Shown: positions 1-64,000 of the stretch, in pieces | Layout: each line of letters opens with the position of its first letter | Position numbering within the stretch: position 1 is the first letter of the stretch | Source of the DNA: Betaproteobacteria bacterium | GTDB lineage: Bacteria > Pseudomonadota > Gammaproteobacteria > Burkholderiales > Casimicrobiaceae | DNA: 64,000 nt | Reading direction: 5' to 3' | Assembly (NCBI GenBank): GCA_013298695.1 | Contig: JAAFIS010000009.1 | Coordinates: 1 to 64,000 of the forward strand | The notes under the pieces: generated by a model | Told to the model about the DNA's origin: nothing | What the model saw: the letters and a program-made list of their open reading frames with translations, nothing else | Database searches by the model: none | Translations under genes and position numbers: made by a program

Positions 1-1
1 T

Positions 2-748
2 GCACAAACCTCGCTGATCGCGCGCGCAGACGAACCGCCTCGTGCGCATGTGAAGTTCACCTACGCCCGCTCCGTCGAAAACGAAAACAAGATTCCGTTC
101 GAAGAACGAATCGTTTTTCAAGACGAACACATCCTCGTCGCCGACAAGCCGCACTTTCTCCCAGTCGTTCCGAGCGGTGCCTACGTGAACGAAACGTTAC
201 TCGCGCGACTCAAAAAACGAACAGGTATCGCGACGCTCTCACCAGCGCATCGTATTGATCGCGAAACTGCAGGGCTCGTGCTCTTCACAGTCAAACCCGA
301 TTCGCGCGGCGCGTATCACGCGTTGTTTCGTGATCGCAATGTCGAAAAAATTTACGAAGCCGTTGCGCCGTATCGCGAAGATTTGAAGCTGCCGATGACT
401 TATCGTTCTCGCTTGGAACGCGGCGAGCACTTTATGCAAGCCAGAGAAGTCGCTGGAGCGCCGAATAGCGAAACGCATATTGAACTCATCGAACGTGACG
501 GCGAATTCGCGAAGTATCAATTGAAACCAACTACAGGCGCACGTCATCAACTGCGCGCGCAACTCGCTGCGCTCGGCATTTCCATCGTTAACGACGCGAT
601 TTATCCCTTGCTCAAACCTGTGGCACGAGAAGATTTTTCATCGCCGCTGCAATTGCTTGCGAAGTCGCTTTCGTTCATCGATCCGCTGATCCAGGCAGAA
701 CGCAGATTCGAGAGCGCCTTCGATCTGCGGTTCGAAAAAAGAAATTAG
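2..748 (+). CDS. RluA-family pseudouridine synthase, 5'-truncated by window edge
   Basis: An RNA pseudouridine synthase of the RluA superfamily, which isomerises uridine in rRNA or tRNA. The frame is open from base 2, so the real start lies outside the window; the GTG at 50 is only the first internal start candidate. The catalytic block HRIDRETAGLVLF contains the conserved Asp of the family. It is preceded by the strand DEHILVADKPHFLPV and followed by the RNA-binding stretch TGARHQLRAQLAALG. The visible part is 248 codons and covers the whole catalytic domain. RluA-family subtype and RNA target cannot be told from sequence. The next gene starts 238 bp downstream. Confidence 0.88.
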   Translation, partial: AQTSLIARADEPPRAHVKFTYARSVENENKIPFEERIVFQDEHILVADKPHFLPVVPSGAYVNETLLARLKKRTGIATLSPAHRIDRETAGLVLFTVKPDSRGAYHALFRDRNVEKIYEAVAPYREDLKLPMTYRSRLERGEHFMQAREVAGAPNSETHIELIERDGEFAKYQLKPTTGARHQLRAQLAALGISIVNDAIYPLLKPVAREDFSSPLQLLAKSLSFIDPLIQAERRFESAFDLRFEKRN

Positions 749-986
749 CATTAATCGCTAAAGTTCAATTAATATGGGTTGAAAGCAATTTTTTGTTTAT
801 TTCGATTAAGCAATGGCTCTATATCATCGCCCATATAAAGAGGAGTCTCGGTGCATTTGTTGAATATCGAATCGACTAGCGAAAACCATAGCGAAAACAC
901 CGTTTGCAAAACTTTATGTCCGCGTTAATGTCCATAACATAACACCGGAGTTCAATTTTCTCTTCCTCGATTTTGGAGTTCAAACT

Positions 987-1448
987 GTGGCAATTTCTTT
1001 AAACGTCAATGGCAAGACGATGTCCGTCGATGCCGATCCGTCAACTCCCTTGCTCTGGGCGCTTCGCGACAACTTGAATCTCACCGGCACCAAGTTTGGT
1101 TGCGGGATGGCACTCTGTGGCGCGTGCACTGTGCACATGAATGGCAATGCGGTTCGCGCTTGCATTACGCCGATTTCCGCCGCGGCGGGGCAGCGCATCA
1201 CTACCATTGAAGCGCAAGCCACCGACAAAGTAGGCAAAGCGGTGACCGATGCGTGGGTGAAGCATGATGTCGCGCAATGCGGGTATTGCCAAAGTGGTCA
1301 GGTCATGAGTGCGGTGGCCTTGCTCAAAACGACTAAGAACCCGAGCGACGCGCAAATCGATTCAGCGATGGCGGGCAATATTTGTCGCTGCGGCACGTAC
1401 ACGCGGGTGCGCGAAGCGATCAAAGATGCTGCAAAAGCAGTGGCTTAA
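987..1448 (+). CDS. (2Fe-2S) subunit of xanthine-dehydrogenase-type molybdenum hydroxylase (IorA-like)
   Basis: Small electron-transfer subunit of a molybdenum hydroxylase resembling isoquinoline 1-oxidoreductase alpha. 153 residues. The N-terminal plant-ferredoxin-like domain has the cluster motif GCGMALCGACTVHMNG. The C-terminal helical domain has CGYCQSGQ and NICRCGTYTRVREAI, which bind the second 2Fe-2S cluster. The start is a GTG with GGAG about ten bases upstream. It is followed after 17 bp by the large subunit, so the two form an operon. The substrate is unknown: such pairs oxidise aldehydes or N-heterocycles, and the sequence does not say which. Confidence 0.9.
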   Translation: MAISLNVNGKTMSVDADPSTPLLWALRDNLNLTGTKFGCGMALCGACTVHMNGNAVRACITPISAAAGQRITTIEAQATDKVGKAVTDAWVKHDVAQCGYCQSGQVMSAVALLKTTKNPSDAQIDSAMAGNICRCGTYTRVREAIKDAAKAVA

Positions 1449-1465
1449 CGGAAAGGGCAACGATC

Positions 1466-3715
1466 ATGTATCTCGACAAATACCTTTCCTCAAAAAATAT
1501 TGATGTGAATGACGTGCTGAACTTAGGTTCACGCGTGAAGGCCTCGCGTCGTTCATTTATCAAAGCAAGCTTCGGCGGCGCGGCGGGCATCGCCATCGTT
1601 CCGAGTATTGCGACCGCGCAAGACAAAGCGCCTGCGCCAAAGCCGGGTTCGAAACCGACTGAGCAACCGCTCGCTTTTTTGAGCATAGCGAAAGACGGCA
1701 CGACGACGATTTTGTGCAACCGGATGGACATGGGCCAAGGCATTGAAACCGCGCTCGCGATGATTTGCGCGGAAGAGCTCGAAGCTGATTGGTCGAAAGT
1801 GAAAACAGGTTTTGGCAACCAACGCGGCAATTACGTTGATCCGATGATGGGCATGCATCTCACCGGCGGTTCGAACAGCGTGAAGAACAGTTACACGCAA
1901 TACCGCGAGCTCGGTGCGCGCGCGAAAGCGATGCTCGTTTCTACTGCGGCGAAGCAATGGAAGGTGGAAGCTGCGTCATTGAAGGCAGAAAACGGTGTCG
2001 TCATCGGCGCAGGCAAACGCGCGAATTATGGTGAGCTTTTCGATGCCGCGATGAAAGAATCGATCCCCGAAGCAGTCGCGCTCAAAGATCCAAAGAATTT
2101 CAAGATCGTTGGCAAACCGACAGGATTGAAAGTATCGCGCGAGAAAGCGACCGGTCAACAAACGTATTCCATCGATGTGAAATTGCCCGGCATGCTGACC
2201 GCCGTGATCGCGTATCCGCCCGTGTTTGGCGCGAAGGTTAAAACGTTTGACGCGAGCGCTGCGCAGAAGGTGAAAGGCGTGCGTGCCGTGTTGCCCATTG
2301 ATCTTGATCGCGGAGCGCGCGGTGTCGCGGTGATTGCGGACGCGTATTGGCCGGCGAAAATGGGGCGTGATGCGCTCAAAGTGGAATGGGACACCTCCGG
2401 CGTAGAAAAAGCTGATAGCGCCGCATTGCTCGCGCAATACAAAACGCTTGCGAACACGCCCGGAAAGCCCGCACCCGAAGCACATTTCAAAGCCGACATT
2501 TCGAAGCTCGCAAGTGCGCCGAACAAGTTGAGCGCTGAATTTGTTTTCCCGTATTTGAACCATGCGCAGATGGAGCCGATCGCTTGCACGGTCGATCTTA
2601 AAGCCGATGCGTGCAACGTGTATACCGCTTCGCAAATGCCGGGTGTTGATGCTGGAGCGCTCGCGAAACTCACCGGATTGAAACCTGAGCAAATCAACTT
2701 TCATGTGCAAATGGCGGGCGGCGGTTTCGGTCGCCGCGCGGTACCTTCGTCCGAATACATTCTCGATGCGGCAAACGTTGCTCGTGCGCTCGCAGCTTCC
2801 GGCGAACGTGCGCCAGTGAAGGTGGTGCATTCGCGTGAAGACGACGTGAAAGCTGGCTATTACCGGCCGTTCACACTACATCGCGCAGAAATCGGTTACG
2901 ACGCGGCGGGCAATATCACCGCGTGGGATCACCGTATCGTGAGCCAGAGCATCATCACCGGTTCACCCTTTGAGGGCTTCTTGTTGAAAGAGGGCGTGGA
3001 CGGCACGACTACCGAAGGCATGCGCGAGCCGTATGCGATTCCGATGCAGTTGTCAGTGCATCATCCGAAGGTCAATGTGCCAGTGCTTTGGTGGCGCTCG
3101 GTGGGTTCCACCCACACAGCGTTTGTGATGGAAACGTTGCTCGATGAAATCGCAGTTGCGACCAAGCAAGATCCGGTTGCCTATCGCATGAAATTGCTCG
3201 CCGACGATGCGCGCGGCAAGCGACACAAAGCCGCGTTGCAACTCGCGGTTGACAAATCCGGCTACGGCAAAAAGCAATTGGCAGCGGATATGCATTGGGG
3301 CGTTGCCTTGCACGAGAGCTTCGAGTCGGTCGTTGCGTATGTCGTTGAAGCGGGTCTGAAAGACGGCAAGCTTGTGATGGGCGACGTCACGGCATCCGTG
3401 CATTGCAACTTCTGCGTGAACCCGCGAACGGTTGAAGCGCAGATTCAAGGCTCTGCTTTGATGGCGCTCGCAACGACGATGGAAAACCACGCGATCACGC
3501 TGAAAGACGGCGTTGTGCAGCAAAGTAATTTCCACGAATTTCCGATGCCGCGGATCACTGACATGCCAAAAATCGCGGTGCACATCGTGCCATCGAACGA
3601 TCCACCGAAAGGCGTTGGCGAACCGGGATTGCCGCCCTTCGCCCCCGCGCTCGCAAACGCGTTGCGCCGCGCGACGGGCAAACCGCTTCGCGAGATGCCG
3701 TTTAAGTTGGCTTAA
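1466..3715 (+). CDS. Molybdopterin-binding large subunit of aldehyde/isoquinoline oxidoreductase type (IorB-like), Tat-exported
   Basis: Catalytic molybdopterin subunit, 749 residues from the ATG at 1466, which has GAAAGGG eight bases upstream; a longer in-frame extension overlaps the upstream gene and is unlikely. Near the N-terminus SRRSFIKASFGG followed by a hydrophobic stretch to ATAQ is a Tat signal, so the enzyme is probably periplasmic. The cofactor loop GGGFGRRAVPSSEY and the C-terminal GVGEPGLPPFAPALANAL, with the Glu that acts as catalytic base in this family, are present. A strong terminator follows at 3734. A second paralogous pair lies at 23.4-26.1 kb. Confidence 0.9.
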   Translation: MYLDKYLSSKNIDVNDVLNLGSRVKASRRSFIKASFGGAAGIAIVPSIATAQDKAPAPKPGSKPTEQPLAFLSIAKDGTTTILCNRMDMGQGIETALAMICAEELEADWSKVKTGFGNQRGNYVDPMMGMHLTGGSNSVKNSYTQYRELGARAKAMLVSTAAKQWKVEAASLKAENGVVIGAGKRANYGELFDAAMKESIPEAVALKDPKNFKIVGKPTGLKVSREKATGQQTYSIDVKLPGMLTAVIAYPPVFGAKVKTFDASAAQKVKGVRAVLPIDLDRGARGVAVIADAYWPAKMGRDALKVEWDTSGVEKADSAALLAQYKTLANTPGKPAPEAHFKADISKLASAPNKLSAEFVFPYLNHAQMEPIACTVDLKADACNVYTASQMPGVDAGALAKLTGLKPEQINFHVQMAGGGFGRRAVPSSEYILDAANVARALAASGERAPVKVVHSREDDVKAGYYRPFTLHRAEIGYDAAGNITAWDHRIVSQSIITGSPFEGFLLKEGVDGTTTEGMREPYAIPMQLSVHHPKVNVPVLWWRSVGSTHTAFVMETLLDEIAVATKQDPVAYRMKLLADDARGKRHKAALQLAVDKSGYGKKQLAADMHWGVALHESFESVVAYVVEAGLKDGKLVMGDVTASVHCNFCVNPRTVEAQIQGSALMALATTMENHAITLKDGVVQQSNFHEFPMPRITDMPKIAVHIVPSNDPPKGVGEPGLPPFAPALANALRRATGKPLREMPFKLA

Positions 3716-3733
3716 ACAGTGGTTTGAAAAAAA

Positions 3734-3757
3734 AGCCGGGATAGTCCCGGCTTTTTT
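3734..3757 (+). terminator. Rho-independent terminator after iorB-like gene
   Basis: Seven-base-pair stem AGCCGGG / CCCGGCT with a five-base loop, preceded by an A run and followed by six T residues, 18 bp after the stop of the large subunit. The A and T runs make it bidirectional, so it could also serve the toxin gene converging from the right. Confidence 0.9.
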
Positions 3758-3772
3758 GTTGATGACGTCCGA

Positions 3773-4149
3773 TCAGATCACCCGAATGAAATCGGTGTAC
3801 TCAGCAAGCATTGCATCCGCCGTGAGCAACACCAGCGGTTCCGTCATCGCTTGTGCTATGAGCAGTCGATCAAACGGGTCTTTGTTGAGCGGCGGGAGCC
3901 TCGCGACGGCGAGTGTCTGCACTCCGGTGATGGCTAGTTCGCGGAAGCCGAAAGCGTCGATGGCTTGGAGAAACGATTCTGGGTCGCCGTCGAGTTTGCC
4001 GAGTGCGTTTTGTTGGCGACTTCCCAGACTGACGCGGCGGAGATATAGACTTCGTTCGCTGCTTCAATTTGCGCGCGAATCGCTTTTTTCGCTTTGCGAT
4101 CATCGGTAACGAGCCAGAGAAAAACATGCCGATCGAGGAGCAGGCGCAT
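3773..4149 (-). pseudogene. VapC-type PIN-domain toxin, frameshifted
   Basis: Reading from 4149 leftwards the product begins MRLLLDRHVFLWLVTDD, a PIN-domain ribonuclease start (usual RLLLDTH, here R in place of T), and continues to AASVWEVANK. There the frame is lost around 4007-4011. Shifting by one base restores a good PIN C-terminus: ALGKLDGDPESFLQA, then LPPLNKDPFDRLLIAQA and LTADAMLAEY, to a TGA at 3773. Comparison with the usual SVWE.A.KHALGKL suggests that one C was lost in a run of A residues. Either the toxin is dead or this is a sequencing or assembly error. Its ATG overlaps the antitoxin stop by one base (TAATG), typical of such pairs. Confidence 0.85.
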
Positions 4150-4394
4150 TAGCGGCCTTCAAGCGCCGCGACGAAATCATCGGGCAGCGGGTCATCAAAA
4201 TCCGCTCGCATTTTTATTTTTCCTTTCAGCAATCCATACGGCAACGCTTTACGCTTCGCGTTGATTGGCGAGAGTTTCGCGACGGGTGTGCCGGATTTTG
4301 CGATGACAATTTCGTTGCCGTCGGCTATGCGTTCTAGCAAACGCGAAAGATGTGCTTTAGCTTCGTGGATGTTGACAATGCTTGGCTCGGGCAT
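4149..4394 (-). CDS. Phd/YefM-family antitoxin of VapBC-like locus
   Basis: 81 residues. The N-terminus NIHEAKAHLSRLLERIADG followed by EIVIAKSGTPVAKLSPI is the typical Phd/YefM DNA-binding fold, and the C-terminus (FDDPLPDDFVAALEG) is the usual acidic toxin-binding tail. It is translationally coupled to the PIN toxin, whose ATG overlaps its stop. It should neutralise the toxin and repress its own promoter. A palindrome 20-41 bp upstream is the likely operator. With the toxin frameshifted the antitoxin may now be orphan. Confidence 0.88.
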   Translation of the reverse strand: MPEPSIVNIHEAKAHLSRLLERIADGNEIVIAKSGTPVAKLSPINAKRKALPYGLLKGKIKMRADFDDPLPDDFVAALEGR

Positions 4395-4413
4395 GATCGG
4401 TGCTCAAAAAAAG

Positions 4414-4435
4414 TAAACTGAGTCGACTTAGTTTA
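4414..4435. promoter_or_regulatory. Probable autoregulatory operator of the antitoxin-toxin operon
   Basis: Inverted repeat TAAACT-g-AGTCGACT-t-AGTTTA, symmetrical over 20 of 22 positions, lying 20 bp upstream of the antitoxin ATG. Phd-type antitoxins repress their own operon from palindromes in this position, so an operator role is inferred. Confidence 0.6.
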
Positions 4436-4485
4436 TTGCCTAGCCAGTTTTCGCACCATGATTGCCTTGGCTGCAAGCGCTCTGA

Positions 4486-5136
4486 CTAACGCCGCTCCAG
4501 CGCCAACACCGCCACGCCCGACACCACAAACACCACTCCAGTGCCTCGATTGAAATTGCGCACCCAGCGCGGTCGGGCTTTGAGCCAGCGACTCACGCTG
4601 CTGGCGGTGAGTGCGAGTAGGGCGTAGAAAAAGATCGTGAGAATCGAAAAGATCGCACCAAGAGCGATGATTTGGGCGAAGGCACTAGCGGTTTCTTGTG
4701 TCGCTGCGCCGCCGTCGCCAACGCGCACGAATTGCGGAACGAAGGCAAGTACGAAGAGGGCGACTTTCGGGTTGAGCAAGTTGCTCAAAACGCCTTTGTA
4801 GAACACCTGGACGATACTCATGGGCTGTGCGCACACATCGTCCAATTCTCCGCCGGATTTCCATTGTTGAATCCCGAGATAAACCAAGTACGCCGCACCG
4901 ATTAATTTCATCGCCCAAAACGCGGTTTCGCTTGCGACAAGAAGCGCGCTCACGCCGAACGCAGCGAGCACCGTGTGCAGCATGATGCCGATGCCGACAC
5001 CGAGCGCGTTGGTGACGCCCGCGAGCCTGCCCTGGGTGAGTCCGCGCGCGAGTGAGAGCAGCATGTCAGGCCCCGGAATCGCGATGACCAAGAGCGCAGC
5101 GGGGGTGTAGACGAGGATTTGTTCGATGGAGAGCAT
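4486..5136 (-). CDS. LysE/RhtB-family amino-acid exporter
   Basis: 216-residue inner-membrane protein with the LysE-family N-terminus: a hydrophobic first helix, then PGPDMLLSLARGLTQGRLAGVTNALGV, where PGP and the Gly-rich stretch are family hallmarks. About six hydrophobic segments follow, including LLNPKVALFVLAFVPQFV. Members export amino acids or related small molecules; the substrate cannot be assigned. It is transcribed divergently from mgsA, with 73 bp between the starts. Confidence 0.88.
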   Translation of the reverse strand: MLSIEQILVYTPAALLVIAIPGPDMLLSLARGLTQGRLAGVTNALGVGIGIMLHTVLAAFGVSALLVASETAFWAMKLIGAAYLVYLGIQQWKSGGELDDVCAQPMSIVQVFYKGVLSNLLNPKVALFVLAFVPQFVRVGDGGAATQETASAFAQIIALGAIFSILTIFFYALLALTASSVSRWLKARPRWVRNFNRGTGVVFVVSGVAVLALERR

Positions 5137-5209
5137 CCGGCAAGTCTACGAGGATTAAAGTCGGTGTCGCTACGAGTTACACGTGACAACACGTGCCTAC
5201 AATTCGCGC

Positions 5210-5581
5210 ATGAAAACTATCGCTCTCATCGCACACGATCGCTGCAAATCGCAAATGATCGAATTCGCACGGACGCATGCGACCATGCTCGCTGGATGTT
5301 CGCTCGTTGCGACAAAAACTACCGGTTCGTTGTTGATTGATGAAGCGAAGCTCACGGTGCGCTGCATGCTCTCAGGGCCTCAAGGCGGCGATCTGCAGAT
5401 CGGCGGTTTGATTGCCGAAGGAAGAATTGATGCGGTGATTTTTTTGCGCGACGTGTTGACGGCGCAACCCCATGAGCCCGACATCACCGCGCTGCTGCGG
5501 ATTTGTGATGTACACAACGTGCCAGTTGCTACGAATCTGGCGACGGCGGAGTGGGTGATGCGCGGAATCGTCATGGTTTGA
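5210..5581 (+). CDS. mgsA: Methylglyoxal synthase
   Basis: Converts dihydroxyacetone phosphate to methylglyoxal, a bypass of lower glycolysis that relieves sugar-phosphate stress. Family motifs run in order: [10 protein letters not shown] at the start, a TGSLL phosphate loop, [15 protein letters not shown] with the catalytic Asp, [28 protein letters not shown] near the end. The ATG at 5210 gives 123 residues, at the short end of the family because the C-terminal tail is missing compared with the E. coli enzyme of about 152. An upstream in-frame start would add nine unrelated residues. Confidence 0.93.
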
Positions 5582-5642
5582 CGCTGCGCATGTATTGTGC
5601 GGCAACGCTTCGGGTGCAGCGAACTAAAATATCGCGCTATAT

Positions 5643-5659
5643 GGCTTATTTATCTGGGC
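5643..5659. repeat. 17-bp intergenic palindrome, degenerate copy
   Basis: GGCTTATTTATCTGGGC lies between the converging mgsA and diguanylate cyclase genes. It has the same 17-bp length and the TGGGC arm of the better copies at 34555 and 26239, but a poor left arm. Confidence 0.45.
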
Positions 5660-5746
5660 TATAACGCATGTTTTCACCCGTTGCGATAAATTCGATAAAG
5701 TCGTCCATCGCCCTGCAAAACATCGCCTTCGTATAAATGCTTCGTG

Positions 5747-7504
5747 TTAAGCAGCGCGCAACTGAACTGAGCGATTTCGTCCGGCCGCCTTTGCGCGATA
5801 CAGCGCTTGGTCCGCTTGATTTACCAGCGATTCGAGCGAAACGCGTTGGTCGGGCTCCGCACACACAACGCCCAAGCTGATCGTCACTCGCAGGCGTGCA
5901 GTGTCAACGCCGAAAAACTGTTTTTCGACCGCAGCACGCAGACGTGTCGCCAGCGCCTCAGCATCGTCGGCGGAACAAGGCGTTGTGAGTACGATGAACT
6001 CTTCGCCGCCATAGCGGGCAAAAAGATCGGTTTCACGAACGACACTGCGACCGACGTTAGCAACTTGCTGCAACACAGTATCGCCCACCGCGTGGCCGTA
6101 CTGATCGTTTACCGACTTGAAGTGATCCAGATCAAGCAGGAGCACCGCGATTGACCGTTTGTTCAGAGACGCCTCCGCCAACAGTTCGTTTCCTCGTTCG
6201 ACGAATCCGCGTCGATTAACCAGCCCCGTAACGTAATCGGTGACCGACGCACTTTGTAGCTGACCAATCAGCGCTTCACGTTCACGCTCAAGCGATTGTT
6301 TTGCGACGTTTGTGGCTTGCAGCGCCGTCAGTGCATTTTGCAGATCACCAATTTCATCGCGCCGGCGGGTGGGAGATAGGGCTGTCTCAATGCGGCCGTT
6401 AGCGATATTGACAAGAGATCGTGTGCTCGAAAGTAAAGGGCGAAGGACGCGTCCGCGAAGTAACAAAAAGACGCACAGCTCAATCAGAAGTACCGCGCCA
6501 CCGATGAACGCGTTGATTTCGAAATTGCGCTTTGCTTCCGCAACCTGTGCAATAGCGCCGCTTCGAGCAACGTCGAACATTGCGTCGCGCATCGTCACTA
6601 TCGAGGCCATCTCGGCGACGTACCGAGTCACAAATTGCCCGGTGTCAACGCCGTAAGGGCGACCGGCGGTGCCAGCATCCGTGAGCGATTGAATGAATGG
6701 CAGTCCCACGGCAAAGTAGCGCGCCTTCATCTCAGCAAGCGCTGCTGTAACACGCGGTTCGTTCGCGTTCGATTGAGCTTGCATTTCGATGAGCTGGCGA
6801 AGCTGCCCAACGCGACCAATTAATGCGTGAATATCATTTCGTTCGCTGTCGAGAAGTGGCTTCTGGTTTGCGAGGGGCGTGGTGAATTGAGACCCAAGCC
6901 GCCCTGCATATTCGCGCAAGATCGCGCCCAGGCGCGCGCCTTCGAGCGGTTGCGAGAGTTGCGGATAGATGTAGAGCGCGGCCGCTGTGAGCTGAGTCAC
7001 ACTATCAAGCGCGGCGTCGATCACAGCAAACATTTGATCAATCGGAAGGCGACGAATGTTGCTTCCCGACGCGGTGCGCTCCTCATAGGGAAGGGCGGCG
7101 ATTCGATCCACTTCGGCGCGAGCGACTTTAAGCTGGAGCTGGGCGCGCGTGAGCGATGCAATTGCGTTGTCAATCGCGCTACTTTGCGTTGATTGCTGTT
7201 TTAGTTCAAGCCCGGTAATCGCTGCAGCAAACGCCTGATTGCTGGCTTCGCGAGCTTTGTTGAGGCGCTCTCGTTTTGCCGGATCAGCAGGTACCGTGTC
7301 GTTAAGCACTGGAATAGTCGGGCCACGCTCGGCTGACGCTTTCTCCGCAACTTTCATCGCGAGGTAGGCAAGTTCCATCGTCTGCAAGCCGGACTGCGCA
7401 GAATGTGACGTTCGCCAATCTACGATCAACGAACGCGCGAGCATAATGGTCACCAGCGTGAGCATCAGTGCGGTCGTCAACATAAAGACTTTGGTCAGTC
7501 GCAT
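5747..7504 (-). CDS. Membrane-bound diguanylate cyclase (periplasmic sensor, HAMP, GGDEF)
   Basis: Synthesises cyclic di-GMP. 585 residues. A transmembrane helix lies at about residues 8-28, followed by a helical periplasmic domain of about 300 residues, a second transmembrane segment (GGAVLLIELCVFLLLRGRVL), a HAMP-like linker and a C-terminal GGDEF domain. The active-site signature is RYGGEEF, and the RETD motif five residues before it matches the RxxD inhibitory I-site, so product inhibition is likely. No EAL domain is present. The periplasmic part is not a sensor type I recognise; its helical, nitrate-sensor-like look is only an impression. Confidence 0.92.
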   Translation of the reverse strand: MRLTKVFMLTTALMLTLVTIMLARSLIVDWRTSHSAQSGLQTMELAYLAMKVAEKASAERGPTIPVLNDTVPADPAKRERLNKAREASNQAFAAAITGLELKQQSTQSSAIDNAIASLTRAQLQLKVARAEVDRIAALPYEERTASGSNIRRLPIDQMFAVIDAALDSVTQLTAAALYIYPQLSQPLEGARLGAILREYAGRLGSQFTTPLANQKPLLDSERNDIHALIGRVGQLRQLIEMQAQSNANEPRVTAALAEMKARYFAVGLPFIQSLTDAGTAGRPYGVDTGQFVTRYVAEMASIVTMRDAMFDVARSGAIAQVAEAKRNFEINAFIGGAVLLIELCVFLLLRGRVLRPLLSSTRSLVNIANGRIETALSPTRRRDEIGDLQNALTALQATNVAKQSLEREREALIGQLQSASVTDYVTGLVNRRGFVERGNELLAEASLNKRSIAVLLLDLDHFKSVNDQYGHAVGDTVLQQVANVGRSVVRETDLFARYGGEEFIVLTTPCSADDAEALATRLRAAVEKQFFGVDTARLRVTISLGVVCAEPDQRVSLESLVNQADQALYRAKAAGRNRSVQLRAA

Positions 7505-7615
7505 TTATGGCCAAACAGGTTGCTGCAACAATGTTAGAAACACTTAGCGCGCGATACTACTTGATTAAGTTAGCCGTGCGCGCGATGGGTTCGAGCAAGT
7601 TCTAGACCACTGCGT

Positions 7616-7627
7616 ATTGGCGCCAAT
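7616..7627. promoter_or_regulatory. Perfect 12-bp palindrome in a 250-bp gap
   Basis: ATTGGCGCCAAT is a perfect palindrome about 112 bp upstream of the diguanylate cyclase start. It could be a regulator site; no factor can be named. A degenerate copy of the dispersed palindrome (GCCTGAAAATATGGGC, 7642-7657) lies close by. Confidence 0.35.
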
Positions 7628-7754
7628 ATTTTTGCGGGAATGCCTGAAAATATGGGCGAAAAGCGATATTTTGTAAGTATTCGATTAAGTCGTTTACCTG
7701 TCGTTAGCGCCAATAAAAACGCGATCTCACCAAAATTGCAGAACTCAATCTGCT

Positions 7755-8561
7755 TCACTCAAATTTGGGCGGGCGCTTTTCAATAAACGCTCTGATGCCC
7801 TCGGCGAAATTATCAGTACCTGCGCAACTAGAAAAACTCTCTTGCTCGGCATGAAGCTGTTCGCTGAAACTCGATTGCATCGATTGGTTGAGCAGTCGCT
7901 TAATGCCCTTCATAGAATCCGGCGAGCTGCGTGCGATGTGTGCTGCCATTTTGTCGACGACCGCATCGAGATCGGTTCCCGGAACAACGCGGTTCAGAAA
8001 GCCCAACTGCATCGCGTCTTGTGCGTTGATTCGTTCTGATAGCAACGTCATTTCCATCGCTTTTTTGACGCCGACTAAGCGTGGCAAGAAAAATGTTTGA
8101 CCACCGTCTGGCGTGAGTCCAATCACCTTGTAGGCGGTAGTGAAATACGCGTCTTCACTCGCGACTGTGAGATCGCAACCTATCGCAAAAGACAAGCCAA
8201 TCCCCGCGCACGCACCGCGCACTTTGCAAATGGTAATTACGTCCGAGCGTTGAATTAACTCGACGCCCGCGTGCAGTTTGCCAATCATTTCGTAGTAATG
8301 CTTACGTCGCTCGGCGCCAGGTGTTGCGAGTGTTTCGCCGAAGCCTTTAATGTCGCCACCGGCCATGAAATGATCGCCTGCGCCTTGCAAAATCATCACG
8401 CGGGTGGTTGGGTCGGCAAGCACCTGTTGGATCGAAGGCGTGAACGCTTCACTCATCGCGTGGTTTAGTGAGTTAAGCGCTCCTGGGCGATTCATGGTGA
8501 AGGTCACAACGCCAGGAATCGTTGCGTGGGGGGCAATCAGGATAGGGGCATCAGCGCTCAT
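7755..8561 (-). CDS. Enoyl-CoA hydratase/isomerase family protein
   Basis: Crotonase-fold protein, 268 residues. The oxyanion-hole segments are HFMAGGDIKGF and GACAGIGLSFAIGCDLTVAS. The usual second catalytic Glu region reads GLTPDGGQTFFLPRLVG, with Asp in the place where hydratases often carry Glu, so isomerase or other activity is as likely as hydration. Its start overlaps the stop of the HDAC-like gene by four bases (ATGA), so the two are translationally coupled. Confidence 0.9.
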   Translation of the reverse strand: MSADAPILIAPHATIPGVVTFTMNRPGALNSLNHAMSEAFTPSIQQVLADPTTRVMILQGAGDHFMAGGDIKGFGETLATPGAERRKHYYEMIGKLHAGVELIQRSDVITICKVRGACAGIGLSFAIGCDLTVASEDAYFTTAYKVIGLTPDGGQTFFLPRLVGVKKAMEMTLLSERINAQDAMQLGFLNRVVPGTDLDAVVDKMAAHIARSSPDSMKGIKRLLNQSMQSSFSEQLHAEQESFSSCAGTDNFAEGIRAFIEKRPPKFE

Positions 8562-9451
8562 GCAAAAACCTCGAAAACGGTGCGTACAGTGTTGAAGTGG
8601 ATATCTACGATATCGGCGACATCGTGAGCATAGCCGCCTGCCATCGTTACAGCGATTGGAATGCGGTTGTCGCGCGCCGTTTGAAGCACGAATTCGTCAC
8701 GCGTTTTCAGCCCGGCCTTGCTGAGCTTCAATCGACCCAAGCGGTCCCCTTCAAATGGGTCAGCGCCTGCAAGGTAGATCATTGCTGCAGGTTTGAATCG
8801 CAAAATGATTTGCGGCAAATGAGCGCGCAGCGCCTGCAAATAGGCGTCGTCGTCGCAACCGTCTGGCAATTCAATGTCAAGCGTGCTTTTTTCTTTATGA
8901 ATTGGATAGTTTCTTTCGCCGTGCATTGAGAACGTGAAAATTGACTCATCGCCATTGAGAATCGACGCAGTGCCGTTGCCCTGATGCACATCGAGATCGC
9001 AAATGAGTACACGTTGAATATGATGATCGCGCTGTACGACGCGTGCGGCAACGGCGGCGTCGTTGTAGCAACAAAATCCTTCGCCATGATCGCGAAACGC
9101 GTGATGCGTGCCGCCCGCTAGGTTGACCGCAGCGCGCTGGTCAAGTGCAGATTTCATTGCGGCAATCGTGGCACCGGTCGAGCGGCGCGCGCGCTCAGCC
9201 ATTTGTGGCGACCACGGAAATCCAATCACGCGAATTTCTTGCGCGCTAAGCGTGCCGTTCGACATTTTCTCGACGTACGCCGAATCGTGTGCGAGCAGCA
9301 ACTCATCATCGCGAGCAGCGGGTGCTTCGTGTAGGGCATGCAGCGCGAGGGTTTGTACAGCTTCTCGCAGCAGCGCGTACTTTCGCATTGGAAAGCGGTG
9401 ACCTTCAGGCAGCGGCAGCACGAAATGATCGGTGTAATACGCGCGCAGCAT
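8558..9451 (-). CDS. Histone-deacetylase-superfamily protein
   Basis: Zinc-dependent amidohydrolase of the HDAC/acetoin-utilisation/acetylpolyamine family, 297 residues. Family signatures: GGTHHAFRDHGEGFCCYNDAA with the catalytic His pair, CDLDVHQGNGTA with the zinc-binding Asp and His, and LAGADPFEGDRLG with the second zinc Asp. Bacterial members deacetylate small molecules, polyamines or proteins; the substrate is unknown. It overlaps the GNAT gene upstream by one base and the hydratase gene downstream by four, giving a tight three-gene operon that pairs an acyltransferase-fold protein with a deacetylase. Confidence 0.92.
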   Translation of the reverse strand: MLRAYYTDHFVLPLPEGHRFPMRKYALLREAVQTLALHALHEAPAARDDELLLAHDSAYVEKMSNGTLSAQEIRVIGFPWSPQMAERARRSTGATIAAMKSALDQRAAVNLAGGTHHAFRDHGEGFCCYNDAAVAARVVQRDHHIQRVLICDLDVHQGNGTASILNGDESIFTFSMHGERNYPIHKEKSTLDIELPDGCDDDAYLQALRAHLPQIILRFKPAAMIYLAGADPFEGDRLGRLKLSKAGLKTRDEFVLQTARDNRIPIAVTMAGGYAHDVADIVDIHFNTVRTVFEVFA

Positions 9452-10629
9452 CAGATGTCAACTTCGGGCGGCTGTGTTGCGGGCTTGAACGGTGAGCTCT
9501 CTGCGAGTTCCTCCATCGTATGCATCACACCAATTTTTTCGCGATGCAAAAAGTGTTCAACCGCATCCGAAAAGCTCGGGTTCGCGAGCCAATGCGTGGA
9601 ATAGGTGGTTACCGGTAAAAGCCCGCGCGCGAGCTTGTGTGCCCCTTGTGCGCCGCCTTCGAAGTGTTGCAAACCGTGTTTAATGCACCACTCAATCGGC
9701 GTGTAATAGCAAGCCTCGAAATGCAGTGATCTCAACTGCTCTAATGCGCCCCAATAGCGGCCGTAGAGCGTGTCGCCACTTTGAATGCAGAGCGAAGACG
9801 CAACGCGTTGACCGTCACGCTCTCCAATGAACAACACCACTGCGTTGCCGCATTCGGCAACGATGCGTTGAAAGAAATCTAGCGAGAGATACGGCGAGGA
9901 ATAATGCGCCGCATACGTGTTCTCGTAGCAGCGAAAAAAGAACGCGAGATCTTCATCACTAATTTGTGGCGCAACGCTCACGCGCCACTGAACGCCCGCT
10001 TCTCGCACGTAGCGTCGATCTTGTTTGATCCGCTTGCGCTTATCGTGGCTCATCGCAGCGAGCATGGCGTCAAAGTTCTCGTAGTTCGCGTTGTGCCAAT
10101 GAAATTGAACGCCTTCGCGCGGCAGCATGCCGCACGCTTCCCATGCCTTTGCTTCTTCGGCGTGTGGCAACAATACGTGAAGGCTTGATACGCCAAGCGA
10201 CTTCGCTTCATCGAGCGCACGGCGCATCAACGCATCACGCGTAGTCGTGTCGAGGGCTAAAGCGCGCGCGCCCGTGCAGGGCGTAAATGGAATTGCAGCA
10301 AGCAGCTTCGGATAGTAATCGCCTCCCGCGCGTTTGAACGCGTCGGCCCACGCCCAGTCAAATACGTATTCGCCGTATGAATGAAATTTCTGGTAGAGCG
10401 GCAACGCGCCAATGAGCGTGTTCTTGTGCCCCGTATCAACCGATTCATCGCCTTCGTACGCAATCAGATAGTGCGGTTTCCATCCGGTGCGCGCCGTCGC
10501 GCAACCCGTTTCATGCAACGCGTTGAGGTACGCATGTGAGGCAAATACATTGCCGCCGCCTTCGCTAACGAGGCGATTCCATGATTCGGCGGGGATATGG
10601 GCGAGTGTGGATACAACTTCAATTCGCAT
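9451..10629 (-). CDS. FemAB-like GNAT-fold protein (peptidogalycan biosynthesis/recognition type, PF04339)
   Basis: 392 residues of a family common in proteobacteria, with a double GNAT fold as in FemAB enzymes. Characteristic stretches are SHDKRKRIKQDRRYVREAGV, LYGRYWGALEQLRSLHFEACYYTPIEWCI and FEGGAQGAHKLARGLLPV. The family is annotated as N-acetyltransferase or peptidoglycan-related, without firm biochemistry. It is the first gene of the operon with the HDAC-like and crotonase genes and is divergent from nadE, with about 140 bp between the starts. Confidence 0.85.
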   Translation of the reverse strand: MRIEVVSTLAHIPAESWNRLVSEGGGNVFASHAYLNALHETGCATARTGWKPHYLIAYEGDESVDTGHKNTLIGALPLYQKFHSYGEYVFDWAWADAFKRAGGDYYPKLLAAIPFTPCTGARALALDTTTRDALMRRALDEAKSLGVSSLHVLLPHAEEAKAWEACGMLPREGVQFHWHNANYENFDAMLAAMSHDKRKRIKQDRRYVREAGVQWRVSVAPQISDEDLAFFFRCYENTYAAHYSSPYLSLDFFQRIVAECGNAVVLFIGERDGQRVASSLCIQSGDTLYGRYWGALEQLRSLHFEACYYTPIEWCIKHGLQHFEGGAQGAHKLARGLLPVTTYSTHWLANPSFSDAVEHFLHREKIGVMHTMEELAESSPFKPATQPPEVDI

Positions 10630-10767
10630 GCTCGCATTTTGCCTGCTTGTTCTGTATCGTTCTCAGCGAGAGGGTTTAGTTGCGCCGTTCAAGGCTTAAG
10701 CGAACTCCGTCCTGCTTCTAAGCTTCTCCTTGAAAGCGGGGATCGATTGGTCAATCCAATCTCTACA

Positions 10768-12399
10768 ATGTCCTATATGAAATTTGTCATTGCTCAGCTC
10801 AACTTGCTCGTTGGCGGGATCACGCAAAACCGCGCAAAGATTCTTGATGCGGCAAAGTCCGCCGTCGCGGTGGAGGCAGACGTCCTCATCACTCCCGAGC
10901 TCTCCATTTGCTCCTATCAACCGGAAGATTTATTGCTGCGTCCCGCATTTATCGCAGCGTGCAAAGAGGCTGTTGAAGGGCTTGCCAGAGACATCGCAGC
11001 GATTGCGCCAGATTTGATCGCTATCGTGGGTTTGCCGTGGCAAGAAGACGGTGCACTCTTTAACGCAGCAGCAGTGTTACAAGACGGTCGCATTGCGCAG
11101 ATCTACAAAAAAGCAGAACTGCCGAACTACTCAGTATTCGATGACAAGCGATATTTTCAATGCGGCTCATCCCACGTGTTAATTGGGCGAAGCGGCAGAA
11201 AAATAGGTTTATTGATATGCGAGGATATTTGGTTTGACGCCCCAGCTAACAGGGCGGTAGAGGCAGGGGCTGAGGCGTTGATCGTGATTAATGGATCGCC
11301 GTACGACACCGAGCATTTTGACGCGCGCGTTTCTGAGTGTCGCAAGCGTGCGCAGCAATACGACGTACCGGTCATTTACTGCAATTTGGTCGGCGGCCAG
11401 GATGAAATCGTGTACGACGGTCAGTCGTTTGTGATGAACGCTGCGGGCGAAGTGACACAGCGTTTACCTGGTTTTGTTGAGGCGACTGCGGTCGTAGAAA
11501 TTGAAGAGGTTGGCCGAAAGCTTGTGCCGAAAGTCGTGCGCAGCAATCGCCCAAATCCAACCGTCGCGGATGTGTATTCAGCACTCGTGCTCGCGGTGAA
11601 AGACTACATTGGCAAGAACGGTTTCCCCGGCATCGTGCTGGGTTTATCGGGCGGCATCGATAGCGCCGTAGTGCTCGCGATTGCTGTCGATGCGCTCGGG
11701 CGAGATCACGTGCGTTGCGTGATGTTGCCCTCGAAGTTTAACGCCAGTATTTCCTTGGAAGATGCACGCTGGATGGCGGGCATTCAAGGCATTCGTTACG
11801 ACGAAATTCCGATTGAGCCGATTTATGAGAGCTTTGAAGCGGCGCTCGTCGATCAATTCAAAGGCTACAAAGTTGACGCAAGTGAAGAGAATTTGCAATC
11901 GCGCATTCGTGGCACGCTGTTGATGGCGATCTCCAACAAAACTGGAAACTTGGTGCTCACCACGGGCAACAAGAGCGAAATGACCACCGGTTACGCCACG
12001 CTCTACGGCGATATGGCGGGCGGATTCGGCGTGCTCAAAGACATTGATAAAGAACTCGTCTATGAACTGGCGAACTACCGAAATCAATTCGGCCGCGTGA
12101 TCCCCGAGCGCGTAATCACGCGTGCGCCGTCGGCTGAATTGCGGCACGATCAGAAGGATCAAGATTCATTGCCGGAATATCCGGTGCTCGATGAAATCAT
12201 GTCGCTCTATGTCGAGAAAAATTTAAGCGCGGATGAAATTGTTGCGAAAGGATTGCCGAGAGAGGCGGTCGATAAAGTCGTGCGTTTGCTTCGCATCAAT
12301 GAGTACAAGCGACGGCAAGCACCGGTGGGCCCGCGGGTGACGCCGCGGGCGTATGGAAGAGATTGGCGGTATCCAATCACTAACGGTTGGCGCGGTTAG
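10768..12399 (+). CDS. nadE: Glutamine-dependent NAD+ synthetase
   Basis: Amidates nicotinic acid adenine dinucleotide to NAD+. The N-terminal nitrilase-type glutaminase domain (about residues 1-260) shows the Glu in TPELSIC, the Lys in IYKKAELPNYSVFDDKRYF and the catalytic Cys in LLICEDIW. The C-terminal ATP-pyrophosphatase domain has the SGGIDSAVVLAIAVDALG loop and TTGNKSEMTTGYATLYGDMAGG. 543 residues is normal for the two-domain form. The start could be this ATG or the one nine bases on (MKFVIAQLN); neither has a clear ribosome site. It is followed by glnB, an arrangement frequent in betaproteobacteria. Confidence 0.95.
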   Translation: MSYMKFVIAQLNLLVGGITQNRAKILDAAKSAVAVEADVLITPELSICSYQPEDLLLRPAFIAACKEAVEGLARDIAAIAPDLIAIVGLPWQEDGALFNAAAVLQDGRIAQIYKKAELPNYSVFDDKRYFQCGSSHVLIGRSGRKIGLLICEDIWFDAPANRAVEAGAEALIVINGSPYDTEHFDARVSECRKRAQQYDVPVIYCNLVGGQDEIVYDGQSFVMNAAGEVTQRLPGFVEATAVVEIEEVGRKLVPKVVRSNRPNPTVADVYSALVLAVKDYIGKNGFPGIVLGLSGGIDSAVVLAIAVDALGRDHVRCVMLPSKFNASISLEDARWMAGIQGIRYDEIPIEPIYESFEAALVDQFKGYKVDASEENLQSRIRGTLLMAISNKTGNLVLTTGNKSEMTTGYATLYGDMAGGFGVLKDIDKELVYELANYRNQFGRVIPERVITRAPSAELRHDQKDQDSLPEYPVLDEIMSLYVEKNLSADEIVAKGLPREAVDKVVRLLRINEYKRRQAPVGPRVTPRAYGRDWRYPITNGWRG

Positions 12400-12493
12400 C
12401 GCGATGCTTGTGAGGCGGTCGCAAAACTGCGAATGCCGTGAGTTCAAATGAAGTACGATTTATCTGAGTTTTGAGCGTTTACTTGACGTTTGA

Positions 12494-12868
<375 letters not shown>

Positions 12869-12910
12869 TTCGGGTCGTTGTATTTTTTGCTAGCCTGAGA
12901 GGAAAACGCT

Positions 12911-13327
12911 ATGTCTATGATGGACGAATTTAAAGCCTTCGCAATGAAGGGAAACGTGGTCGATCTCGCCGTTGGTGTGATCATTGGCGCTGCATTCGGC
13001 AAGATTGTCGATTCGATGGTGAACGATCTGATCATGCCAATAGTCGGCGCGATATTCGGTGGTTTGGATTTTTCAAAATTCTTTTGGGTGCTCGGCAACA
13101 ACCCCGACAAACTATCAAACCTCGTCGACCTCAAGAAAGCTGGCGTTGCCACATTCGCCTACGGAAACTTCATCACGGTTCTCATTAACTTCATCATCCT
13201 TGCGTTCATCATTTTCATGATGGTCAAAGCGATGAACAAAGCAAAAGCCGCGGCAGAACCGCCTGCACCACCCACACCAGAAGACGTGTTGTTGCTGCGC
13301 GAAATTCGCGATAACTTGAAGAAGTAA
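12911..13327 (+). CDS. mscL: Large-conductance mechanosensitive channel
   Basis: 138-residue inner-membrane tension-gated pore. The N-terminal [35 protein letters not shown] contains the glycine-rich pore helix TM1. TM2 is [20 protein letters not shown], and the C-terminal helix [13 protein letters not shown] is also conserved. It has a ribosome site GAGAGG upstream and a terminator downstream. It releases solutes during hypo-osmotic shock. Confidence 0.96.
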
Positions 13328-13344
13328 GCGTCGCCTTGCGCAAA

Positions 13345-13367
13345 GAAACCCGCTTCGGCGAGTTTTT
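13345..13367 (+). terminator. Rho-independent terminator after mscL
   Basis: Stem-loop AAACCCGC-TTCG-GCGAGTTT with a TTCG tetraloop and one C-A mismatch, followed by T residues, 18 bp after the mscL stop. Confidence 0.8.
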
Positions 13368-13504
13368 CTTTCCCAATTTCTGCGGTTACGCGATGTATTC
13401 CGGCGACAACGCGTAGGCAGATCTCACGCGCGCTTGTGCGTAGCTTGCCGCAATGCACGCGAAGGGCTAGAGTGCGGGCTGGCACTACAACCAGAAGCCT
13501 AGCG

Positions 13505-15025
13505 ATGTCGAACCTTCATAATTCTCGACTATTTCGCGCGTTTACAGCAGGTGCTTTTGCACTGCTCGCGCTCTTCAGTCCGACCGTGTTTTCTGTACCG
13601 CTCTACGTCGCACCCACAGGCAACAACGCCGCTAACAATTGTCAAACAGCGGGATCGCCGTGTGCAACCGTTGCCTACGCACTCACGCAAGCCGCAGCGT
13701 CGGGAGACACGATCAATATCGCCAACGGAACTTACGTTGAAGAGATCACCATCAACAAAAGCGTCGCACTCGTTGGCGCAAGCGCCACCTCGACCATTAT
13801 CAAAGCGCCCGCTGCTCTCACCGTGAATGCCGCGATTCCCGGCAGCGGTGGCCAACAAACTGCAATCGTGTTTGTCACCGGCGCTGTCACCGCATCAATG
13901 ACAAGGCTTCACGTACAAGGCCCCGGCCCTGGCAGTTGCGGCACGCTAGGCTACGGCGTGTTCGTTGGCGGTGGTGCGAATTTTTCGTACGCGAACGGCC
14001 GCATCACGCTCACTCGCGACACCACGCCGCCACTTTCGGGCTGCCAGAACGGCACCGGCATTCGCTTCGGCGCGGCAGCGACCTCGCAAATCGGCTCCGG
14101 CAGCGTCACCAGTAACACCATTGAAACGTTCCAGAAAAACGGCGTCACTGTGGACAATGCCGGTAGCAATGCGGCGATTTCCGGCAACACCATCGTCGGC
14201 GAATTGCCGCCGCCGAACATCGCACAAAATGGCATTCAAGTGAGTCGTGGCGCCACCGCAACGATCACTGGAAACACCGTGCGTAACGAGCAATGTGGCG
14301 CGGCGAGTTGCGGCCCAGGATTTGGTCAGGAAAGTGCCACCGCCGTGCTCTTGTTTAACTCGGGTAACACCACGATTACCAACAACACGCTGACCAATGG
14401 CGACTACGGCCTCGTGCTTTCGAATGACGCAACCTCCACCGCCGTCATTAACGTTTCCGGCAACACCATTTCTAACAATCGCTACGGCGGCGTGTTTGCC
14501 ACCGGGGGCACGTTAAACCTCACCAGCAACACGATCACGGGCGGCAACTATGGCGTAATCGCTGCGAACTTCACTGGCGACGCGCAAAACAGCATCATCA
14601 ATTTGAACGGCGGCAACATCATCTCCGGCGCAACGATTGCAGGCGTTTCGGTGTACGATGAAAACTTGACCGACGCGTTCTCCCCCACGATTCAAGGCAG
14701 CGGAAATCAGTTTGTGAGTAACGCGGTTGGCGCGAGTAATGTGCCCGCGCAAGGCACGGTGAGTTTGTCGTGCAACTGGTGGGGCAGCGTGCAAGGTCCT
14801 GCCAACGCGGGAAATCCGCTCGGTAACGGCAATCCCGCGACTGCGAATACGACGTTCACCAATTGGGCGACTGACAACACGAGCTTTGCATGTAACGGCA
14901 ATCCGGCCAACAACGAACTGCTCGCGCAACGCTCGGTTCCGGCAATGCCTCTCGCGTGGATGTTCGCGATGTGCTTTGTGTTGATTTCGGTCGTTCTGAG
15001 AACGAGAAATCAGACATGGCTTTAG
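13505..15025 (+). CDS. Secreted right-handed parallel beta-helix protein with C-terminal membrane anchor
   Basis: 506 residues from the ATG at 13505; upstream in-frame codons lack protein-like sequence. Signal peptide to about residue 32. The mature part begins with the LYVAPTGNNAANNC...GSPCATVAYALTQAA motif common to secreted beta-helix proteins, followed by many SGNTI/ITNNTL-type rungs. Such folds bind or cleave polysaccharides, but no lyase catalytic residues are recognisable. The end, VPAMPLAWMFAMCFVLISVVLRTR, is Pro plus hydrophobic helix plus Arg, a variant of IPTL/PEP-CTERM sorting tails. The protein is probably retained at the surface. Confidence 0.8.
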   Translation: MSNLHNSRLFRAFTAGAFALLALFSPTVFSVPLYVAPTGNNAANNCQTAGSPCATVAYALTQAAASGDTINIANGTYVEEITINKSVALVGASATSTIIKAPAALTVNAAIPGSGGQQTAIVFVTGAVTASMTRLHVQGPGPGSCGTLGYGVFVGGGANFSYANGRITLTRDTTPPLSGCQNGTGIRFGAAATSQIGSGSVTSNTIETFQKNGVTVDNAGSNAAISGNTIVGELPPPNIAQNGIQVSRGATATITGNTVRNEQCGAASCGPGFGQESATAVLLFNSGNTTITNNTLTNGDYGLVLSNDATSTAVINVSGNTISNNRYGGVFATGGTLNLTSNTITGGNYGVIAANFTGDAQNSIINLNGGNIISGATIAGVSVYDENLTDAFSPTIQGSGNQFVSNAVGASNVPAQGTVSLSCNWWGSVQGPANAGNPLGNGNPATANTTFTNWATDNTSFACNGNPANNELLAQRSVPAMPLAWMFAMCFVLISVVLRTRNQTWL

Positions 15026-15033
15026 CGCAAATC

Positions 15034-15050
15034 GCCTAATTTATATGGGC
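15034..15050. repeat. 17-bp intergenic palindrome (GCCCAAT type)
   Basis: GCCTAATTTATATGGGC with ATC before and GA after, in the gap between two convergent genes. It is a moderately conserved copy of the family best seen at 26236, 34489 and 34555. Confidence 0.6.
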
Positions 15051-15163
15051 GAGATGCGAATTAAACTTATCTATTGATTGCCACAGTAAATCGTTATGAC
15101 GCCCGAAGCAATTGGGCGGTTCGCTAAAAAGCTAGCCTCCAGCAGAGACTAGCAACCGCGACG

Positions 15164-15547
15164 TTACGTGCCTTTCGGTTTCGGCGTCGGCCGTACGATG
15201 ATCACCGGTTGTGAGTAGCCGTAGTAAGGCCACGCGCGCCACCAGCCGATTGGCTGCGAGCGTCGCCACTCTTCCTCGCGGGCGTCAGCAATCTGCCGCG
15301 CTTGTAGCTCATCGAGCACCGCGTCAGGCAGCCCCCGCTCTTTGAGCTTGGCTAGCTCGGATCCGCTCAACTGAAAGCGCTCGCGGCTGGCTCTGAGGCT
15401 CGCCAACAAAGATTCGTTACTCTCGCCAGTTTTTGCGCGAGCGACTAACGCATCAATGGTGAGCGGCGGCGAAGTGTCGCCGAGTGACGCACACGCCGAT
15501 AGCAACACCGATGCACAAAGCGTAACTGCCAACATTTTGAATTTCAT
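15164..15547 (-). CDS. Small lipoprotein of unknown function
   Basis: 127 residues from the ATG at 15547, preceded by GAGGAG at good spacing. The N-terminus MKFKMLAVTLCASVLLSACAS is a lipoprotein signal with the lipobox LSAC. The middle is a charged helical segment (LVARAKTGESNESLLASLRASRERF...LAKLKERGLPDAVLDEL), and the end is rich in Trp, Tyr and Pro with WWRAWPYYGYSQPVIIV. I do not recognise a specific family beyond small periplasmic lipoproteins. Confidence 0.75.
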   Translation of the reverse strand: MKFKMLAVTLCASVLLSACASLGDTSPPLTIDALVARAKTGESNESLLASLRASRERFQLSGSELAKLKERGLPDAVLDELQARQIADAREEEWRRSQPIGWWRAWPYYGYSQPVIIVRPTPKPKGT

Positions 15548-15687
15548 GAGAACCACTCCTCAACACTACGTTCACGTTCGACCGATTATCTTCCTTACGG
15601 TTCGACAATCCGTGAGATGTATTTCACCGGGTCGCGTATGCTTTGCAATCCTGTCCGACCACGCATTTCGCCCTCTCTAATTACGCC

Positions 15688-16431
15688 ATGACTGAACCCG
15701 TACGCCTTTCCAAACGCATGAGCGAGCTGCAACTGTCGTCTCGCCGCGAAGCCGATGAATGGATCGAGCGCGGTTGGGTGAAAGTCAATGGCGCAGTCGC
15801 CGTGCTCGGTCAAAAAGTCACTGAAGCCGATCAGATTGAAATCGACAAGGCCGCGAGCAAAGAGCAGGGCGAGCGCGTCACCGTCCTCATCAATAAACCG
15901 ATTGGCTACGTAAGCGGTCAGGCCGAAGACGGCTATGAACCCGCCGTTGTTTTGGTGAAACCCGAGCATCGCTGGAACGGCTGCCGAGCCGCCACGCAAT
16001 TCCGCCGCGAGCAACTCAAAAGCCTCGTGCCGGCCGGACGGCTCGATATTGATTCCACGGGACTTCTCGTGCTCACGCAAGATGGACGCGTCGCTAAAAC
16101 ACTAATCGGCGAAGATTCAAAAGTCGAAAAAGAATATCTGGTTCGCGTCGATTTTGGCCGCACGGCACGACTCGCCGACGCTGATTTGCGCCGACTCAAT
16201 CACGGGCTTTCGCTCGATGGCGAAGCGCTCAAGCCCGCGAAAGTCTGGTGGCAAAACGAAGACCAGCTCCGCTTCATTTTGAACGAAGGCAAAAAGCGAC
16301 AAATTCGAAGGATGTGCGAAATGGTCGGCCTGCATGTCGTCGGCCTCAAACGAATTCGCATCGGAAACGTCGAGCTGGGTGATTTGCCGATTGGCAAATG
16401 GCGATATTTGGGGAAGAACGAACGGTTTTAG
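15688..16431 (+). CDS. RsuA/RluF-type 23S rRNA pseudouridine synthase
   Basis: 247 residues. An S4 RNA-binding domain (RLSKRMSELQLSSRREADEWIERGWVKVNG) is followed by the RsuA-type catalytic domain with GRLDIDSTGLLVLTQDGRV, where the conserved Asp attacks uridine, and by LNEGKKRQIRRMCEMVGLHVVGLKRIRIG. The insert RWNGCRAATQFRREQL is unusual in RluB/RluE and looks closer to RluF-like members. The exact uridine target is not certain. Confidence 0.88.
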   Translation: MTEPVRLSKRMSELQLSSRREADEWIERGWVKVNGAVAVLGQKVTEADQIEIDKAASKEQGERVTVLINKPIGYVSGQAEDGYEPAVVLVKPEHRWNGCRAATQFRREQLKSLVPAGRLDIDSTGLLVLTQDGRVAKTLIGEDSKVEKEYLVRVDFGRTARLADADLRRLNHGLSLDGEALKPAKVWWQNEDQLRFILNEGKKRQIRRMCEMVGLHVVGLKRIRIGNVELGDLPIGKWRYLGKNERF

Positions 16432-16517
16432 TCCGCGTCTTACTGGTCCCGACGGGAGAGGTCACGCCGAAGGCGTGGGTGAGGGACATGGAGCGTGTGA
16501 CCTGCGCCCTTACCCGC

Positions 16518-16536
16518 CCCCGGATCAAGTCCGGGG
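16518..16536. repeat. Short dispersed hairpin (CCCCGGA/TCCGGGG type)
   Basis: CCCCGGA-TCAAG-TCCGGGG, a perfect seven-base stem. Hairpins of this sequence are common REP-like elements in proteobacteria. It lies in the 176-bp gap between the RluF-like gene and the adhesin-like gene, next to a partial GGGAGAGG...GTGAGGGAC element at 16453-16490. Confidence 0.55.
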
Positions 16537-16607
16537 CAGGGTCTGTAGGCACTCTTCCCCAGCAGGAGACGGGAAGCTACGAGCATCTGGGCTACACCGC
16601 CGAGCGC

Positions 16608-18011
16608 CTACGGATTGATCACAAACACGTTGAATTTCATGCCTGCGACCATGTTTTGGTCGCCGGCAGGATTCACGATCATCCAGCGCCCCGCCGAGGA
16701 CACGGAGGTGCACCCGCTGCCGCCATCATCGTCGTACATCACGTTGATGGGTTTGCTGTAACTCGTGGTGCTGGTGGTTCGCACGCCGATGTTGGGCGTC
16801 ACCACCAGAATCGCGTCCGGTTTACCGTTGGCGAGCGGATGATCAATCGCCGTGCGCGAGAGACCGAATGGCCCGGTGCCGTTACACGGCCCCGACGTAG
16901 GCACCACGTGGGTGAACATATTGGTGCCGCTTTGCTTCGCGGCATTGCCCGGCTGGTTCTCGCCCGCTCCCGGCAGGCGAATGCCGCCGTCGGCGCGGAT
17001 GACGAATTGTTTGGGGCCGTTGGAAGTGGTGAAAGTGAATAAATCGCCTCCCCAAACAAACGAGTAGTCGTGGTTGGCCTGCGCGCGATTGCCGGCCGCG
17101 AAACTGAGGAGGCCCGAGGCTACATTGGACCCTCCCCCGGCGACCATGCTGCCGGACCCGCTCGCCACGTTATTGTTACCGCCGCTAACGGTCGCCCTGA
17201 ATCCGGTTGCCTGATTGACGTCGCCACCGGCAACCACGGCATGTTGACCGGCTGTGTTTAAGTGTCCGCCTCCGACGGTTCCGTACCTCCCAGTCACTTG
17301 ATTGCCGCCGCCGTTGTAACCGCCGCCAGCAATCGTGGCACCGACGACGCCCACCGACACACTGTTCACGCGGCTCCCGTTCAATGTGTTGGGCGACGTA
17401 CCAAAGGCGGTGCCATCCGTCGTGTACGCAATGCGCAACCCCTCGTCGCCATTGGCCGGATCAACCAGCAGCTTGATGGTCGATTGCGGCGCTTTGATCG
17501 TTAGCGGTCGGTTGTCGTTGTTGCCCAGCACTGAGGCCACCCCCGCGCCGAGCGCAAAGGTGTTGCCGCCGTGCACAAAAGCGTTGATCGCGCCGCCCAC
17601 CGCGCAGCCGTTGGCGAGGAAGCTCACCACCGAGGCGGTGGTGGCGGTGCTGCCGAGCGCTAATCCCGCCGTCAGCGACGCCCCGGTGAAGCCGGACAAA
17701 TGCCGCGCGATGATGGTGGTGTCGACCGTGTCCACCACGCCGTCGCCGTTGATGTCGAGCGCGCAGCCCACGCATTCAATGTTCGCCTTCACCTGCAACG
17801 GGTCCAGGCTCGCATAGCGCGTGCTGGCGGTCATGGGCGCGCCAGTGATGCCCAGCGCGTAGCGCGTGAGCACCACGCCGTCGTTCAACGCGTCGGAACC
17901 GCCAGTGTCGAACGGGCAGACGGATGCGGCGTGCGCGCTAGTGAGCGCAGCCAGAGCGGCAGCGAGCGCCGCGCTCAGGTGAATAAAGCGGTGTGGAAAC
18001 GAACGATTCAT
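16608..18011 (-). CDS. Secreted protein: N-terminal dockerin-like module and trimeric-adhesin head repeats
   Basis: 467 residues from the ATG at 18011, which has GAGGG upstream; an in-frame upstream extension looks non-coding. Signal peptide to about residue 29. Residues 32-136 form the Cys-bracketed module found in the 38-64 kb island: CPFDTGG, a first half NDGVVLTRYALGITG, a calcium loop D86-I-N-G-D90-G...D97 followed by TTIIARHLSG, and a closing NGC. Residues about 240-360 carry GIN-type head repeats (VTGRYGTVGGGHLNTAG, VSGGNNNVASG), as in YadA-like adhesins. No translocator barrel is present, so surface attachment must come from elsewhere. The function of the C-terminal region, which ends in a PAGDQNMVAGMKFNVFVINP strand, is unknown. 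Confidence 0.75.
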   Translation of the reverse strand: MNRSFPHRFIHLSAALAAALAALTSAHAASVCPFDTGGSDALNDGVVLTRYALGITGAPMTASTRYASLDPLQVKANIECVGCALDINGDGVVDTVDTTIIARHLSGFTGASLTAGLALGSTATTASVVSFLANGCAVGGAINAFVHGGNTFALGAGVASVLGNNDNRPLTIKAPQSTIKLLVDPANGDEGLRIAYTTDGTAFGTSPNTLNGSRVNSVSVGVVGATIAGGGYNGGGNQVTGRYGTVGGGHLNTAGQHAVVAGGDVNQATGFRATVSGGNNNVASGSGSMVAGGGSNVASGLLSFAAGNRAQANHDYSFVWGGDLFTFTTSNGPKQFVIRADGGIRLPGAGENQPGNAAKQSGTNMFTHVVPTSGPCNGTGPFGLSRTAIDHPLANGKPDAILVVTPNIGVRTTSTTSYSKPINVMYDDDGGSGCTSVSSAGRWMIVNPAGDQNMVAGMKFNVFVINP

Positions 18012-18204
18012 GCGGCAACCCTCGATGAGAAATTTTCTGCGGAGAGAATAGCGGGAAAAGCCGCCTTTGGGCGTTTCAGAACGTGGCGTGTGTGGCGTCG
18101 CGCCATTGCTGTAGGCGTCACCCAGCGTAGGGTGTACACCAGAGTTTGCAACGCTTTCGCAGGCGGACAACGTCGGCGGCGTACCTGCCTAAGAAGCGAT
18201 CCAC

Positions 18205-21200
18205 TTACTGAAACGCCGATGGCGAGAACGGGAAATTCGTCCCGCAGAATTGGTTGAGGCGTTCGCGCACCGGGTTCCACGCTGGGATGCCGGTGCCCAC
18301 AATGATCGCATCGGCCCCAAGGCCGAGCATCGCGCGCACGAGGATCAGCCCTTCGAGCGTGGCCGAGAGCGTGTTGTCGCCGTTCATGTCGAGGTTGCAG
18401 GCGATGTTGGCGTTCCCGGTCGAACTGCGGAACGGGTAGGCTGTGCCGCTGATGATGAGCGTCGTCTCCGCAGTGCCGCCAGGGTTGGCGCTGGTGTGGC
18501 GTACGGCGATGTAGTCACCCGAGAGGAAATCCCACGGGCCGGGGAACCAGCCGGTGGAAAAACACGGGGGTGCGCAGCCCACGTAGGGCGTCACACACAC
18601 GCCCGGCTGTGTAGCAATGCAGAGTTCGCTACCGACCGCGCCGGTGACATACGCCGATTGCTGATTGTTCGGTGGTGTGGGCGTGATGATGAGCTGCACT
18701 TCGTTTGAAGTGCGCATCGTGTTCGGCGGAACGTTGCTTTGATGGATGAAGCTGAACGGGTTTGGAATACGGTTCACCGCGGTCAGGTCGCCCGACTGTC
18801 GGCTGACGAAGGCATCTGTGGAACCTGAATAGATGCTCTGCGCACCACCGGCGACGCCGGGCAGGTTTGCCGATGAACTGCCGCCCGCGACGTAGACCTC
18901 GCCAGTCGCGGGGTGAACCGCTAGAGCTCTCGCGAGATCATTGCCCGCTCCGCCGAAATAGGTCGACTGCATCCGGCTCGTGAGCGCAGCGTTGAAGCGT
19001 GCGACGAAGGCGTCGTAGGTGCCGCCCGACTTGCTGCTCTGCGTGCCGCCGGTCACGCCCGCCAGGTCGGTCGAGTCGGTAAAGCCCGCAACGTAGACCT
19101 CGCCAGTGGCGGGGCGCATGGCGAGCGCATTGGCGCGGTCAATGCCTGCCCCCCCCAGATAGGTCGATTGCAGCCGCGATGTGAGCGCTGCATTGAAGCG
19201 CGCGATGAACGCCTCGTCTCCGCTCGATGCCGTGCTTTGAGCGCCACCAGCCACACCCGGAAAGTTGGCGGAAGTGGTGTAGCCCGCGACGTAGACCTCG
19301 CCGGTCCACGGGTGAATGGCGAGCGTACGGGCTTCGTCAATGTCCGTTCCGCCGAGATAGGTCGATTGCAGCCGAGTGGTCAGCGCCGGATTGAAGCGCG
19401 CGATGAACGCGTCCTGACTGCCCGCTTGGACGGGTTGTGCTCCGCCAGCTACGCCGGGCAGGTTGGTCGAGAAGGTGGCGCCCGCGACGTAGATCTCGCC
19501 GGTAGCGGGATGAATGGCTAGCGCTTGAGCGATCTCATTGCCCGTTCCGCCGAGGTAGGTTGATCGCACCAACGTGGTCAGCGCCGGGTTGAGGCGCGCA
19601 ATGAAAGCGTCCTGACCGCCTGAATTGACGGCCTGCGCGCTGCCTGCGACGCCCGGAAAGTTGCTCGATGTGCTGAAGCCCGCGACGTACACCTCGCCGG
19701 TGGTTGGATGAATGGCGAGCCCCAAGCCGATGTCGTCGCCTGTACCGCCGAGATAGGTCGATTGCAGGCGGGCGGTGAGCGCCGCATTGAAGCGCGCGAC
19801 GAAGGCGTCTTGCCCCCCTGCAGCGGCGTTCTGCGCGCCGCCGGCGACGCCAGGCAGATTGGCTGAGTTGCTAAAGCCGCTGATGTACACCTCGCCCGTA
19901 GCGGGGTGGATAGCGAGACCTTGGGCTACGTCGCCGACTGCGCCCCCGAAATAGGTCGTCTGCAGCCGGGTGGTGAGTGCCGAATTGAAGCGCGCGATGA
20001 AAGCGTCTTGATCGCCCGCATGGACGGTCTGTGCGCCACCCGCCACTCCGGGAAGGTCGGAGGAGTAGCTGGAGCCCGCGACGTAAATCTCCCCCGTGGA
20101 AGGGTGAATGACCAGCGCGTAGGCTTCGTCAACTGCCGACCCGCCGAGATAGGTTGATTGCAAAAGCGGATCGATGACGAGCGGGCGACTGGCGTCATAG
20201 TCGCCTAGGGTGAAGCCGTAGGTGACGGCGGTGGTTTCCCCGGTAGGCGACTCCTCGCGGAGGTGGGGATCAGCGTCGCTCCAGGTTGTAGGCGACGACT
20301 TGGCGTCGCTCGGGGGCGCACCGGGGAGCGCGGCCAAGTCCGCGCCTACAGGACGACGGAGTGCGGTCTGGTCCGCGCCTACCGATTTCGTATCCGCGCC
20401 TACAAGGTGGTAGGCGACTGCGACTGAAACCCGCTCGCCTCGCTCGTTTTCTTGAAACGCAATCGGTTTGGTGAAGGAAACTGGGCCGTTGCCGGTATGC
20501 GCTATCAGTTCGCCTTCGTTTCCGATTTCGAGCCGTTCTGCGCCATCGAGCTCGATGCGGATTTGACTGGGGTTTTGTTGCGGGGCGACGGTGAAGATTT
20601 TTTCGACGTTTTTTCCGGTGGCTCGCAGATGCACGTTCACGCCGGGGTACATCTCGCCCAGATTCACCCGTTCGTAGCTCGTGAGTGCGTTGGCGTGTTT
20701 GGCCGAATCGCCGCCGATGGCGTAGCTCACTTTGCCTTCGGTAGGAAGTTCGCCGCGGGCTTTCTTCTGCGCGGTGTGGGTGAGCTTGCGCGGTTGTCCT
20801 TTCGCATCGACGAGCGTTTCGGTGAGTACCCAGCCGGTAGTTTTTCCCCTCTCCCAGTGGGAGAGGGTGCCCGAACGGGCGGGTGAGGGTTCGGGGCAGT
20901 CGGAATGGATTTCTCTCACCCGCGCCGCATTCGCGTCGCGACCTCTGTGTGCCGTCGGCACATCTCGCCCGTTGGTCGAGACCGCAACTGCGTTGCGTCC
21001 TGCGCTCTGCGAGCTGGTCCCAGAGGGAGAGGTGGACATACACGCTTCGCGCTTCGGCGGCAAGCTGTAGACCAACTGCCCTTCGGTGGTCACAAAAAGC
21101 GTCCCCGCAAATGTCTGCGCGGCGAACGCTGCGCGGGAATCCCATTGCCCGGCGTTTGGCACGAATGGAATCGCCATCGCGGAGAGTTTTTGCTGAACGA

Positions 21201-21387
21201 CGGCAAGATCTGGCGGCGCGCTGGCGTGGGCGTCGCTGGCGAGTGAAGGCGAAAGTATCGCGCCCGCCAACAACGTAAAAACTAGCTTGCGCGAGCGGGC
21301 CGGATGCGCCGGGTAGGGTTGTTGGCTCGCCAGAGCGTCTCGCAGGTGTTCACGGGTGGCGTCGATGACGTCATTTGTTGGTCTCAT
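18205..21387 (-). CDS. Large secreted SBBP/beta-propeller-repeat protein with C-terminal half-dockerin
   Basis: 1060 residues from the ATG at 21387 (AGGGGAA seven bases upstream). After a signal-like hydrophobic stretch, a domain of the kind that precedes SBBP repeats has FVPNAGQWDSRAAFAAQT and YPGVNVHLRATGKNVEKIF. Seven repeats of about 66 residues follow, each starting TY(L/F)GG and containing HP.TGE(V/I)Y(V/I)AG and DAF(I/V)ARFN. A beta-rich domain then precedes a C-terminal CNLDMNGDNTLSATLEGLILVRAML, a single calcium-loop half similar to the dockerin-like module. Two stretches, at about 20836-21050 and 20210-20410, translate short dispersed DNA repeats (LSHWERGK; repeated VGAD). The role is unknown; surface or extracellular location is likely. 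Confidence 0.78.
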   Translation of the reverse strand: MRPTNDVIDATREHLRDALASQQPYPAHPARSRKLVFTLLAGAILSPSLASDAHASAPPDLAVVQQKLSAMAIPFVPNAGQWDSRAAFAAQTFAGTLFVTTEGQLVYSLPPKREACMSTSPSGTSSQSAGRNAVAVSTNGRDVPTAHRGRDANAARVREIHSDCPEPSPARSGTLSHWERGKTTGWVLTETLVDAKGQPRKLTHTAQKKARGELPTEGKVSYAIGGDSAKHANALTSYERVNLGEMYPGVNVHLRATGKNVEKIFTVAPQQNPSQIRIELDGAERLEIGNEGELIAHTGNGPVSFTKPIAFQENERGERVSVAVAYHLVGADTKSVGADQTALRRPVGADLAALPGAPPSDAKSSPTTWSDADPHLREESPTGETTAVTYGFTLGDYDASRPLVIDPLLQSTYLGGSAVDEAYALVIHPSTGEIYVAGSSYSSDLPGVAGGAQTVHAGDQDAFIARFNSALTTRLQTTYFGGAVGDVAQGLAIHPATGEVYISGFSNSANLPGVAGGAQNAAAGGQDAFVARFNAALTARLQSTYLGGTGDDIGLGLAIHPTTGEVYVAGFSTSSNFPGVAGSAQAVNSGGQDAFIARLNPALTTLVRSTYLGGTGNEIAQALAIHPATGEIYVAGATFSTNLPGVAGGAQPVQAGSQDAFIARFNPALTTRLQSTYLGGTDIDEARTLAIHPWTGEVYVAGYTTSANFPGVAGGAQSTASSGDEAFIARFNAALTSRLQSTYLGGAGIDRANALAMRPATGEVYVAGFTDSTDLAGVTGGTQSSKSGGTYDAFVARFNAALTSRMQSTYFGGAGNDLARALAVHPATGEVYVAGGSSSANLPGVAGGAQSIYSGSTDAFVSRQSGDLTAVNRIPNPFSFIHQSNVPPNTMRTSNEVQLIITPTPPNNQQSAYVTGAVGSELCIATQPGVCVTPYVGCAPPCFSTGWFPGPWDFLSGDYIAVRHTSANPGGTAETTLIISGTAYPFRSSTGNANIACNLDMNGDNTLSATLEGLILVRAMLGLGADAIIVGTGIPAWNPVRERLNQFCGTNFPFSPSAFQ
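18948..20165 (-). repeat. Seven tandem 198-bp coding repeats
   Basis: Units of about 195-201 bp, marked by a recurring GCCGAGATAGGT-type block near 18951, 19153, 19350, 19548, 19745, 19945 and 20142, encode the seven TY(L/F)GG repeats of the propeller-like protein. The units stay in frame and diverge from each other by several bases, as expected for protein repeats rather than a DNA array. Confidence 0.85.
20210..20410. repeat. GTAGGCGCGGA-type repeat cluster inside a coding region
   Basis: Several copies of TAGGCGCGGAC / GTCCGCGCCTA and TAGGCGAC alternate here, a pattern usual in intergenic dispersed repeats. They are read in frame as VGADTKSVGADQTALRRPVGADLAALPGA and neighbouring residues of the SBBP-type protein. 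Confidence 0.65.
20843..20895. repeat. CTCTCCC...GGGAGAGG dispersed repeat inside a coding region
   Basis: CCCTCTCCCAGTGGGAGAGGG followed by GCGGGTGAGGGTTCGGG, the well-known type of short repeat found between genes in many proteobacteria. Here it is translated as ARSGTLSHWERGK. Partial relatives lie at 16453-16490 and 32957-33010. Confidence 0.7.
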
Positions 21388-21751
21388 TGTGTTCCCCTGG
21401 ATACGGTTCAATATGCTGGCGTTCTGGAAGCTACTCTAGAGCAAAGTTGCCATTTCACAAAGGTTTGATCGCATGGATCAACCTTTCACCAAACTTTTTG
21501 CGCGGCACGCCGACCGTAAGCCGTTTTTTTAGGGTAATCGACCACTAGTTCGCCGTTTACGACTTTCCACGTTTGTGACCGCAATGCCCAACTTATTTAG
21601 GCTTACAGCGCTGATTGCGACTAGCGAATATCTAGCTTGCCAATCAATCACCGTGTTGCGTTCGCGAGCCGGGTCGATCACAGACACGGTGAATCCGCGC
21701 GACGCCCGCAGCGCGCTAACCCGCGTCGAGCCGATGTCAGTCAGCGTCGTT
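21388..21751. other. Gap with palindrome and one doubtful short ORF
   Basis: Upstream of the SBBP-type gene, at 21459-21486, is an inverted repeat AAAGGTTTGATC-GCATG-GATCAACCTTT, possibly a control site. A minus-strand frame (21529 to about 21740) ends the gap and runs into the soxA 3' end. Its sequence (SVIDPARERNTVIDWQARYS) looks partly protein-like, but I cannot assign it and it lacks a good start, so it may be a gene remnant. Confidence 0.35.
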
Positions 21752-22522
21752 CTATCGCCGCACCGCAGGCGCTTCCAGCGGCAATCCCTCCGCTCGCCAC
21801 GCGAGGTAGAGCTCAAGTTCTGCGAGGATCTTGTCGCTTGCGGCGGGTACGTTCGCCTCCATACCGAAAAAACACGCGCGCAGACGGCGATTGAGCGAGC
21901 CTAGCGTTTGCCAATCGGTGCGATACGCGGGAAAGCCGACACCGTGGCCTTGGCTGATCGCTTGCGTGCGCACGCGTTTGCCTGCGAGCTTGTCATGACA
22001 CGCGGCGCACGAGAAATCGAGTTTGCCTTGCACCGCGTGAAACATCGTTCGCGCGCGTTGCCACGCGGCGGTTTGCGTGACATTACTTGCGATTTCTTGC
22101 TTCATATCGCGCGAAGAAAATGCGACGTATGCGGTGAGCGAAAGTAGCGGCTCGGATTCGAGCGCGTATGGCGTCGCGCTGCCTTTCACTCGCGTGGATT
22201 GGCATGCGTTGATTTGCGATTCGAGGGTGGCAACTGTAGTGCTTGCAAGAACGCGCGGAAGTTTGCTTGCGAGACCGCGCGGGTCAGAGTGACAGGCTTT
22301 GCAGTCACGTTCGAAAAGCGCGCGACCTGAATCAACCCAGAGCATCGCTGGGTTTTGGTCGTCGTCGGCTTGTTGCTTTTGTAAATGCGGCGACATGAAC
22401 GTTGCGCCGCTTTTGAGTTGCGACGGTTCGTAGGGCTTTGAGATCGGTTGTGCGCAAACGATGGCGCCCGTAGAAAAACAGAGCAGGGCAAATAGTTGCA
22501 CTGAGTGAAATGGCTTCTTCAA
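21752..22522 (-). CDS. soxA: Sulfur-oxidation diheme cytochrome SoxA
   Basis: Periplasmic c-type cytochrome that, with SoxX, couples thiosulfate to the SoxYZ carrier. Two heme motifs, CKACH and CAACH, are present, plus the C-terminal RRLRACFFGMEANVPA with the Cys that ligates heme and becomes persulfurated. The TTG at 22522 gives 256 residues and a clean signal peptide (KKPFHSVQLFALLCFSTGAIVCAQ). The alternative is a GTG at 22570 overlapping the soxZ stop, which adds 16 residues encoded mostly by a dispersed repeat. No soxX or soxB lies in the window. Confidence 0.88.
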   Translation of the reverse strand: MKKPFHSVQLFALLCFSTGAIVCAQPISKPYEPSQLKSGATFMSPHLQKQQADDDQNPAMLWVDSGRALFERDCKACHSDPRGLASKLPRVLASTTVATLESQINACQSTRVKGSATPYALESEPLLSLTAYVAFSSRDMKQEIASNVTQTAAWQRARTMFHAVQGKLDFSCAACHDKLAGKRVRTQAISQGHGVGFPAYRTDWQTLGSLNRRLRACFFGMEANVPAASDKILAELELYLAWRAEGLPLEAPAVRR

Positions 22523-22529
22523 GTTGAAT

Positions 22530-22561
22530 TTCTGGGTTGCTTCACTAGGCTCGCAATGACT
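22530..22561. repeat. Dispersed repeat between soxZ and soxA
   Basis: The plus strand reads TCTGGGTTGCTTCACTAGGC then TCGCAATGAC. This matches the widespread bacterial intergenic repeat whose arms are ATTGCTTC...CGCAATGAC. It sits exactly between the soxZ stop and the likely soxA start and obscures which start codon is used. Confidence 0.7.
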
Positions 22562-22562
22562 G

Positions 22563-22910
22563 TTAAGCACCAATGACGCGCACCTCAGCGCTCGTCGAGC
22601 CGACGTTGCCTTCTTGATCGCGCCAGTTGGCGCGGAACGTTCCCGATTTCGTAAGGGCAGTTCGCACAGTGATCGAAGGATTTGCTGCAAGCGCGTTCAA
22701 CACATGGCCTCGCCACAGCAATTCGTTTTCGAATTCGATGGTGATCGTCTCAATTGAGTTCGCGAGCACCGGCTTTCCGGAATCGTCGCGACGGAATCCA
22801 GTTTCCATCGGGTGCTGAATGAGTAAGCGAACTGCGAATTCTTCGTTCGGTTGTACCAAGCGAGGCGCGACCAAGCGCGCGTTTTGTCCGGGGCGGGTTG
22901 GCGTACTCAT
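22563..22910 (-). CDS. soxZ: Thiosulfate-oxidation carrier subunit SoxZ
   Basis: 115 residues from the ATG at 22910. The immunoglobulin-like fold of SoxZ is recognisable by VAPRLVQPNEEFAVRLLIQHPMETGFR, then FENELLWRGHVLNALAANPSI and the end GTFRANWRDQEGN. SoxZ pairs with SoxY to form the carrier on which thiosulfate sulfur is processed. It lies seven bases after soxY, so translation is probably coupled. Confidence 0.92.
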   Translation of the reverse strand: MSTPTRPGQNARLVAPRLVQPNEEFAVRLLIQHPMETGFRRDDSGKPVLANSIETITIEFENELLWRGHVLNALAANPSITVRTALTKSGTFRANWRDQEGNVGSTSAEVRVIGA

Positions 22911-22917
22911 ACGTGGC

Positions 22918-23394
22918 TCACGTGCCGTCGTAACAAGCACTGCCCGTCAAAACGACTGCGATGCTTTGTTGCCAAATCGTGCCGTCGGAAAGTTGTGCAA
23001 TGCCTGTGACAGTTTGCGTGGCGCCCAATCGAATGTTGGTTTCAATACGCCACTGCGTGAGCAATTTTCCGAGTTCGAGTTCGAGCGCGATGGGGCGTGG
23101 ATTCAGTGGCGTGAGGACGCCAAAACGAGATACACGAACGCCGCTTGCAAGTGATTTCGGTTCTACAAACAACGTGATTGGCACGAATGATCCAGATTCA
23201 ACGACTATCGGAATATCGAAGAAGAGGCCGCCGCGTTCGGGCTTGACGCCCTTGATCCGAGTGTCGAGGGGCGCTGAGTTGTTTGTCTGCGCGAAAGCGT
23301 TGGGCGCGAGTGCAAGCATCGCGGGAAACCACCACGGCGCGGCCGTGATAGTTGCAATCGCAGTTCGTCGAGCCCGCTTCATTGTTCGTGTCAC
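22918..23394 (-). CDS. soxY: Thiosulfate-oxidation carrier subunit SoxY, atypical C-terminal arm
   Basis: 158 residues; the start is either the GTG at 23394 or the ATG at 23382. The N-terminus (KRARRTAIATITAAPWWFPAMLALAPNAFAQ) has an RR pair like the Tat signals of SoxY. The core contains ESGSFVPITLFVEPKSLASGVRVSRFGVLTPLNP. The swinging arm, which normally ends GGCGG, here reads TGSACYDGT: the carrier Cys is present but the flanking glycines differ. The gap to the molybdenum hydroxylase gene upstream is only four bases, so all five genes are probably one operon. Confidence 0.85.
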   Translation of the reverse strand: MTRTMKRARRTAIATITAAPWWFPAMLALAPNAFAQTNNSAPLDTRIKGVKPERGGLFFDIPIVVESGSFVPITLFVEPKSLASGVRVSRFGVLTPLNPRPIALELELGKLLTQWRIETNIRLGATQTVTGIAQLSDGTIWQQSIAVVLTGSACYDGT

Positions 23395-23398
23395 TGCG

Positions 23399-25621
23399 CT
23401 ATACGAAGCTGACGCCTTCCTTTGACAGCGGTAGCGACCGATGCATCTTGCCTGTGGCTGCGAAGATGGCGTTTAGCAATGCTGGGGTGAGAGGCGCCAT
23501 CGGGGGCTCGCCCATGCCGCCCCAAAAGCCGCCGCTTGGCGCGAGTATTGCAACGAGTTTGGGTACTTCCGAAATTTTCATCATCCGGTAATCGTTGAAA
23601 TTGCTTTGCTCAACTCGGCCATTCTTGATGGTAATTTCGCCGTAGAGCGCCGCTGTGAGCGCATAGATCATTGAGCCTTCGATCTGCGCTTTCGCTGCAT
23701 TAGCGTGCGCCACATTACCCGGATCAACCGCGATCAACACGCGCTTGATTTTGAGTTTTCCGTCGGCAAGTTTTTCAATTTCAACTACGCTCGCCGCGTG
23801 GGAACCATACGCGTCTTGCACTGCAATCCCGCGGAAGTGATTCGCGGGCATGGGCTTGCCCCAGTCCGCTGCTTTTGCGACCGCTTCTAGCACGCCGCGA
23901 TCACGCTTCGCAGCGTCGCTCGTCCCCGAAAGCAATTCCCGTCGAAACTCAAGCGGTTCTCTTTTCCCTTTAGCCGCAATTTCATCCAAAAAGCATTCGC
24001 GAAACACTGGATTTTGAGAATGCGCGACCGCGCGCCAAAACCCCACCGGGACATGCGTCTTCAAATAGAAGTGCTCGGCGCGCAAATGCGGAATGTCATA
24101 CGCCGTATCGTCAAACGACACTGCGGCCTGCGGATCAATCGGGCCCTGTTCAGTTTTGCGCAGCGCTTCGGGACGCACGCGCTCAAGAATGGACTGCACA
24201 CCGACATGTGCGGATAGCGCCACGAGCTTTCCGCTTTTATCGAGAGCACCTTGCACTCGCGCGAGCGTCGCTGGGCGGTAATGGCCGTGTTGAATATCTT
24301 CCTCGCGACTCCAAAGGAGTTTGACCGGCTTGCCCACTTTCATCGAAAGTTCAACGGCTTGTCGCGTGAAATCCTGGAACGCACCACGACGGCCGAAACC
24401 GCCACCTAACTGCTGACGGAATACTTCCACCTTGTCTGGCGCAACGTTTGCGGCTCTCGCTGCCGCCGCAGCAGAGCCTTCCGCGCTTTGCGTTGGCACC
24501 CAGAGCGTGACAAAACCGCCTTTCACTTCCGCTGTGCAATTCATAGGCTCCATCGGCGCGTGATCAAGGTACGGCGCGTAGAACTCCGCTTCGTGTTTCA
24601 CCGTCGCGTCCGCATAGACTTTATCGAAATCACCCACGTTTTTCGCAACGGCGGCGGGTTTCGCAACGCCCTCGCGCAACTGCGCTGCGATTGATGCCGA
24701 CGACACACCGCCATTCGCACCGACGTCCCAATCGATTTTCAACGATTTCACCGCTTGGTTGCAGCGCCACCAATTGTTACCCGTGACCGCGACGTATTCG
24801 CCCATGTCGAGCACGTCGGCGATGCCTTTCATTTTTTTCGCAGCAGCAAGCGAACTGGCATCAATCGATTTCACTTTGCCGCCGAATACGGGGCATTGCG
24901 CGATCGCGGCGTGAACCATGCCCGGACGCACCACATCGATGCCGTACATCGGTTTGCCGATCACTTTGTCAGGCAAATCAATACGCGGAATCGGTTTGCC
25001 GACGAGCTTCCAGTCTTTAGGATTTTTGAGCGCTACTTTTTCTGGCGCTTTGAGTTTGCTCGCGGCGTCTGCAACTGCGCCGAAGGTGACCGAGCGTTTG
25101 CTCGGCGTGTGCGTGATAAGGCTGTTCGCAGCGATGCATTCGCTAGCGGGCACGCTCCACGCGTCTGCGGCGGCTTGCACGAGCATCGTCCGCGCCGTTG
25201 CGCCCGCGTTCAACATCACGTTCGCAGAATCGCGCGTGCCACGACTGCCGCCGGTGGAGGTGCTCACGTACAAACGGTTTCGCTTGATGTGTTCGGAATA
25301 CATTGCCTCGGAAATCTCGACTTTGCTCCAATCGCATTCGAGTTCCTCCGCGATCATCATCGGCAGCGACGTCGACGTGCCTTGCCCCATTTCGCTGCGC
25401 GCGAATTTAACCAGCACGCGGTTGTCAGGCGTGATGTGGATCCAAGCGTTGATTTCTGCGCCCGGGTTGTTGCCCGCGCCGATGCCAGCGGTGGTGGCTG
25501 CTTTGCCTTGTGCGGCGGACGTTGGGAGGTTGAAGCCGATGACGAGTCCGGCAGTTGCCGCCGCACTTGTTTGCAGGAATCCGCGACGTGAATTGTTCGT
25601 GGTTTGAGAGAAGTTTTTCAT
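23399..25621 (-). CDS. Molybdopterin large subunit, second IorB-like paralogue, Tat-exported
   Basis: 740 residues from the ATG at 25621; longer in-frame starts overlap the iron-sulfur subunit gene. Tat signal NSRRGFLQTSAAATAGLVIGF. The cofactor loop is GGGFGRRGAFQDFTRQAVEL, and the catalytic-Glu region is GGFWGGMGEPPMAPLTPALLNAI. It resembles the gene at 1466 in all motifs but differs in detail, so it is a paralogue rather than a recent copy. It is followed directly by soxYZA, which suggests that electrons or substrate may be linked to periplasmic sulfur chemistry; that link is inference. Confidence 0.9.
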   Translation of the reverse strand: MKNFSQTTNNSRRGFLQTSAAATAGLVIGFNLPTSAAQGKAATTAGIGAGNNPGAEINAWIHITPDNRVLVKFARSEMGQGTSTSLPMMIAEELECDWSKVEISEAMYSEHIKRNRLYVSTSTGGSRGTRDSANVMLNAGATARTMLVQAAADAWSVPASECIAANSLITHTPSKRSVTFGAVADAASKLKAPEKVALKNPKDWKLVGKPIPRIDLPDKVIGKPMYGIDVVRPGMVHAAIAQCPVFGGKVKSIDASSLAAAKKMKGIADVLDMGEYVAVTGNNWWRCNQAVKSLKIDWDVGANGGVSSASIAAQLREGVAKPAAVAKNVGDFDKVYADATVKHEAEFYAPYLDHAPMEPMNCTAEVKGGFVTLWVPTQSAEGSAAAAARAANVAPDKVEVFRQQLGGGFGRRGAFQDFTRQAVELSMKVGKPVKLLWSREEDIQHGHYRPATLARVQGALDKSGKLVALSAHVGVQSILERVRPEALRKTEQGPIDPQAAVSFDDTAYDIPHLRAEHFYLKTHVPVGFWRAVAHSQNPVFRECFLDEIAAKGKREPLEFRRELLSGTSDAAKRDRGVLEAVAKAADWGKPMPANHFRGIAVQDAYGSHAASVVEIEKLADGKLKIKRVLIAVDPGNVAHANAAKAQIEGSMIYALTAALYGEITIKNGRVEQSNFNDYRMMKISEVPKLVAILAPSGGFWGGMGEPPMAPLTPALLNAIFAATGKMHRSLPLSKEGVSFV

Positions 25622-25634
25622 GGGTTTTCTCTCT

Positions 25635-26114
25635 TCAAGCGCGGGTGTTGGTGGTGCCAGCGACATCGTGAATGGCCGCTCGTACGCGCACATAGGTCGA
25701 GCAGCGACAGATGTTGGACATTGCTGCATCGATGTCGGCATCGGTCGGCTTTGGTTTGTCGCGCAACAATTTTTCCGCTGCGAGAATCATTCCACTTTGG
25801 CAGTAACCACACTGCGGCACTTGATGTTTGAGCCAAGCTTCTTGAATCTTCGTGAGCTTATTGCCATTGCTGGCAGCGAGCCCTTCAATCGTTGTAATTT
25901 TTTTGCCGTTACACGCGGCGACTGGGTACACGCAGGAGCGAACCGCCTCGCCATCGATGTGAACTGTGCATGCGCCGCATTGCGCAATCCCGCAACCGTA
26001 TTTCGTGCCCATCATGTTGAGTTCATCACGCAGCGCCCACAGCAGCGGCATGTCGTCTTCGACATTTATCGCTTTAAAGTCGACCCGTTTTCCATTGATT
26101 TCGCAAACTGACAT
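25635..26114 (-). CDS. (2Fe-2S) subunit of second IorA-like molybdenum hydroxylase
   Basis: 159 residues from the ATG at 26114 with GAGGAA upstream. Cluster motifs are KYGCGIAQCGACTVHIDG and, in the C-terminal domain, CGYCQSGM and SNICRCSTYVRVRAAI. First gene of the five-gene minus-strand string IorA-IorB-SoxY-SoxZ-SoxA, 13 bp before the large subunit. Confidence 0.92.
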   Translation of the reverse strand: MSVCEINGKRVDFKAINVEDDMPLLWALRDELNMMGTKYGCGIAQCGACTVHIDGEAVRSCVYPVAACNGKKITTIEGLAASNGNKLTKIQEAWLKHQVPQCGYCQSGMILAAEKLLRDKPKPTDADIDAAMSNICRCSTYVRVRAAIHDVAGTTNTRA

Positions 26115-26235
26115 ATGAATTCCTCGATGTTGCTGTTTGCTGCTGCAACACTCAGCGCGCAAAAATAGACACTAGCACGCTCGGATCGTTAAATCGTTCG
26201 GGAAGATCGAAAGTTACATATCATCTATAAGCTTA

Positions 26236-26258
26236 ATCACCCAATTAAATTGGGCGAT
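26236..26258. repeat. Intergenic palindrome, near-perfect copy
   Basis: ATC-ACCCAATTAAATTGGGC-GAT: arms CCCAATT and AATTGGG around the central A, flanked by ATC and GAT. This is one of the best preserved copies of the family. Confidence 0.75.
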
Positions 26259-26302
26259 AGAGACTTTTTAATGATTTATCGAAATACAGATAAATATTTC
26301 TT

Positions 26303-26325
26303 ATCGCCCAATTAAATAGAGCGAT
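26303..26325. repeat. Intergenic palindrome, second copy in the same gap
   Basis: ATC-GCCCAATTAAATAGAGC-GAT, with an intact left arm, two changes in the right arm and the same ATC/GAT flanks as the copy at 26236. Confidence 0.7.
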
Positions 26326-26453
26326 GGCCGTTTAAGCTAAATAGCGTTTCATTGTTTTGCTTCATTGACTTCTAACGATCCGCGTTGGACACATTTCATC
26401 GCTGCGCATCGTCCCCAACTACACTTGCAACCGAAGTTTTTTGAAAGCATTCG

Positions 26454-27908
26454 ATGTCCGTTTCCCTCGCTACACCGTCGTCCTTAAACGTTGCGCAATC
26501 GCTGATGCTCGCGCCAACCGGGATGTCACTCGATCAACTCGCCACGACGCTCGGCGGCATTCGTTCGAAAGGCGTTGAATTTGCCGATATTTATTTTGAG
26601 CACAACAAAAGCGAAAGCTGGTCGCTGGAAGAGGGAATCGTCAAAAACGGTAGCTTCTCGATTGATCAAGGCGTCGGCGTGCGTGCGATCAACGGAGAAC
26701 AAACGGCGTTTGCGTATTCCGGTGATCTCTCACTTGCATCGATTAACCGTGCCGCAACAACGGTCGCGTCAATTGGCGCATCGGGGCAAAGCGCAACGGT
26801 CGCATTGAAACCCATCAACCAACCGACTGCGCTCTACCGCGCGGACGATCCGCTTGCCTCAATTTCGGACGACGCGAAAATTGCGTTGCTCAAAAAAGTA
26901 GAAGGCATCGCGCGAGCTCGCGACCCGCGTGTGACACAAGTAATGGTGAGCCTTGCGTGTGAGCATGTGGTGATGCTCGTGTTGCGCAGCGACGGCGTGG
27001 TGGCTGCGGATGTGCGGCCGCTCTGTCGCGTGAATGTTCAAGCGATTGTTGAGCAAAGCGGAAAGCGCGAACAGGGGCGCTCCGGTGGCGGCGGTCGTTA
27101 TGGTTTTGAGCGCTTTGATGATGCGTTTCTTACCAAGCGCGCGCATGAAGCCGTGGATATGGCGTTATTGAATTTGGACGCAAAACCTGCGCCTGCGGGC
27201 GTGATGCCGGTTGTGCTCGGGCCTGGTTGGCCGGGTGTGCTGTTGCATGAAGCAGTCGGCCACGGGCTCGAAGGTGATTTCAATCGTAAAGAGTCGAGCG
27301 TGTTCACTGGGCGCATCGGCGAGCGCGTCGCCTCGAAAGGGGTGACAGTGCTCGACGATGGCACATTGCCGGATCGTCGCGGTTCGCTCACGGTCGACGA
27401 TGAGGGCACGCCCACGCAGGCTAATGTGCTCATCGAGGACGGCATTCTCAAGGGCTACATGCAAGACACCATGAATGCGCGTTTGATGGGCGTGGGCGTA
27501 ACTGGCAACGGCCGTCGCGAAAGTTATGCACACCTGCCGATGCCGCGCATGACCAATACCTACATGCTCGGTGGCGATAAAACGCCCGACGAAATCATCG
27601 CAAGCGTGAAAGACGGCATTTACGCGGTGAATTTCGGCGGCGGTCAAGTCGATATCACCAGCGGCAAATTCGTGTTCACCATGGATGAGGCCTGGAAAAT
27701 CGAAAACGGCAAACTCATGTATCCAGTGAAAGGCGCAACGCTCATCGGCAATGGCGATGCGGCCATGAATCAAATCTCAATGATCGGCAACGACATGCGC
27801 CTTGATGAAGGGATCGGCGTTTGCGGAAAAGAAGGGCAGAGCGTGCCGGTCGGCATTGGTCAGCCGACGCTGCGCATTGATGGTTTGACGGTGGGCGGGA
27901 CGGCGTAG
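26454..27908 (+). CDS. tldD: Metalloprotease TldD
   Basis: 484 residues, the usual length. TldD with TldE degrades unfolded peptides and matures some peptide antibiotics. The zinc motif is LLHEAVGHGLEGDFNRK (HExxxH), and the C-terminal Cys-containing CGKEGQSVPVGIGQPTLRIDGLTVGG is conserved. The N-terminal half shows EFADIYFEHNKSESWSLEEGIVKNGSF, typical of the family. No tldE (pmbA) gene is next to it. A terminator follows at 27939. Confidence 0.95.
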   Translation: MSVSLATPSSLNVAQSLMLAPTGMSLDQLATTLGGIRSKGVEFADIYFEHNKSESWSLEEGIVKNGSFSIDQGVGVRAINGEQTAFAYSGDLSLASINRAATTVASIGASGQSATVALKPINQPTALYRADDPLASISDDAKIALLKKVEGIARARDPRVTQVMVSLACEHVVMLVLRSDGVVAADVRPLCRVNVQAIVEQSGKREQGRSGGGGRYGFERFDDAFLTKRAHEAVDMALLNLDAKPAPAGVMPVVLGPGWPGVLLHEAVGHGLEGDFNRKESSVFTGRIGERVASKGVTVLDDGTLPDRRGSLTVDDEGTPTQANVLIEDGILKGYMQDTMNARLMGVGVTGNGRRESYAHLPMPRMTNTYMLGGDKTPDEIIASVKDGIYAVNFGGGQVDITSGKFVFTMDEAWKIENGKLMYPVKGATLIGNGDAAMNQISMIGNDMRLDEGIGVCGKEGQSVPVGIGQPTLRIDGLTVGGTA

Positions 27909-27938
27909 CGACGCTTCCGCCGTCTTCTTCGTCCTGTT

Positions 27939-27963
27939 AAGCCCGGTTTACCGGGCTTTTTTG
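27939..27963 (+). terminator. Rho-independent terminator after tldD
   Basis: Perfect eight-base stem AAGCCCGG / CCGGGCTT with a TTTA loop and a run of six T residues, 30 bp after the tldD stop. Confidence 0.93.
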
Positions 27964-28095
27964 TATTCGTCCTACTTTCGGCGAAGCCATTCGATGTTGT
28001 TCTTTGTCGAGCAAGTTTTTTTTTGTGATTTGTGGCGTAAAAGCGGCGCTTTTTCCGTCTTTGAGTTAAACCACTTTTTTTGGATAAAAGCCCTG

Positions 28096-28821
28096 ATGAA
28101 GCTGAAGTCTGCATTTCTCTCCAGCGCGTTTGTGTTCGCGCTCGCCGCTTGCGGCCCTTCCCCCGAACAAATCGCGCGCGAGCAGGCCAAACAGCGGCTT
28201 GAGCAAGCCGCCAAAGATATGGAGGCGGCCGGAAAACGGGCAGAGGAAGCCGCGAAAAAGGGTGACGCTGGGGCGGCACTCGGGGAAGCGATGAAAGTTC
28301 TCGGCGCGCTTGGTGGTGCAGCAAGCGGCGCGGCTGGCGCGGCTGGTGCGGCGAGCTACGATCCCGTCGATTTCCGAAAACTGAAGGAAGCGCTGCCTAC
28401 TGAACTCGCCGGACTGGAAAAAGCGGAGTCAGAGGGCGCGAAAAACAGCGCATTTGGGATCACCGTGTCGGAGGCCAAACAGGCGTTCAAGTCGGCTGAC
28501 GGCCAGAAGCGCGTTCGCTTCGAAATCACCGATCCTGGCTCTCTGGCCGGCCCATTCGCGCTGGCGCACGTTTGGCTCAATATCGAAGTCGATAAAGAAT
28601 CCGACAGCGGCTACGAAAAAACGAGCACCGTCAGCGGTCGCCGCGTGCACGAAAAATGGTCGAAAAGCGGAAAACGCGGCGAGATTCAAACGGTTGTTGG
28701 AAATCGCTTCTTGGTTGAAGTGGAAGCCAACGGCTATGAAATGAGTGAACTGAAGTCCATGCTCTCCAAAATCGACTTGTCAAAACTTGAAGCGATGAAA
28801 ACTGAGGGCAAGAAAAGTTAG
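28096..28821 (+). CDS. Lipoprotein of unknown function with coiled N-terminal helix
   Basis: 241 residues from the ATG at 28096; the longer frame starts inside the terminator region. Lipoprotein signal MKLKSAFLSSAFVFALAAC with Cys at 19. Next comes a charged Lys/Glu/Ala helix (EQAKQRLEQAAKDMEAAGKR), a Gly/Ala-rich linker and a C-terminal domain (RFEITDPGSLAGPFALAHVW, GRRVHEKWSKSGKRGEIQTV, NRFLVEVEANG) that looks like a small alpha/beta fold. I do not know the family. Confidence 0.78.
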   Translation: MKLKSAFLSSAFVFALAACGPSPEQIAREQAKQRLEQAAKDMEAAGKRAEEAAKKGDAGAALGEAMKVLGALGGAASGAAGAAGAASYDPVDFRKLKEALPTELAGLEKAESEGAKNSAFGITVSEAKQAFKSADGQKRVRFEITDPGSLAGPFALAHVWLNIEVDKESDSGYEKTSTVSGRRVHEKWSKSGKRGEIQTVVGNRFLVEVEANGYEMSELKSMLSKIDLSKLEAMKTEGKKS

Positions 28822-28967
28822 GCGTCGCTGCTTATGCCAAAACATAACCGATACATTCGTGTAACGTCTTGGCATCCGGCGCATCCGCCGCTAGCATCGT
28901 GTAAATGTTGCGTTTGGAAACTGACGAGTCCATACGTGTTTGTTTTTACGTCAATTTCGGGGGTTAC

Positions 28968-30002
28968 ATGAGTCATAGTAAATTTTCGTCGTTAACGCGA
29001 CGCGCAAAGTCGTTGGTCGCAATTGCAGTTGCCGCATCATTCGCGGCGAATGCGGTCGCAAATAGTTTGACGGCTGGGCCACTTGTTGGCACCACCGACT
29101 TCGGTTTGTTCGGAATATCAGGGTTGCGTGGTACGGGCGCAGGCACCGTCACGGTTTCGGGCGTTACTGGAACAGTCACCCGCGCGATTTTGGTGTGGCA
29201 CGGCGTCTCCACCAGTGCCGCAGCGATTAGTCGAAACGTAACCGTTGGCACAACGTCTGTCGCCGGAACCAATATTGGTTTGAGTGACAACAATTGCTGG
29301 GGGCAGGCAAGTTCGCAGGCGTTCCAAGCAGACGTCACCTCGCTCGTTACCGGCAACGGAACTTACAACTTAAGCGCGATGACAACTTCGGGTACGTTCG
29401 ACGCAAACGGCGCGTCATTGCTCGTTTTCTACAACGACGGTAACTCAACGAATAATCGCGATATCGCTGTTTTTTGGGGCAACGACTCAAATGTAGCTAA
29501 CGCATTTGACCCGGCTGGTTGGGCCGCGACACTTTCCGGCATCAATTATTCGAGCGGTGCTGCGAACTTGAGCTTGATCGTTTCTGATGGTCAAACGTTT
29601 CCCGAGGGCGGCACCGCCACCATCAACTCGACGCCATTTACAATTCCCGAGTTCGCCGGCAACACGCTCCCTGTGGCTCCGGGATCGTCAGTTACTACTG
29701 GTGGATTGTGGGACCATTACACGAATTCCGTAGCCTCTTACCTCACGCCCGGACCGAACACATTGAATTTCCAAGCGTCACTTACGGGCGGCGATTGTCT
29801 TAGTTTGATTGGTGCGGTGTTTGATCTGCCCGCAGGTACCGTGACCCCACCACAGCCTGCCCCAGGCCCGACTCAGGTTCCGACGCTGTCTGCGCTCGGC
29901 CTGGGCGGCTTGTCGTTGTCGACAGCGCTCTGGGGCATTTACGCATTGCGTCGTCGTGAGCAAACCGTTGCAAAGAAGACCGACGAAAAAGACGCAGCGT
30001 AA
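28968..30002 (+). CDS. Exported IPTL-CTERM surface protein
   Basis: 344 residues from the ATG at 28968 (GGGGGTT upstream). Signal peptide to about residue 31. The beta-rich body has ILVWHGVSTSAAAISRNVTV and DANGASLLVFYNDGNSTNNRD, a pattern seen in secreted proteins of unknown function. The C-terminus PTQVPTLSALGLGGLSLSTA followed by a hydrophobic helix and LRRRE is a clear IPTL-CTERM sorting signal, normally processed by an exosortase-type system. No exosortase gene is in the window. A terminator follows. Confidence 0.85.
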   Translation: MSHSKFSSLTRRAKSLVAIAVAASFAANAVANSLTAGPLVGTTDFGLFGISGLRGTGAGTVTVSGVTGTVTRAILVWHGVSTSAAAISRNVTVGTTSVAGTNIGLSDNNCWGQASSQAFQADVTSLVTGNGTYNLSAMTTSGTFDANGASLLVFYNDGNSTNNRDIAVFWGNDSNVANAFDPAGWAATLSGINYSSGAANLSLIVSDGQTFPEGGTATINSTPFTIPEFAGNTLPVAPGSSVTTGGLWDHYTNSVASYLTPGPNTLNFQASLTGGDCLSLIGAVFDLPAGTVTPPQPAPGPTQVPTLSALGLGGLSLSTALWGIYALRRREQTVAKKTDEKDAA

Positions 30003-30031
30003 TTACAAGCTGAGGTGCTTCGGCAAAGAAA

Positions 30032-30057
30032 AAACCCGGCCAACGCCGGGTTTTTTT
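30032..30057 (+). terminator. Bidirectional terminator between IPTL-CTERM and BLUF genes
   Basis: Nine-base stem AAACCCGGC / GCCGGGTTT with a CAAC loop, A-rich before and seven T residues in the stem end and tail. It lies between two convergent genes and can serve both. Confidence 0.9.
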
Positions 30058-30475
30058 ATGAAGCAACGCTTGCCGTCGCCATCAAATCTTCTAAAAGCGC
30101 CACCGAGACGTTTCCTGATACGGAATACGGGTCGAGCACCGCTTTCGCGGAGTGCTTCAGCAGAATCGCCATATTGATGCGATCAAAGCTCACTTTGCCC
30201 ATCGACCACGTGGCAAATTTCCGCTCGGTAATTTCCTCGAAATGGATAACCTGCACGTCGTAGTGGCGAGGATCTTTTGTGATCCGGTTGTAAGTGTCGT
30301 TCACCTCTTTGCGACCCCCTTCAAGCATCTGCAGGAAGACAACGCCGTTGGTGCAGAGTACGCCGGTGATTCCCGCTGGCGGATTATTCTTTCGTGAGGA
30401 AGCAAGAATTCCTTCAAAAGTTGATGGGGTGAGCGCTTCGCTGGCGCGGCTGGTGTAGACGAGTCTTACTAGCAT
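30056..30475 (-). CDS. BLUF-domain blue-light sensor
   Basis: 139 residues, a stand-alone BLUF photoreceptor. The N-terminus MLVRLVYTSRA has the conserved Tyr that hydrogen-bonds flavin through Gln. NNPPAGITGVLCTNGVVFLQMLEG contains the Asn and Gln that contact FAD, and FATWSMG holds the semi-conserved Trp/Met. About 45 C-terminal residues follow, with no known output domain. It lies 23 bp downstream of folE on the same strand, so the two are probably cotranscribed. Short BLUF proteins usually act through a partner protein, which is not identifiable here. Confidence 0.93.
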   Translation of the reverse strand: MLVRLVYTSRASEALTPSTFEGILASSRKNNPPAGITGVLCTNGVVFLQMLEGGRKEVNDTYNRITKDPRHYDVQVIHFEEITERKFATWSMGKVSFDRINMAILLKHSAKAVLDPYSVSGNVSVALLEDLMATASVAS

Positions 30476-30498
30476 GTTGGTCTTTAGAAGTTATTGGT

Positions 30499-31257
30499 TT
30501 ACGCTTTTCGGGAATCGACAAGCGCTAAGAATTCGCGCCGAAGGTTTGGGTCTTTCAGGAATGAACCACGCATTACGCTGTTTATCATTTTTGAATCCAT
30601 ATCCTTTACGCCGCGCCAATGCATACAAAAGTGATCGGCTTCCATCACCAGCGCCAAACCGTCTGGCTGGATTTTTTCTTGCAGCAAATTCGCAAGCATG
30701 GTGACCGCTTCTTCCTGAATCTGCGGGCGACTCATCACCCATTCAGCAAGGCGCGCGTACTTTGAAAGTCCAATGAGATTTGAGTGTTGATTTGGCATCA
30801 CGCCGATCCAAACCCGTCCGATGATCGGACATAAATGATGTGAACAGGCCGAGCGAATTGTGATCGGCCCAACGATCATCAGCTCGTTCAAATGCTCAAC
30901 GTTTGGAAACTCCGTCACCGGCGGCTGCGCGACGTACCGCCCGCGAAAGATTTCATTGAGATACATCTTGGCGACGCGTTTGGCTGTGTCATGCGTGTTG
31001 TGATCGCTCTCGGTGTCAATCACCAAACTCTTCAACACTTCGCGCAACTTTGCTGCGACTTCGTCTTGAATCTCAGCGACTTCACCTTCGCGAATGAATT
31101 CGCTGATGTTGTCGTTCGCGTGGAAGCGTTTGCCCGAAGCGGTGATCCGCGCACGAACACGATCGGACGCGGGCATCGCCGCGAGATCGCGTTCCGCCGT
31201 TTCGCGGGCAGTGGAAGTGGACGTTAATGGGTTTGCGGGCATCGAGGAGGCTTTCAT
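30499..31257 (-). CDS. folE: GTP cyclohydrolase I
   Basis: First enzyme of tetrahydrofolate and biopterin synthesis, 252 residues. Zinc ligands lie in RSACSHHLCPIIGRVWIGVMP and in HFCMHWRGVKD. TRPQ-type and STQ-type regions appear here as AEWVMSRPQIQEEAVTMLANLL. About 35 residues at the N-terminus are poorly conserved, so the true start could be one of the inner ATGs. Its product line leads to folate, while the gene behind it encodes a flavin photosensor; a functional tie is only inferred. Confidence 0.94.
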   Translation of the reverse strand: MKASSMPANPLTSTSTARETAERDLAAMPASDRVRARITASGKRFHANDNISEFIREGEVAEIQDEVAAKLREVLKSLVIDTESDHNTHDTAKRVAKMYLNEIFRGRYVAQPPVTEFPNVEHLNELMIVGPITIRSACSHHLCPIIGRVWIGVMPNQHSNLIGLSKYARLAEWVMSRPQIQEEAVTMLANLLQEKIQPDGLALVMEADHFCMHWRGVKDMDSKMINSVMRGSFLKDPNLRREFLALVDSRKA

Positions 31258-31672
31258 TGATCGACACGCCGTTGCGCTTTCGCGCGAAGTTTTATGGGAA
31301 TCGGCGTGTGGCAGGGGAAATGTCGTGGCGCATTCACAGAAAACAACTGTGTGTTGATTGATCTGAGTTTTGCCCTTGTACGCAGCGCGAGTTTACGCCG
31401 TCAACCCCGCTTTGTCTAACGATTCGACTTGACAAATCGAAACAGCAGTTTTATCAACATAGTGAGCGTAAGTTCGTTTATGTTGGGCTAAGGAACATAT
31501 TCATGAATTGTCGAAAAGTACATTGTTTGCGGATATTGCCCAATAAAGTTGGTCTAATAAATTGATAGTTGAATGGAAATTTACGCATCTACCGTTTGCT
31601 CAAACCACTTCCACACAGTACAACTTCGCCATTGGGCGATCATGCCGCAAAACATTTACCGGGGATATTTCA
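31258..31672. other. Divergent promoter region of folE and uracil permease
   Basis: A 415-bp AT-rich gap. It contains the palindrome at 31538-31554 and, at 31631, a further half copy CATTGGGCGAT. An in-frame extension of the permease to 31562 lacks a ribosome site, so it was left out. No other feature is visible. Confidence 0.6.
31538..31554. repeat. 17-bp intergenic palindrome (GCCCAAT type)
   Basis: GCCCAATAAAGTTGGTC: intact left arm, one change in the right arm. It lies 119 bp upstream of the uracil permease start. Confidence 0.65.
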
Positions 31673-32950
31673 ATGGCACTTTTTAGCTGGAAAGAAAACG
31701 TCACAGGTGGCGTGAACGGCGTCGTTGCTCCCGACGAAAGGCTCGCCATCGGGCCGAGCGTCGTTATGGGGCTTCAGCACGTGATCGCGATGTTCGGCGC
31801 TACAGTCCTCGCGCCGATCTTGATGGGCTTTGATCCCAATATTGCGATTTTGATGAGCGGTGTCGGAACCCTGCTGTTCTATTTCATCGTCGGCGGACGC
31901 ATTCCGAGTTATTTGGGTTCTAGCTTCGCCTTCATCGGCGTTGTAATCGCGGCAACCGCGTATGCGGGCAAAGGCCCGAACCCCAACCTAGCGGTCGCAC
32001 TCGGCGGCATCGTCGCCTGCGGCGCAGCGATTGTCGTGATCGGCCTGATCGTGAAAATGATCGGTGTCGGTTGGATCGAAAAGCTCATGCCGCCGGTCGT
32101 CACCGGCGCCGTCGTCGCGGTGATCGGGCTCAACCTCGCAGGCATCCCGATTAAAAACATGGCGCCGACCTCGTTTGACGCGTGGATGCAAGCGGTGACC
32201 TTCGTGAGCGTCGGCATCGTTGCGGTGTACACCAAAGGGCTCATGCAACGCTTGTTGATTTTGGTTGGCCTCGTTATCGCGTCGATCATTTACGCGATCC
32301 TCACCAACGGGATGGGCATGGGTAAGGCAATTGATCTCTCCGGCGTTGCAAGCGCAGCTTGGTTTGGGATGCCCAACTTTGTAGCGCCCGTGTTTGAAGG
32401 CAACGCGATGCTGTTGATCGTTCCGGTCGCCATCATTTTGATTGCTGAAAACTTAGGCCACGTTAAAGCCGTCGCCGCGATGACCGGACGCAACCTCGAT
32501 CAATCGATGGGCAACGCGTTCATCGGCGACGGCATTGCAACGATGGTGTCCGGCAGCGTTGGCGGCACGGGGCAAACCACGTACGCAGAAAACATCGGCG
32601 TAATGGCTGCGACAAAAATTTATTCAACGCTCATTTTCGTAATCGCTGGCGTGATCGCCATCATCCTGGGCTTCTCACCGAAATTCGGCGCACTCATTCA
32701 AGCGATTCCGCTCGCCGTCATGGGCGGCATCTCGATCGTCGTCTTCGGCTTGATCGCCATCGCAGGCGCAAAAATTTGGGTCGACAACAAAGTCGATTTC
32801 AGTGACAACACGAACTTGATCGTTGCCGCAGTCACTTTGGTTTTAGGCACTGGCGACTACACGCTCAAATTCGGCGGCTTCACCATGGGCGGCATCGGCA
32901 CTGCAACGTTCGGCGCGATTCTTTTGTATGCGTTGCTCCGTAAGCGATAG
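31673..32950 (+). CDS. uraA: Uracil permease, NCS2/NAT family
   Basis: 425-residue proton-coupled nucleobase transporter of the inner membrane. The ATG at 31673 has GGGGATA upstream. The NAT family signature appears as GGTGQTTYAENIGVMAATKIYS, and the substrate-site Glu in AENLGHVKAVAAMTGR matches uracil transporters. About 12-14 hydrophobic segments are seen. A xanthine or other pyrimidine specificity cannot be excluded, but the QTTYAENIG form favours uracil. Confidence 0.9.
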   Translation: MALFSWKENVTGGVNGVVAPDERLAIGPSVVMGLQHVIAMFGATVLAPILMGFDPNIAILMSGVGTLLFYFIVGGRIPSYLGSSFAFIGVVIAATAYAGKGPNPNLAVALGGIVACGAAIVVIGLIVKMIGVGWIEKLMPPVVTGAVVAVIGLNLAGIPIKNMAPTSFDAWMQAVTFVSVGIVAVYTKGLMQRLLILVGLVIASIIYAILTNGMGMGKAIDLSGVASAAWFGMPNFVAPVFEGNAMLLIVPVAIILIAENLGHVKAVAAMTGRNLDQSMGNAFIGDGIATMVSGSVGGTGQTTYAENIGVMAATKIYSTLIFVIAGVIAIILGFSPKFGALIQAIPLAVMGGISIVVFGLIAIAGAKIWVDNKVDFSDNTNLIVAAVTLVLGTGDYTLKFGGFTMGGIGTATFGAILLYALLRKR

Positions 32951-32956
32951 TCAGGT

Positions 32957-33010
32957 GTTCCCTCTCCCGCTGGGAGAGGTCGCAGCGTTTGCGATGCGGG
33001 TGAGGGACTT
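32957..33010. repeat. CTCTCCC...GGGAGAGG dispersed repeat
   Basis: CCCTCTCCCGCTGGGAGAGG followed by GCGATGCGGGTGAGGGAC, of the same family as the copy read through inside the SBBP-type gene at 20.85 kb. It lies seven bases after the uracil permease stop, and its hairpin may also act in transcript ending. Confidence 0.7.
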
Positions 33011-33156
33011 CCTAATTGCGTAAGGCTTGCGACAGGCCTGTCGCAGCCATTCCGCTTGTAGGAAATCGTAGCTCGGATGCTTCGCATCCGGGCAAATTGA
33101 TGTCATGGACGTCCATCGGCGGAGCCGAGTCAACCTGGCGTGCCCTTCTGCGTGTC

Positions 33157-33267
33157 GCGGGCGCATACTCACGTCGCATCAATATTCAACATCGTCTCAT
33201 CTACGAAGTCATCGAAAAAGAGAAGACCGCGAAGGAGTTGCGCATGTGGACGCATTATGAATGGTCG
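33157..33267 (+). pseudogene. C-terminal relic of a YoeB/Txe-family toxin
   Basis: The frame reads AGAYSRRINIQHRLIYEVIE then KEKTAKELRMWTHYE, the usual end of Txe/YoeB mRNA interferases, including the SRRI..QHRL(I/V)Y core and the MW(T/S)HYE tail. The usual stop after HYE is replaced by TGG, and the frame runs on to 33351. The first half of the toxin, and any antitoxin, are missing and are replaced by dispersed-repeat sequence. It is non-functional. Confidence 0.78.
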
Positions 33268-33290
33268 ATGTTTAAACACTTCGCATTAAC

Positions 33291-33307
33291 GCCCTATTGT
33301 ATCGGGC
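33291..33307. repeat. 17-bp intergenic palindrome (GCCC...GGGC), variant
   Basis: GCCCTATTGTATCGGGC has perfect four-base GC arms and the 17-bp length of the family, but a changed inner part. It lies within the read-through tail of the toxin relic. Confidence 0.55.
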
Positions 33308-33475
33308 TTAGTAGAGGTTTTCTATGTTTCTCGAAAAGGCATAGAAAATAACGTACCGCCATGATTCGTTGAGCTTACGTAATTGAGGTTGATACACTCC
33401 CGTTGCGCGCGAGTTGCACCTAGTAAATGATTTCCGCCGTGCGGACTTTCACAAAACTACAAATAGTTTGTACCT

Positions 33476-33507
33476 ATACTGAAAATACAGTAATATATTT
33501 TCAGTAT
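33476..33507. promoter_or_regulatory. PadR operator overlapping the start codon
   Basis: Perfect inverted repeat with 12-base arms, ATACTGAAAATA and TATTTTCAGTAT, separated by eight bases. The right arm runs into the ATG at 33506. A TATACT sequence at 33475-33480 could be a -10 box. Winged-helix PadR proteins bind such palindromes and repress their own gene. No ribosome site is visible before the ATG, so the mRNA may be leaderless. Confidence 0.8.
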
Positions 33508-34003
33508 GACGCGACTTTTGATTCTTTGGTTGCTCTCCGAGCAACCTCTGCACGGCTACCGTATCAAGCGAATCCTTGAAGATGACGCGTATGCGTTCTG
33601 GTTCGAACTGGAATTCACGTCAATTTACTCCGCGCTTCGCACTTTGGTGAAACTTGAATACGTCGTCGAAACCGGGCTTGAGCAGGAGGGCGCGCGCCCG
33701 GAGCGTATGGGTTACCGCATCACGCGCGCGGGGCGTGAGCATTTGCGTGAATTGATTCGCAAGGCGTGGCGCGCAACGCCGCTGTTGGGCGATCCGTTTC
33801 CGATGGCGATTGCGGGTGTGGCTGAGCTGCCTGAAGCGGACATCGCTGCACTCAAAGCCGAGCGCATCGCATTGCTTGAAGCGCGGCTTGCGGATTGCAA
33901 ACGACTGCGCGCCGCGTCGCTTGATGCGGCGATGGTTGATCGCGGCATCGCAATGATTTCAGCGGAACTGCGCTGGATGAAATCTTGGCGTGGCGTGGAA
34001 TAG
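33506..34003 (+). CDS. PadR-family transcriptional regulator
   Basis: 165 residues. The winged-helix N-terminus LLILWLLSEQPLHGYRIKRILED has the HGY motif of PadR proteins and continues SIYSALRTLVKLEYVVETGLEQEGARPERMGYRITRAG. A C-terminal helical part of the Vir-like type follows (LKAERIALLEARLADCKRLR) for dimerisation. Probably autoregulated through the palindrome at its start. A Nudix-like gene lies 54 bp downstream on the same strand and may be a target. Confidence 0.92.
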   Translation: MTRLLILWLLSEQPLHGYRIKRILEDDAYAFWFELEFTSIYSALRTLVKLEYVVETGLEQEGARPERMGYRITRAGREHLRELIRKAWRATPLLGDPFPMAIAGVAELPEADIAALKAERIALLEARLADCKRLRAASLDAAMVDRGIAMISAELRWMKSWRGVE

Positions 34004-34057
34004 CGCCGAGTGAATAAAGTTGAAACCGACACGAACTTTTCTTCAACGGAGACGAAC

Positions 34058-34450
34058 ATGAGCACAACCCCAAAAGCAGATATCCAACTCACATCGAACG
34101 TCGTGATTCTTTCAAGTGCAGGCAATGTGCTGCTAACGCGCTACGACGAAGAAGACGAGCGCCTTTGGATCCCAGGCGCGTCGCTGAACGAATACGAACA
34201 TCCTGATGCCGCAGCGAAACGGGCTCTTGCGGATGTCGGTGTCAGTGGATCGGCTGTGAAATCAATCGCGCTCGACCACGTCGAATCATTCCGAGGGCGA
34301 CGCGGTTGGCATGTGATGTTTAACTATGCCGTTCGCGTTGATGCGGAAGTTGAGGCGAAAGACGCGACATGGTTCGATGCGAAAAATCTGCCGCCGACAG
34401 CGCACGGCGATTGGGAGCGGGGCGTTGTTGCGAAAGCAGTTGCGGATTAG
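34058..34450 (+). CDS. Nudix-fold protein with degenerate Nudix box
   Basis: 130 residues from the ATG at 34058 (CGGAGA upstream). The fold looks Nudix-like: SNVVILSSAGNVLLTRYDEEDERLWIPGASLNEYEHPDAAAKRALADVGV. The catalytic box GX5EX7REUXEEXGU is not kept: the REUXEE part is replaced by RALADV. Hydrolysis is therefore doubtful, and a ligand-sensing role is possible. The N-terminal extension upstream was not used. Confidence 0.65.
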   Translation: MSTTPKADIQLTSNVVILSSAGNVLLTRYDEEDERLWIPGASLNEYEHPDAAAKRALADVGVSGSAVKSIALDHVESFRGRRGWHVMFNYAVRVDAEVEAKDATWFDAKNLPPTAHGDWERGVVAKAVAD

Positions 34451-34488
34451 CACTCGCAAACGCAGCATAAGCAGCTTGTGTGGCCATC

Positions 34489-34505
34489 GCCCAAATAAAC
34501 TGGGC
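34489..34505. repeat. 17-bp intergenic palindrome (GCCCAAT type)
   Basis: GCCCAAATAAACTGGGC preceded by ATC; arms GCCCA and TGGGC perfect. Confidence 0.7.
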
Positions 34506-34554
34506 ATTTATAATGTTTACACGCTTTATTGATTAATAATAGAAAACGCCGTAG

Positions 34555-34571
34555 GCCCAATAGAATTGGGC
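34555..34571. repeat. 17-bp intergenic palindrome (GCCCAAT type), perfect arms
   Basis: GCCCAATAGAATTGGGC: seven-base arms GCCCAAT and ATTGGGC around AGA. It sits between the convergent Nudix-like and hydrolase genes, 49 bp after the copy at 34489. Confidence 0.75.
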
Positions 34572-34581
34572 ACCCGTTCAG

Positions 34582-35991
34582 TTAGCGAACGCTCAATGTT
34601 CGCTTTAAGAACGCAATCGATTTACCCCACGAATCGGCTTGCGCAAAGGCGTTGCCCTCGGGCGTACCGCCGCTTTTTTGCGGTCCGTCGTCATAGCCGA
34701 CGGTCGGGTTGTAGCCATGGCCTCCTACGTAGTGGCCAGCGTCGGTGTAGATCAACGATACGGTGTCGAGCTTCGCCTCGGCGCGACGCTCGGCGATGTT
34801 GTGCGCCATCATCCCCGAATTCCACACCTGATCTTCTTGTCCGGCGATCAACATCACCGGTGCCTTAATTTTTTCAACGGGAATGCGCGCAGCCGCTGCA
34901 GCGGCAGGATGCGCGGCGCGACCCTTATCTTGCGGGCGACGAATACGAACGGCCTCGCCCGTTTGAAATCCCATAAATTCCTGCGCGAAATCCTGATACG
35001 GCACAAACGGAAACGGCTTACCGTTGAACGAGAACGATGAACGTTTGCCAGGCTCAACGTTTGGCCCCCAACCTTCCCAAACGACATCGCTCGGTACGAC
35101 GGCAACGATCGAGGTAATCCACGGCAAATGAACACCCGCAAGCAGTACAAATTCTGCGCCCTTCGATGTGCCGTGCAACGCGATGCGCGTTGCGTCGATG
35201 TCGGTGCGCTTCATTAGCCAAGCTCGCGCTTCATTCAAGCGCTCAATCGGAATATCGGCAAACGCAGCGGGTAACTCGGGATGTTGCGCTTTTTGGCTGG
35301 GCCATTCGGGAGGCGAGTAATAAGGCAGCGTCAGCACGGCGAAGCCACGCGATGCCAGCGGCGCAGCGCCGCGATTGACAACGAAGCTTCCACCCTCTGA
35401 GCCGCCCATCAAAATGACGACTGGGCGTTTGCCGGGTTCCGTGCTGTTGACGAGGATCGAACCTGGAAACGGGTCAACTTTTTCAGTTTTTATAGTTGGC
35501 AACGCGTTGATGAAACTAACCGTTGCGTTGGCAACAACTTTACCCTCGACAGTTGCGGTAAGGCGCACCTCCAAAAGCGCGCGGTCTGGCGGCGCATCGC
35601 CTTGTGGTTTCATCGACCAAAACAGTCCGCGTGGATCTGCTTTTTTGTAGGTGCCTGCTGTCGGGACGGCGCTCGCTAAATCGAGTGCGCCGGTCGCCGT
35701 CGCAGCGAACGTGGCTTCCGATTTTTGAATAATTCGCTTGCCACTATCCCAAGCGGACGTAACGCGCTCGGCGCTAAGGGTAATGAGCTTATCTTTTGGC
35801 GCATCGGCGAATTTGATCGACACCGGATCGCCGAGGAGAACCGGGTTGGCGGGCGAGATCTGAAAAGACTGGGCGTGTGTGGATGGCGCCGCTGCGAGGC
35901 CTAGCGCGAACGCGGTTACTAGCGCGGCAGTGGAGTAAATCGCATGTCGGGCATGAGATAGCACGGTCGACTGAGCTAACGTTGGCAACAT
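34582..35991 (-). CDS. Secreted alpha/beta hydrolase, acyl-CoA thioesterase/BAAT type
   Basis: 469 residues from the ATG at 35991; an upstream TTG start adds six residues. Signal peptide to about residue 40 (THAQ). The N-terminal beta-sandwich (ISPANPVLLGDPVSIKFADAPKD) is of BAAT N-terminal type. The hydrolase domain has ILMGGSEGGSFV, the nucleophile elbow GTSKGAE, an acid EDQVWNS and the His in DAGHYVGG. BAAT relatives move or cleave acyl-CoA or act as peptidase-like hydrolases; a periplasmic location makes CoA substrates unlikely, so the substrate is open. Confidence 0.85.
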   Translation of the reverse strand: MLPTLAQSTVLSHARHAIYSTAALVTAFALGLAAAPSTHAQSFQISPANPVLLGDPVSIKFADAPKDKLITLSAERVTSAWDSGKRIIQKSEATFAATATGALDLASAVPTAGTYKKADPRGLFWSMKPQGDAPPDRALLEVRLTATVEGKVVANATVSFINALPTIKTEKVDPFPGSILVNSTEPGKRPVVILMGGSEGGSFVVNRGAAPLASRGFAVLTLPYYSPPEWPSQKAQHPELPAAFADIPIERLNEARAWLMKRTDIDATRIALHGTSKGAEFVLLAGVHLPWITSIVAVVPSDVVWEGWGPNVEPGKRSSFSFNGKPFPFVPYQDFAQEFMGFQTGEAVRIRRPQDKGRAAHPAAAAAARIPVEKIKAPVMLIAGQEDQVWNSGMMAHNIAERRAEAKLDTVSLIYTDAGHYVGGHGYNPTVGYDDGPQKSGGTPEGNAFAQADSWGKSIAFLKRTLSVR

Positions 35992-36118
35992 GTTTGCGAT
36001 CCGATCCAAAACAAGGTGGAGAGATTCTAGGCGGAGATCTGTGCTGCGACCTCGCGGTGTGATGAGTAGCGATAGTGCGGTACGAATCGTAAGGATTGAC
36101 GGCCGAGTTGTTTAAAGA

Positions 36119-36134
36119 CTGTACGTATTTGCAG
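36119..36134. promoter_or_regulatory. LexA (SOS) box upstream of uvrB
   Basis: CTGTACGTATTTGCAG matches the LexA consensus CTGT-N8-ACAG with one mismatch, 29 bp upstream of the uvrB ATG. Confidence 0.7.
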
Positions 36135-36163
36135 TATTGCTTGATAGACGCGATAATCGCTAC

Positions 36164-38194
36164 ATGCGCGTTACCTATCCAGATTCCCCTTATTCGCTTG
36201 AGCAACCGTTCCCGCCTGCTGGCGATCAACCCACGGCGATCAATACGCTCGTTGACGGCATTGAATCAGGGTTGCAGTACCAAACGCTGCTCGGCGTGAC
36301 GGGCTCTGGCAAAACGTACACGATGGCCAACGTCATCGCGCGCACCGGGCGACCCGCGATTGTGATGGCACCGAATAAAACGCTTGCTGCGCAGTTGTAT
36401 TCCGAGTTTCGCGAATTTTTTCCCGACAACGCAGTTGAGTATTTCGTTTCTTATTACGACTACTACCAGCCGGAAGCGTACGTGCCGTCGCGCGATCTGT
36501 TCATCGAAAAAGACAGTGCGATCAACGAACACATCGAGCAAATGCGGCTCTCCGCGACGAAGAGCATTATGGAGCGCCAAGATTGCATCATTGTCGCGTC
36601 AGTGTCGTGCATCTACGGTATTGGCGATCCGGTGGATTACCACTCGATGATTCTGCATTTGCGTGAAGGCGACAAGCTTGAGCAGCGCGGCGCGATTCGT
36701 CGACTGACAGAGATGCAATACGACCGCAACGATATGGAATTCATTCGTGGGCGGTTTCGCTTGCGCGGCGAAGTGCTAGATATTTTTCCAGCGGAGAACG
36801 CGGAAACGGCGGTGCGCGTTACGTTTTTTGATGACGAGATTGAGCAGTTGCAATTGTTTGATCCACTTACGGGGCATATCAAGCAACGCATCGGCCGATT
36901 CACGGTGTTTCCAGGCTCGCATTACGTGTCGCCACGCTCCAACGTGCTGCGCGCGGCTGATGCGATCAAAGAAGAACTCGTTTTGCAAAAGCAATTTTTC
37001 ATCGACCAAATGAAGTTGCTCGAAGCGCAGCGCATTGAGCAGCGCACGCGCTTTGATTTGGAAATGCTGCACGAAATTGGTTTCTGCAAAGGGATTGAAA
37101 ACTATTCGCGGCATATCAGCGGTCGCAAACCTGGTGAGCCACCGCCGACGCTGATCGACTATTTGCCAAATAACTCGTTGATGTTCATCGATGAGTCGCA
37201 CGTGACGGTGAGTCAAGTCGGCGGCATGTTTCATGGTGATCGTTCGCGCAAAGAAAACTTGGTGAACTACGGATTTCGTTTACCGAGTGCGCTGGATAAC
37301 CGACCGCTTAAGTTTGAAGAGTTTGAAAAACTCATGCCGCAAACGATTTTTGTCTCGGCTACACCCGCTGATTACGAAAAGAGACATGCCGGGCAAGTGG
37401 CGGAGCAGGTGGTGCGCCCAACCGGGCTCGTCGATCCCATTTTGATCGTTCGCCCTGCGAGCAAACAAGTGGATGATTTGCTCGCGGAGGCGAACCTTCG
37501 TGTGAAAGCAGGCGAGCGGATTTTGGTGACTACGCTCACCAAGCGGATGGCGGAAGACCTCACCGATTACCTCAATGAAAACGACCTCAAAGCGCGGTAT
37601 CTGCACAGCGATATCGACACCGTAGAACGCGTGGAAATCATTCGCGATTTGCGGCTCGGCGAGTTCGATGTGCTCGTGGGGATCAACTTGCTGCGCGAAG
37701 GATTGGATATTCCTGAGGTTTCGCTCGTAGCCATTCTTGATGCTGACAAAGAAGGCTTCCTGCGCGCTGAACGTTCGCTTATTCAAACCATCGGCCGCGC
37801 TGCGCGACACATTAACGGCACGGCGATTCTCTACGCTGAAAAAATTACCGATTCGATGAAGAAGGCGATGGACGAAACTGAGCGCCGTCGTAACAAGCAA
37901 ATCGAATTCAATTTAGCCAACGGCATCACGCCGATCGGGGTGCAAAAGAAAATCAAAGACATCATCGACGGCGTGTACAACGCGGACGACGAAAAGAAAA
38001 AAGGTCGAGACAACAAAGCGAAAAAAGACTTCGAAGCGCTTGATGAAAAAGGCCAACAAAAATCACTCAAGCAACTCGAAAAAGCAATGTTCGACGCTGC
38101 GAAGAATCTCGAATTCGAGAAAGCGGCGGAGCTTCGCGATCAGCTCACCAAACTCAAAGAGCAAATGTTTGGTGTGGGATCGGCTGGAAACTAG
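36164..38194 (+). CDS. uvrB: UvrABC excinuclease subunit B
   Basis: 676 residues. DNA-damage verification helicase of nucleotide excision repair. Walker A GVTGSGKT; the beta-hairpin region [15 protein letters not shown]; helicase motifs [16 protein letters not shown] and QTIGRAARH; and at the C-terminus the UVR motif [31 protein letters not shown] that binds UvrC. The ATG at 36164 starts the normal [23 protein letters not shown]; an earlier in-frame ATG adds nine residues. An SOS box lies in front. Confidence 0.97.
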
Positions 38195-38601
38195 CCTCAG
38201 TTGCGCGGAATCGACGCGACGCGTAGCACGTGCGCTGAGTAAGTTGCACCGCAGCGTGTGAGTGCCGTTTAGAAATTAGTTGCAACGGGCCGTATTCGTG
38301 CATGGTTGACGCTGGTTCTGCTGGCGCGCTCACGCAGCGTTTGTTGACGCAATAGCGATACCGCCCCAAATATCTTTCGCCCAACCTAGCCTGTCGGCTA
38401 GGGTGTTGCCGAAAAAATGACGTTAGCATATCCTTGGGGAAGACTGTTTGAGCACAACAAGCGGTCTGCGTACAAATCCGAATGCAGCCGATAGGCGACG
38501 CTTGAGCGCTCCATTTACTGCTGCTGGGCTCAGATTTGTTTGAGTGAATACAAGCGTCGGGCGCGAGAGCCCGACACTCAGTTTTGGAAGCAACCCGCAC
38601 G
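38195..38601. other. Promoter region of arm I of the secreted-protein island
   Basis: 407 bp after uvrB. It contains the lux-box-like palindrome at 38385-38404, a conserved patch AAAAAATG...GCATAT (38413-38432) shared with the region before the gene at 54787, and a hairpin GTCGGGC-GCGAGA-GCCCGAC at 38556-38575. No convincing small gene. Confidence 0.65.
38385..38404. promoter_or_regulatory. Lux-box-like 20-bp palindrome before arm I
   Basis: ACCTAGCCTGTCGGCTAGGG: arms ACCTAG/CTAGG around eight bases. Its reverse complement matches the element at 54667-54686 at 18 of 20 positions. The layout (20 bp, ACCT..., N8 centre) is that of LuxR-type operators. Confidence 0.65.
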
Positions 38602-40578
38602 ATGGAACACAGTAGTAAGCGTATCGGATTGATTCTGTGGTGTTTGGTTGCTGGAGTCGGCACGTCGGGCGCTGCGTTCGCAGCTAATTGTCCGTTAACG
38701 GTATCAGGCACCCCGCAGGCAACACTCACGGTTGACGGTGTTCTACTCGCTCGCTATGCACGCGGCATGCGAGGCACTGCGCTGACCGCTGGGCTTCGCC
38801 AGTCTCCGGCGCTGCCTTCAACGGTGGAGGCATCTATTGATGCCGCAAAAACCGCGCTTGACGTGGATGACGATGGCGCGTTCACACTGACTGACGCATT
38901 GATTCTTGCGCGCTCAATGGCGGGGATACCTTCAAGTAGTTGGACTGTCGGGATTACTTTCTCAGCGAACGCTAGGCGCACACAGTTTGATGCGATTGCT
39001 GCATACATAGCCGCAGGTTGCGGCTTGGGCAACGTCATTAGCCGAGAGGACGCCTCCCGATTCCTGTCGCACGCAACATTCGGAGCCACTGAGAGCGAAA
39101 TCTCAGCGCTAACCGGTGGGTCATACACCGATTGGTTGAGGCGCCAATTTCAGATTCCGCCAACGTCGTACTTCGAAGCAATCCAACAAATTCAAAACAG
39201 CGGCGAAAACATCAATACAGGTCTGAGCTTTTTCATTGGTCAGTGGTGGAAACAAGCAGTGACAGGGCCAGACCAGTTGCGCCAACGGATGACTTTTGCG
39301 CTTTCTCAAATCTACGTCGTTAACGCTGATGGCGTCGGCCAATACAACGGTGGCGCTGCCGCCTACTACGACACCTTAAACCGTAACGCGTTCGGAAATT
39401 TCCGCTCACTTTTGGAGGAGGTAAGCAAAAGCTGGCAGATGGGCATCTACCTCACTCATATGGGTAACGTGAAAGAAAACCCGGCAACGGGTCAGACGCC
39501 TGATGAGAACTATGCGCGCGAGATCATGCAGCTATTCACAATTGGACTGTGGGAGCTCAACCGCGACGGTACTCAGAAACTTGACCTACAGGGCAATCCG
39601 ATTTCAACCTATACGCAAGACGAAATCCGTGGGACTGCAAAAGTCTTTACTGGTTGGGTAAGTCCGGTCTGCAATGGCCAACTTGGCTGCATACGGGGAA
39701 TTGGCTGGAACACGACTGCGGATTTGAGTCTGCCGCTCCAGCTTTACTCTGATTTGCACTCTAGCGCCGCGAAACGCATTGTGGGTGGTACGACGTTGCC
39801 TGCTAATCAGACTCCCGAAAAAGACTTGGCAGACACACTTGACGCCCTGTTTAACCACGCCAACTTTTGCCCGTACATTGGAAAACAACTCATTCAACGG
39901 TTTACCACTAGCAATCCGTCGCGAGACTACGTAACCCGCGTGACCGCAGCGTGTGAAAACAACGGCGCTTCGATTCGTGGAGACATGAAAGCAATGCTGA
40001 GCGCGGTTTTGTTGGATCCCGACGCGCGCCTGTACGCGCAGGTATCACGAGACGAGTGGGGAAAGCTGCGCGAGCCGGTAGTCAAGTTTGCCCAGTTTCT
40101 GAGGGTGTTTACGCAGTCGACTCCAAGCGCGAGATTCATGATCGGTGCAACAAATCAGGTTGATGACGGTTTCATGCAAACCGTTTTGATGTCGCCGAGC
40201 GTCTTCAACTTTTATCGTTTCAATTATTCACCTCAATCCATAGCGGCACGAGGACTGGTCGCGCCGGAATTTCAAATTACCAATGAAGGATCAGTCGTGG
40301 GGAATCACAACTACATGGAGCCTCGCATTAAGTGGCCCGATTGGCTACCCGAGGGCACGACGCACAATTACACGACCTGGGACAACTTGGCTCGCACCGA
40401 TCCCGTCGCTTTCATTGATCGGCTCGATCTGGTGCTGAACGCATCGCGAAGCTCCTCAATTACTCGAAAAGCGCTTTCTGACATGGTAGGGAGACTACCC
40501 GCCACTAACCCACGCAAACGTGTGACCGACGCGCTGCATGTTTATTTTCTTGCGCCCGACTATCTGGTGCAACGCTAG
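38602..40578 (+). CDS. DUF1800 protein with N-terminal dockerin-like module (pair A, arm I)
   Basis: 658 residues from the ATG at 38602; an upstream TTG would add six. Sec signal peptide ending AAFA. The dockerin-like module covers residues 30-142: CPLTVSG, TLTVDGVLLARYARGMRG, calcium loop D87-V-D-D-D91-G...D98, then ALILARSMAGIP and closing AAGC. DUF1800 follows with EDASRFLSHATFGATESEIS, LRQRMTFALSQIYVV, PDENYAREIMQLFTIGLWEL and LIQRFTTSNPSRDYV. DUF1800 proteins have no proven function and nearly always sit next to DUF1501 proteins, as here (10 bp apart). Confidence 0.88.
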   Translation: MEHSSKRIGLILWCLVAGVGTSGAAFAANCPLTVSGTPQATLTVDGVLLARYARGMRGTALTAGLRQSPALPSTVEASIDAAKTALDVDDDGAFTLTDALILARSMAGIPSSSWTVGITFSANARRTQFDAIAAYIAAGCGLGNVISREDASRFLSHATFGATESEISALTGGSYTDWLRRQFQIPPTSYFEAIQQIQNSGENINTGLSFFIGQWWKQAVTGPDQLRQRMTFALSQIYVVNADGVGQYNGGAAAYYDTLNRNAFGNFRSLLEEVSKSWQMGIYLTHMGNVKENPATGQTPDENYAREIMQLFTIGLWELNRDGTQKLDLQGNPISTYTQDEIRGTAKVFTGWVSPVCNGQLGCIRGIGWNTTADLSLPLQLYSDLHSSAAKRIVGGTTLPANQTPEKDLADTLDALFNHANFCPYIGKQLIQRFTTSNPSRDYVTRVTAACENNGASIRGDMKAMLSAVLLDPDARLYAQVSRDEWGKLREPVVKFAQFLRVFTQSTPSARFMIGATNQVDDGFMQTVLMSPSVFNFYRFNYSPQSIAARGLVAPEFQITNEGSVVGNHNYMEPRIKWPDWLPEGTTHNYTTWDNLARTDPVAFIDRLDLVLNASRSSSITRKALSDMVGRLPATNPRKRVTDALHVYFLAPDYLVQR

Positions 40579-40588
40579 GACACCGACG

Positions 40589-41989
40589 ATGAGGCAAGCA
40601 TTCCCGTTAAACGCGATTACAGATCTACCGCTCTCGCCTGCGCGCCGCAAACTAATCATGGGTTCGACTGCAATGGCGGTTCGAGGCGCGGGGACATTCG
40701 CGCTTGCCCTGCAAGGCGCTACCGCGCTTGCGCAAACCTCTTCAGATTACAAGGCGTTAGTGTGCGTTTTTTTGTATGGTGGAAACGACCACGGCAATAC
40801 TGTGGTTCCCTACGGAACTGCCGAATACAACCGATATGTTGATGGTCGTGGTGGACTCGCGCGCGCACGCGTTGATTTGCAGCCGATTTCAGCTGCCTCG
40901 TTGGTCAACCAGCAAATCTCTTTGCCGGTCGAACTCAATGGACTGAAGCAGCTGTATGACGCAGGAAAACTCGCAATACTGGGCAACGTGGGCGTCCTGT
41001 CGTACCCGGTAAGCAAATCACAGGTATTGAACGGAACGGTTGAATTGCCGCCTCAGCTTCGATCGCATGTCGACCACCAGGACTTTTGGCAATCAGGCGT
41101 GCCGTCTTACAGCGTCGCTACGGGGTGGGCAGGTCGATTAGCCGACTTGGTCGCTACTTCAAATGTGGGGAGCGTTGTTCCTTCGGTACTTTCGCTGTCG
41201 GGCACCAATCGGTGGCAGATCGGTAACCAAGCGTTCCCATTCTCTCTGTCGCTCGATGGTGCATCGACAATGTCTACACAGACGGACGCAACCCGGGGTC
41301 CTGCGCTCGCTTCGATCTTGGCGCAGGGACGATCACATCCGATGGAGGCTGAATTGACGCGCATCTACACGCGCTCCGCCGCCGCAAGTAGCGCAATCAC
41401 AGCGAGTCTAGGCGCAGCGCCTAATGTCGACGGCTATTGGGCGGGCGTTTCTGCTGCAAATAATCTCGCAGCACAACTCAAAGTAGTGGCTCGGCTAATT
41501 GCAGTTCGGAGCCAGCTCGGTCAACGGCGACAGGTCTACTTCGTGAGTGCTGGTGGTTTCGACAACCATAGTGACCTTGAGCTGCACGCGCGGCTGTTGA
41601 AAGGCGTTAGTGATGCGTTGGTGGGCTTCCAGACCGCGGTTGAGGCGCTCGGCGTAAGCCGGAATGTCACCACGTTTACCGCGAGCGATTTCGGTCGTCG
41701 TCTCATGACTAATGGCGGCGGTTCTGACCACGGTTGGGGCGGCCACCACTTCATCATGGGTGGTTCGGTCAATGGAGGCAACGTTTATGGGAAGTTTCCA
41801 GTTATCGCACGAAACGGTCCTGACGACTATTACGAAGGTGTGCTAATCCCGACCACATCCATAGATGAATACGGTTCTACGCTTGCACGCTGGTTCGGCG
41901 TAGATGACCGAGACCTGCCTGTGGTTATGCCAAACATCGGGCGCTTTTCTACAACTGATCTCGGATTCATGAGACGTGACACAGTTTGA
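40589..41989 (+). CDS. DUF1501 protein, Tat-exported (pair A, arm I)
   Basis: 466 residues from the ATG at 40589. Tat signal SPARRKLIMGSTAMAVRGAG. The DUF1501 core shows DYKALVCVFLYGGNDHGNTVVPY, SAGGFDNHSDLELHARLL, TFTASDFGRRLMTNGGGSDHGWGGHHF and, at the end, PNIGRFSTTDLGFM. The family is related in fold to alkaline phosphatases and sulfatases, so a metal-dependent hydrolase is possible. It lacks the dockerin-like module that its DUF1800 partner has. Most similar in the window to the product at 56792. Confidence 0.9.
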   Translation: MRQAFPLNAITDLPLSPARRKLIMGSTAMAVRGAGTFALALQGATALAQTSSDYKALVCVFLYGGNDHGNTVVPYGTAEYNRYVDGRGGLARARVDLQPISAASLVNQQISLPVELNGLKQLYDAGKLAILGNVGVLSYPVSKSQVLNGTVELPPQLRSHVDHQDFWQSGVPSYSVATGWAGRLADLVATSNVGSVVPSVLSLSGTNRWQIGNQAFPFSLSLDGASTMSTQTDATRGPALASILAQGRSHPMEAELTRIYTRSAAASSAITASLGAAPNVDGYWAGVSAANNLAAQLKVVARLIAVRSQLGQRRQVYFVSAGGFDNHSDLELHARLLKGVSDALVGFQTAVEALGVSRNVTTFTASDFGRRLMTNGGGSDHGWGGHHFIMGGSVNGGNVYGKFPVIARNGPDDYYEGVLIPTTSIDEYGSTLARWFGVDDRDLPVVMPNIGRFSTTDLGFMRRDTV

Positions 41990-42324
41990 CGCGAGGAAAC
42001 ATGCTTTGGGTCGAACGTTAGTCTGCTACAAGTGTTTGCACTCTCTAGCCAGGTCGCGCGTCTCACGTTCCGCGCACAACAATCCTAACTCAAACTTCGC
42101 GGGCTACTTTGAGAAGTTTTTCGGGAATGGATATGAAAGCGATTCAAAACGAGACACACAAATCTATTGCCACCGCTTTGGCCAAGGTGTCGTTCTGGCG
42201 CTGGGTTTGCGCCTTTGGAACGACCGCAAGCGCCGCGACTGCTGCTGGAATGAGTTTGCGCACGAGAGCGTAGGAGCGCTAACGCCGTGACCGACATTGA
42301 GTTTGAACTAACGCGGACGAAAAG
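41990..42324. other. 335-bp gap with a possible signal-peptide relic
   Basis: A 46-codon frame (42133-42273) reads MKAIQNETHKSIATALAKVS then FWRWVCAFGTTASAATAAG and stops. The end resembles the signal-peptide cleavage region ATASAAT of the gene at 58431. It may be the truncated start of a lost module-bearing gene. Nothing else is supported. Confidence 0.35.
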
Positions 42325-44544
42325 ATGATCACCGACAAATCAAGTGTCTCGCGCTCCCGCGTCTTAGCGGTTGCATCAATGGTCGTCTGTTCGTTGCACT
42401 TAGAGCCTGCAACCGCGGCGACAAACTGTCCGTTGAGCGTATCAGGCGCCTCGCAGGCAACACTCACGGTCGACGGCGTTTTACTCACGCGCTATGCACG
42501 CGGAATGCGAGGCGCTGCACTCACCGCAGAGCTTCGCCCGTCGCCCGCGCTACCTTCGACAGTGGAGGCATCCATCGATGCCGCTAAAACAGCGCTCGAT
42601 GTTGACGACGATGGCGCATTCACGCCAACGGATGCATTGATTCTTGCACGCTCGATGGCGGGGATGCCTTCGATTGCGTGGACCTCAGGCATTACTTTCG
42701 GTGCCACGGCCAAACGCACTGATGCCAATCTCATCGCTCAGTACGTTGCGTCGGGTTGCGCGATCACGGGCGCAGGCACGATCGCATTGGGCAGCAACAG
42801 CGAAGGCACCGGCACCGACACGATCACAGATTCCACTGGAGCCTATATCAATGCCAATCGCTTTCAAGCCCAGTCGTCGCTGACGGTCACCACGCTTTAC
42901 GCAAAAGTGGCGGCCATCAGCGGTAAGTATCAGATGGCGCTTTACGAAGACGCCAGCGGTAGTCCTGGAGCGCTCCTCACCTCCAGCGTCGAAGTTACAC
43001 CGAGCACGACCGGCTGGCATAGATTTGCACTCAAGACACCGCTCGCGGTCACGGCAGGAACATCCTATTGGCTTTCGATTTGGTCGAATGATTCGGCGGC
43101 GCGCGTGTATTCGAGTAGTGGCGGAACACTACGCTGGGGGAAATACGCCTACAGTACAACTTGGCCAACGGCTGTTGTGCTGAATAGTGGTGGCGCATTT
43201 ACATACTCGATGTATGCGAGTGACGGCGCACCACTGCCGGTATCGAGCGCCAACGTAGTGGTCTCGGGCAACACACAGTATCAGCGCATCGTCGGCATGG
43301 GTGCCAACGCCAACTCAAATGCCTGGGAGAACGGCGCCTTGAGGCCAGCACTCGATAAGCTCATCGACGAGGGCGGTGTTTCGATGTGGCGTGTGATCGT
43401 GGAGTCGCACGAAGGCTGGGAAACCAGCAACGATGACAACGATCCGTTCAACTTCAACTGGAGCTACTACAACGCGCTCTACGAAACGCCCAAGTTCCAA
43501 AGCCTTTGGGCTGTTCTCGATCACCTAAAGGCGCGCAACGCGCCCTACATTCTGCTCAACGTAATGGGCGAGGTGCCGCAGTGGATGGGGCGCAACGCCA
43601 TCAGTACCAACCGGGAAGACGAGTGGGTCGAGTTGATCACTTCGATGCTGGTGTATGCCCGCAGCACAAAACAGCTGCGTATCGATGCAATTTCGCCAAT
43701 GAACGAGCAGGATCTCGGCGCGCCCGAAGGGCCGGGCGTTAACGCTACGCAGTACGTGCGGTTGATGAACAAGCTGCGTGTGCGCATGGATGCGCTGGGC
43801 TTGGGTGATATCAGGTTCTACGGACCTGAGACCGCGAACGTGAGCCAAGGCGTCAACACGTACATGCCAGCGATGCTGGCGGACGCCAATCTAATGGCAC
43901 GAGTTGCCGGGTTTGCGCTACACGACTACAGCGGCGGCAGCGGCGGCGCGGCAGATCGTATTCGTAATTCATCATATCCTGACCGACCGTTTGTCATGAC
44001 CGAGTTCTCCGCGTGGTGCAGCGGCTGTGACACCGGTGCTCCACAGCCCACTGATTTTGATTTCGCGACCACTACCGGCCTGTACGTGATGCGACATCTT
44101 GGTGATGGTGCTGCGGGCACGCTGGTGTACGACGCCTACGATAGCTATTACGAACATCATGGCTCCATAGGTTATTGGGGACTGCTCGGCCGTAACACTG
44201 ACGGAACCTATTTCGCGCGCAAGCGGATGCAAGTGCTGGCGCAGTTCTCGCGCTACATCCGGCCCGGTGCCACACGGGTAGCCGTGTCAAGTCAAGTCAG
44301 TGGCGTGTCGGCACTGGCCTTCACGAGCGGCGGACCAACCGCGTTAGTCGCGGGCTACAACAGCAACGGTAGCAGCGTTGATTTGACGATCCGATTCGAC
44401 AACACGAGCTCAATCAGCACTGCAAGACTGATCCAAACCTCGTCGAGCAAGGATCAGGAGACGAGCGCACCGATCACGGTGAGCAACAACAATTTGAGCG
44501 TGCGCGTCGATGCCAACAGTTTCTTTACGGTGGTAGCGCAATGA
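42325..44544 (+). CDS. Secreted glycoside hydrolase (clan GH-A type) with dockerin-like module
   Basis: 739 residues. Signal peptide to about 32. Dockerin-like module 35-146 with calcium loop D92-V-D-D-D96-G...D103. A beta-sandwich of about 150 residues follows (LYAKVAAISGKYQMALYEDA, GTSYWLSIWSND), perhaps carbohydrate-binding. Residues 310-640 form a TIM-barrel-like domain: QRIVGMGANANSNAW at the start, the putative acid/base Glu461 in SPMNEQD and nucleophile Glu560 in FVMTEFSAWC. A beta-strand C-terminal domain closes it. This resembles GH30/GH39/GH5-like glucanases or xylanases; family and substrate are uncertain. Start ATG at 42325, no better alternative. Confidence 0.8.
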   Translation: MITDKSSVSRSRVLAVASMVVCSLHLEPATAATNCPLSVSGASQATLTVDGVLLTRYARGMRGAALTAELRPSPALPSTVEASIDAAKTALDVDDDGAFTPTDALILARSMAGMPSIAWTSGITFGATAKRTDANLIAQYVASGCAITGAGTIALGSNSEGTGTDTITDSTGAYINANRFQAQSSLTVTTLYAKVAAISGKYQMALYEDASGSPGALLTSSVEVTPSTTGWHRFALKTPLAVTAGTSYWLSIWSNDSAARVYSSSGGTLRWGKYAYSTTWPTAVVLNSGGAFTYSMYASDGAPLPVSSANVVVSGNTQYQRIVGMGANANSNAWENGALRPALDKLIDEGGVSMWRVIVESHEGWETSNDDNDPFNFNWSYYNALYETPKFQSLWAVLDHLKARNAPYILLNVMGEVPQWMGRNAISTNREDEWVELITSMLVYARSTKQLRIDAISPMNEQDLGAPEGPGVNATQYVRLMNKLRVRMDALGLGDIRFYGPETANVSQGVNTYMPAMLADANLMARVAGFALHDYSGGSGGAADRIRNSSYPDRPFVMTEFSAWCSGCDTGAPQPTDFDFATTTGLYVMRHLGDGAAGTLVYDAYDSYYEHHGSIGYWGLLGRNTDGTYFARKRMQVLAQFSRYIRPGATRVAVSSQVSGVSALAFTSGGPTALVAGYNSNGSSVDLTIRFDNTSSISTARLIQTSSSKDQETSAPITVSNNNLSVRVDANSFFTVVAQ

Positions 44545-44578
44545 CCGACTTATCGTTGCATTCCGAGGCGGATTGAAG

Positions 44579-47359
44579 ATGCAAATTTCACTATCGAAAT
44601 ACTGGTGCGCCGTCGTGTTTACGGTCGCCGTCAAAGCTGCTGTTGCTGCAACCAGCTGCCCGACGGCTGTGTCGGGTGCCACCGCCGCGACACTTACGGT
44701 TGATGGCGTTCTTCTCGCGCGCTACGCCTTAGGTATGCGTGGTTCGGCCCTCACCGCAGGCATTCGAAATTCTCCTTCGCTGCCGACCACAGTCGAATCG
44801 TCAATTGCTGCCGCAAAAACCGCGCTTGACGTCGACGACGACGGTGCGTTCACGCCGACTGACGCATTGATTCTTGCGCGTTCGATGGCGGGGATGCCTT
44901 CGACTGCGTGGACCGCAGGCATTAGTTTCGGTGCAGCGGCGAAGCGCACCGACGCCAATCTCATCGCACAGTACATCGCAGCTGGCTGTGTTGCCGTGAG
45001 TGCAGGCACGGTCGTCATTGGCGCGACCGTGATTGGACAAATCAACTACACCCTATCGAAATCGGGACGTATCTCGCTCGCAATCTACGACACGAGTGGG
45101 CAAATGGTGCGTACGCTGCTCAACGCCGCGCCGCGCAATGCGGGCGCAAATAGCGAGACTTGGGATGGCAAGGACGATGCGGGTGCAGCACTCCCTGCAG
45201 GACAAACCTACACGGTCAAGATTTTGATGACGCAGGGTTTGCGCGCGGAATACTTGATGACGTTGCAAACCACGCTGCCGACGGGGCAAGGTTGGGTTGA
45301 TCGGGAACTGGCGCTTGGGAATCATGACGGACCGACTTCAGTGGCCGTAGATAACAGTGGTATTTATCTTGGCACAGGTGGCGCGGAGAACATTGCCAAC
45401 GCGATGAAGATGACCTGGGACGGCAGCAAGCGACTATGGAGCGCGAACCAACCTGCGGTTTGGATGGGGCGACACGCTATGGCGGTCATGGGTGGCAGGC
45501 TGTATGCGTTGCAGCAAGATGGCTGGGTCATCCACCAAGGTGTCGACGAACCCAACTGGCCGTGGTCATCTGTGGGAGCGGCGAGCAACGGTGACTTTAT
45601 TGGGAGCCGGTGGGATGCGTTATGGCCTGGCGCACCTCGCCCTGGATCTGACGACTACCGAGATAGCCCGGCATTGCAAATGAACATGGATCTGGCGGCC
45701 CACGACAACGGCAACAACCCGCAACTCGTCATCACCCACCGCGACCAAAACACCGTGCAGTGGCGCAACCCCGCTACCGGTGCGGTGGTCGACAGCGTCA
45801 GCATCCCAGCTCCTATGGGCGTTGCTTTTGATGCACAGGGCAATGTGCTTGTTGCTACGCAAGATCGCATCGTACGTGTGTCGCGCACCAACAAAACGCC
45901 GCAAGTGCTGGTCTCCGGACTGATTGGCCCCTACCGCATCGACGTTGATCGCGCCAACAACGACGAGTTTGTGGTGGCCGAGCGCAGCGCGAGCCAGCAG
46001 GTCAAACGCTTCAGCGCCGTGGGCGCGTTGCTTGCGACTTATGGCCGATCGGGTGGGCGTTTAGATGGCGTGTATGTTGACAAAGACTTCCGCAATATCA
46101 CCGACGTTACGAGCGATCAACAGGGCGGATTTTTCGTCACCGAGCGTTCTGCGCCGAGACGCGTGGCGCGTTTTGATCGTGCCGGTAACGTGGTGAAGGA
46201 GTGGTATGCCGGTTCCCATTGGTCGCCCATTGCCACGCCCGAACCGGGCAATCCGAACGTCGTGTGGATGCAATCTGAACACAACGAATATGTACGTGCC
46301 GAGCTCGATTACGCCAGCCGCAGCTGGCGGGTGCACTCTACCTATCGGATTAGAAGAGCCGACGGGTCGTTGATCTGGAGCTTGGGTACGGGTATTGATG
46401 TGCTGAAACCCCGACGCGTTAACGGCAAGCTCTATTTGGCCGGTGATGGGATGAACGGCGAGTTCACGCTATGGAGCGTGGATGAAGCGCAGTGGAGCGT
46501 TCGCCCAATCGCGGCAGCGGCTTTTCAGGCTGACACCTCGAATCTATGGTTGTGGGCCGATTCCGATGGCGACGGGTTTGCGCAACCCAACGAATATCGG
46601 CGCTTCAGTGAAAACTTTTACGGCTATAACGCGCTGGGTTTGCGCAGCGACGCGGGGCTTAACTACTATGCTCACAATGTCGGTGGCAGCGTGATCAAAA
46701 TCAAAGTGACGGGTTGGAACGCGATTGGCGCGCCCATCTACGAGCCCATTCAATCTACGAGCTTGATGAAATGGGTTTCGATGCCCAGCGAATTACTTAA
46801 GCCGAACGGAGAAAGTAACAACTATGGATCAGCGCATCCGTTGGCGTTCGCGAGCAATGGTGATGTCTACGGAACTTTCGGTGTGGGTGATCGCGGATGG
46901 AGTGCCGTCGACGCCGGGCTGGTCGTGCGCTGGGATGCAACAGGCAAACTGCTCTGGAATCGGAAGCTGGGTGTGAGCGGTTCGTACTACGACAACAATC
47001 ATACCCACGTGCCCGGTGTGAACATGTGGTCGACTTTCAAAAATAACGTGGGTATCGTCTACAACGCCGTGGTCGCGCAAGATTTCAATGGTGGCAATAA
47101 CGGTTACGCGGGCCAAAACATCAGCTATGTGTGGAACGACGACGGATTGTTCGTTGGTGGGCTTTTTGATGCGATAGACACGACCAAAGTCACCGCGCGG
47201 TACTACAACCTAAGCAGCGAGAACGGTGCTGGAGCCATCGTCGAGGATTCCGATGGCAGTGCGCTTTATTTTGGAGGAACGGAAGCGGCAAACCATGTGT
47301 ATCGCATTCGTGGATGGAATGAATTTGCGCGCTCGAGCGGTCAGGTTCGCGCGCCGTAA
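44579..47359 (+). CDS. Secreted beta-propeller protein with dockerin-like module and FlgD-like Ig domain
   Basis: 926 residues from the ATG at 44579, with GAGG ten bases upstream; a TTG start would add two. Signal peptide to about 24. Dockerin-like module 27-138 with loop D84-V-D-D-D88-G...D95. Residues 150-240 are a FlgD-type Ig domain (ISLAIYDTSGQMVRTLLNAA, SETWDGKDDAGAALPAGQTY). The remainder looks like an NHL/six-bladed propeller (GPTSVAVDNSGIYLGTGG, GVAFDAQGNVLVATQDRIVR, GPYRIDVDRANNDEFVVAER). No catalytic site is recognised. It follows the glycosidase gene by 34 bp and is probably cotranscribed. Confidence 0.78.
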   Translation: MQISLSKYWCAVVFTVAVKAAVAATSCPTAVSGATAATLTVDGVLLARYALGMRGSALTAGIRNSPSLPTTVESSIAAAKTALDVDDDGAFTPTDALILARSMAGMPSTAWTAGISFGAAAKRTDANLIAQYIAAGCVAVSAGTVVIGATVIGQINYTLSKSGRISLAIYDTSGQMVRTLLNAAPRNAGANSETWDGKDDAGAALPAGQTYTVKILMTQGLRAEYLMTLQTTLPTGQGWVDRELALGNHDGPTSVAVDNSGIYLGTGGAENIANAMKMTWDGSKRLWSANQPAVWMGRHAMAVMGGRLYALQQDGWVIHQGVDEPNWPWSSVGAASNGDFIGSRWDALWPGAPRPGSDDYRDSPALQMNMDLAAHDNGNNPQLVITHRDQNTVQWRNPATGAVVDSVSIPAPMGVAFDAQGNVLVATQDRIVRVSRTNKTPQVLVSGLIGPYRIDVDRANNDEFVVAERSASQQVKRFSAVGALLATYGRSGGRLDGVYVDKDFRNITDVTSDQQGGFFVTERSAPRRVARFDRAGNVVKEWYAGSHWSPIATPEPGNPNVVWMQSEHNEYVRAELDYASRSWRVHSTYRIRRADGSLIWSLGTGIDVLKPRRVNGKLYLAGDGMNGEFTLWSVDEAQWSVRPIAAAAFQADTSNLWLWADSDGDGFAQPNEYRRFSENFYGYNALGLRSDAGLNYYAHNVGGSVIKIKVTGWNAIGAPIYEPIQSTSLMKWVSMPSELLKPNGESNNYGSAHPLAFASNGDVYGTFGVGDRGWSAVDAGLVVRWDATGKLLWNRKLGVSGSYYDNNHTHVPGVNMWSTFKNNVGIVYNAVVAQDFNGGNNGYAGQNISYVWNDDGLFVGGLFDAIDTTKVTARYYNLSSENGAGAIVEDSDGSALYFGGTEAANHVYRIRGWNEFARSSGQVRAP

Positions 47360-47443
47360 CCATTGCTCCGGCTTCAACGCTACGAACGACAAAGTGACTC
47401 CAAACGGATCAAAATTTTCAGCGTGCTGACAAGGGAATTGTGG

Positions 47444-49513
47444 ATGAAGAGATTTAGAGCCCCTCGAATTGCGAAACCAAATTTCGAACGATCTCGGCTT
47501 CTTCGTGCTGCTTTAGCCGGAGCTTTTTCGTTGAGTTTTGCAGTTGTGGTTGTCGCAGCTAACTGTCCGTTGTCTGTCTCCGGTGCTACGCAACCCACGC
47601 TTGCAGTCGATGGTGTGCTCCTAGCGCGCTATGCCGCAGGACTTCGCGGTGCAGCGCTAATCGCTTCAATCAGACCGAGCCCCGCGCTTCCTGCGACCGT
47701 TGAGAGCGCAATCGCACAAGCTCGCGCGCAGCTTGATGTGGACGACGACGGAGCGTTTACTTCGATTGATTCGCTGATTTTGTCGCGCCAACTCGCAGGA
47801 TATCGACAAAGCGCACTCACCCAAGGCATCACTTTCGCGCCGACGGCGTTGAGACAAGACAGTGCTGCAATCGCCGCTTATATTGGGCAAGGATGTCCAT
47901 TACCATTGGTAGCGAGTTTTCCTGCAAATGATGCTGACGCCGCACGATTTCTGGCTCAAGCGACGTTTGGTGTAACCGATACCGACATTGCACGCGTGAA
48001 AACGCTGGGTTACAGCGCGTGGATTGATGAGCAATTAGCAAAGCCCTCGACAAAGCTGCTGCCCTTCATGGATCGCATCGAGCAGACGGAGCCGTATCGT
48101 GAACGGCATCTCAACGCTTGGTGGTATGCGTCCATGACAGGGCAAGACCAACTGCGACAACGCGTTGCGTTCGCGTTGTCGCAGATTTTCGTGATCTCAA
48201 CGACCAACATGGTGGTCAACGGCTATCGCTTTAAGGGGCCGCCTTCATACTACGACATGCTGCTGGACGGTAGTTTTGGAAGCTATCGTTCGTTGATAGA
48301 GAAGGTCACCCTGCATCCGATGATGGGGCTCTATCTCTCGCACTTTGGGAACAAGAAAGAAGACCCTGTCGCAGGTGTTCGTCCTGACGAGAACTATGCG
48401 CGAGAAATCATGCAGTTGTTTTCAATCGGCTTGTATGAGTTAAACACCGACGGCACGCGGAAGCTCTTGGGCGGAAACCCAATCCCGACCTACGGCCAAG
48501 CCGACATCACAGGGCTTGCGAAAGTCTTCACTGGTTGGGGTTGGGGTGGACTGTTGAACACCTATTTCTGGGATCGCGACAACACAGGTTTCGTGTTTCC
48601 AGAGTTGCTTTTGACACAGCGACCGATGGAGCCGCGCGACGACTTTCATTCAACGAGTCAGAAACAGTTTCTTGGCATAACCATTCCGGCACAAACGACT
48701 GCGAATGCCCGCGCAAGTCTTACCCCGGCGCTCAACCGAATCGCGAGTCATCCGAATGTGGGTCCGTTCATCGGACGTCAACTCATTCAGCATTTGGTGA
48801 CAAGCAATCCCTCGCCGCTGTATGTCGAGCGTGTGGCGGCCGCCTTCAATAATTCCAACGGAAATTTGGGTGCAACGGTGAAAGCCATTTTGCTCGACCC
48901 GGAGGCGCGCAACGCGAATTACGCGAGCGCGAATACCTACGGGCGACTGCGCGAACCGTTGCTGCGGCTAACGCATTTCGCGCGCTCCTTCAAGCTAGTT
49001 TCGCGTTCGGGCGATTATGGCGTCAGCCCGCGCATGGTGCCCGGCGATCCCGATGCGAGCGTCGTGCTCGGGCAAGATCCTTTGGGCGCGCCTTCCGTCT
49101 TTAACTATTTCCGGCCGGGTTTTACTCCACCGAACACATCGATCTCTGCCGCGAGCCTTGTTGCGCCGCAGTTCCAAATTACCAACGAAACCACGGTAGG
49201 AAACTGGATATTTAGCCTGGAGATCGCGGCAGAACAGGGCTTTGGTCGGGATAGCGACAGCCCGTTCTCTGCCGACATTGAAACAACTTATTCCGCAGAA
49301 GTGCCGCTGGCTGATCGCCCCGATGTGCTCATCGATCGGATCAACACGCTGCTGTTCGCCGGGCAGATGTCACAAACACTTCGCGCAGACGTTCGGGAGG
49401 GCATCAATACGGTCGCGATGCCTTCGACTAATCAAGCGAACGCCCGAAGAAAGCGGGTTCAACTCGCGATTTTGCTGGCGATGTCGTCGCCAGAATACTT
49501 GGTGCAGAAGTAG
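47444..49513 (+). CDS. DUF1800 protein with N-terminal dockerin-like module (pair B, arm I)
   Basis: 689 residues from the ATG at 47444 (AAGGGA upstream). Signal peptide with a long n-region, ending VVVAA. Module 41-153 with loop D98-V-D-D-D102-G...D109. DUF1800: NDADAARFLAQATFGVTDTD, LRQRVAFALSQIFVIS, PDENYAREIMQLFSIGLYEL, FHSTSQKQFLGITIPA, GPFIGRQLIQHLVTSNPSP. Same length as the B-type gene at 60913, and both share the K(Q/K)FLG(I/V)TIPA block in a more similar form than the A-type genes. Confidence 0.88.
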   Translation: MKRFRAPRIAKPNFERSRLLRAALAGAFSLSFAVVVVAANCPLSVSGATQPTLAVDGVLLARYAAGLRGAALIASIRPSPALPATVESAIAQARAQLDVDDDGAFTSIDSLILSRQLAGYRQSALTQGITFAPTALRQDSAAIAAYIGQGCPLPLVASFPANDADAARFLAQATFGVTDTDIARVKTLGYSAWIDEQLAKPSTKLLPFMDRIEQTEPYRERHLNAWWYASMTGQDQLRQRVAFALSQIFVISTTNMVVNGYRFKGPPSYYDMLLDGSFGSYRSLIEKVTLHPMMGLYLSHFGNKKEDPVAGVRPDENYAREIMQLFSIGLYELNTDGTRKLLGGNPIPTYGQADITGLAKVFTGWGWGGLLNTYFWDRDNTGFVFPELLLTQRPMEPRDDFHSTSQKQFLGITIPAQTTANARASLTPALNRIASHPNVGPFIGRQLIQHLVTSNPSPLYVERVAAAFNNSNGNLGATVKAILLDPEARNANYASANTYGRLREPLLRLTHFARSFKLVSRSGDYGVSPRMVPGDPDASVVLGQDPLGAPSVFNYFRPGFTPPNTSISAASLVAPQFQITNETTVGNWIFSLEIAAEQGFGRDSDSPFSADIETTYSAEVPLADRPDVLIDRINTLLFAGQMSQTLRADVREGINTVAMPSTNQANARRKRVQLAILLAMSSPEYLVQK

Positions 49514-49526
49514 GAGCGGCCGCGTG

Positions 49527-51014
49527 ATGAAACACACAACTCAAACATCAAAACTATCTGCGCCCGCGATACATATCACCGACCCGTCGCGTAGAGAATT
49601 TCTGCGCGCGGCGAGTGCGTATTCCGCGCTCGGTGCTGCAGCGCCGCTTGCTATGTCGCTCTCCTGCATTGGTGAAGCGAGTGCTGCGACCGCAACTGAC
49701 TACAAAGCGCTGGTGTGCCTTTTTATGTTCGGAGGCAACGATTCGTTCAATACGCTGATCGCTAACGACCCCACGTCGTGGACGCAGTATCAACGATGGC
49801 GCAATCAAGGCGCGGTGCCGCTTGCCTTGCCTGCAGTCGGGCAGCCAGGCGGCGTTCTCTCCATTTCACCAGTGACGCCAAAGCCCGGTCGCAGTTTTGC
49901 GCTGCATCCGCGTTTGACCAATCTTGCAGCGATGTTTAACGCGCCAACGGATAAGCGCGTCTCTTGGATTTCGAATGTCGGCCCTGTGCTCGGGCCGCTC
50001 GACGTGAGCAATTACGCAACCGGAGTTGCTCCGTTTATTCCACCCGCGCTGTTTTCACACAACGATCAGCAGTCGATTTGGCAATCGGGCGTGGGTGAAG
50101 GATCTTCTGTTGGCTGGGGCGGGCGAATTGGCGATTTGCTTGCCAGCAGAAATGGCGCGCAATCGATCTTCACCACGGTTACGTCGACCGGCACGAGCGT
50201 GTTCCTTGCCGGAGAAAATGTGTTGCAGTACGCCGCAAGCAGAAACGTAGGCAGCGAAATTCGCGCGGTGAAGGAGGGCAGCTACGGCGCCAACACGGGC
50301 GCGATCTTGCAGCGCGTCATGAGTCGTGATTCCAATCACCTATTTGAAAAGGAAATCGCTGCGGTACATCGACGGTCTTTTGTCGCTTCTAGCGCGCTCA
50401 AAAGTGCTGCGTTACCTTCGGGCGCGGGCGGTGTTGCGTTACCGAGCTTGGTCTACAGTCCGTTTGCCGGGGGTGACGTCGAAAATCCGCTGGCCATTCA
50501 GTTGCAAACCGTTGCGCGGATCATCGGCGGTAGCCAGACGCTGGGGCTGAAGCGCCAGGTTTTTTTGGTCGGTATTGGAGGCTTCGATTCCCACGCGGCG
50601 CAAATGCCCGATCACGACTACAACATGAAACTTCTCGATCACGCGATGGGCTATTTCGACGGTGCTCTCTCCACGCTCGATGGCCAAGATGTGCGTGATC
50701 GCGTTACGCTGTTTTCAGCCTCCGACTTCGGTCGCACCTTTTCGTCTAACGGCGATGGCACTGATCACGGCTGGGGCGCGCACCATTTCATCTACGGCGG
50801 CGCAGTCAAGGGCGGCGAAGTATTCGGCGAGGTTCCGCCCTCGGGCATTGGCCACGCGTGGGACTTTGAGAAAGGAATTCTGCTACCAACGACTAGTGTC
50901 GAACAGTATGGCGGAACGCTCGCGCGTTGGATGGGTGTGACTGCGTCCAATCTCGTAGACGTTTTTCCCAATGTCGGTCGCTTCTCGAATACCGATCTTG
51001 CATTCTTTCGATAA
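49527..51014 (+). CDS. DUF1501 protein, Tat-exported (pair B, arm I)
   Basis: 495 residues from the ATG at 49527 (GGAG upstream); a longer open frame overlaps the DUF1800 gene and is not protein-like. Tat signal DPSRREFLRAASAYSALGAA. Core motifs: DYKALVCLFMFGGNDSFNTLI, ALHPRLTNLAAMF, GIGGFDSHAAQMPDHDYNMK, LFSASDFGRTFSSNGDGTDHGWGAHHF, PNVGRFSNTDLAFF. Closest in the window to the partial gene at 62996. It lies 13 bp after its DUF1800 partner. Confidence 0.9.
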   Translation: MKHTTQTSKLSAPAIHITDPSRREFLRAASAYSALGAAAPLAMSLSCIGEASAATATDYKALVCLFMFGGNDSFNTLIANDPTSWTQYQRWRNQGAVPLALPAVGQPGGVLSISPVTPKPGRSFALHPRLTNLAAMFNAPTDKRVSWISNVGPVLGPLDVSNYATGVAPFIPPALFSHNDQQSIWQSGVGEGSSVGWGGRIGDLLASRNGAQSIFTTVTSTGTSVFLAGENVLQYAASRNVGSEIRAVKEGSYGANTGAILQRVMSRDSNHLFEKEIAAVHRRSFVASSALKSAALPSGAGGVALPSLVYSPFAGGDVENPLAIQLQTVARIIGGSQTLGLKRQVFLVGIGGFDSHAAQMPDHDYNMKLLDHAMGYFDGALSTLDGQDVRDRVTLFSASDFGRTFSSNGDGTDHGWGAHHFIYGGAVKGGEVFGEVPPSGIGHAWDFEKGILLPTTSVEQYGGTLARWMGVTASNLVDVFPNVGRFSNTDLAFFR

Positions 51015-51054
51015 GACGTCCGTCGGCGTTGATACGCGTTAGTCAACCTAGCTA

Positions 51055-53139
51055 TCAATACAAAGAGCAGTCCGTCAGCGTGACATTCATGTCAACCGCG
51101 AGGGCTCGCATTAACGCGTAGTCATGGGTGCGATGCTCCGACTGATAGGTATCAAAGTGTCGCTTCGCTGGGCAAAACGGGAACGAGGTGTCGAGCGGCG
51201 TACCGTCAGACTTGCGCGCAGTTCCGTTTGCAAGTGCTTCTCGAAATAGATACATGTTCATGCGAAAGTTATTTGAAACGAACTGACTCCACAGCGCGGC
51301 CTGGGTATCGCGCGTGGTTTGGTCATAGGTTTCGCCGATTCGCGGGTAAAAATCCCAATTGATTACCTCGCGTCCGTAGCCCATGAAGTAGCCGTATTCC
51401 GGCGCGTAGCCAGGCACTTTGCCAGGGTTCGCGGCTTGTTGTGTGCCCGCGGTCGCCATCCTGTATGCCTGCGAGAACGCGTCGTGCATGAACATACGCT
51501 GCAGACGAAGTGATGCGACAAGATATTCGCCTACTTGTGTTGAGTTTGACCGGCTAATGCGTCTCAAGCTCGGATCGAAAGTAAATCCAATCCAAAACCA
51601 AGGCAGGCGAATTTCTTCCTCGGTGTCGTTCCAATCCTTGTCGTTGCGTTGACTATCGAGAACAAACGAAGGCAGTTGTAGTGCGGCGAGATGGTCACGT
51701 GCGGGCTCGTCTTTGCCTGTGCCGATGCCGCTCGGAGATTTACCGAGTCGCGCCCTGCCGGTGTCGCCCACCTCCCACATGTCGCGTCCGGGTAAAAATT
51801 CGTTCGAAGCGAAAAGGCTGCGTAACGGGCTCTCGTCGATATAGGAAAACGCCATACTGCCGCGCGCGAAGGTGTTTCGACTGAGCAGTTGCGTGCGCAT
51901 CAGATGCTGGCCGACTAACGCGCTCTTAAACTTGTGTTGCGTGAAATCGTTCACGTAGTTCCCGGGCACGACCATGGGCACCGGGGTGAAGTCCGCCGTG
52001 TATTTATCGACAGCAGCAAACATACGCCAAAAATTCTCGTCGCTTGGATTGCGAATGTACGTGTCTTGTAATGCGAGCCAGGCGCTGCGATCGGCCGCGT
52101 TTGCAGGCTCACGAGCGAGATCGGCAATCCAATCATTGAGCGTTCCGTGCTCGTTGCCGTTAAAAATATCTGCCGACCACCGTGGGTACACGATCCCCAC
52201 TTTTGTGTTGCGTAAATCGATTGCTAGGAGTTCGCGGAGCGCGAGCTTCGATGTTGCGAGGGAATTAACGCTCGGTTGTCCGTCGGTGCGTGGTGTCATG
52301 GTGATAGGTAGTTTCGGCAAAAGCGTTTGCCCAAAACTGATATCGCGATCAATTCCACGTGAACCGGCCAGCAGTTCTCCACCGGGTTGAAACGGCCGAA
52401 ATGTCAGCGGGTTGGTCGCTGGCATCGAAAAGTGCGTACGTAACGCTTTCACAGCAACGACTAAGTCATCCGCCTCTTGTTGAGTTGCGCCATCGTTTAG
52501 GGCGCGACGAATGATCGTTCCATCGCTAGAGCCGATACGAGCTAGATCAAGGTAGTCGGCGCCGTGGCAGCCAGAACAAGAGCCTTTCACCTGCACTTTG
52601 CGCCACATCGCGAGTGCTCGCGTGTGCACTGAATCACGCAGGATGTCCTGCGGGCAACCAAGGCCAATAAATGACTGGATTTCATCGGCCGTTTTGCGTT
52701 TCGCGTTGGCAGCAAACGACAAATTACTCACCAGTGCGGTTCCCTTGAAACCACTGAGATGGCGATTGATGATGATCGAGTCGGTAAGTCCGAATTCCCC
52801 ATCACCATCAATATCGAGCCGAACCAGATGCTGCGTAATGTAGCGCTCTGCCTCGGGAATATTTGCGGTCGGTCTCGAGATTTTCTTAGTCAAAGAATCG
52901 TTACGAAATGACGAGGAATATCTGTGAAGCAATAGGCCATCAACCGTAGATATCGGGGCGGCCGGCGCGAGCACTGAAGACGCGTTGAACGGGCAGCTAG
53001 CCGCTTGCCCAAAAGCGCTCGCGCTGTTTAATGCGAGGAAGAATATCGCTGACCGCGTGAAGACTTTTAGCAAGCAAAAGTCTGCAAAAAAACGGGGTGC
53101 GCGATCAAGTTGAATACTGCGGGAAAGGTACTGTGTCAT
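51055..53139 (-). CDS. Secreted c-type cytochrome protein with dockerin-like module
   Basis: 694 residues from the ATG at 53139. Signal peptide to about residue 47. Dockerin-like module 49-162: CPFNASS, STVDGLLLHRYSSSF, loop D109-I-D-G-D113-G...D120, IIINRHLSGFKG, closing GC. Next a heme motif CSGCH (188-192) in a cytochrome c-like segment with GATQQEADDLVVAVKALRTH. The large C-terminal part (about 430 residues; FGQTLLPKLPI, LPWFWIGFTFDPSLRRISRS) is not a family I know. It lies 88 bp downstream of the LuxR-type regulator on the same strand and converges on the arm I genes. Confidence 0.78.
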   Translation of the reverse strand: MTQYLSRSIQLDRAPRFFADFCLLKVFTRSAIFFLALNSASAFGQAASCPFNASSVLAPAAPISTVDGLLLHRYSSSFRNDSLTKKISRPTANIPEAERYITQHLVRLDIDGDGEFGLTDSIIINRHLSGFKGTALVSNLSFAANAKRKTADEIQSFIGLGCPQDILRDSVHTRALAMWRKVQVKGSCSGCHGADYLDLARIGSSDGTIIRRALNDGATQQEADDLVVAVKALRTHFSMPATNPLTFRPFQPGGELLAGSRGIDRDISFGQTLLPKLPITMTPRTDGQPSVNSLATSKLALRELLAIDLRNTKVGIVYPRWSADIFNGNEHGTLNDWIADLAREPANAADRSAWLALQDTYIRNPSDENFWRMFAAVDKYTADFTPVPMVVPGNYVNDFTQHKFKSALVGQHLMRTQLLSRNTFARGSMAFSYIDESPLRSLFASNEFLPGRDMWEVGDTGRARLGKSPSGIGTGKDEPARDHLAALQLPSFVLDSQRNDKDWNDTEEEIRLPWFWIGFTFDPSLRRISRSNSTQVGEYLVASLRLQRMFMHDAFSQAYRMATAGTQQAANPGKVPGYAPEYGYFMGYGREVINWDFYPRIGETYDQTTRDTQAALWSQFVSNNFRMNMYLFREALANGTARKSDGTPLDTSFPFCPAKRHFDTYQSEHRTHDYALMRALAVDMNVTLTDCSLY

Positions 53140-53227
53140 AAAACTAGGGTGATTTTGGGTTGGCGGGTCAAGTGGGATGAATTTAAAAAAAATGTCGGCG
53201 TTCGAGCAAGTGTCGAAGGGAGGATCG

Positions 53228-54598
53228 TCATACAAGTTGCCGCGAGGTACCTATCGCCGCCGCTTGCGCGCGGGTTGTTGCCCCCAATTTGGCGAGCAGC
53301 TCTGCAACATGAAACCTAGCGGTTGCAAGGGAAATGCCGAGCGCAGCGGCGATCGCTGGGTTCGATTGCCCGTTACAGATGAAGCGAAGTACTTGACGTT
53401 GACGACCGCTGAGCGGAAGCTCATTTCGACTTGCCACCATTTCGGGAGCTTTTGTGCTCGAGCTGCGTTTCAACGCAGGCTTGCCAAGTACCAGTTCGGT
53501 GGTGACGTGTTGAAATTCAGCGAGGGCAGCGGCAAGGCCGTTGTCGGCATTGCTCGCTGAACTAGTTTGGTTCGCGATGAAGAGAGCGCGGTAGTGAATC
53601 GCTGCATCCTGCCAGCGCTCATCACGCTCGGCCAGCGCGGCGGAAAGTTCATGCGCGTCGAATTCAAATTTGCGATCTCGAAGTTCGACGGCCAGACGCA
53701 TGAGCGCCTCAGTAGATTCACGAGCCTCGAGCAGACGATTGCAGTTAAATAGCACTTGCGCGCGATGTGCGAGCGCGTTCATCTGTTGTTCGACGGTGTT
53801 GCTTGAGCGCGCTATTTCAAGTGCCTCATCGATGGCCGTTAGGCCTCGACTGGTGTCTCCCAACTGCGCGCAGATGAACCCGGCGTTTGATAGTGCGTGA
53901 GACTCAAAGTATCTCTCGCCAGCCGCGCGAAAAGTTTTCACCGCCTGTTCAACAAGGCGTAAGCCCAGCTTTAGTTCGCCTAAGCGAGCCTTCATCGCAC
54001 CGAGGTTGAGCAGAATTCGTGGGCGCACAGATTCAATGTTGCCGTCGATTTGTCTGGCGAGATCATAGAGATCGTGCGCGCCTTTCCAATCAAGGCGGCG
54101 CTCGTAAATCAAACCGGTGTTGATAAATGCGTGAGCAAGGGCGAGCGCTCGTTTATCAATGGGTGCAATTCGTACGCTTGCATTGAAGCAAATAACTGCA
54201 TCGGTGAATTCGTTCTGCCAAAACTTCACCGATCCTAGCGCGCGCCAGCAGCGCTCTTGAAGCGCGTCATCTTTGAGCCGGCGTGCGGTTGCGAGCGCGC
54301 TGCGAAGCGCGACGTCGGCTTGCGCATACTTTCCGCGTTTGATGTCGCAACACGCTAGGCGGTACGTCGCTCCCGCAGCGATTCTGGGGAAGCGTTGCGA
54401 TTTCGCCAATATGAGAACCTGTTTTGCGCACTCTTCGGCCGCGCCAAGCTCTATTGTCCAGGTCGAATCGATCTCCGCGAGCGCGGCGTCCAGCGCGTAT
54501 TCTGAAGACTTTCGTTTGCTGCTTCTGCCATCGGCGCGGGATTCCGCCTGACGGGTGCGCGCTGGAGACTGAGCGAACGATTTACTTCTTTGAGGCAT
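53228..54598 (-). CDS. TPR-containing LuxR-type transcriptional regulator
   Basis: 456 residues. The N-terminal two thirds are TPR-like helical pairs (ALAHAFINTGLIYERRLDWK, ESHALSNAGFICAQLGDTSR). The C-terminus is a LuxR/GerE helix-turn-helix: LSGRQRQVLRFICNGQSNPAIAAALGISLATARFHVAELLAKLGATTRAQA. No acyl-homoserine-lactone domain and no receiver domain are present, so the signal is probably a protein or metabolite bound by the TPRs. It stands between the two arms of the island, and the intergenic region to its right contains a lux-box-like palindrome; it is the best candidate regulator of the island. Confidence 0.85.
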   Translation of the reverse strand: MPQRSKSFAQSPARTRQAESRADGRSSKRKSSEYALDAALAEIDSTWTIELGAAEECAKQVLILAKSQRFPRIAAGATYRLACCDIKRGKYAQADVALRSALATARRLKDDALQERCWRALGSVKFWQNEFTDAVICFNASVRIAPIDKRALALAHAFINTGLIYERRLDWKGAHDLYDLARQIDGNIESVRPRILLNLGAMKARLGELKLGLRLVEQAVKTFRAAGERYFESHALSNAGFICAQLGDTSRGLTAIDEALEIARSSNTVEQQMNALAHRAQVLFNCNRLLEARESTEALMRLAVELRDRKFEFDAHELSAALAERDERWQDAAIHYRALFIANQTSSASNADNGLAAALAEFQHVTTELVLGKPALKRSSSTKAPEMVASRNELPLSGRQRQVLRFICNGQSNPAIAAALGISLATARFHVAELLAKLGATTRAQAAAIGTSRQLV

Positions 54599-54666
54599 TT
54601 GACACGCGGTACTTCGAATTGCGCGGTGTTACGAGCTACGGTTATAGCGGTTGTATTTGCTTGCGT

Positions 54667-54686
54667 ACCTAGTCGACAGGCTAGGT
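54667..54686. promoter_or_regulatory. Lux-box-like 20-bp palindrome before arm II
   Basis: ACCTAGTCGACAGGCTAGGT: six-base arms ACCTAG/CTAGGT around eight bases, between the LuxR-type gene and the divergent DUF1800 gene. It matches the inverted sequence of the element at 38385-38404 in 18 of 20 bases. Both are followed by AAAAAATG...GCATAT. Confidence 0.7.
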
Positions 54687-54786
54687 CGACAAAAAAATGT
54701 CAATGGCATATTATGTTTGGAATCGTTGCGAGCATGCTTTGCACAGCTCGACGGCGCACGTTTTGTTATTTTGAAGCGGAAACAGC

Positions 54787-56781
54787 ATGAAGTCGATCCA
54801 GCTTGCAGCGAATTGCCGCCTCTTTGCGCGCGTTTTGTTTGTATCGCTTGCAGTTCGCGGGGCCGAGGTCGCCGCAGCGTGCCCTCTTAACGTTTCGGGC
54901 TTGCCTTCGGCCCGCCTTACGGTTGATGGCGTTTTGCTTGCGCGTTACGCGCTTGGTTTGCGTGGCGCGCCGCTTACATCCGGCGTTGCGCCGTCGGGTG
55001 TTATCGCAGCGAACGCTGAGGCGAATATTGCCAACGCGGAACTGGCGCTCGATATCGACGGCGATGGAAGCTTCACGAGAACCGATGCGATCGTCGTAGC
55101 ACGGTCACTTGCTGGGATGCCGCCTTCAAGTTGGTTTAACGGCATCACGCCAGGGCCGCTCGCGACGCGCAAGAGCCCCGCCGAGGCGCTTTCACATTTC
55201 AACGCCGGTTGTCCGCCCGCACTTTCTCCCACGCGTGCACAGGCGTCGCGCTTTCTCGCGCAGGCAACATTCGGAGGTACTCGCGCAGACATCACCGCCT
55301 TGACGCAATCCAATTATTCGGCGTGGATCAATTCGCAGTTCACCAAGCCGCTTACCAGCCACGTGGCGTTGGTAGATGATCTCGTCAATCGCTTTTATGG
55401 CGGCAACGATAGCCAGGGCCCGCTAGCAAACGTGGAATCCGTGTTTCGTCAGGGAGCCTATGGTGAGGATCAGTTACGTCAGCGAATGGCCTGGGCGTTA
55501 TCGCAAATTTTTGTGATCGGCGATTCGACGACGCCACGCGATTCGAGCATTGGAAGTCATTATCTCGACGCGTTGAATCGCAATGCGTTCGGCAACTACC
55601 GGCAATTGCTGGAAGAGATTTCGCTGTCGAGCTCGATGGGACTCTACCTAAGGCATATGGGTAATGAGAAAGAAGATCCCGCGACGGGGCGCTTGCCTGA
55701 CGAGAACTATGCGCGCGAAATCATGCAGCTTTTCACGATTGGGTTGTGGGAGCTCAATGCTGACGGCACACGAAAATTGGATGTGATGGGCAACCCGATT
55801 CCGACCTACGGGCAGGACGATATTCGCGGGTTGGCGAAGGTATTTACCGGCTTTACTTATTCGCGGTGTTTGACCGCAAGTAATCCCGGCATTTGTCTCT
55901 ATGGTTCTCGACTCGGTTGGAGCCCGGAGCCAACGATGGTTCCCGACGCACGGTATCACTCGAATAGTGAGAAGCGTTTTTTGGGACGCACGCTGGCCGC
56001 GAACCGAACCGCGACACAGGATTTGAAGGATGCGCTGGATACGCTGTTTACGCATCCGAATACCGGCCCGTTTGTAAGTCGCCAGCTGATCCAGAGGTTC
56101 ACAACGAGCAATCCTTCGCCTGCCTACGTTAAACGCGTCGCCGATGTGTTTGCCAACAACGGAAGCGGTGTACGCGGTGACCTAAAAGCTGTCTTACGCG
56201 CGATCTTGCTCGATCCTGATGCACGAGATGCCACGCGAATTGCCAGCGATCCAAACTGGGGAAAAGTGCGCGAACCCGTCGTGCGATGGATGAATTTCCT
56301 GCGTACGTTTACGCGCGCTAACGGCGAAGGTCGCGCCTACTACGATTTCAACCGAATGACGCCCGCGTTTGCTCAGTGGCCGATGGGTGCGCCGAGTATT
56401 TTCAATTTTTATCGACCGACCTACGCGCCGCCCGGCCCGATTAAATCCGCGGGGCTCGCTGCACCCGAGTTTCAGATCACCCACGAACACACGATAGCCG
56501 CGACTCACAATGAATTTCACTTGTGGGCAAGCTTTAATTCTGACGGATCCTACGGTAGCCATTCCGATGATTACGCGTGGCTTGTCAATCTCGCGGGAAC
56601 AGCCGAGCAGATGGTGGATGAACTCGATATTGTGCTGACCCACGGAACCTTGAGCGCTACCAGTCGTGCTGCGATGGTTGAAGCAATCAACGCAGTACCG
56701 TCCTATCTCGGCAACCTCGGCCGAGCCAAACTCGCATTGAAGCTGTTCTTTGTGTCGCCTGACTACTTGGTTTTGAAATGA
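54787..56781 (+). CDS. DUF1800 protein with N-terminal dockerin-like module (pair A, arm II)
   Basis: 664 residues. The signal peptide ends around VAAA before CPLNVSG. Module residues 31-144, loop D88-I-D-G-D92-G...D99, closing NAGC. DUF1800 blocks: TRAQASRFLAQATFGGTRAD, LRQRMAWALSQIFVIGD, LNRNAFGNYRQLLEEISLSS, PDENYAREIMQLFTIGLWEL, LIQRFTTSNPSPAYVKRVAD. It shares with the gene at 38602 the RNAFGN(F/Y)R and (I/L)QRFTTSNPS forms, as well as length, which groups them as subtype A. Confidence 0.88.
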   Translation: MKSIQLAANCRLFARVLFVSLAVRGAEVAAACPLNVSGLPSARLTVDGVLLARYALGLRGAPLTSGVAPSGVIAANAEANIANAELALDIDGDGSFTRTDAIVVARSLAGMPPSSWFNGITPGPLATRKSPAEALSHFNAGCPPALSPTRAQASRFLAQATFGGTRADITALTQSNYSAWINSQFTKPLTSHVALVDDLVNRFYGGNDSQGPLANVESVFRQGAYGEDQLRQRMAWALSQIFVIGDSTTPRDSSIGSHYLDALNRNAFGNYRQLLEEISLSSSMGLYLRHMGNEKEDPATGRLPDENYAREIMQLFTIGLWELNADGTRKLDVMGNPIPTYGQDDIRGLAKVFTGFTYSRCLTASNPGICLYGSRLGWSPEPTMVPDARYHSNSEKRFLGRTLAANRTATQDLKDALDTLFTHPNTGPFVSRQLIQRFTTSNPSPAYVKRVADVFANNGSGVRGDLKAVLRAILLDPDARDATRIASDPNWGKVREPVVRWMNFLRTFTRANGEGRAYYDFNRMTPAFAQWPMGAPSIFNFYRPTYAPPGPIKSAGLAAPEFQITHEHTIAATHNEFHLWASFNSDGSYGSHSDDYAWLVNLAGTAEQMVDELDIVLTHGTLSATSRAAMVEAINAVPSYLGNLGRAKLALKLFFVSPDYLVLK

Positions 56782-56791
56782 GAGCGAAGCC

Positions 56792-58234
56792 ATGAAGCAT
56801 CTAATCGAAAACGATTGCCTCTCACTTCCGCGCCGGAAGTTGCTCGCCGGATCAGTAGGTTGGGCGGCGGCGAGTGCGGGCGGTTTCGCTCTCAACTTGC
56901 AAACTATTGCGGCGGCTGCGTCACCGACGCCCACCGACTACAAAGCATTGGTGTGTATCTTTCTGTTCGGAGGCAACGACAGCGGGAACACGTTGGTTCC
57001 GTATGACACGACCGAATACAACCGTTATCTCACAGCGCGTGAAGGTTCGACCAGTCGACCGTACGGCGTGACGCGTCTGCGAACAGATTTGCTTCCAATT
57101 ACAACCGCGTCGGTGACCGATGGCCGCAGCTTCGCACTTCCGAAAGAGATGAGTGCGCTCAAAGCACTCTACGATTCTGGCAAAGCTGCGGTGATTGCCA
57201 ACGTCGGCATGCTCTCAGCAGTGACCACGCGTGCGCAGATGGATGCGGGCTCAGTTGAGTTGCCGCCGCAACTCTTTTCGCATTCTGATCAAGCGACTTT
57301 TTGGCAAGCGGGGGTGCCGTCGTACACGACATCTACCGGTTGGGGCGGGCGCGTGGTTGATGCACTTGCGGCGGCGAATGCGGGCGGCCGCGTTTCAGCC
57401 TCCGTGTCTATCGCGGGAACGAATTTGTGGCAAGTTGGCAATCAGGTAATCCCGTTTCCCATCGACGCGGAGGACGGTGCAACCGGTCTCTACAGCATGG
57501 AAGAGGCTGCGTATAGTCGTGCAATGAACGCGATGCTCGCGGCAAATCGGAACAACATATTTGAGCGCGAGATTGTGCGCGTTTATAAGCGCTCAATTGC
57601 TGGCACGCAAGCCGTAGCAGATGCGCTGCTCGAAAACAATTCTCTCGACGCTCAATTTCCTCGCAGCGCGCCGCCTGAAGTGCCGGGGCCTGCGCGCGGT
57701 TGGCATGCAAGTTTGATGTCGCAACTGTCGACGGTTGCTCGAATGATTGCTGCGCGCAATTTACTCGGCATGAGGCGGCAAACTTTCTTTGTGAGCATTG
57801 GTGGCTTTGATATGCACAATAGCCTTGAATACCATCGTTTCGCGTTGCAAGCGATCAGCGACGCAATGGCCAAGTTCTACACCGTGACCGATTCGCTTGG
57901 CATTGCGAATAAGGTAACCACCTTCACCGCAAGCGACTTCGGTCGCCCTCTGCAAATTAACGGCACGGGTTCCGATCACGGCTGGGGCGCACATCACTTA
58001 GTGGTGGGCGGCGACGTCAACGGCGGAAACCTGTACGGTCAATTTCCCAACATGCTCACCAGCGGACAAAACTACACCGGAAATCAAGGGCATTTGATTC
58101 CTTCGACCAGTGTCGATCAATACGCCGCGACGATGGCGAAGTGGTTCGGTGTGTCGAACGATGACATGACGATCGCGCTGCCCAATATTGGACGGTTTCC
58201 CACGCGTGATCTTGGTTTCATGAGAACGACGTAG
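56792..58234 (+). CDS. DUF1501 protein, Tat-exported (pair A, arm II)
   Basis: 480 residues, starting 10 bp after the DUF1800 stop. Tat signal LPRRKLLAGSVGWAAASAGG. Motifs: DYKALVCIFLFGGNDSGNTLVPYDTTEYNRYL, SIGGFDMHNSLEYHRFALQA, TFTASDFGRPLQINGTGSDHGWGAHH and PNIGRFPTRDLGFMRTT. The last block and the EYNRY segment match the product at 40589 better than the B-type ones. Confidence 0.9.
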   Translation: MKHLIENDCLSLPRRKLLAGSVGWAAASAGGFALNLQTIAAAASPTPTDYKALVCIFLFGGNDSGNTLVPYDTTEYNRYLTAREGSTSRPYGVTRLRTDLLPITTASVTDGRSFALPKEMSALKALYDSGKAAVIANVGMLSAVTTRAQMDAGSVELPPQLFSHSDQATFWQAGVPSYTTSTGWGGRVVDALAAANAGGRVSASVSIAGTNLWQVGNQVIPFPIDAEDGATGLYSMEEAAYSRAMNAMLAANRNNIFEREIVRVYKRSIAGTQAVADALLENNSLDAQFPRSAPPEVPGPARGWHASLMSQLSTVARMIAARNLLGMRRQTFFVSIGGFDMHNSLEYHRFALQAISDAMAKFYTVTDSLGIANKVTTFTASDFGRPLQINGTGSDHGWGAHHLVVGGDVNGGNLYGQFPNMLTSGQNYTGNQGHLIPSTSVDQYAATMAKWFGVSNDDMTIALPNIGRFPTRDLGFMRTT

Positions 58235-58430
58235 GATACAGCCAGATCATCTAACTCCAGAATTCAGTGGGCGATACGCTCCGTAATACTAAAGAGCGAA
58301 ATACGTTGAAAAGCCTCGTGAGCCCTGCAAAGGCAGAAGAATTGAGAAAATGCTTATTCCCGAAAGTGTGCGAGCTAGCACCAAACTTTCTTCATCCTCA
58401 GAACGCTCAAGCGAACGCGGCAGGATTGGT

Positions 58431-60878
58431 GTGAAACAACTTTCTCAATATCGGGCGACGATTGCTGCTCTCCTGTTTTTCATCACAAGTGGTGCGACGG
58501 CAAGCGCGGCGACGTGCCCAGTTTCTGTTGCCGGAAACGCCGCTGCTACGTTAACCGTTGACGCGGTTTTGCTCACGCGGTATGCACTCGGGATTCGTGG
58601 TGACGAATTGACAGCAGCGCTTCGCACAGCGCCGCCGTTGCCCGCCACCGTTGAAACGAATATCTTGAACGCGCGACGCGCACTTGACGTCGATGGTGAC
58701 GGTGCGTTCACATCAACTGACGCCTTGATCCTCGCCCGATCGATAGCGGGTATGCCCTCTGCAAGTTGGCCGCTTGGGATTACGTTCGCAACAAACGCAA
58801 CGCGAAAGACCGGTGACGCGCTGCGCGACTATGTCAACGGCGGTTGTCTTATTCCAGGTACGCTGCTCGGCATTGAAACGCTCGCGAGCGATATTGATAC
58901 CAATACGGCGGGCAGCGCCGAAGCGTTTGTGTATACCGCGCTCGCAACCGGCACGGCAACCGAGCTTCGCTTGTATCTTGACGCAACAAATACCGCGACC
59001 ACCGTCGTTGCAGGCGTGTACGCAGATGGCAGCAATAGCCCAACGAATTTGCTCGCGAGCGGAACGATCAACGCGCCGCAATCCGCCGCGTGGAACAGTA
59101 TCGCGCTTAGCGGGCTCCCAATCACCCAAGGTCAGCGCTACTGGATCGCGCTCATGGCACCGGTCGGCGCGGGCGTGATCAAGTTTCGCGACACACCCGG
59201 TGGCGACACGGCGTGGGGCAGCAGCCAAACCAATCTTTCAACACTGCCTGCAACGTGGAGTACCGGCGCGAGCTACAACAGCTCACCGGCATCGGCGTAT
59301 CTCTACGGCAACGTTTCGTCATCGACCGGTTCCGGGCAAACGCCCGTGCCCGGCGCCACGCTTGATACGCATCAGGTCTATGTTGATAGCGGCGGCAAAC
59401 TTGTTTCATGGGTCACGCCGCTCGACAAAGCGTTTGATCGTGTGTCGTTTTTGTCGTGGGACTTTTTGCTCAATCGTGTTCCCAACGATCCGTCGAACAA
59501 TTTGCCAGTCATATTCACGCATTCGGAATACGATCCGGTGACGTTCGCAGGCAGCGGCTGGCCAAACAATCCTGCGGGCAAAAACGCAATGCTTGCCGAT
59601 GCGGCAACGCTTTACTACGCCTACTCCGGCAATCGCGGCGTGATTACGCTGGTGAGCACGCTGCTCGATCATCAACTGACTTTCGGCACGACACCAGCCA
59701 CTTATTCGTGGGCGAATGTGCCGTGGTCTACCGCTGCGGCGGGTTCGATCAACTATGGAAACGACAACATCGCCGAGGGTGTTGGCGTGCTGGAGCCCGA
59801 CAAAATTGGCGAACTCGGATATCACGGCTACCTGCGCATGTGGCAAATCACGGGGCTCACGCGCTACCGCGACGCTGCGATCACCTGCGCGAATGTGCTC
59901 GCCGCGAAGGTGCGCACAGGCAGCGCGAATCAATCACCGTGGCCCTATCGTGTGAACGCGCAAAGTGGCGCGGTGGTGGAGGAATACACCTCGCACGTGA
60001 TCGCGCCGATTCGATTGTTCGACGAATTGATTCGATTGAATCTTGGCAACGTCAGCGCCTATCAAACCGCGCGGGCAACCGCATGGACGTGGCTCATGAC
60101 GTATCCGATGGTCAACAACAACTGGAACCAGTATTTCGAGGACGTGCCGCCGCAGAGCAATCCGTTTTCAAATTTGAATCAGTACAACGCCGGGCAAACC
60201 GCGCGCTACCTGCTGGAGCGCCCCTCGCTTGATCCGAATAGTCAAACCAAAGCGGCGGCGCTACTCAACTGGGTCGAAAGCAATTTCGGCGGCACCGATT
60301 CCGGCGAAGCGGGTTTGCAATATGGCGCTCGCGTGATCTCTGAGCAATACATCTACGACTACAAAATGGCGAGCCACACCTCGCGCTTCGGTGCGATGAC
60401 CGCGCTCTATGCGGCAGCCGCGAACGATGCGGTTGCGAAAGACAAAGCCTATCGATCACTCACTTGGGCGACCTACATGGCGCGAAGCAGCGGCGCAGTA
60501 AACGAAGGCCCCGCAGAGTTCCAAGCGAATCGCTACTTCTGGTTTACCGACGGTCACGGCGACTATGTGCGCCACTTCATGCTCGCCATGGGCGCGTTTC
60601 CAGAATGGGCACCGAACGGCGAAAACCATTTCCTCAAATCAAGCTCAGTGGTCACCACGATTACGTACAGCGCCAACTTGATTACCTACGAAACATTCGA
60701 CAACGCCGCGATCGATATGTTGCGAGTCGTCGCGCCGCCAACACGCATCGAAGTCGATGGCGTGACGCTTGCACAGCGCACCGATTTGAGCGCGCCAGGT
60801 TGGACGTTTGATGCGGGCTCAGGCGTGTTGCGCGTTAGACGAGCTAGTGGGGCTCAAGTGAAAGTTGTATTGCCGTGA
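58431..60878 (+). CDS. Secreted helical-barrel protein with dockerin-like module and beta-sandwich
   Basis: 815 residues from the GTG at 58431, chosen because it has AGGA upstream and gives a normal signal peptide (KQLSQYRATIAALLFFITSGATASA); the ATG at 58350 would add 27 polar residues. Module 29-139 with loop D86-V-D-G-D90-G...D97. A beta-sandwich of about 150 residues (LRLYLDATNTATTVVAGVYA, GQRYWIALMAPVG) resembles that of the glycosidase at 42325. Then about 400 helical residues with paired-helix pattern (ELGYHGYLRMWQITGLTRYR, MASHTSRFGAMTALYAAAAN), like alpha/alpha-barrel carbohydrate enzymes, and a short beta C-terminus. Activity is unknown. Confidence 0.72.
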   Translation: MKQLSQYRATIAALLFFITSGATASAATCPVSVAGNAAATLTVDAVLLTRYALGIRGDELTAALRTAPPLPATVETNILNARRALDVDGDGAFTSTDALILARSIAGMPSASWPLGITFATNATRKTGDALRDYVNGGCLIPGTLLGIETLASDIDTNTAGSAEAFVYTALATGTATELRLYLDATNTATTVVAGVYADGSNSPTNLLASGTINAPQSAAWNSIALSGLPITQGQRYWIALMAPVGAGVIKFRDTPGGDTAWGSSQTNLSTLPATWSTGASYNSSPASAYLYGNVSSSTGSGQTPVPGATLDTHQVYVDSGGKLVSWVTPLDKAFDRVSFLSWDFLLNRVPNDPSNNLPVIFTHSEYDPVTFAGSGWPNNPAGKNAMLADAATLYYAYSGNRGVITLVSTLLDHQLTFGTTPATYSWANVPWSTAAAGSINYGNDNIAEGVGVLEPDKIGELGYHGYLRMWQITGLTRYRDAAITCANVLAAKVRTGSANQSPWPYRVNAQSGAVVEEYTSHVIAPIRLFDELIRLNLGNVSAYQTARATAWTWLMTYPMVNNNWNQYFEDVPPQSNPFSNLNQYNAGQTARYLLERPSLDPNSQTKAAALLNWVESNFGGTDSGEAGLQYGARVISEQYIYDYKMASHTSRFGAMTALYAAAANDAVAKDKAYRSLTWATYMARSSGAVNEGPAEFQANRYFWFTDGHGDYVRHFMLAMGAFPEWAPNGENHFLKSSSVVTTITYSANLITYETFDNAAIDMLRVVAPPTRIEVDGVTLAQRTDLSAPGWTFDAGSGVLRVRRASGAQVKVVLP

Positions 60879-60912
60879 GTTGCACTTTTCTCTCGAACTT
60901 CAGGTAACGAGT

Positions 60913-62982
60913 ATGCGGAAATTATCTATACACAGGTTGGTTGTTACAGCCGTAATTGCTTCGTCATCGCTTTTGACAGCAGCTTCTATCGCGGCGACGA
61001 GTTGCCCGACGGCGGTTTCCGGTGCGAGCGCAGCAACGCTAACGGTTGACGGTGTATTGCTGTCGCGCTTTGCGCTTGGTGTGCGCGGCGGCGCATTGGT
61101 TGCAGGTTTGCGCAACTCGCCGCCGCTACCCGCGACGGTGGAGGCATCAATTGACGCAGCGAAAACTGCGCTAGACGTTGATGACGACGGTGCGTTTACC
61201 GCCACGGATGCAGTCATCCTCGCGCGTTCAATGGCAGGTGTCGCTCCTAGCCAATTGGCTGTAGGAATCACCTTTGCTCAGTCTGCAAAACGAACTGACG
61301 CTAACGCAATCGCTCAGTACATCGCGAGCGGCTGTTCCGTGATAACCACCGCTGACGCAAACCGCTTCCTTGCGCAGTCGAGCTTCGGTGCCAAATCCGA
61401 TGCTGATGTCAGCCGAGTACGCGTACTTGGTTATTCAGGCTGGCTAGATGAACAGCTCGCGATGCCGGTAAAGTATTCGCACCTGACTCGCGTGAAGGCG
61501 ATGGCTGCAGGCTACGACGGACAATGGCAAAACCGACCCGGGGTTTGGGACATCAACGATTCGATGTGGATCGGTATGGTCGATAGCGACGATCAATTGC
61601 GGCAGCGGACCATGTTCGCGCTCACGCAGATTTTTGTTGTAAGTCTGAAAGACGGCGCGGTGTATTACCTCGGTAACGGGCTTGCTGCTTACGTTGACAT
61701 GCTCTACGCGAAAGGCTTTGGCAATTTCCGCGATTTGATCGAGGGTGTGACGAAAAGCACCGCGATGGGCTCTTATCTTTCGCACATCTATAACGAAAAG
61801 GAGGATCCGCTTTCGGGAAACGTGCCGGATCAAAACTACGCACGAGAAATCATGCAGCTGTTTACGATTGGGCTCTGGGAGCTCAACCTCGATGGCACTC
61901 GGAAGCTCGACGTAAATGGACGACCGATACCGACGTACGGGCAAGCAGACATCGTTGGTGCATCGCGCGTGCTCACTGGGTGGACGTTCGACCAAGCCAA
62001 TGCATCGCACTGGCAAAACTTCTACGGGTTTTGGAACTATCCGGACAACGCATCTCAAGAGCGGCCCATGAAAGCGTTTCCGCAGTACCACTCGACCTCG
62101 GAGAAAAAGTTCTTGGGTGTAACCATTCCTGCGTCAACAACATCCAACCCGGAAGCCGATCTAAAAATATTTTTGGACAGACTGCACGATCACCCCAACG
62201 TCGGCCCGTTCATTGGAAAGCAGCTCATCCAGCGTTTAGTGACGAGTAATCCGAGCCCTGCGTATGTCGCGCGGGTGGCCAGCGCATTTAACAACAACGG
62301 AAACGGCGTGCGTGGTGACATGAAAGCCGTGATTCGCGCGATCTTGTTGGACGTCGAAGCGCGCGATGCGAATCAAATCACAAATCCACAGTTTGGAAAG
62401 ATTCGCGAGCCGGTTGTTCGCATGGCCACGATGATGCGGTCGCTCGGCGCAACACGAGCCGCTGAGCCGAACTCATACGGCATCGGCCAATTTCTATACG
62501 ACAAGAGCAAAGCGCTTTGGCAAACACCGCTCGGCGCGAATACTGTCTTTAACTTCTATCGTCCCGATTTTCGCCCCGCCAATACCGACGTTGCGCGTGC
62601 AGGCCTCGTTGCGCCAGAAATGCAACTCATTACGCCATCGACGGTCGATGATATGCAGTGGTTCTTCCGCAACATTTTCGAGAACGCGGGCATCAGTAGT
62701 TGTTGCACTGTCGAGGAGAGAAACACATTTTTCCTAAAACTCGACTACGCGTCGCTGCTGCCATTGGTGTCGAATCCCGGCGCACTTGCTGATCGACTAA
62801 ACGCGCAGTTCATGGCAGGACAAATGTCCTCAGAGCTCCGCGCTAACGTGATTCAAGAAATCAATGATGAGTATCGAAGCGGTTCGCAAACGAGCGGCAT
62901 TCAGCGCGGCGTTACGCAAATGAAGCTAGCACGCGCGCTTTTCACCGTGCTGTTGTCTGCTGAATACGTGGTGCAGAAGTAA
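60913..62982 (+). CDS. DUF1800 protein with N-terminal dockerin-like module (pair B, arm II)
   Basis: 689 residues from the ATG at 60913. Signal peptide ending AASIAA. The module has CPTAVSG, ATLTVDGVLLSRFALGVRGG, loop D-V-D-D-D-G...D with AVILARSMAG, and closing SGC. DUF1800 blocks: TTADANRFLAQSSFGAKSDA, LRQRTMFALTQIFVVS, PDQNYAREIMQLFTIGLWEL (Q for the usual E), YHSTSEKKFLGVTIPA, GPFIGKQLIQRLVTSNPSP. The end LLSAEYVVQK matches the B-type gene at 47444. It follows the preceding gene by 34 bp. Confidence 0.88.
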   Translation: MRKLSIHRLVVTAVIASSSLLTAASIAATSCPTAVSGASAATLTVDGVLLSRFALGVRGGALVAGLRNSPPLPATVEASIDAAKTALDVDDDGAFTATDAVILARSMAGVAPSQLAVGITFAQSAKRTDANAIAQYIASGCSVITTADANRFLAQSSFGAKSDADVSRVRVLGYSGWLDEQLAMPVKYSHLTRVKAMAAGYDGQWQNRPGVWDINDSMWIGMVDSDDQLRQRTMFALTQIFVVSLKDGAVYYLGNGLAAYVDMLYAKGFGNFRDLIEGVTKSTAMGSYLSHIYNEKEDPLSGNVPDQNYAREIMQLFTIGLWELNLDGTRKLDVNGRPIPTYGQADIVGASRVLTGWTFDQANASHWQNFYGFWNYPDNASQERPMKAFPQYHSTSEKKFLGVTIPASTTSNPEADLKIFLDRLHDHPNVGPFIGKQLIQRLVTSNPSPAYVARVASAFNNNGNGVRGDMKAVIRAILLDVEARDANQITNPQFGKIREPVVRMATMMRSLGATRAAEPNSYGIGQFLYDKSKALWQTPLGANTVFNFYRPDFRPANTDVARAGLVAPEMQLITPSTVDDMQWFFRNIFENAGISSCCTVEERNTFFLKLDYASLLPLVSNPGALADRLNAQFMAGQMSSELRANVIQEINDEYRSGSQTSGIQRGVTQMKLARALFTVLLSAEYVVQK

Positions 62983-62995
62983 ATTGGAGTTCAAA

Positions 62996-64000
62996 ATGAA
63001 ACATCACAATCATTTCTACCCGAATACAAATCGTCGATATTTCCTGAAGAGCGCTGCGGGTGCCGGATTTGCGGTGAGTGGTATCGCAACCCCGCTAGGT
63101 ATCAATCTCGCCGCCATTGCAAATGCATCAGCACAAACCGCAAACGACTACAAAGCGCTCGTGTTCGTCTACCTTGGCGGCGGTAACGATCACTTCAATA
63201 CGGTCGTTCCGTACGACAACGCCTCGTTCACCAAATATTCTCAAGCTCGTGGCTCCCTGACGCGCGCGCGCAGTGGTTTGTTGCCGATCACGCCAATCAG
63301 TTCACAGGGTGGCAAAGAGGTCGCGCTGCATCCAAATCTTTCGGGATTGCAAATACTCTTTAACAACAATCGGCTAGGAATCGTTGCGAGTGTTGGTCCG
63401 CTCATTGAGCCGGTAACGCGCGCGAATTTTGGATTGCCGACTAAGCCCCTGCCTCCGCAACTGTTTTCGCACTTGGATCAGTCAATTTATTGGTCGAGCT
63501 CGCAGGGTAACGGCGCGCAGCAAGGATGGGCTGGACGCATTGGCGATTCAGTAGCTGCAAACAACGCAGCGAGCGTGTTTACCAGCATTTCAGTGTTCGG
63601 CTACACCAAGTTGTTGGTCGGCGAACAGACGTCATTTTTTACCGCAACCGAAGCGGGTGCACCGAGTGCGTACGCGGAACCGGGCACCGGGCTTGACAAA
63701 GCGCTCACCCGTTCATCCAATCGCACCAATCTTCTGGAAAAAGCGTATGCGCAAGTGCATGAGAGCTTGCGCGATAACGGCGCAGCGCTGCAGAACGCGA
63801 TCTTGCCTGAGAGTACATTTGCAGCGCCGCCGGGCGGTGGACGCAACACGCTTGCGCAGCAACTGTTGACCGTGGCGCGCATCATCGGCGCGCGAACGAC
63901 GCTCGGTAATAAGCGCCAAATTTTTTACGTCCAGCTGGGCGGATTCGACACCCACAGTGGTCAAAACGAAGCGCACGATAGCAACATGATTTCGCTCAAC
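62996..64000 (+). CDS. DUF1501 protein, Tat-exported, cut by window edge (pair B, arm II)
   Basis: 335 codons visible; the frame is open to base 64000. Ribosome site TTGGAG before the ATG at 62996. Tat-type signal NRRYFLKSAAGAGFAVSGIA. Core: DYKALVFVYLGGGNDHFNTVVPYD, ALHPNLSGLQILFNNNRLG, LFSHLDQSIYWSSSQG, QLGGFDTHSGQNEAHDSNM. The last third, with the SDFGR and DHGWG blocks, lies beyond the window. Its closest relative here is the product at 49527. Confidence 0.9.
   Translation, partial: MKHHNHFYPNTNRRYFLKSAAGAGFAVSGIATPLGINLAAIANASAQTANDYKALVFVYLGGGNDHFNTVVPYDNASFTKYSQARGSLTRARSGLLPITPISSQGGKEVALHPNLSGLQILFNNNRLGIVASVGPLIEPVTRANFGLPTKPLPPQLFSHLDQSIYWSSSQGNGAQQGWAGRIGDSVAANNAASVFTSISVFGYTKLLVGEQTSFFTATEAGAPSAYAEPGTGLDKALTRSSNRTNLLEKAYAQVHESLRDNGAALQNAILPESTFAAPPGGGRNTLAQQLLTVARIIGARTTLGNKRQIFYVQLGGFDTHSGQNEAHDSNMISLN

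Follow-up and report, generated by a model that had tools for sequence, protein, structure and literature searches.

A terminal module with dockerin-type F-hand units on about 100 proteins of a Gram-negative bacterium

Modules and neighbouring genes in the window

The window, the 64,000 nucleotides of DNA analysed here, contains an island with eight genes whose products carry the same module starting where the signal peptide ends (Table 1). A sequence-only reading of this DNA had described these eight modules, of about 110–115 residues each, behind signal peptides; all eight were recovered at the genes it had named, the gene at 51055 lying on the minus strand, whereas a ninth module in the window had been missed. 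From the first to the closing cysteine the eight measure 111 residues in seven cases and 114 in one, and their alignment has 25 invariant columns, which include the previously noted CP start, DxDxDG, and closing GC as well as two arginines.

Table 1. Modules and adjacent genes in the window
Feature	Position	Strand	Gene	Remarks
Module 1	38689..39021	+	38602-40578	On DUF1800 protein
Module 2	42427..42759	+	42325-44544	On GH30-like protein
Module 3	44657..44989	+	44579-47359	On FlgD-Ig protein; NHL match below cut-off
Module 4	47564..47896	+	47444-49513	On DUF1800 protein
Module 5	52654..52995	-	51055-53139	114 residues, most diverged of the eight
Module 6	54880..55212	+	54787-56781	On DUF1800 protein
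Module 7	58515..58847	+	58431-60878	
Module 8	61003..61335	+	60913-62982	On DUF1800 protein
Ninth module	17586..17885	-	16608-18170	On DUF7452 protein; additional CxxC
DUF1501 open frame	40538..41989	+		Adjoins DUF1800-module gene; no module seen
DUF1501 gene	49527..51014	+		Adjoins DUF1800-module gene; no module seen
DUF1501 gene	56792..58234	+		Adjoins DUF1800-module gene; no module seen
DUF1501 gene	62996..64000	+		Adjoins DUF1800-module gene; truncated by window end; no module seen
TPR + LuxR-type regulator	53228..54598	-		Upstream of module-5 gene, same strand

The module is used by unrelated passengers, in line with the diverse domains described earlier. The passenger of module 2 matches a xylanase XynC model, far under that model's cut-off, and in the module-5 protein, for which a Pfam search returned no match, visual inspection showed a CxxCH motif. 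Taken at its longest, the open frame of the module-5 gene runs a few bases into the regulator gene; its first ATG is clear of the overlap. In seven of the ten DUF1800 genes of the host, the module sits where other DUF1800 proteins have DUF5648, FG-GAP, or TIG, and it offers a handle on the DUF1800/DUF1501 gene pairs, the function of which is unknown according to Pfam.

Conservation of the module does not follow the passenger. Among seven window modules compared, identity between modules on unrelated passengers reaches 82%; the module of one DUF1800 protein is 80% and 76% identical to those of two non-DUF1800 neighbours, as against 62, 53, and 72% to those of three other DUF1800 proteins. With dN/dS values of 0.08–0.22 where estimable, the module is under purifying selection independent of its passenger.

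Spread and anatomy of the module

The profile search that the sequence-only reading had proposed was run on the host genome (4.08 Mb) and its relatives with a profile built from the eight window modules. It gave 103 host matches within 102 open frames: the eight members themselves scored 2.5e-50 to 8.5e-61, and 95 further sites were found at E ≤ 0.01, which rules out a module confined to the island. The module is C-terminal in 78 of the 102 frames, ending 1–13 residues before the stop in all 78, and of N-terminal type in 24; the earlier description as an N-terminal variant holds for the eight island modules but fits only a minority in the host. With a profile restricted to the repeat unit, all 17 genomes of the genus give matches (11–149 per genome, 1,177 in all). 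Outside the genus, the eight-module profile matches in one of 43 relatives and finds nothing at E ≤ 0.001 in the other 42; these scores, the host matches, and the near-absence outside the genus rule out an origin by chance or composition.

Pfam mostly misses this interchangeable terminal tag. The Dockerin_1 cut-off (22.9 bits) is passed by module 7 alone among the eight, at 23.0 bits, and at E ≤ 0.01 Dockerin_1 is found in at most two of the 78 C-type proteins, as judged by absence from the match list. No description of such a module appeared among the titles and abstract openings surveyed, subscription papers being mostly outside reach. A crude signal-peptide rule is satisfied by 80 of the 102 module frames versus 81 of 152 control frames; this was counted against docking, and the members are thus mostly, perhaps not all, exported.

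The module is composed of one or two units of ~55–60 residues, each made of a dockerin-type F-hand and, after it, a further helical segment. Two unit-profile matches were obtained in 22 of 24 N-type proteins, whereas a single unit was detected in 48 of 78 C-type proteins. The previous claim that the first half looks like the second but lacks its calcium loop is borne out by this repeat and by relatives, which retain an intact first loop; some relatives have two intact loops. It needs one correction: in the first loop of the eight island modules, positions 1 and 3 have no acidic residue, yet Asn is kept at position 1 in two of them. Loops with an intact pattern have 12 residues in 18 of 20 cases in N-type modules; C-type loops have 13 residues in 67 of 71 cases, a departure from the 12-residue loop of dockerins.

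We further inspected 48 N-type modules from the genus (21 from the host, 27 from other genomes), picked for near-full profile coverage. All 48 have R18 in both units and D or E at position 12; the first loop has D or N at position 1 in 34 of them and D at position 3 in 3. The first and last cysteines behave as a pair. Both are present in 75 of the 102 host modules and neither in 25, and the two discordant cases are both placement misses; the pair is also kept in 37 of the 48 single-unit C-type forms. The disulphide clasp that had been suggested is supported by this cysteine co-occurrence and would be a feature of most copies. The 25 modules without clasp cysteines were counted against docking.

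The AlphaFold model of the module (pLDDT 95.8) places a helix after the loop region in each half. The predicted structure is thus compatible with an F-hand pair, the absence of which the sequence-only reading had set as a refutation, though the first loop is degenerate.

Relation to dockerins and the search for a cohesin

In a search of the unit profile against PDB sequences, type I dockerins come out on top (CelS, endoglucanase SS, and xylanase Y; 8e-7 to 2e-6), well ahead of calmodulins (~0.01), and a calmodulin-like EF-hand identity was rejected on this ranking. The dockerin values are for summed repeats; single stretches among the four best matches have E of 0.02–1.3. Foldseek comparison of two confident models with the PDB gave no significant match: the only dockerins to appear are those of C. 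acetobutylicum, with E of 2–8 and TM(target) of 0.41–0.48. Viral structures likewise gave no significant match.

With type I dockerins (PF00404, Dockerin_1) the module shares the F-hand loop-helix with DxDxDG...D12 and R18, an internal duplication, and fusion to many secreted proteins. It differs from them in the size of its unit (~22 residues in the dockerin F-hand), so that the proposed duplication as in dockerins holds for the presence of an internal repeat and not for its length, and in the extra helix that each unit carries. Dockerins are 60–70 residues in size, and the dockerin chains matched in the PDB have 60–71 residues, against ~111 for a two-unit module. Further differences are the degenerate first loop of the window form, the mostly 13-residue loops of the C-terminal form, the cysteine pair, and a genus with no cohesin over the Pfam cut-off. 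The assignment as a dockerin is upheld by the sequence profile (whole-sequence E of 8e-7) and by the 12-residue F-hand loop and helix with sequence homology, but not by size, which is about twice that of a dockerin, by the extra helices, or by structure comparison. Two calcium-capable motifs are also not the rule, with the first loop degenerate and many C-type proteins having one unit.

Two described systems invite comparison. One is the hypothetical planctosome of freshwater Planctomycetes, a non-cellulosomal system with dockerins on extracellular peptidases, for which cohesin domains are reported (PMC6461901). The resemblance lies in the use of dockerins on peptidases instead of cellulases; the planctosome differs in its reported cohesins, as against none over the Pfam cut-off in the genus. 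The other is dDoc_0689, a double dockerin of a C. thermocellum S8 protease reported to have an intramolecular clasp in the first dockerin (PMC12484212); PDB entries 8x39/8x3a probably correspond to it. Both dDoc_0689 and the module are enlarged dockerin assemblies, but dDoc_0689 comprises two dockerins, its PDB chain giving four loop matches, whereas the module has two loops at most.

The absence of a cohesin, previously noted for the window, extends to the genus: PF00963 exceeds the Pfam cut-off in none of the 17 genomes. Sub-threshold matches (E ≤ 1) in four of the 17 led to a domain family, A8, with one convincing match per genome in 11 genomes (host copy, contig C1:443203-443715). A8 was not found in the other six, one of which is 98% complete and has 83 unit matches. 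All 11 A8 proteins are fused to a dockerin or to the module. Six of them end in a canonical dockerin (five over the Pfam cut-off, one at 17.7 bits) and five in the module, and two members with A8 domains 79% identical to each other, L207 and L208, carry the module and a dockerin, respectively. Module and canonical dockerin are thus interchanged within one gene family. A long same-strand frame follows the A8 gene at all 11 loci; that of the host ends in IPTL-CTERM (26.2 bits versus a cut-off of 20.8).

The resemblance of A8 to cohesins is weak. For two of the 11 members, Cohesin is the sole name that Pfam gives, over nearly the full model (E of 0.0094 and 0.09); it is not named in the other nine, the host's included, and the best score of 16.6 bits lies below the PF00963 cut-off of 24.1. 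The A8 profile has no match in the PDB at E ≤ 10. In hhalign comparisons, made with shallow alignments of 2–10 rows, A8 gave a probability of 1% against three cohesins from the same order that exceed the Pfam cut-off, A10 and A11, the N-terminal domains of the A8-neighbour gene, gave 2% and 0.2% against cohesins, and no relation was detected between A8 and A11 or between A8 and the module. On these sequence comparisons, A8 is only a candidate partner of the module.

A putative docking tag and alternative readings

We favour, at a probability of roughly 55%, the reading of the module as a dockerin, diverged and enlarged, that serves as a terminal docking tag. Each unit would combine a dockerin-type calcium-binding F-hand, whose loop and helix retain D12 and R18, with the second helical segment behind it, and in most copies a disulphide would link the first cysteine to the last, closing one or two units. 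Located at one far end of an exported protein, either directly after the signal peptide or as the last part of the chain, the tag may after export bring a wide range of extracellular proteins to a shared receptor or scaffold. The single-unit C-type forms count against docking because a lone unit lacks the second F-hand that a dockerin-like pair requires. Because the tag occurs on about 100 proteins without a recognised receptor, a docking or sorting system not known before is possible.

Terminal sorting is the most probable of the alternatives, although we consider it unlikely. The module would then be an export or sorting signal read by type II secretion or by an uncharacterised surface-sorting enzyme, as are PEP-CTERM, GlyGly-CTERM, and Por tails, each of which has a known or presumed processing enzyme. 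Like these tags, the module is one element on the ends of diverse exported proteins, strictly terminal in ~100 frames; some passengers match NCBIfam families whose names refer to anchor choice (choice_anch_I, 2/78) or to rhombosortase dependence (rhom_dep_M36, 2/78), and the host has two type II secretin matches over the cut-off. Exosortase is found in none of the 17 genus genomes and a rhombosortase match is absent in the host, so the module could take the place of these pathways. The lack of these enzymes is consistent with a replacement of PEP-CTERM or rhombosortase by the module but does not establish it. Known CTERM signals, however, are short and C-terminal, whereas the module is a folded domain of ~110 residues that occurs at either end and, in the A8 family, exchanges with a canonical dockerin.

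A partnerless, calcium-dependent stabilising cap for the ends of extracellular proteins would agree with the terminal position, the calcium loop, and the cysteine pair, which persists even in single-unit forms; it explains poorly the R18 of the degenerate first unit (which could still be structural), the strong conservation on unrelated passengers, and the dockerin exchange, and we regard it as improbable. Least probable is a true cohesin-dockerin system, with A8 as a diverged cohesin, the A8 protein as an adaptor scaffoldin, and the adjoining IPTL-CTERM protein as a membrane anchor, to which the fusions in all 11 A8 proteins, the two members named Cohesin, and the IPTL-CTERM end lend some appeal, but against which stand the nine unnamed members, the negative hhalign and PDB profile results, the six genomes where A8 was not found, and the prospect that A8 may be one more passenger.

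The docking-tag reading can be carried further, tentatively, to a secretome docking system spanning the genus, which probably belongs to Burkholderiales, in which the enlarged, clasped dockerin of one or two units would bind a non-cohesin receptor and the A8 protein would be an adaptor to the cell envelope; we hold this extension possible but doubtful. If the module is a docking tag, extracellular assembly of this kind would extend beyond cellulosomes, a receptor would await discovery, and tag and receptor might give protein engineers a new pair to work with. Dockerin exchange in the A8 family provides a concrete test of other receptors for cohesin-free dockerins.

Anatomy of the module and its kinship to dockerins

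The sequence-only reading had described eight secreted proteins with a common N-terminal module, and both the genes and the module were confirmed, with 111 residues from first to last cysteine in seven proteins, 114 in the 51055 protein, and 25 invariant columns in the alignment. In terms of Pfam Dockerin_1, six of the proteins have matches below the cut-off, the 58431 protein is barely above it (23.0 versus 22.9 bits), and the 51055 protein has no match at all. The modules of 42325 and 44579 are 82% identical though their passengers are unrelated, and dN/dS is 0.08–0.22 in the 12 of 21 pairs (seven window modules) for which dS could be estimated, several with dS above 1.5. The island module evolves independently of its passenger.

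Each repeat unit of about 55–60 residues runs from a DxDxDG loop into a helix ending in R18 and a glycine, followed by a linker and a second helix. A unit model, whose counts may miss diverged second units, was applied to the 102 host frames described below. It matches a pair of units in 22 and a single unit in 2 of the 24 N-type proteins (module directly behind the signal peptide); among the 78 C-type proteins (module no further than 80 residues from the protein end), the corresponding counts are 30 and 48. Loops fitting the intact pattern have 12 residues in 18/20 N-type and 13 residues in 67/71 C-type cases, and the stop follows 1–13 residues after the module in all 78 C-type proteins. Cysteines near the first and last module residues co-occur (both in 75 host frames, neither in 25, last only in 2; exact test 8e-22, which ignores kinship and is only indicative); in the two last-only modules, an upstream cysteine lies just beyond the searched stretch.

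In 48 distinct genus N-type modules (21 host, 27 other; selected for near-full profile coverage), R18 is kept in both units and the closing cysteine is kept throughout. Position 12 is Asp in 44 and Glu in 4 first units, and Asp in all second units; position 1 of unit 1 is Asp or Asn in 34 modules and position 3 is Asp in just 3. An additional CxxC precedes the second loop in 12 modules.

The AlphaFold2 model built from 20 aligned modules (8 from the window, 12 from relative loci; pLDDT 95.8, pTM 0.88) has longer helices at 14–25, 47–58, 68–78, and 101–109; the AlphaFold model of a relative with both loops intact scores 95.3. Among the Foldseek matches listed against the PDB for the two models, none of 40 and none of 27 reach E ≤ 0.001, and the dockerin CaDoc0917 is listed three times, at E = 2.0 (TM(target) 0.41), 8.2 (0.48), and 7.8 (0.43). 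The sequence level is clearer: the A5 profile of the roughly 60-residue unit reaches E values of 8e-7 to 5e-6 with type I dockerins, CelS among them, and about 0.01 with calmodulins. Single aligned stretches in the four best dockerins have E values of 0.02–1.3; it is the repeats in combination that make the match significant. These alignments span the F-hand alone (22–28 residues). Taken with the Foldseek results, the module is kin to dockerins in its F-hand, yet departs overall from the solved dockerin fold. It differs from type I dockerins in size, fold, its degenerate or single loop, and the lack of a cohesin over the Pfam cut-off in its genus, and is thus not a member of that class.

Abundance, distribution, and passengers

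In the host genome (4,076,941 bases, 22 contigs), the profile of the eight modules matches at 103 places (E ≤ 0.01), which yielded 102 open frames with the module, 78 with C-terminal and 24 with N-terminal modules; 6 frames run past a stretch or contig edge and 6 are under 170 residues. A5 gives at least 149 host matches (E ≤ 0.001; best 150 of 235 candidates), and each of the 16 other genus genomes has between 11 and 105. The total across all 17 is at least 1,177, the counts being lower bounds for eight genomes (best 150 candidates each); some matches may be canonical dockerins, as A5 also recognises ordinary dockerin F-hands.

Outside the genus, the eight-module profile matches 1 of 43 relatives (2.1e-4). 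In the class survey, at least 4 of 368 other genomes are matched by A5 (E ≤ 1e-4; best ≤17 candidates per genome) and at least 4 of 368 by the 20-module profile (E ≤ 1e-3; best ≤12); matches span most of a unit only in G133 and G299, the rest covering a loop-helix or a short stretch. Eleven relative loci from named records come from Burkholderiales/Betaproteobacteria, Pseudomonadales, Gammaproteobacteria, and unplaced proteobacterial MAGs; the module sequences of L127, L128, and L129 are the same as in genus genomes, on which ground the host probably belongs to Burkholderiales. The protease of L133 (see table) places the N-terminal form outside the genus as well.

N-type passengers comprise DUF1800 (7), G8/CEMIP (2), S74 (2), and single cases; families listed for C-type passengers are delta-60/DUF5122 propellers (26–28), PD40 (9), RCC1 (8), reprolysin-like (3), and subtilase (2). 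A crude signal-peptide rule is satisfied by 80/102 module frames versus 81/152 control frames. Of the ten DUF1800 genes in the host, which account for 12 matches as two are split, seven carry the module; in eight hand-picked module-free DUF1800 proteins (three host, five from other genera), its slot holds DUF5648 (3), FG-GAP (1), TIG (1), or nothing named (3). The regulator listed in the table may control the module-5 gene or the island.

Coordinates of features in the host and related loci
Feature	Location	Strand	Observation
Host A8 domain	C1:443203-443715		A7 profile match
Upstream neighbour of host A8 gene	C1 about 439,902-442,436		additional to the 102 counted frames
Secretin-like protein (GspD/MSHA type by eye)	L221 1547-3943	-	same order; C-terminal domain over Pfam Cohesin cut-off, E 7.6e-10
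Trypsin-like protease	L133 5929-8529	+	Pseudomonadales MAG; N-terminal tandem module, both loops intact
DUF1501 genes	window 40538-41989, 49527-51014, 56792-58234, 62996-64000		one after each of four DUF1800-module genes; twin-arginine-like N-terminus (motif by eye), module absent
Adjacent paralogous beta-propeller genes	L105 1-10000, L074/L075 (host C9, C1)		arrays; most genes end in a single-unit module
TPR + LuxR-type regulator	window 53228-54598	-	directly upstream of module-5 gene, same strand
Large DUF7948 + SBBP propeller repeat protein	window 18205-21411	-	adjoins ninth module gene; G+C-rich stretch, 0.61-0.64

A candidate receptor family and the role of the module

None of the 17 genus genomes has a PF00963 (Cohesin) match over the Pfam cut-off; sub-threshold matches (E ≤ 1) occur in four, one of them (E = 0.0127) to a protein with a signal peptide, a domain of about 190 residues, and a tandem module. 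A7, a profile of two such weakly cohesin-like domains, finds a single convincing member of this family (A8; E ≤ 3.3e-18) in each of 11 genomes among the 17; two further matches at 0.05–0.06 were left out. Two of the eleven members draw a Cohesin match from Pfam (E = 0.0094 and 0.09), whereas the other nine, the host's included, draw none; hhalign of A8 against three cohesins gave 1%, and the A8 profile has no match in the PDB.

Five A8 proteins end in a tandem module (L204–L207, L211) and six in a canonical dockerin: L208 (32.3 bits), L210 (25.2), L222 (24.5), L212 (23.8), and L209 (23.4) over the 22.9 cut-off, and L213 (17.7) under it. L204–L206 share 70–76% identity; the nearest relative of L207 is the dockerin-bearing L208 (79%), and L211 is 48–55% identical to dockerin-bearing members and 35–36% to L204–L206, so that module-bearing members, judged by sequence identity, do not form one clade. 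The best indication that the module fills the role of a dockerin is this swap with the canonical form; in function, the module likely works like a type I dockerin.

The main rival is a sorting role instead of docking, which retains that standing because type II secretins are matched in the host genome and our searches found no exosortase or rhombosortase match there. The best indications of a receptor other than a cohesin or A8, or of a function other than docking, are the lack of cohesins and the patchy distribution of A8.

Around the A8 gene, a long same-strand frame lies 3′ in 11/11 loci, the host's bearing a C-terminal IPTL-CTERM (26.2 versus 20.8 bits). The upstream neighbour is a single-unit-module protein in 6/11 loci, beta-helix-like by eye; a Pfam search with the host's gave no match. 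The secretin-like protein of L221 is possibly a cohesin carried on an outer-membrane channel.
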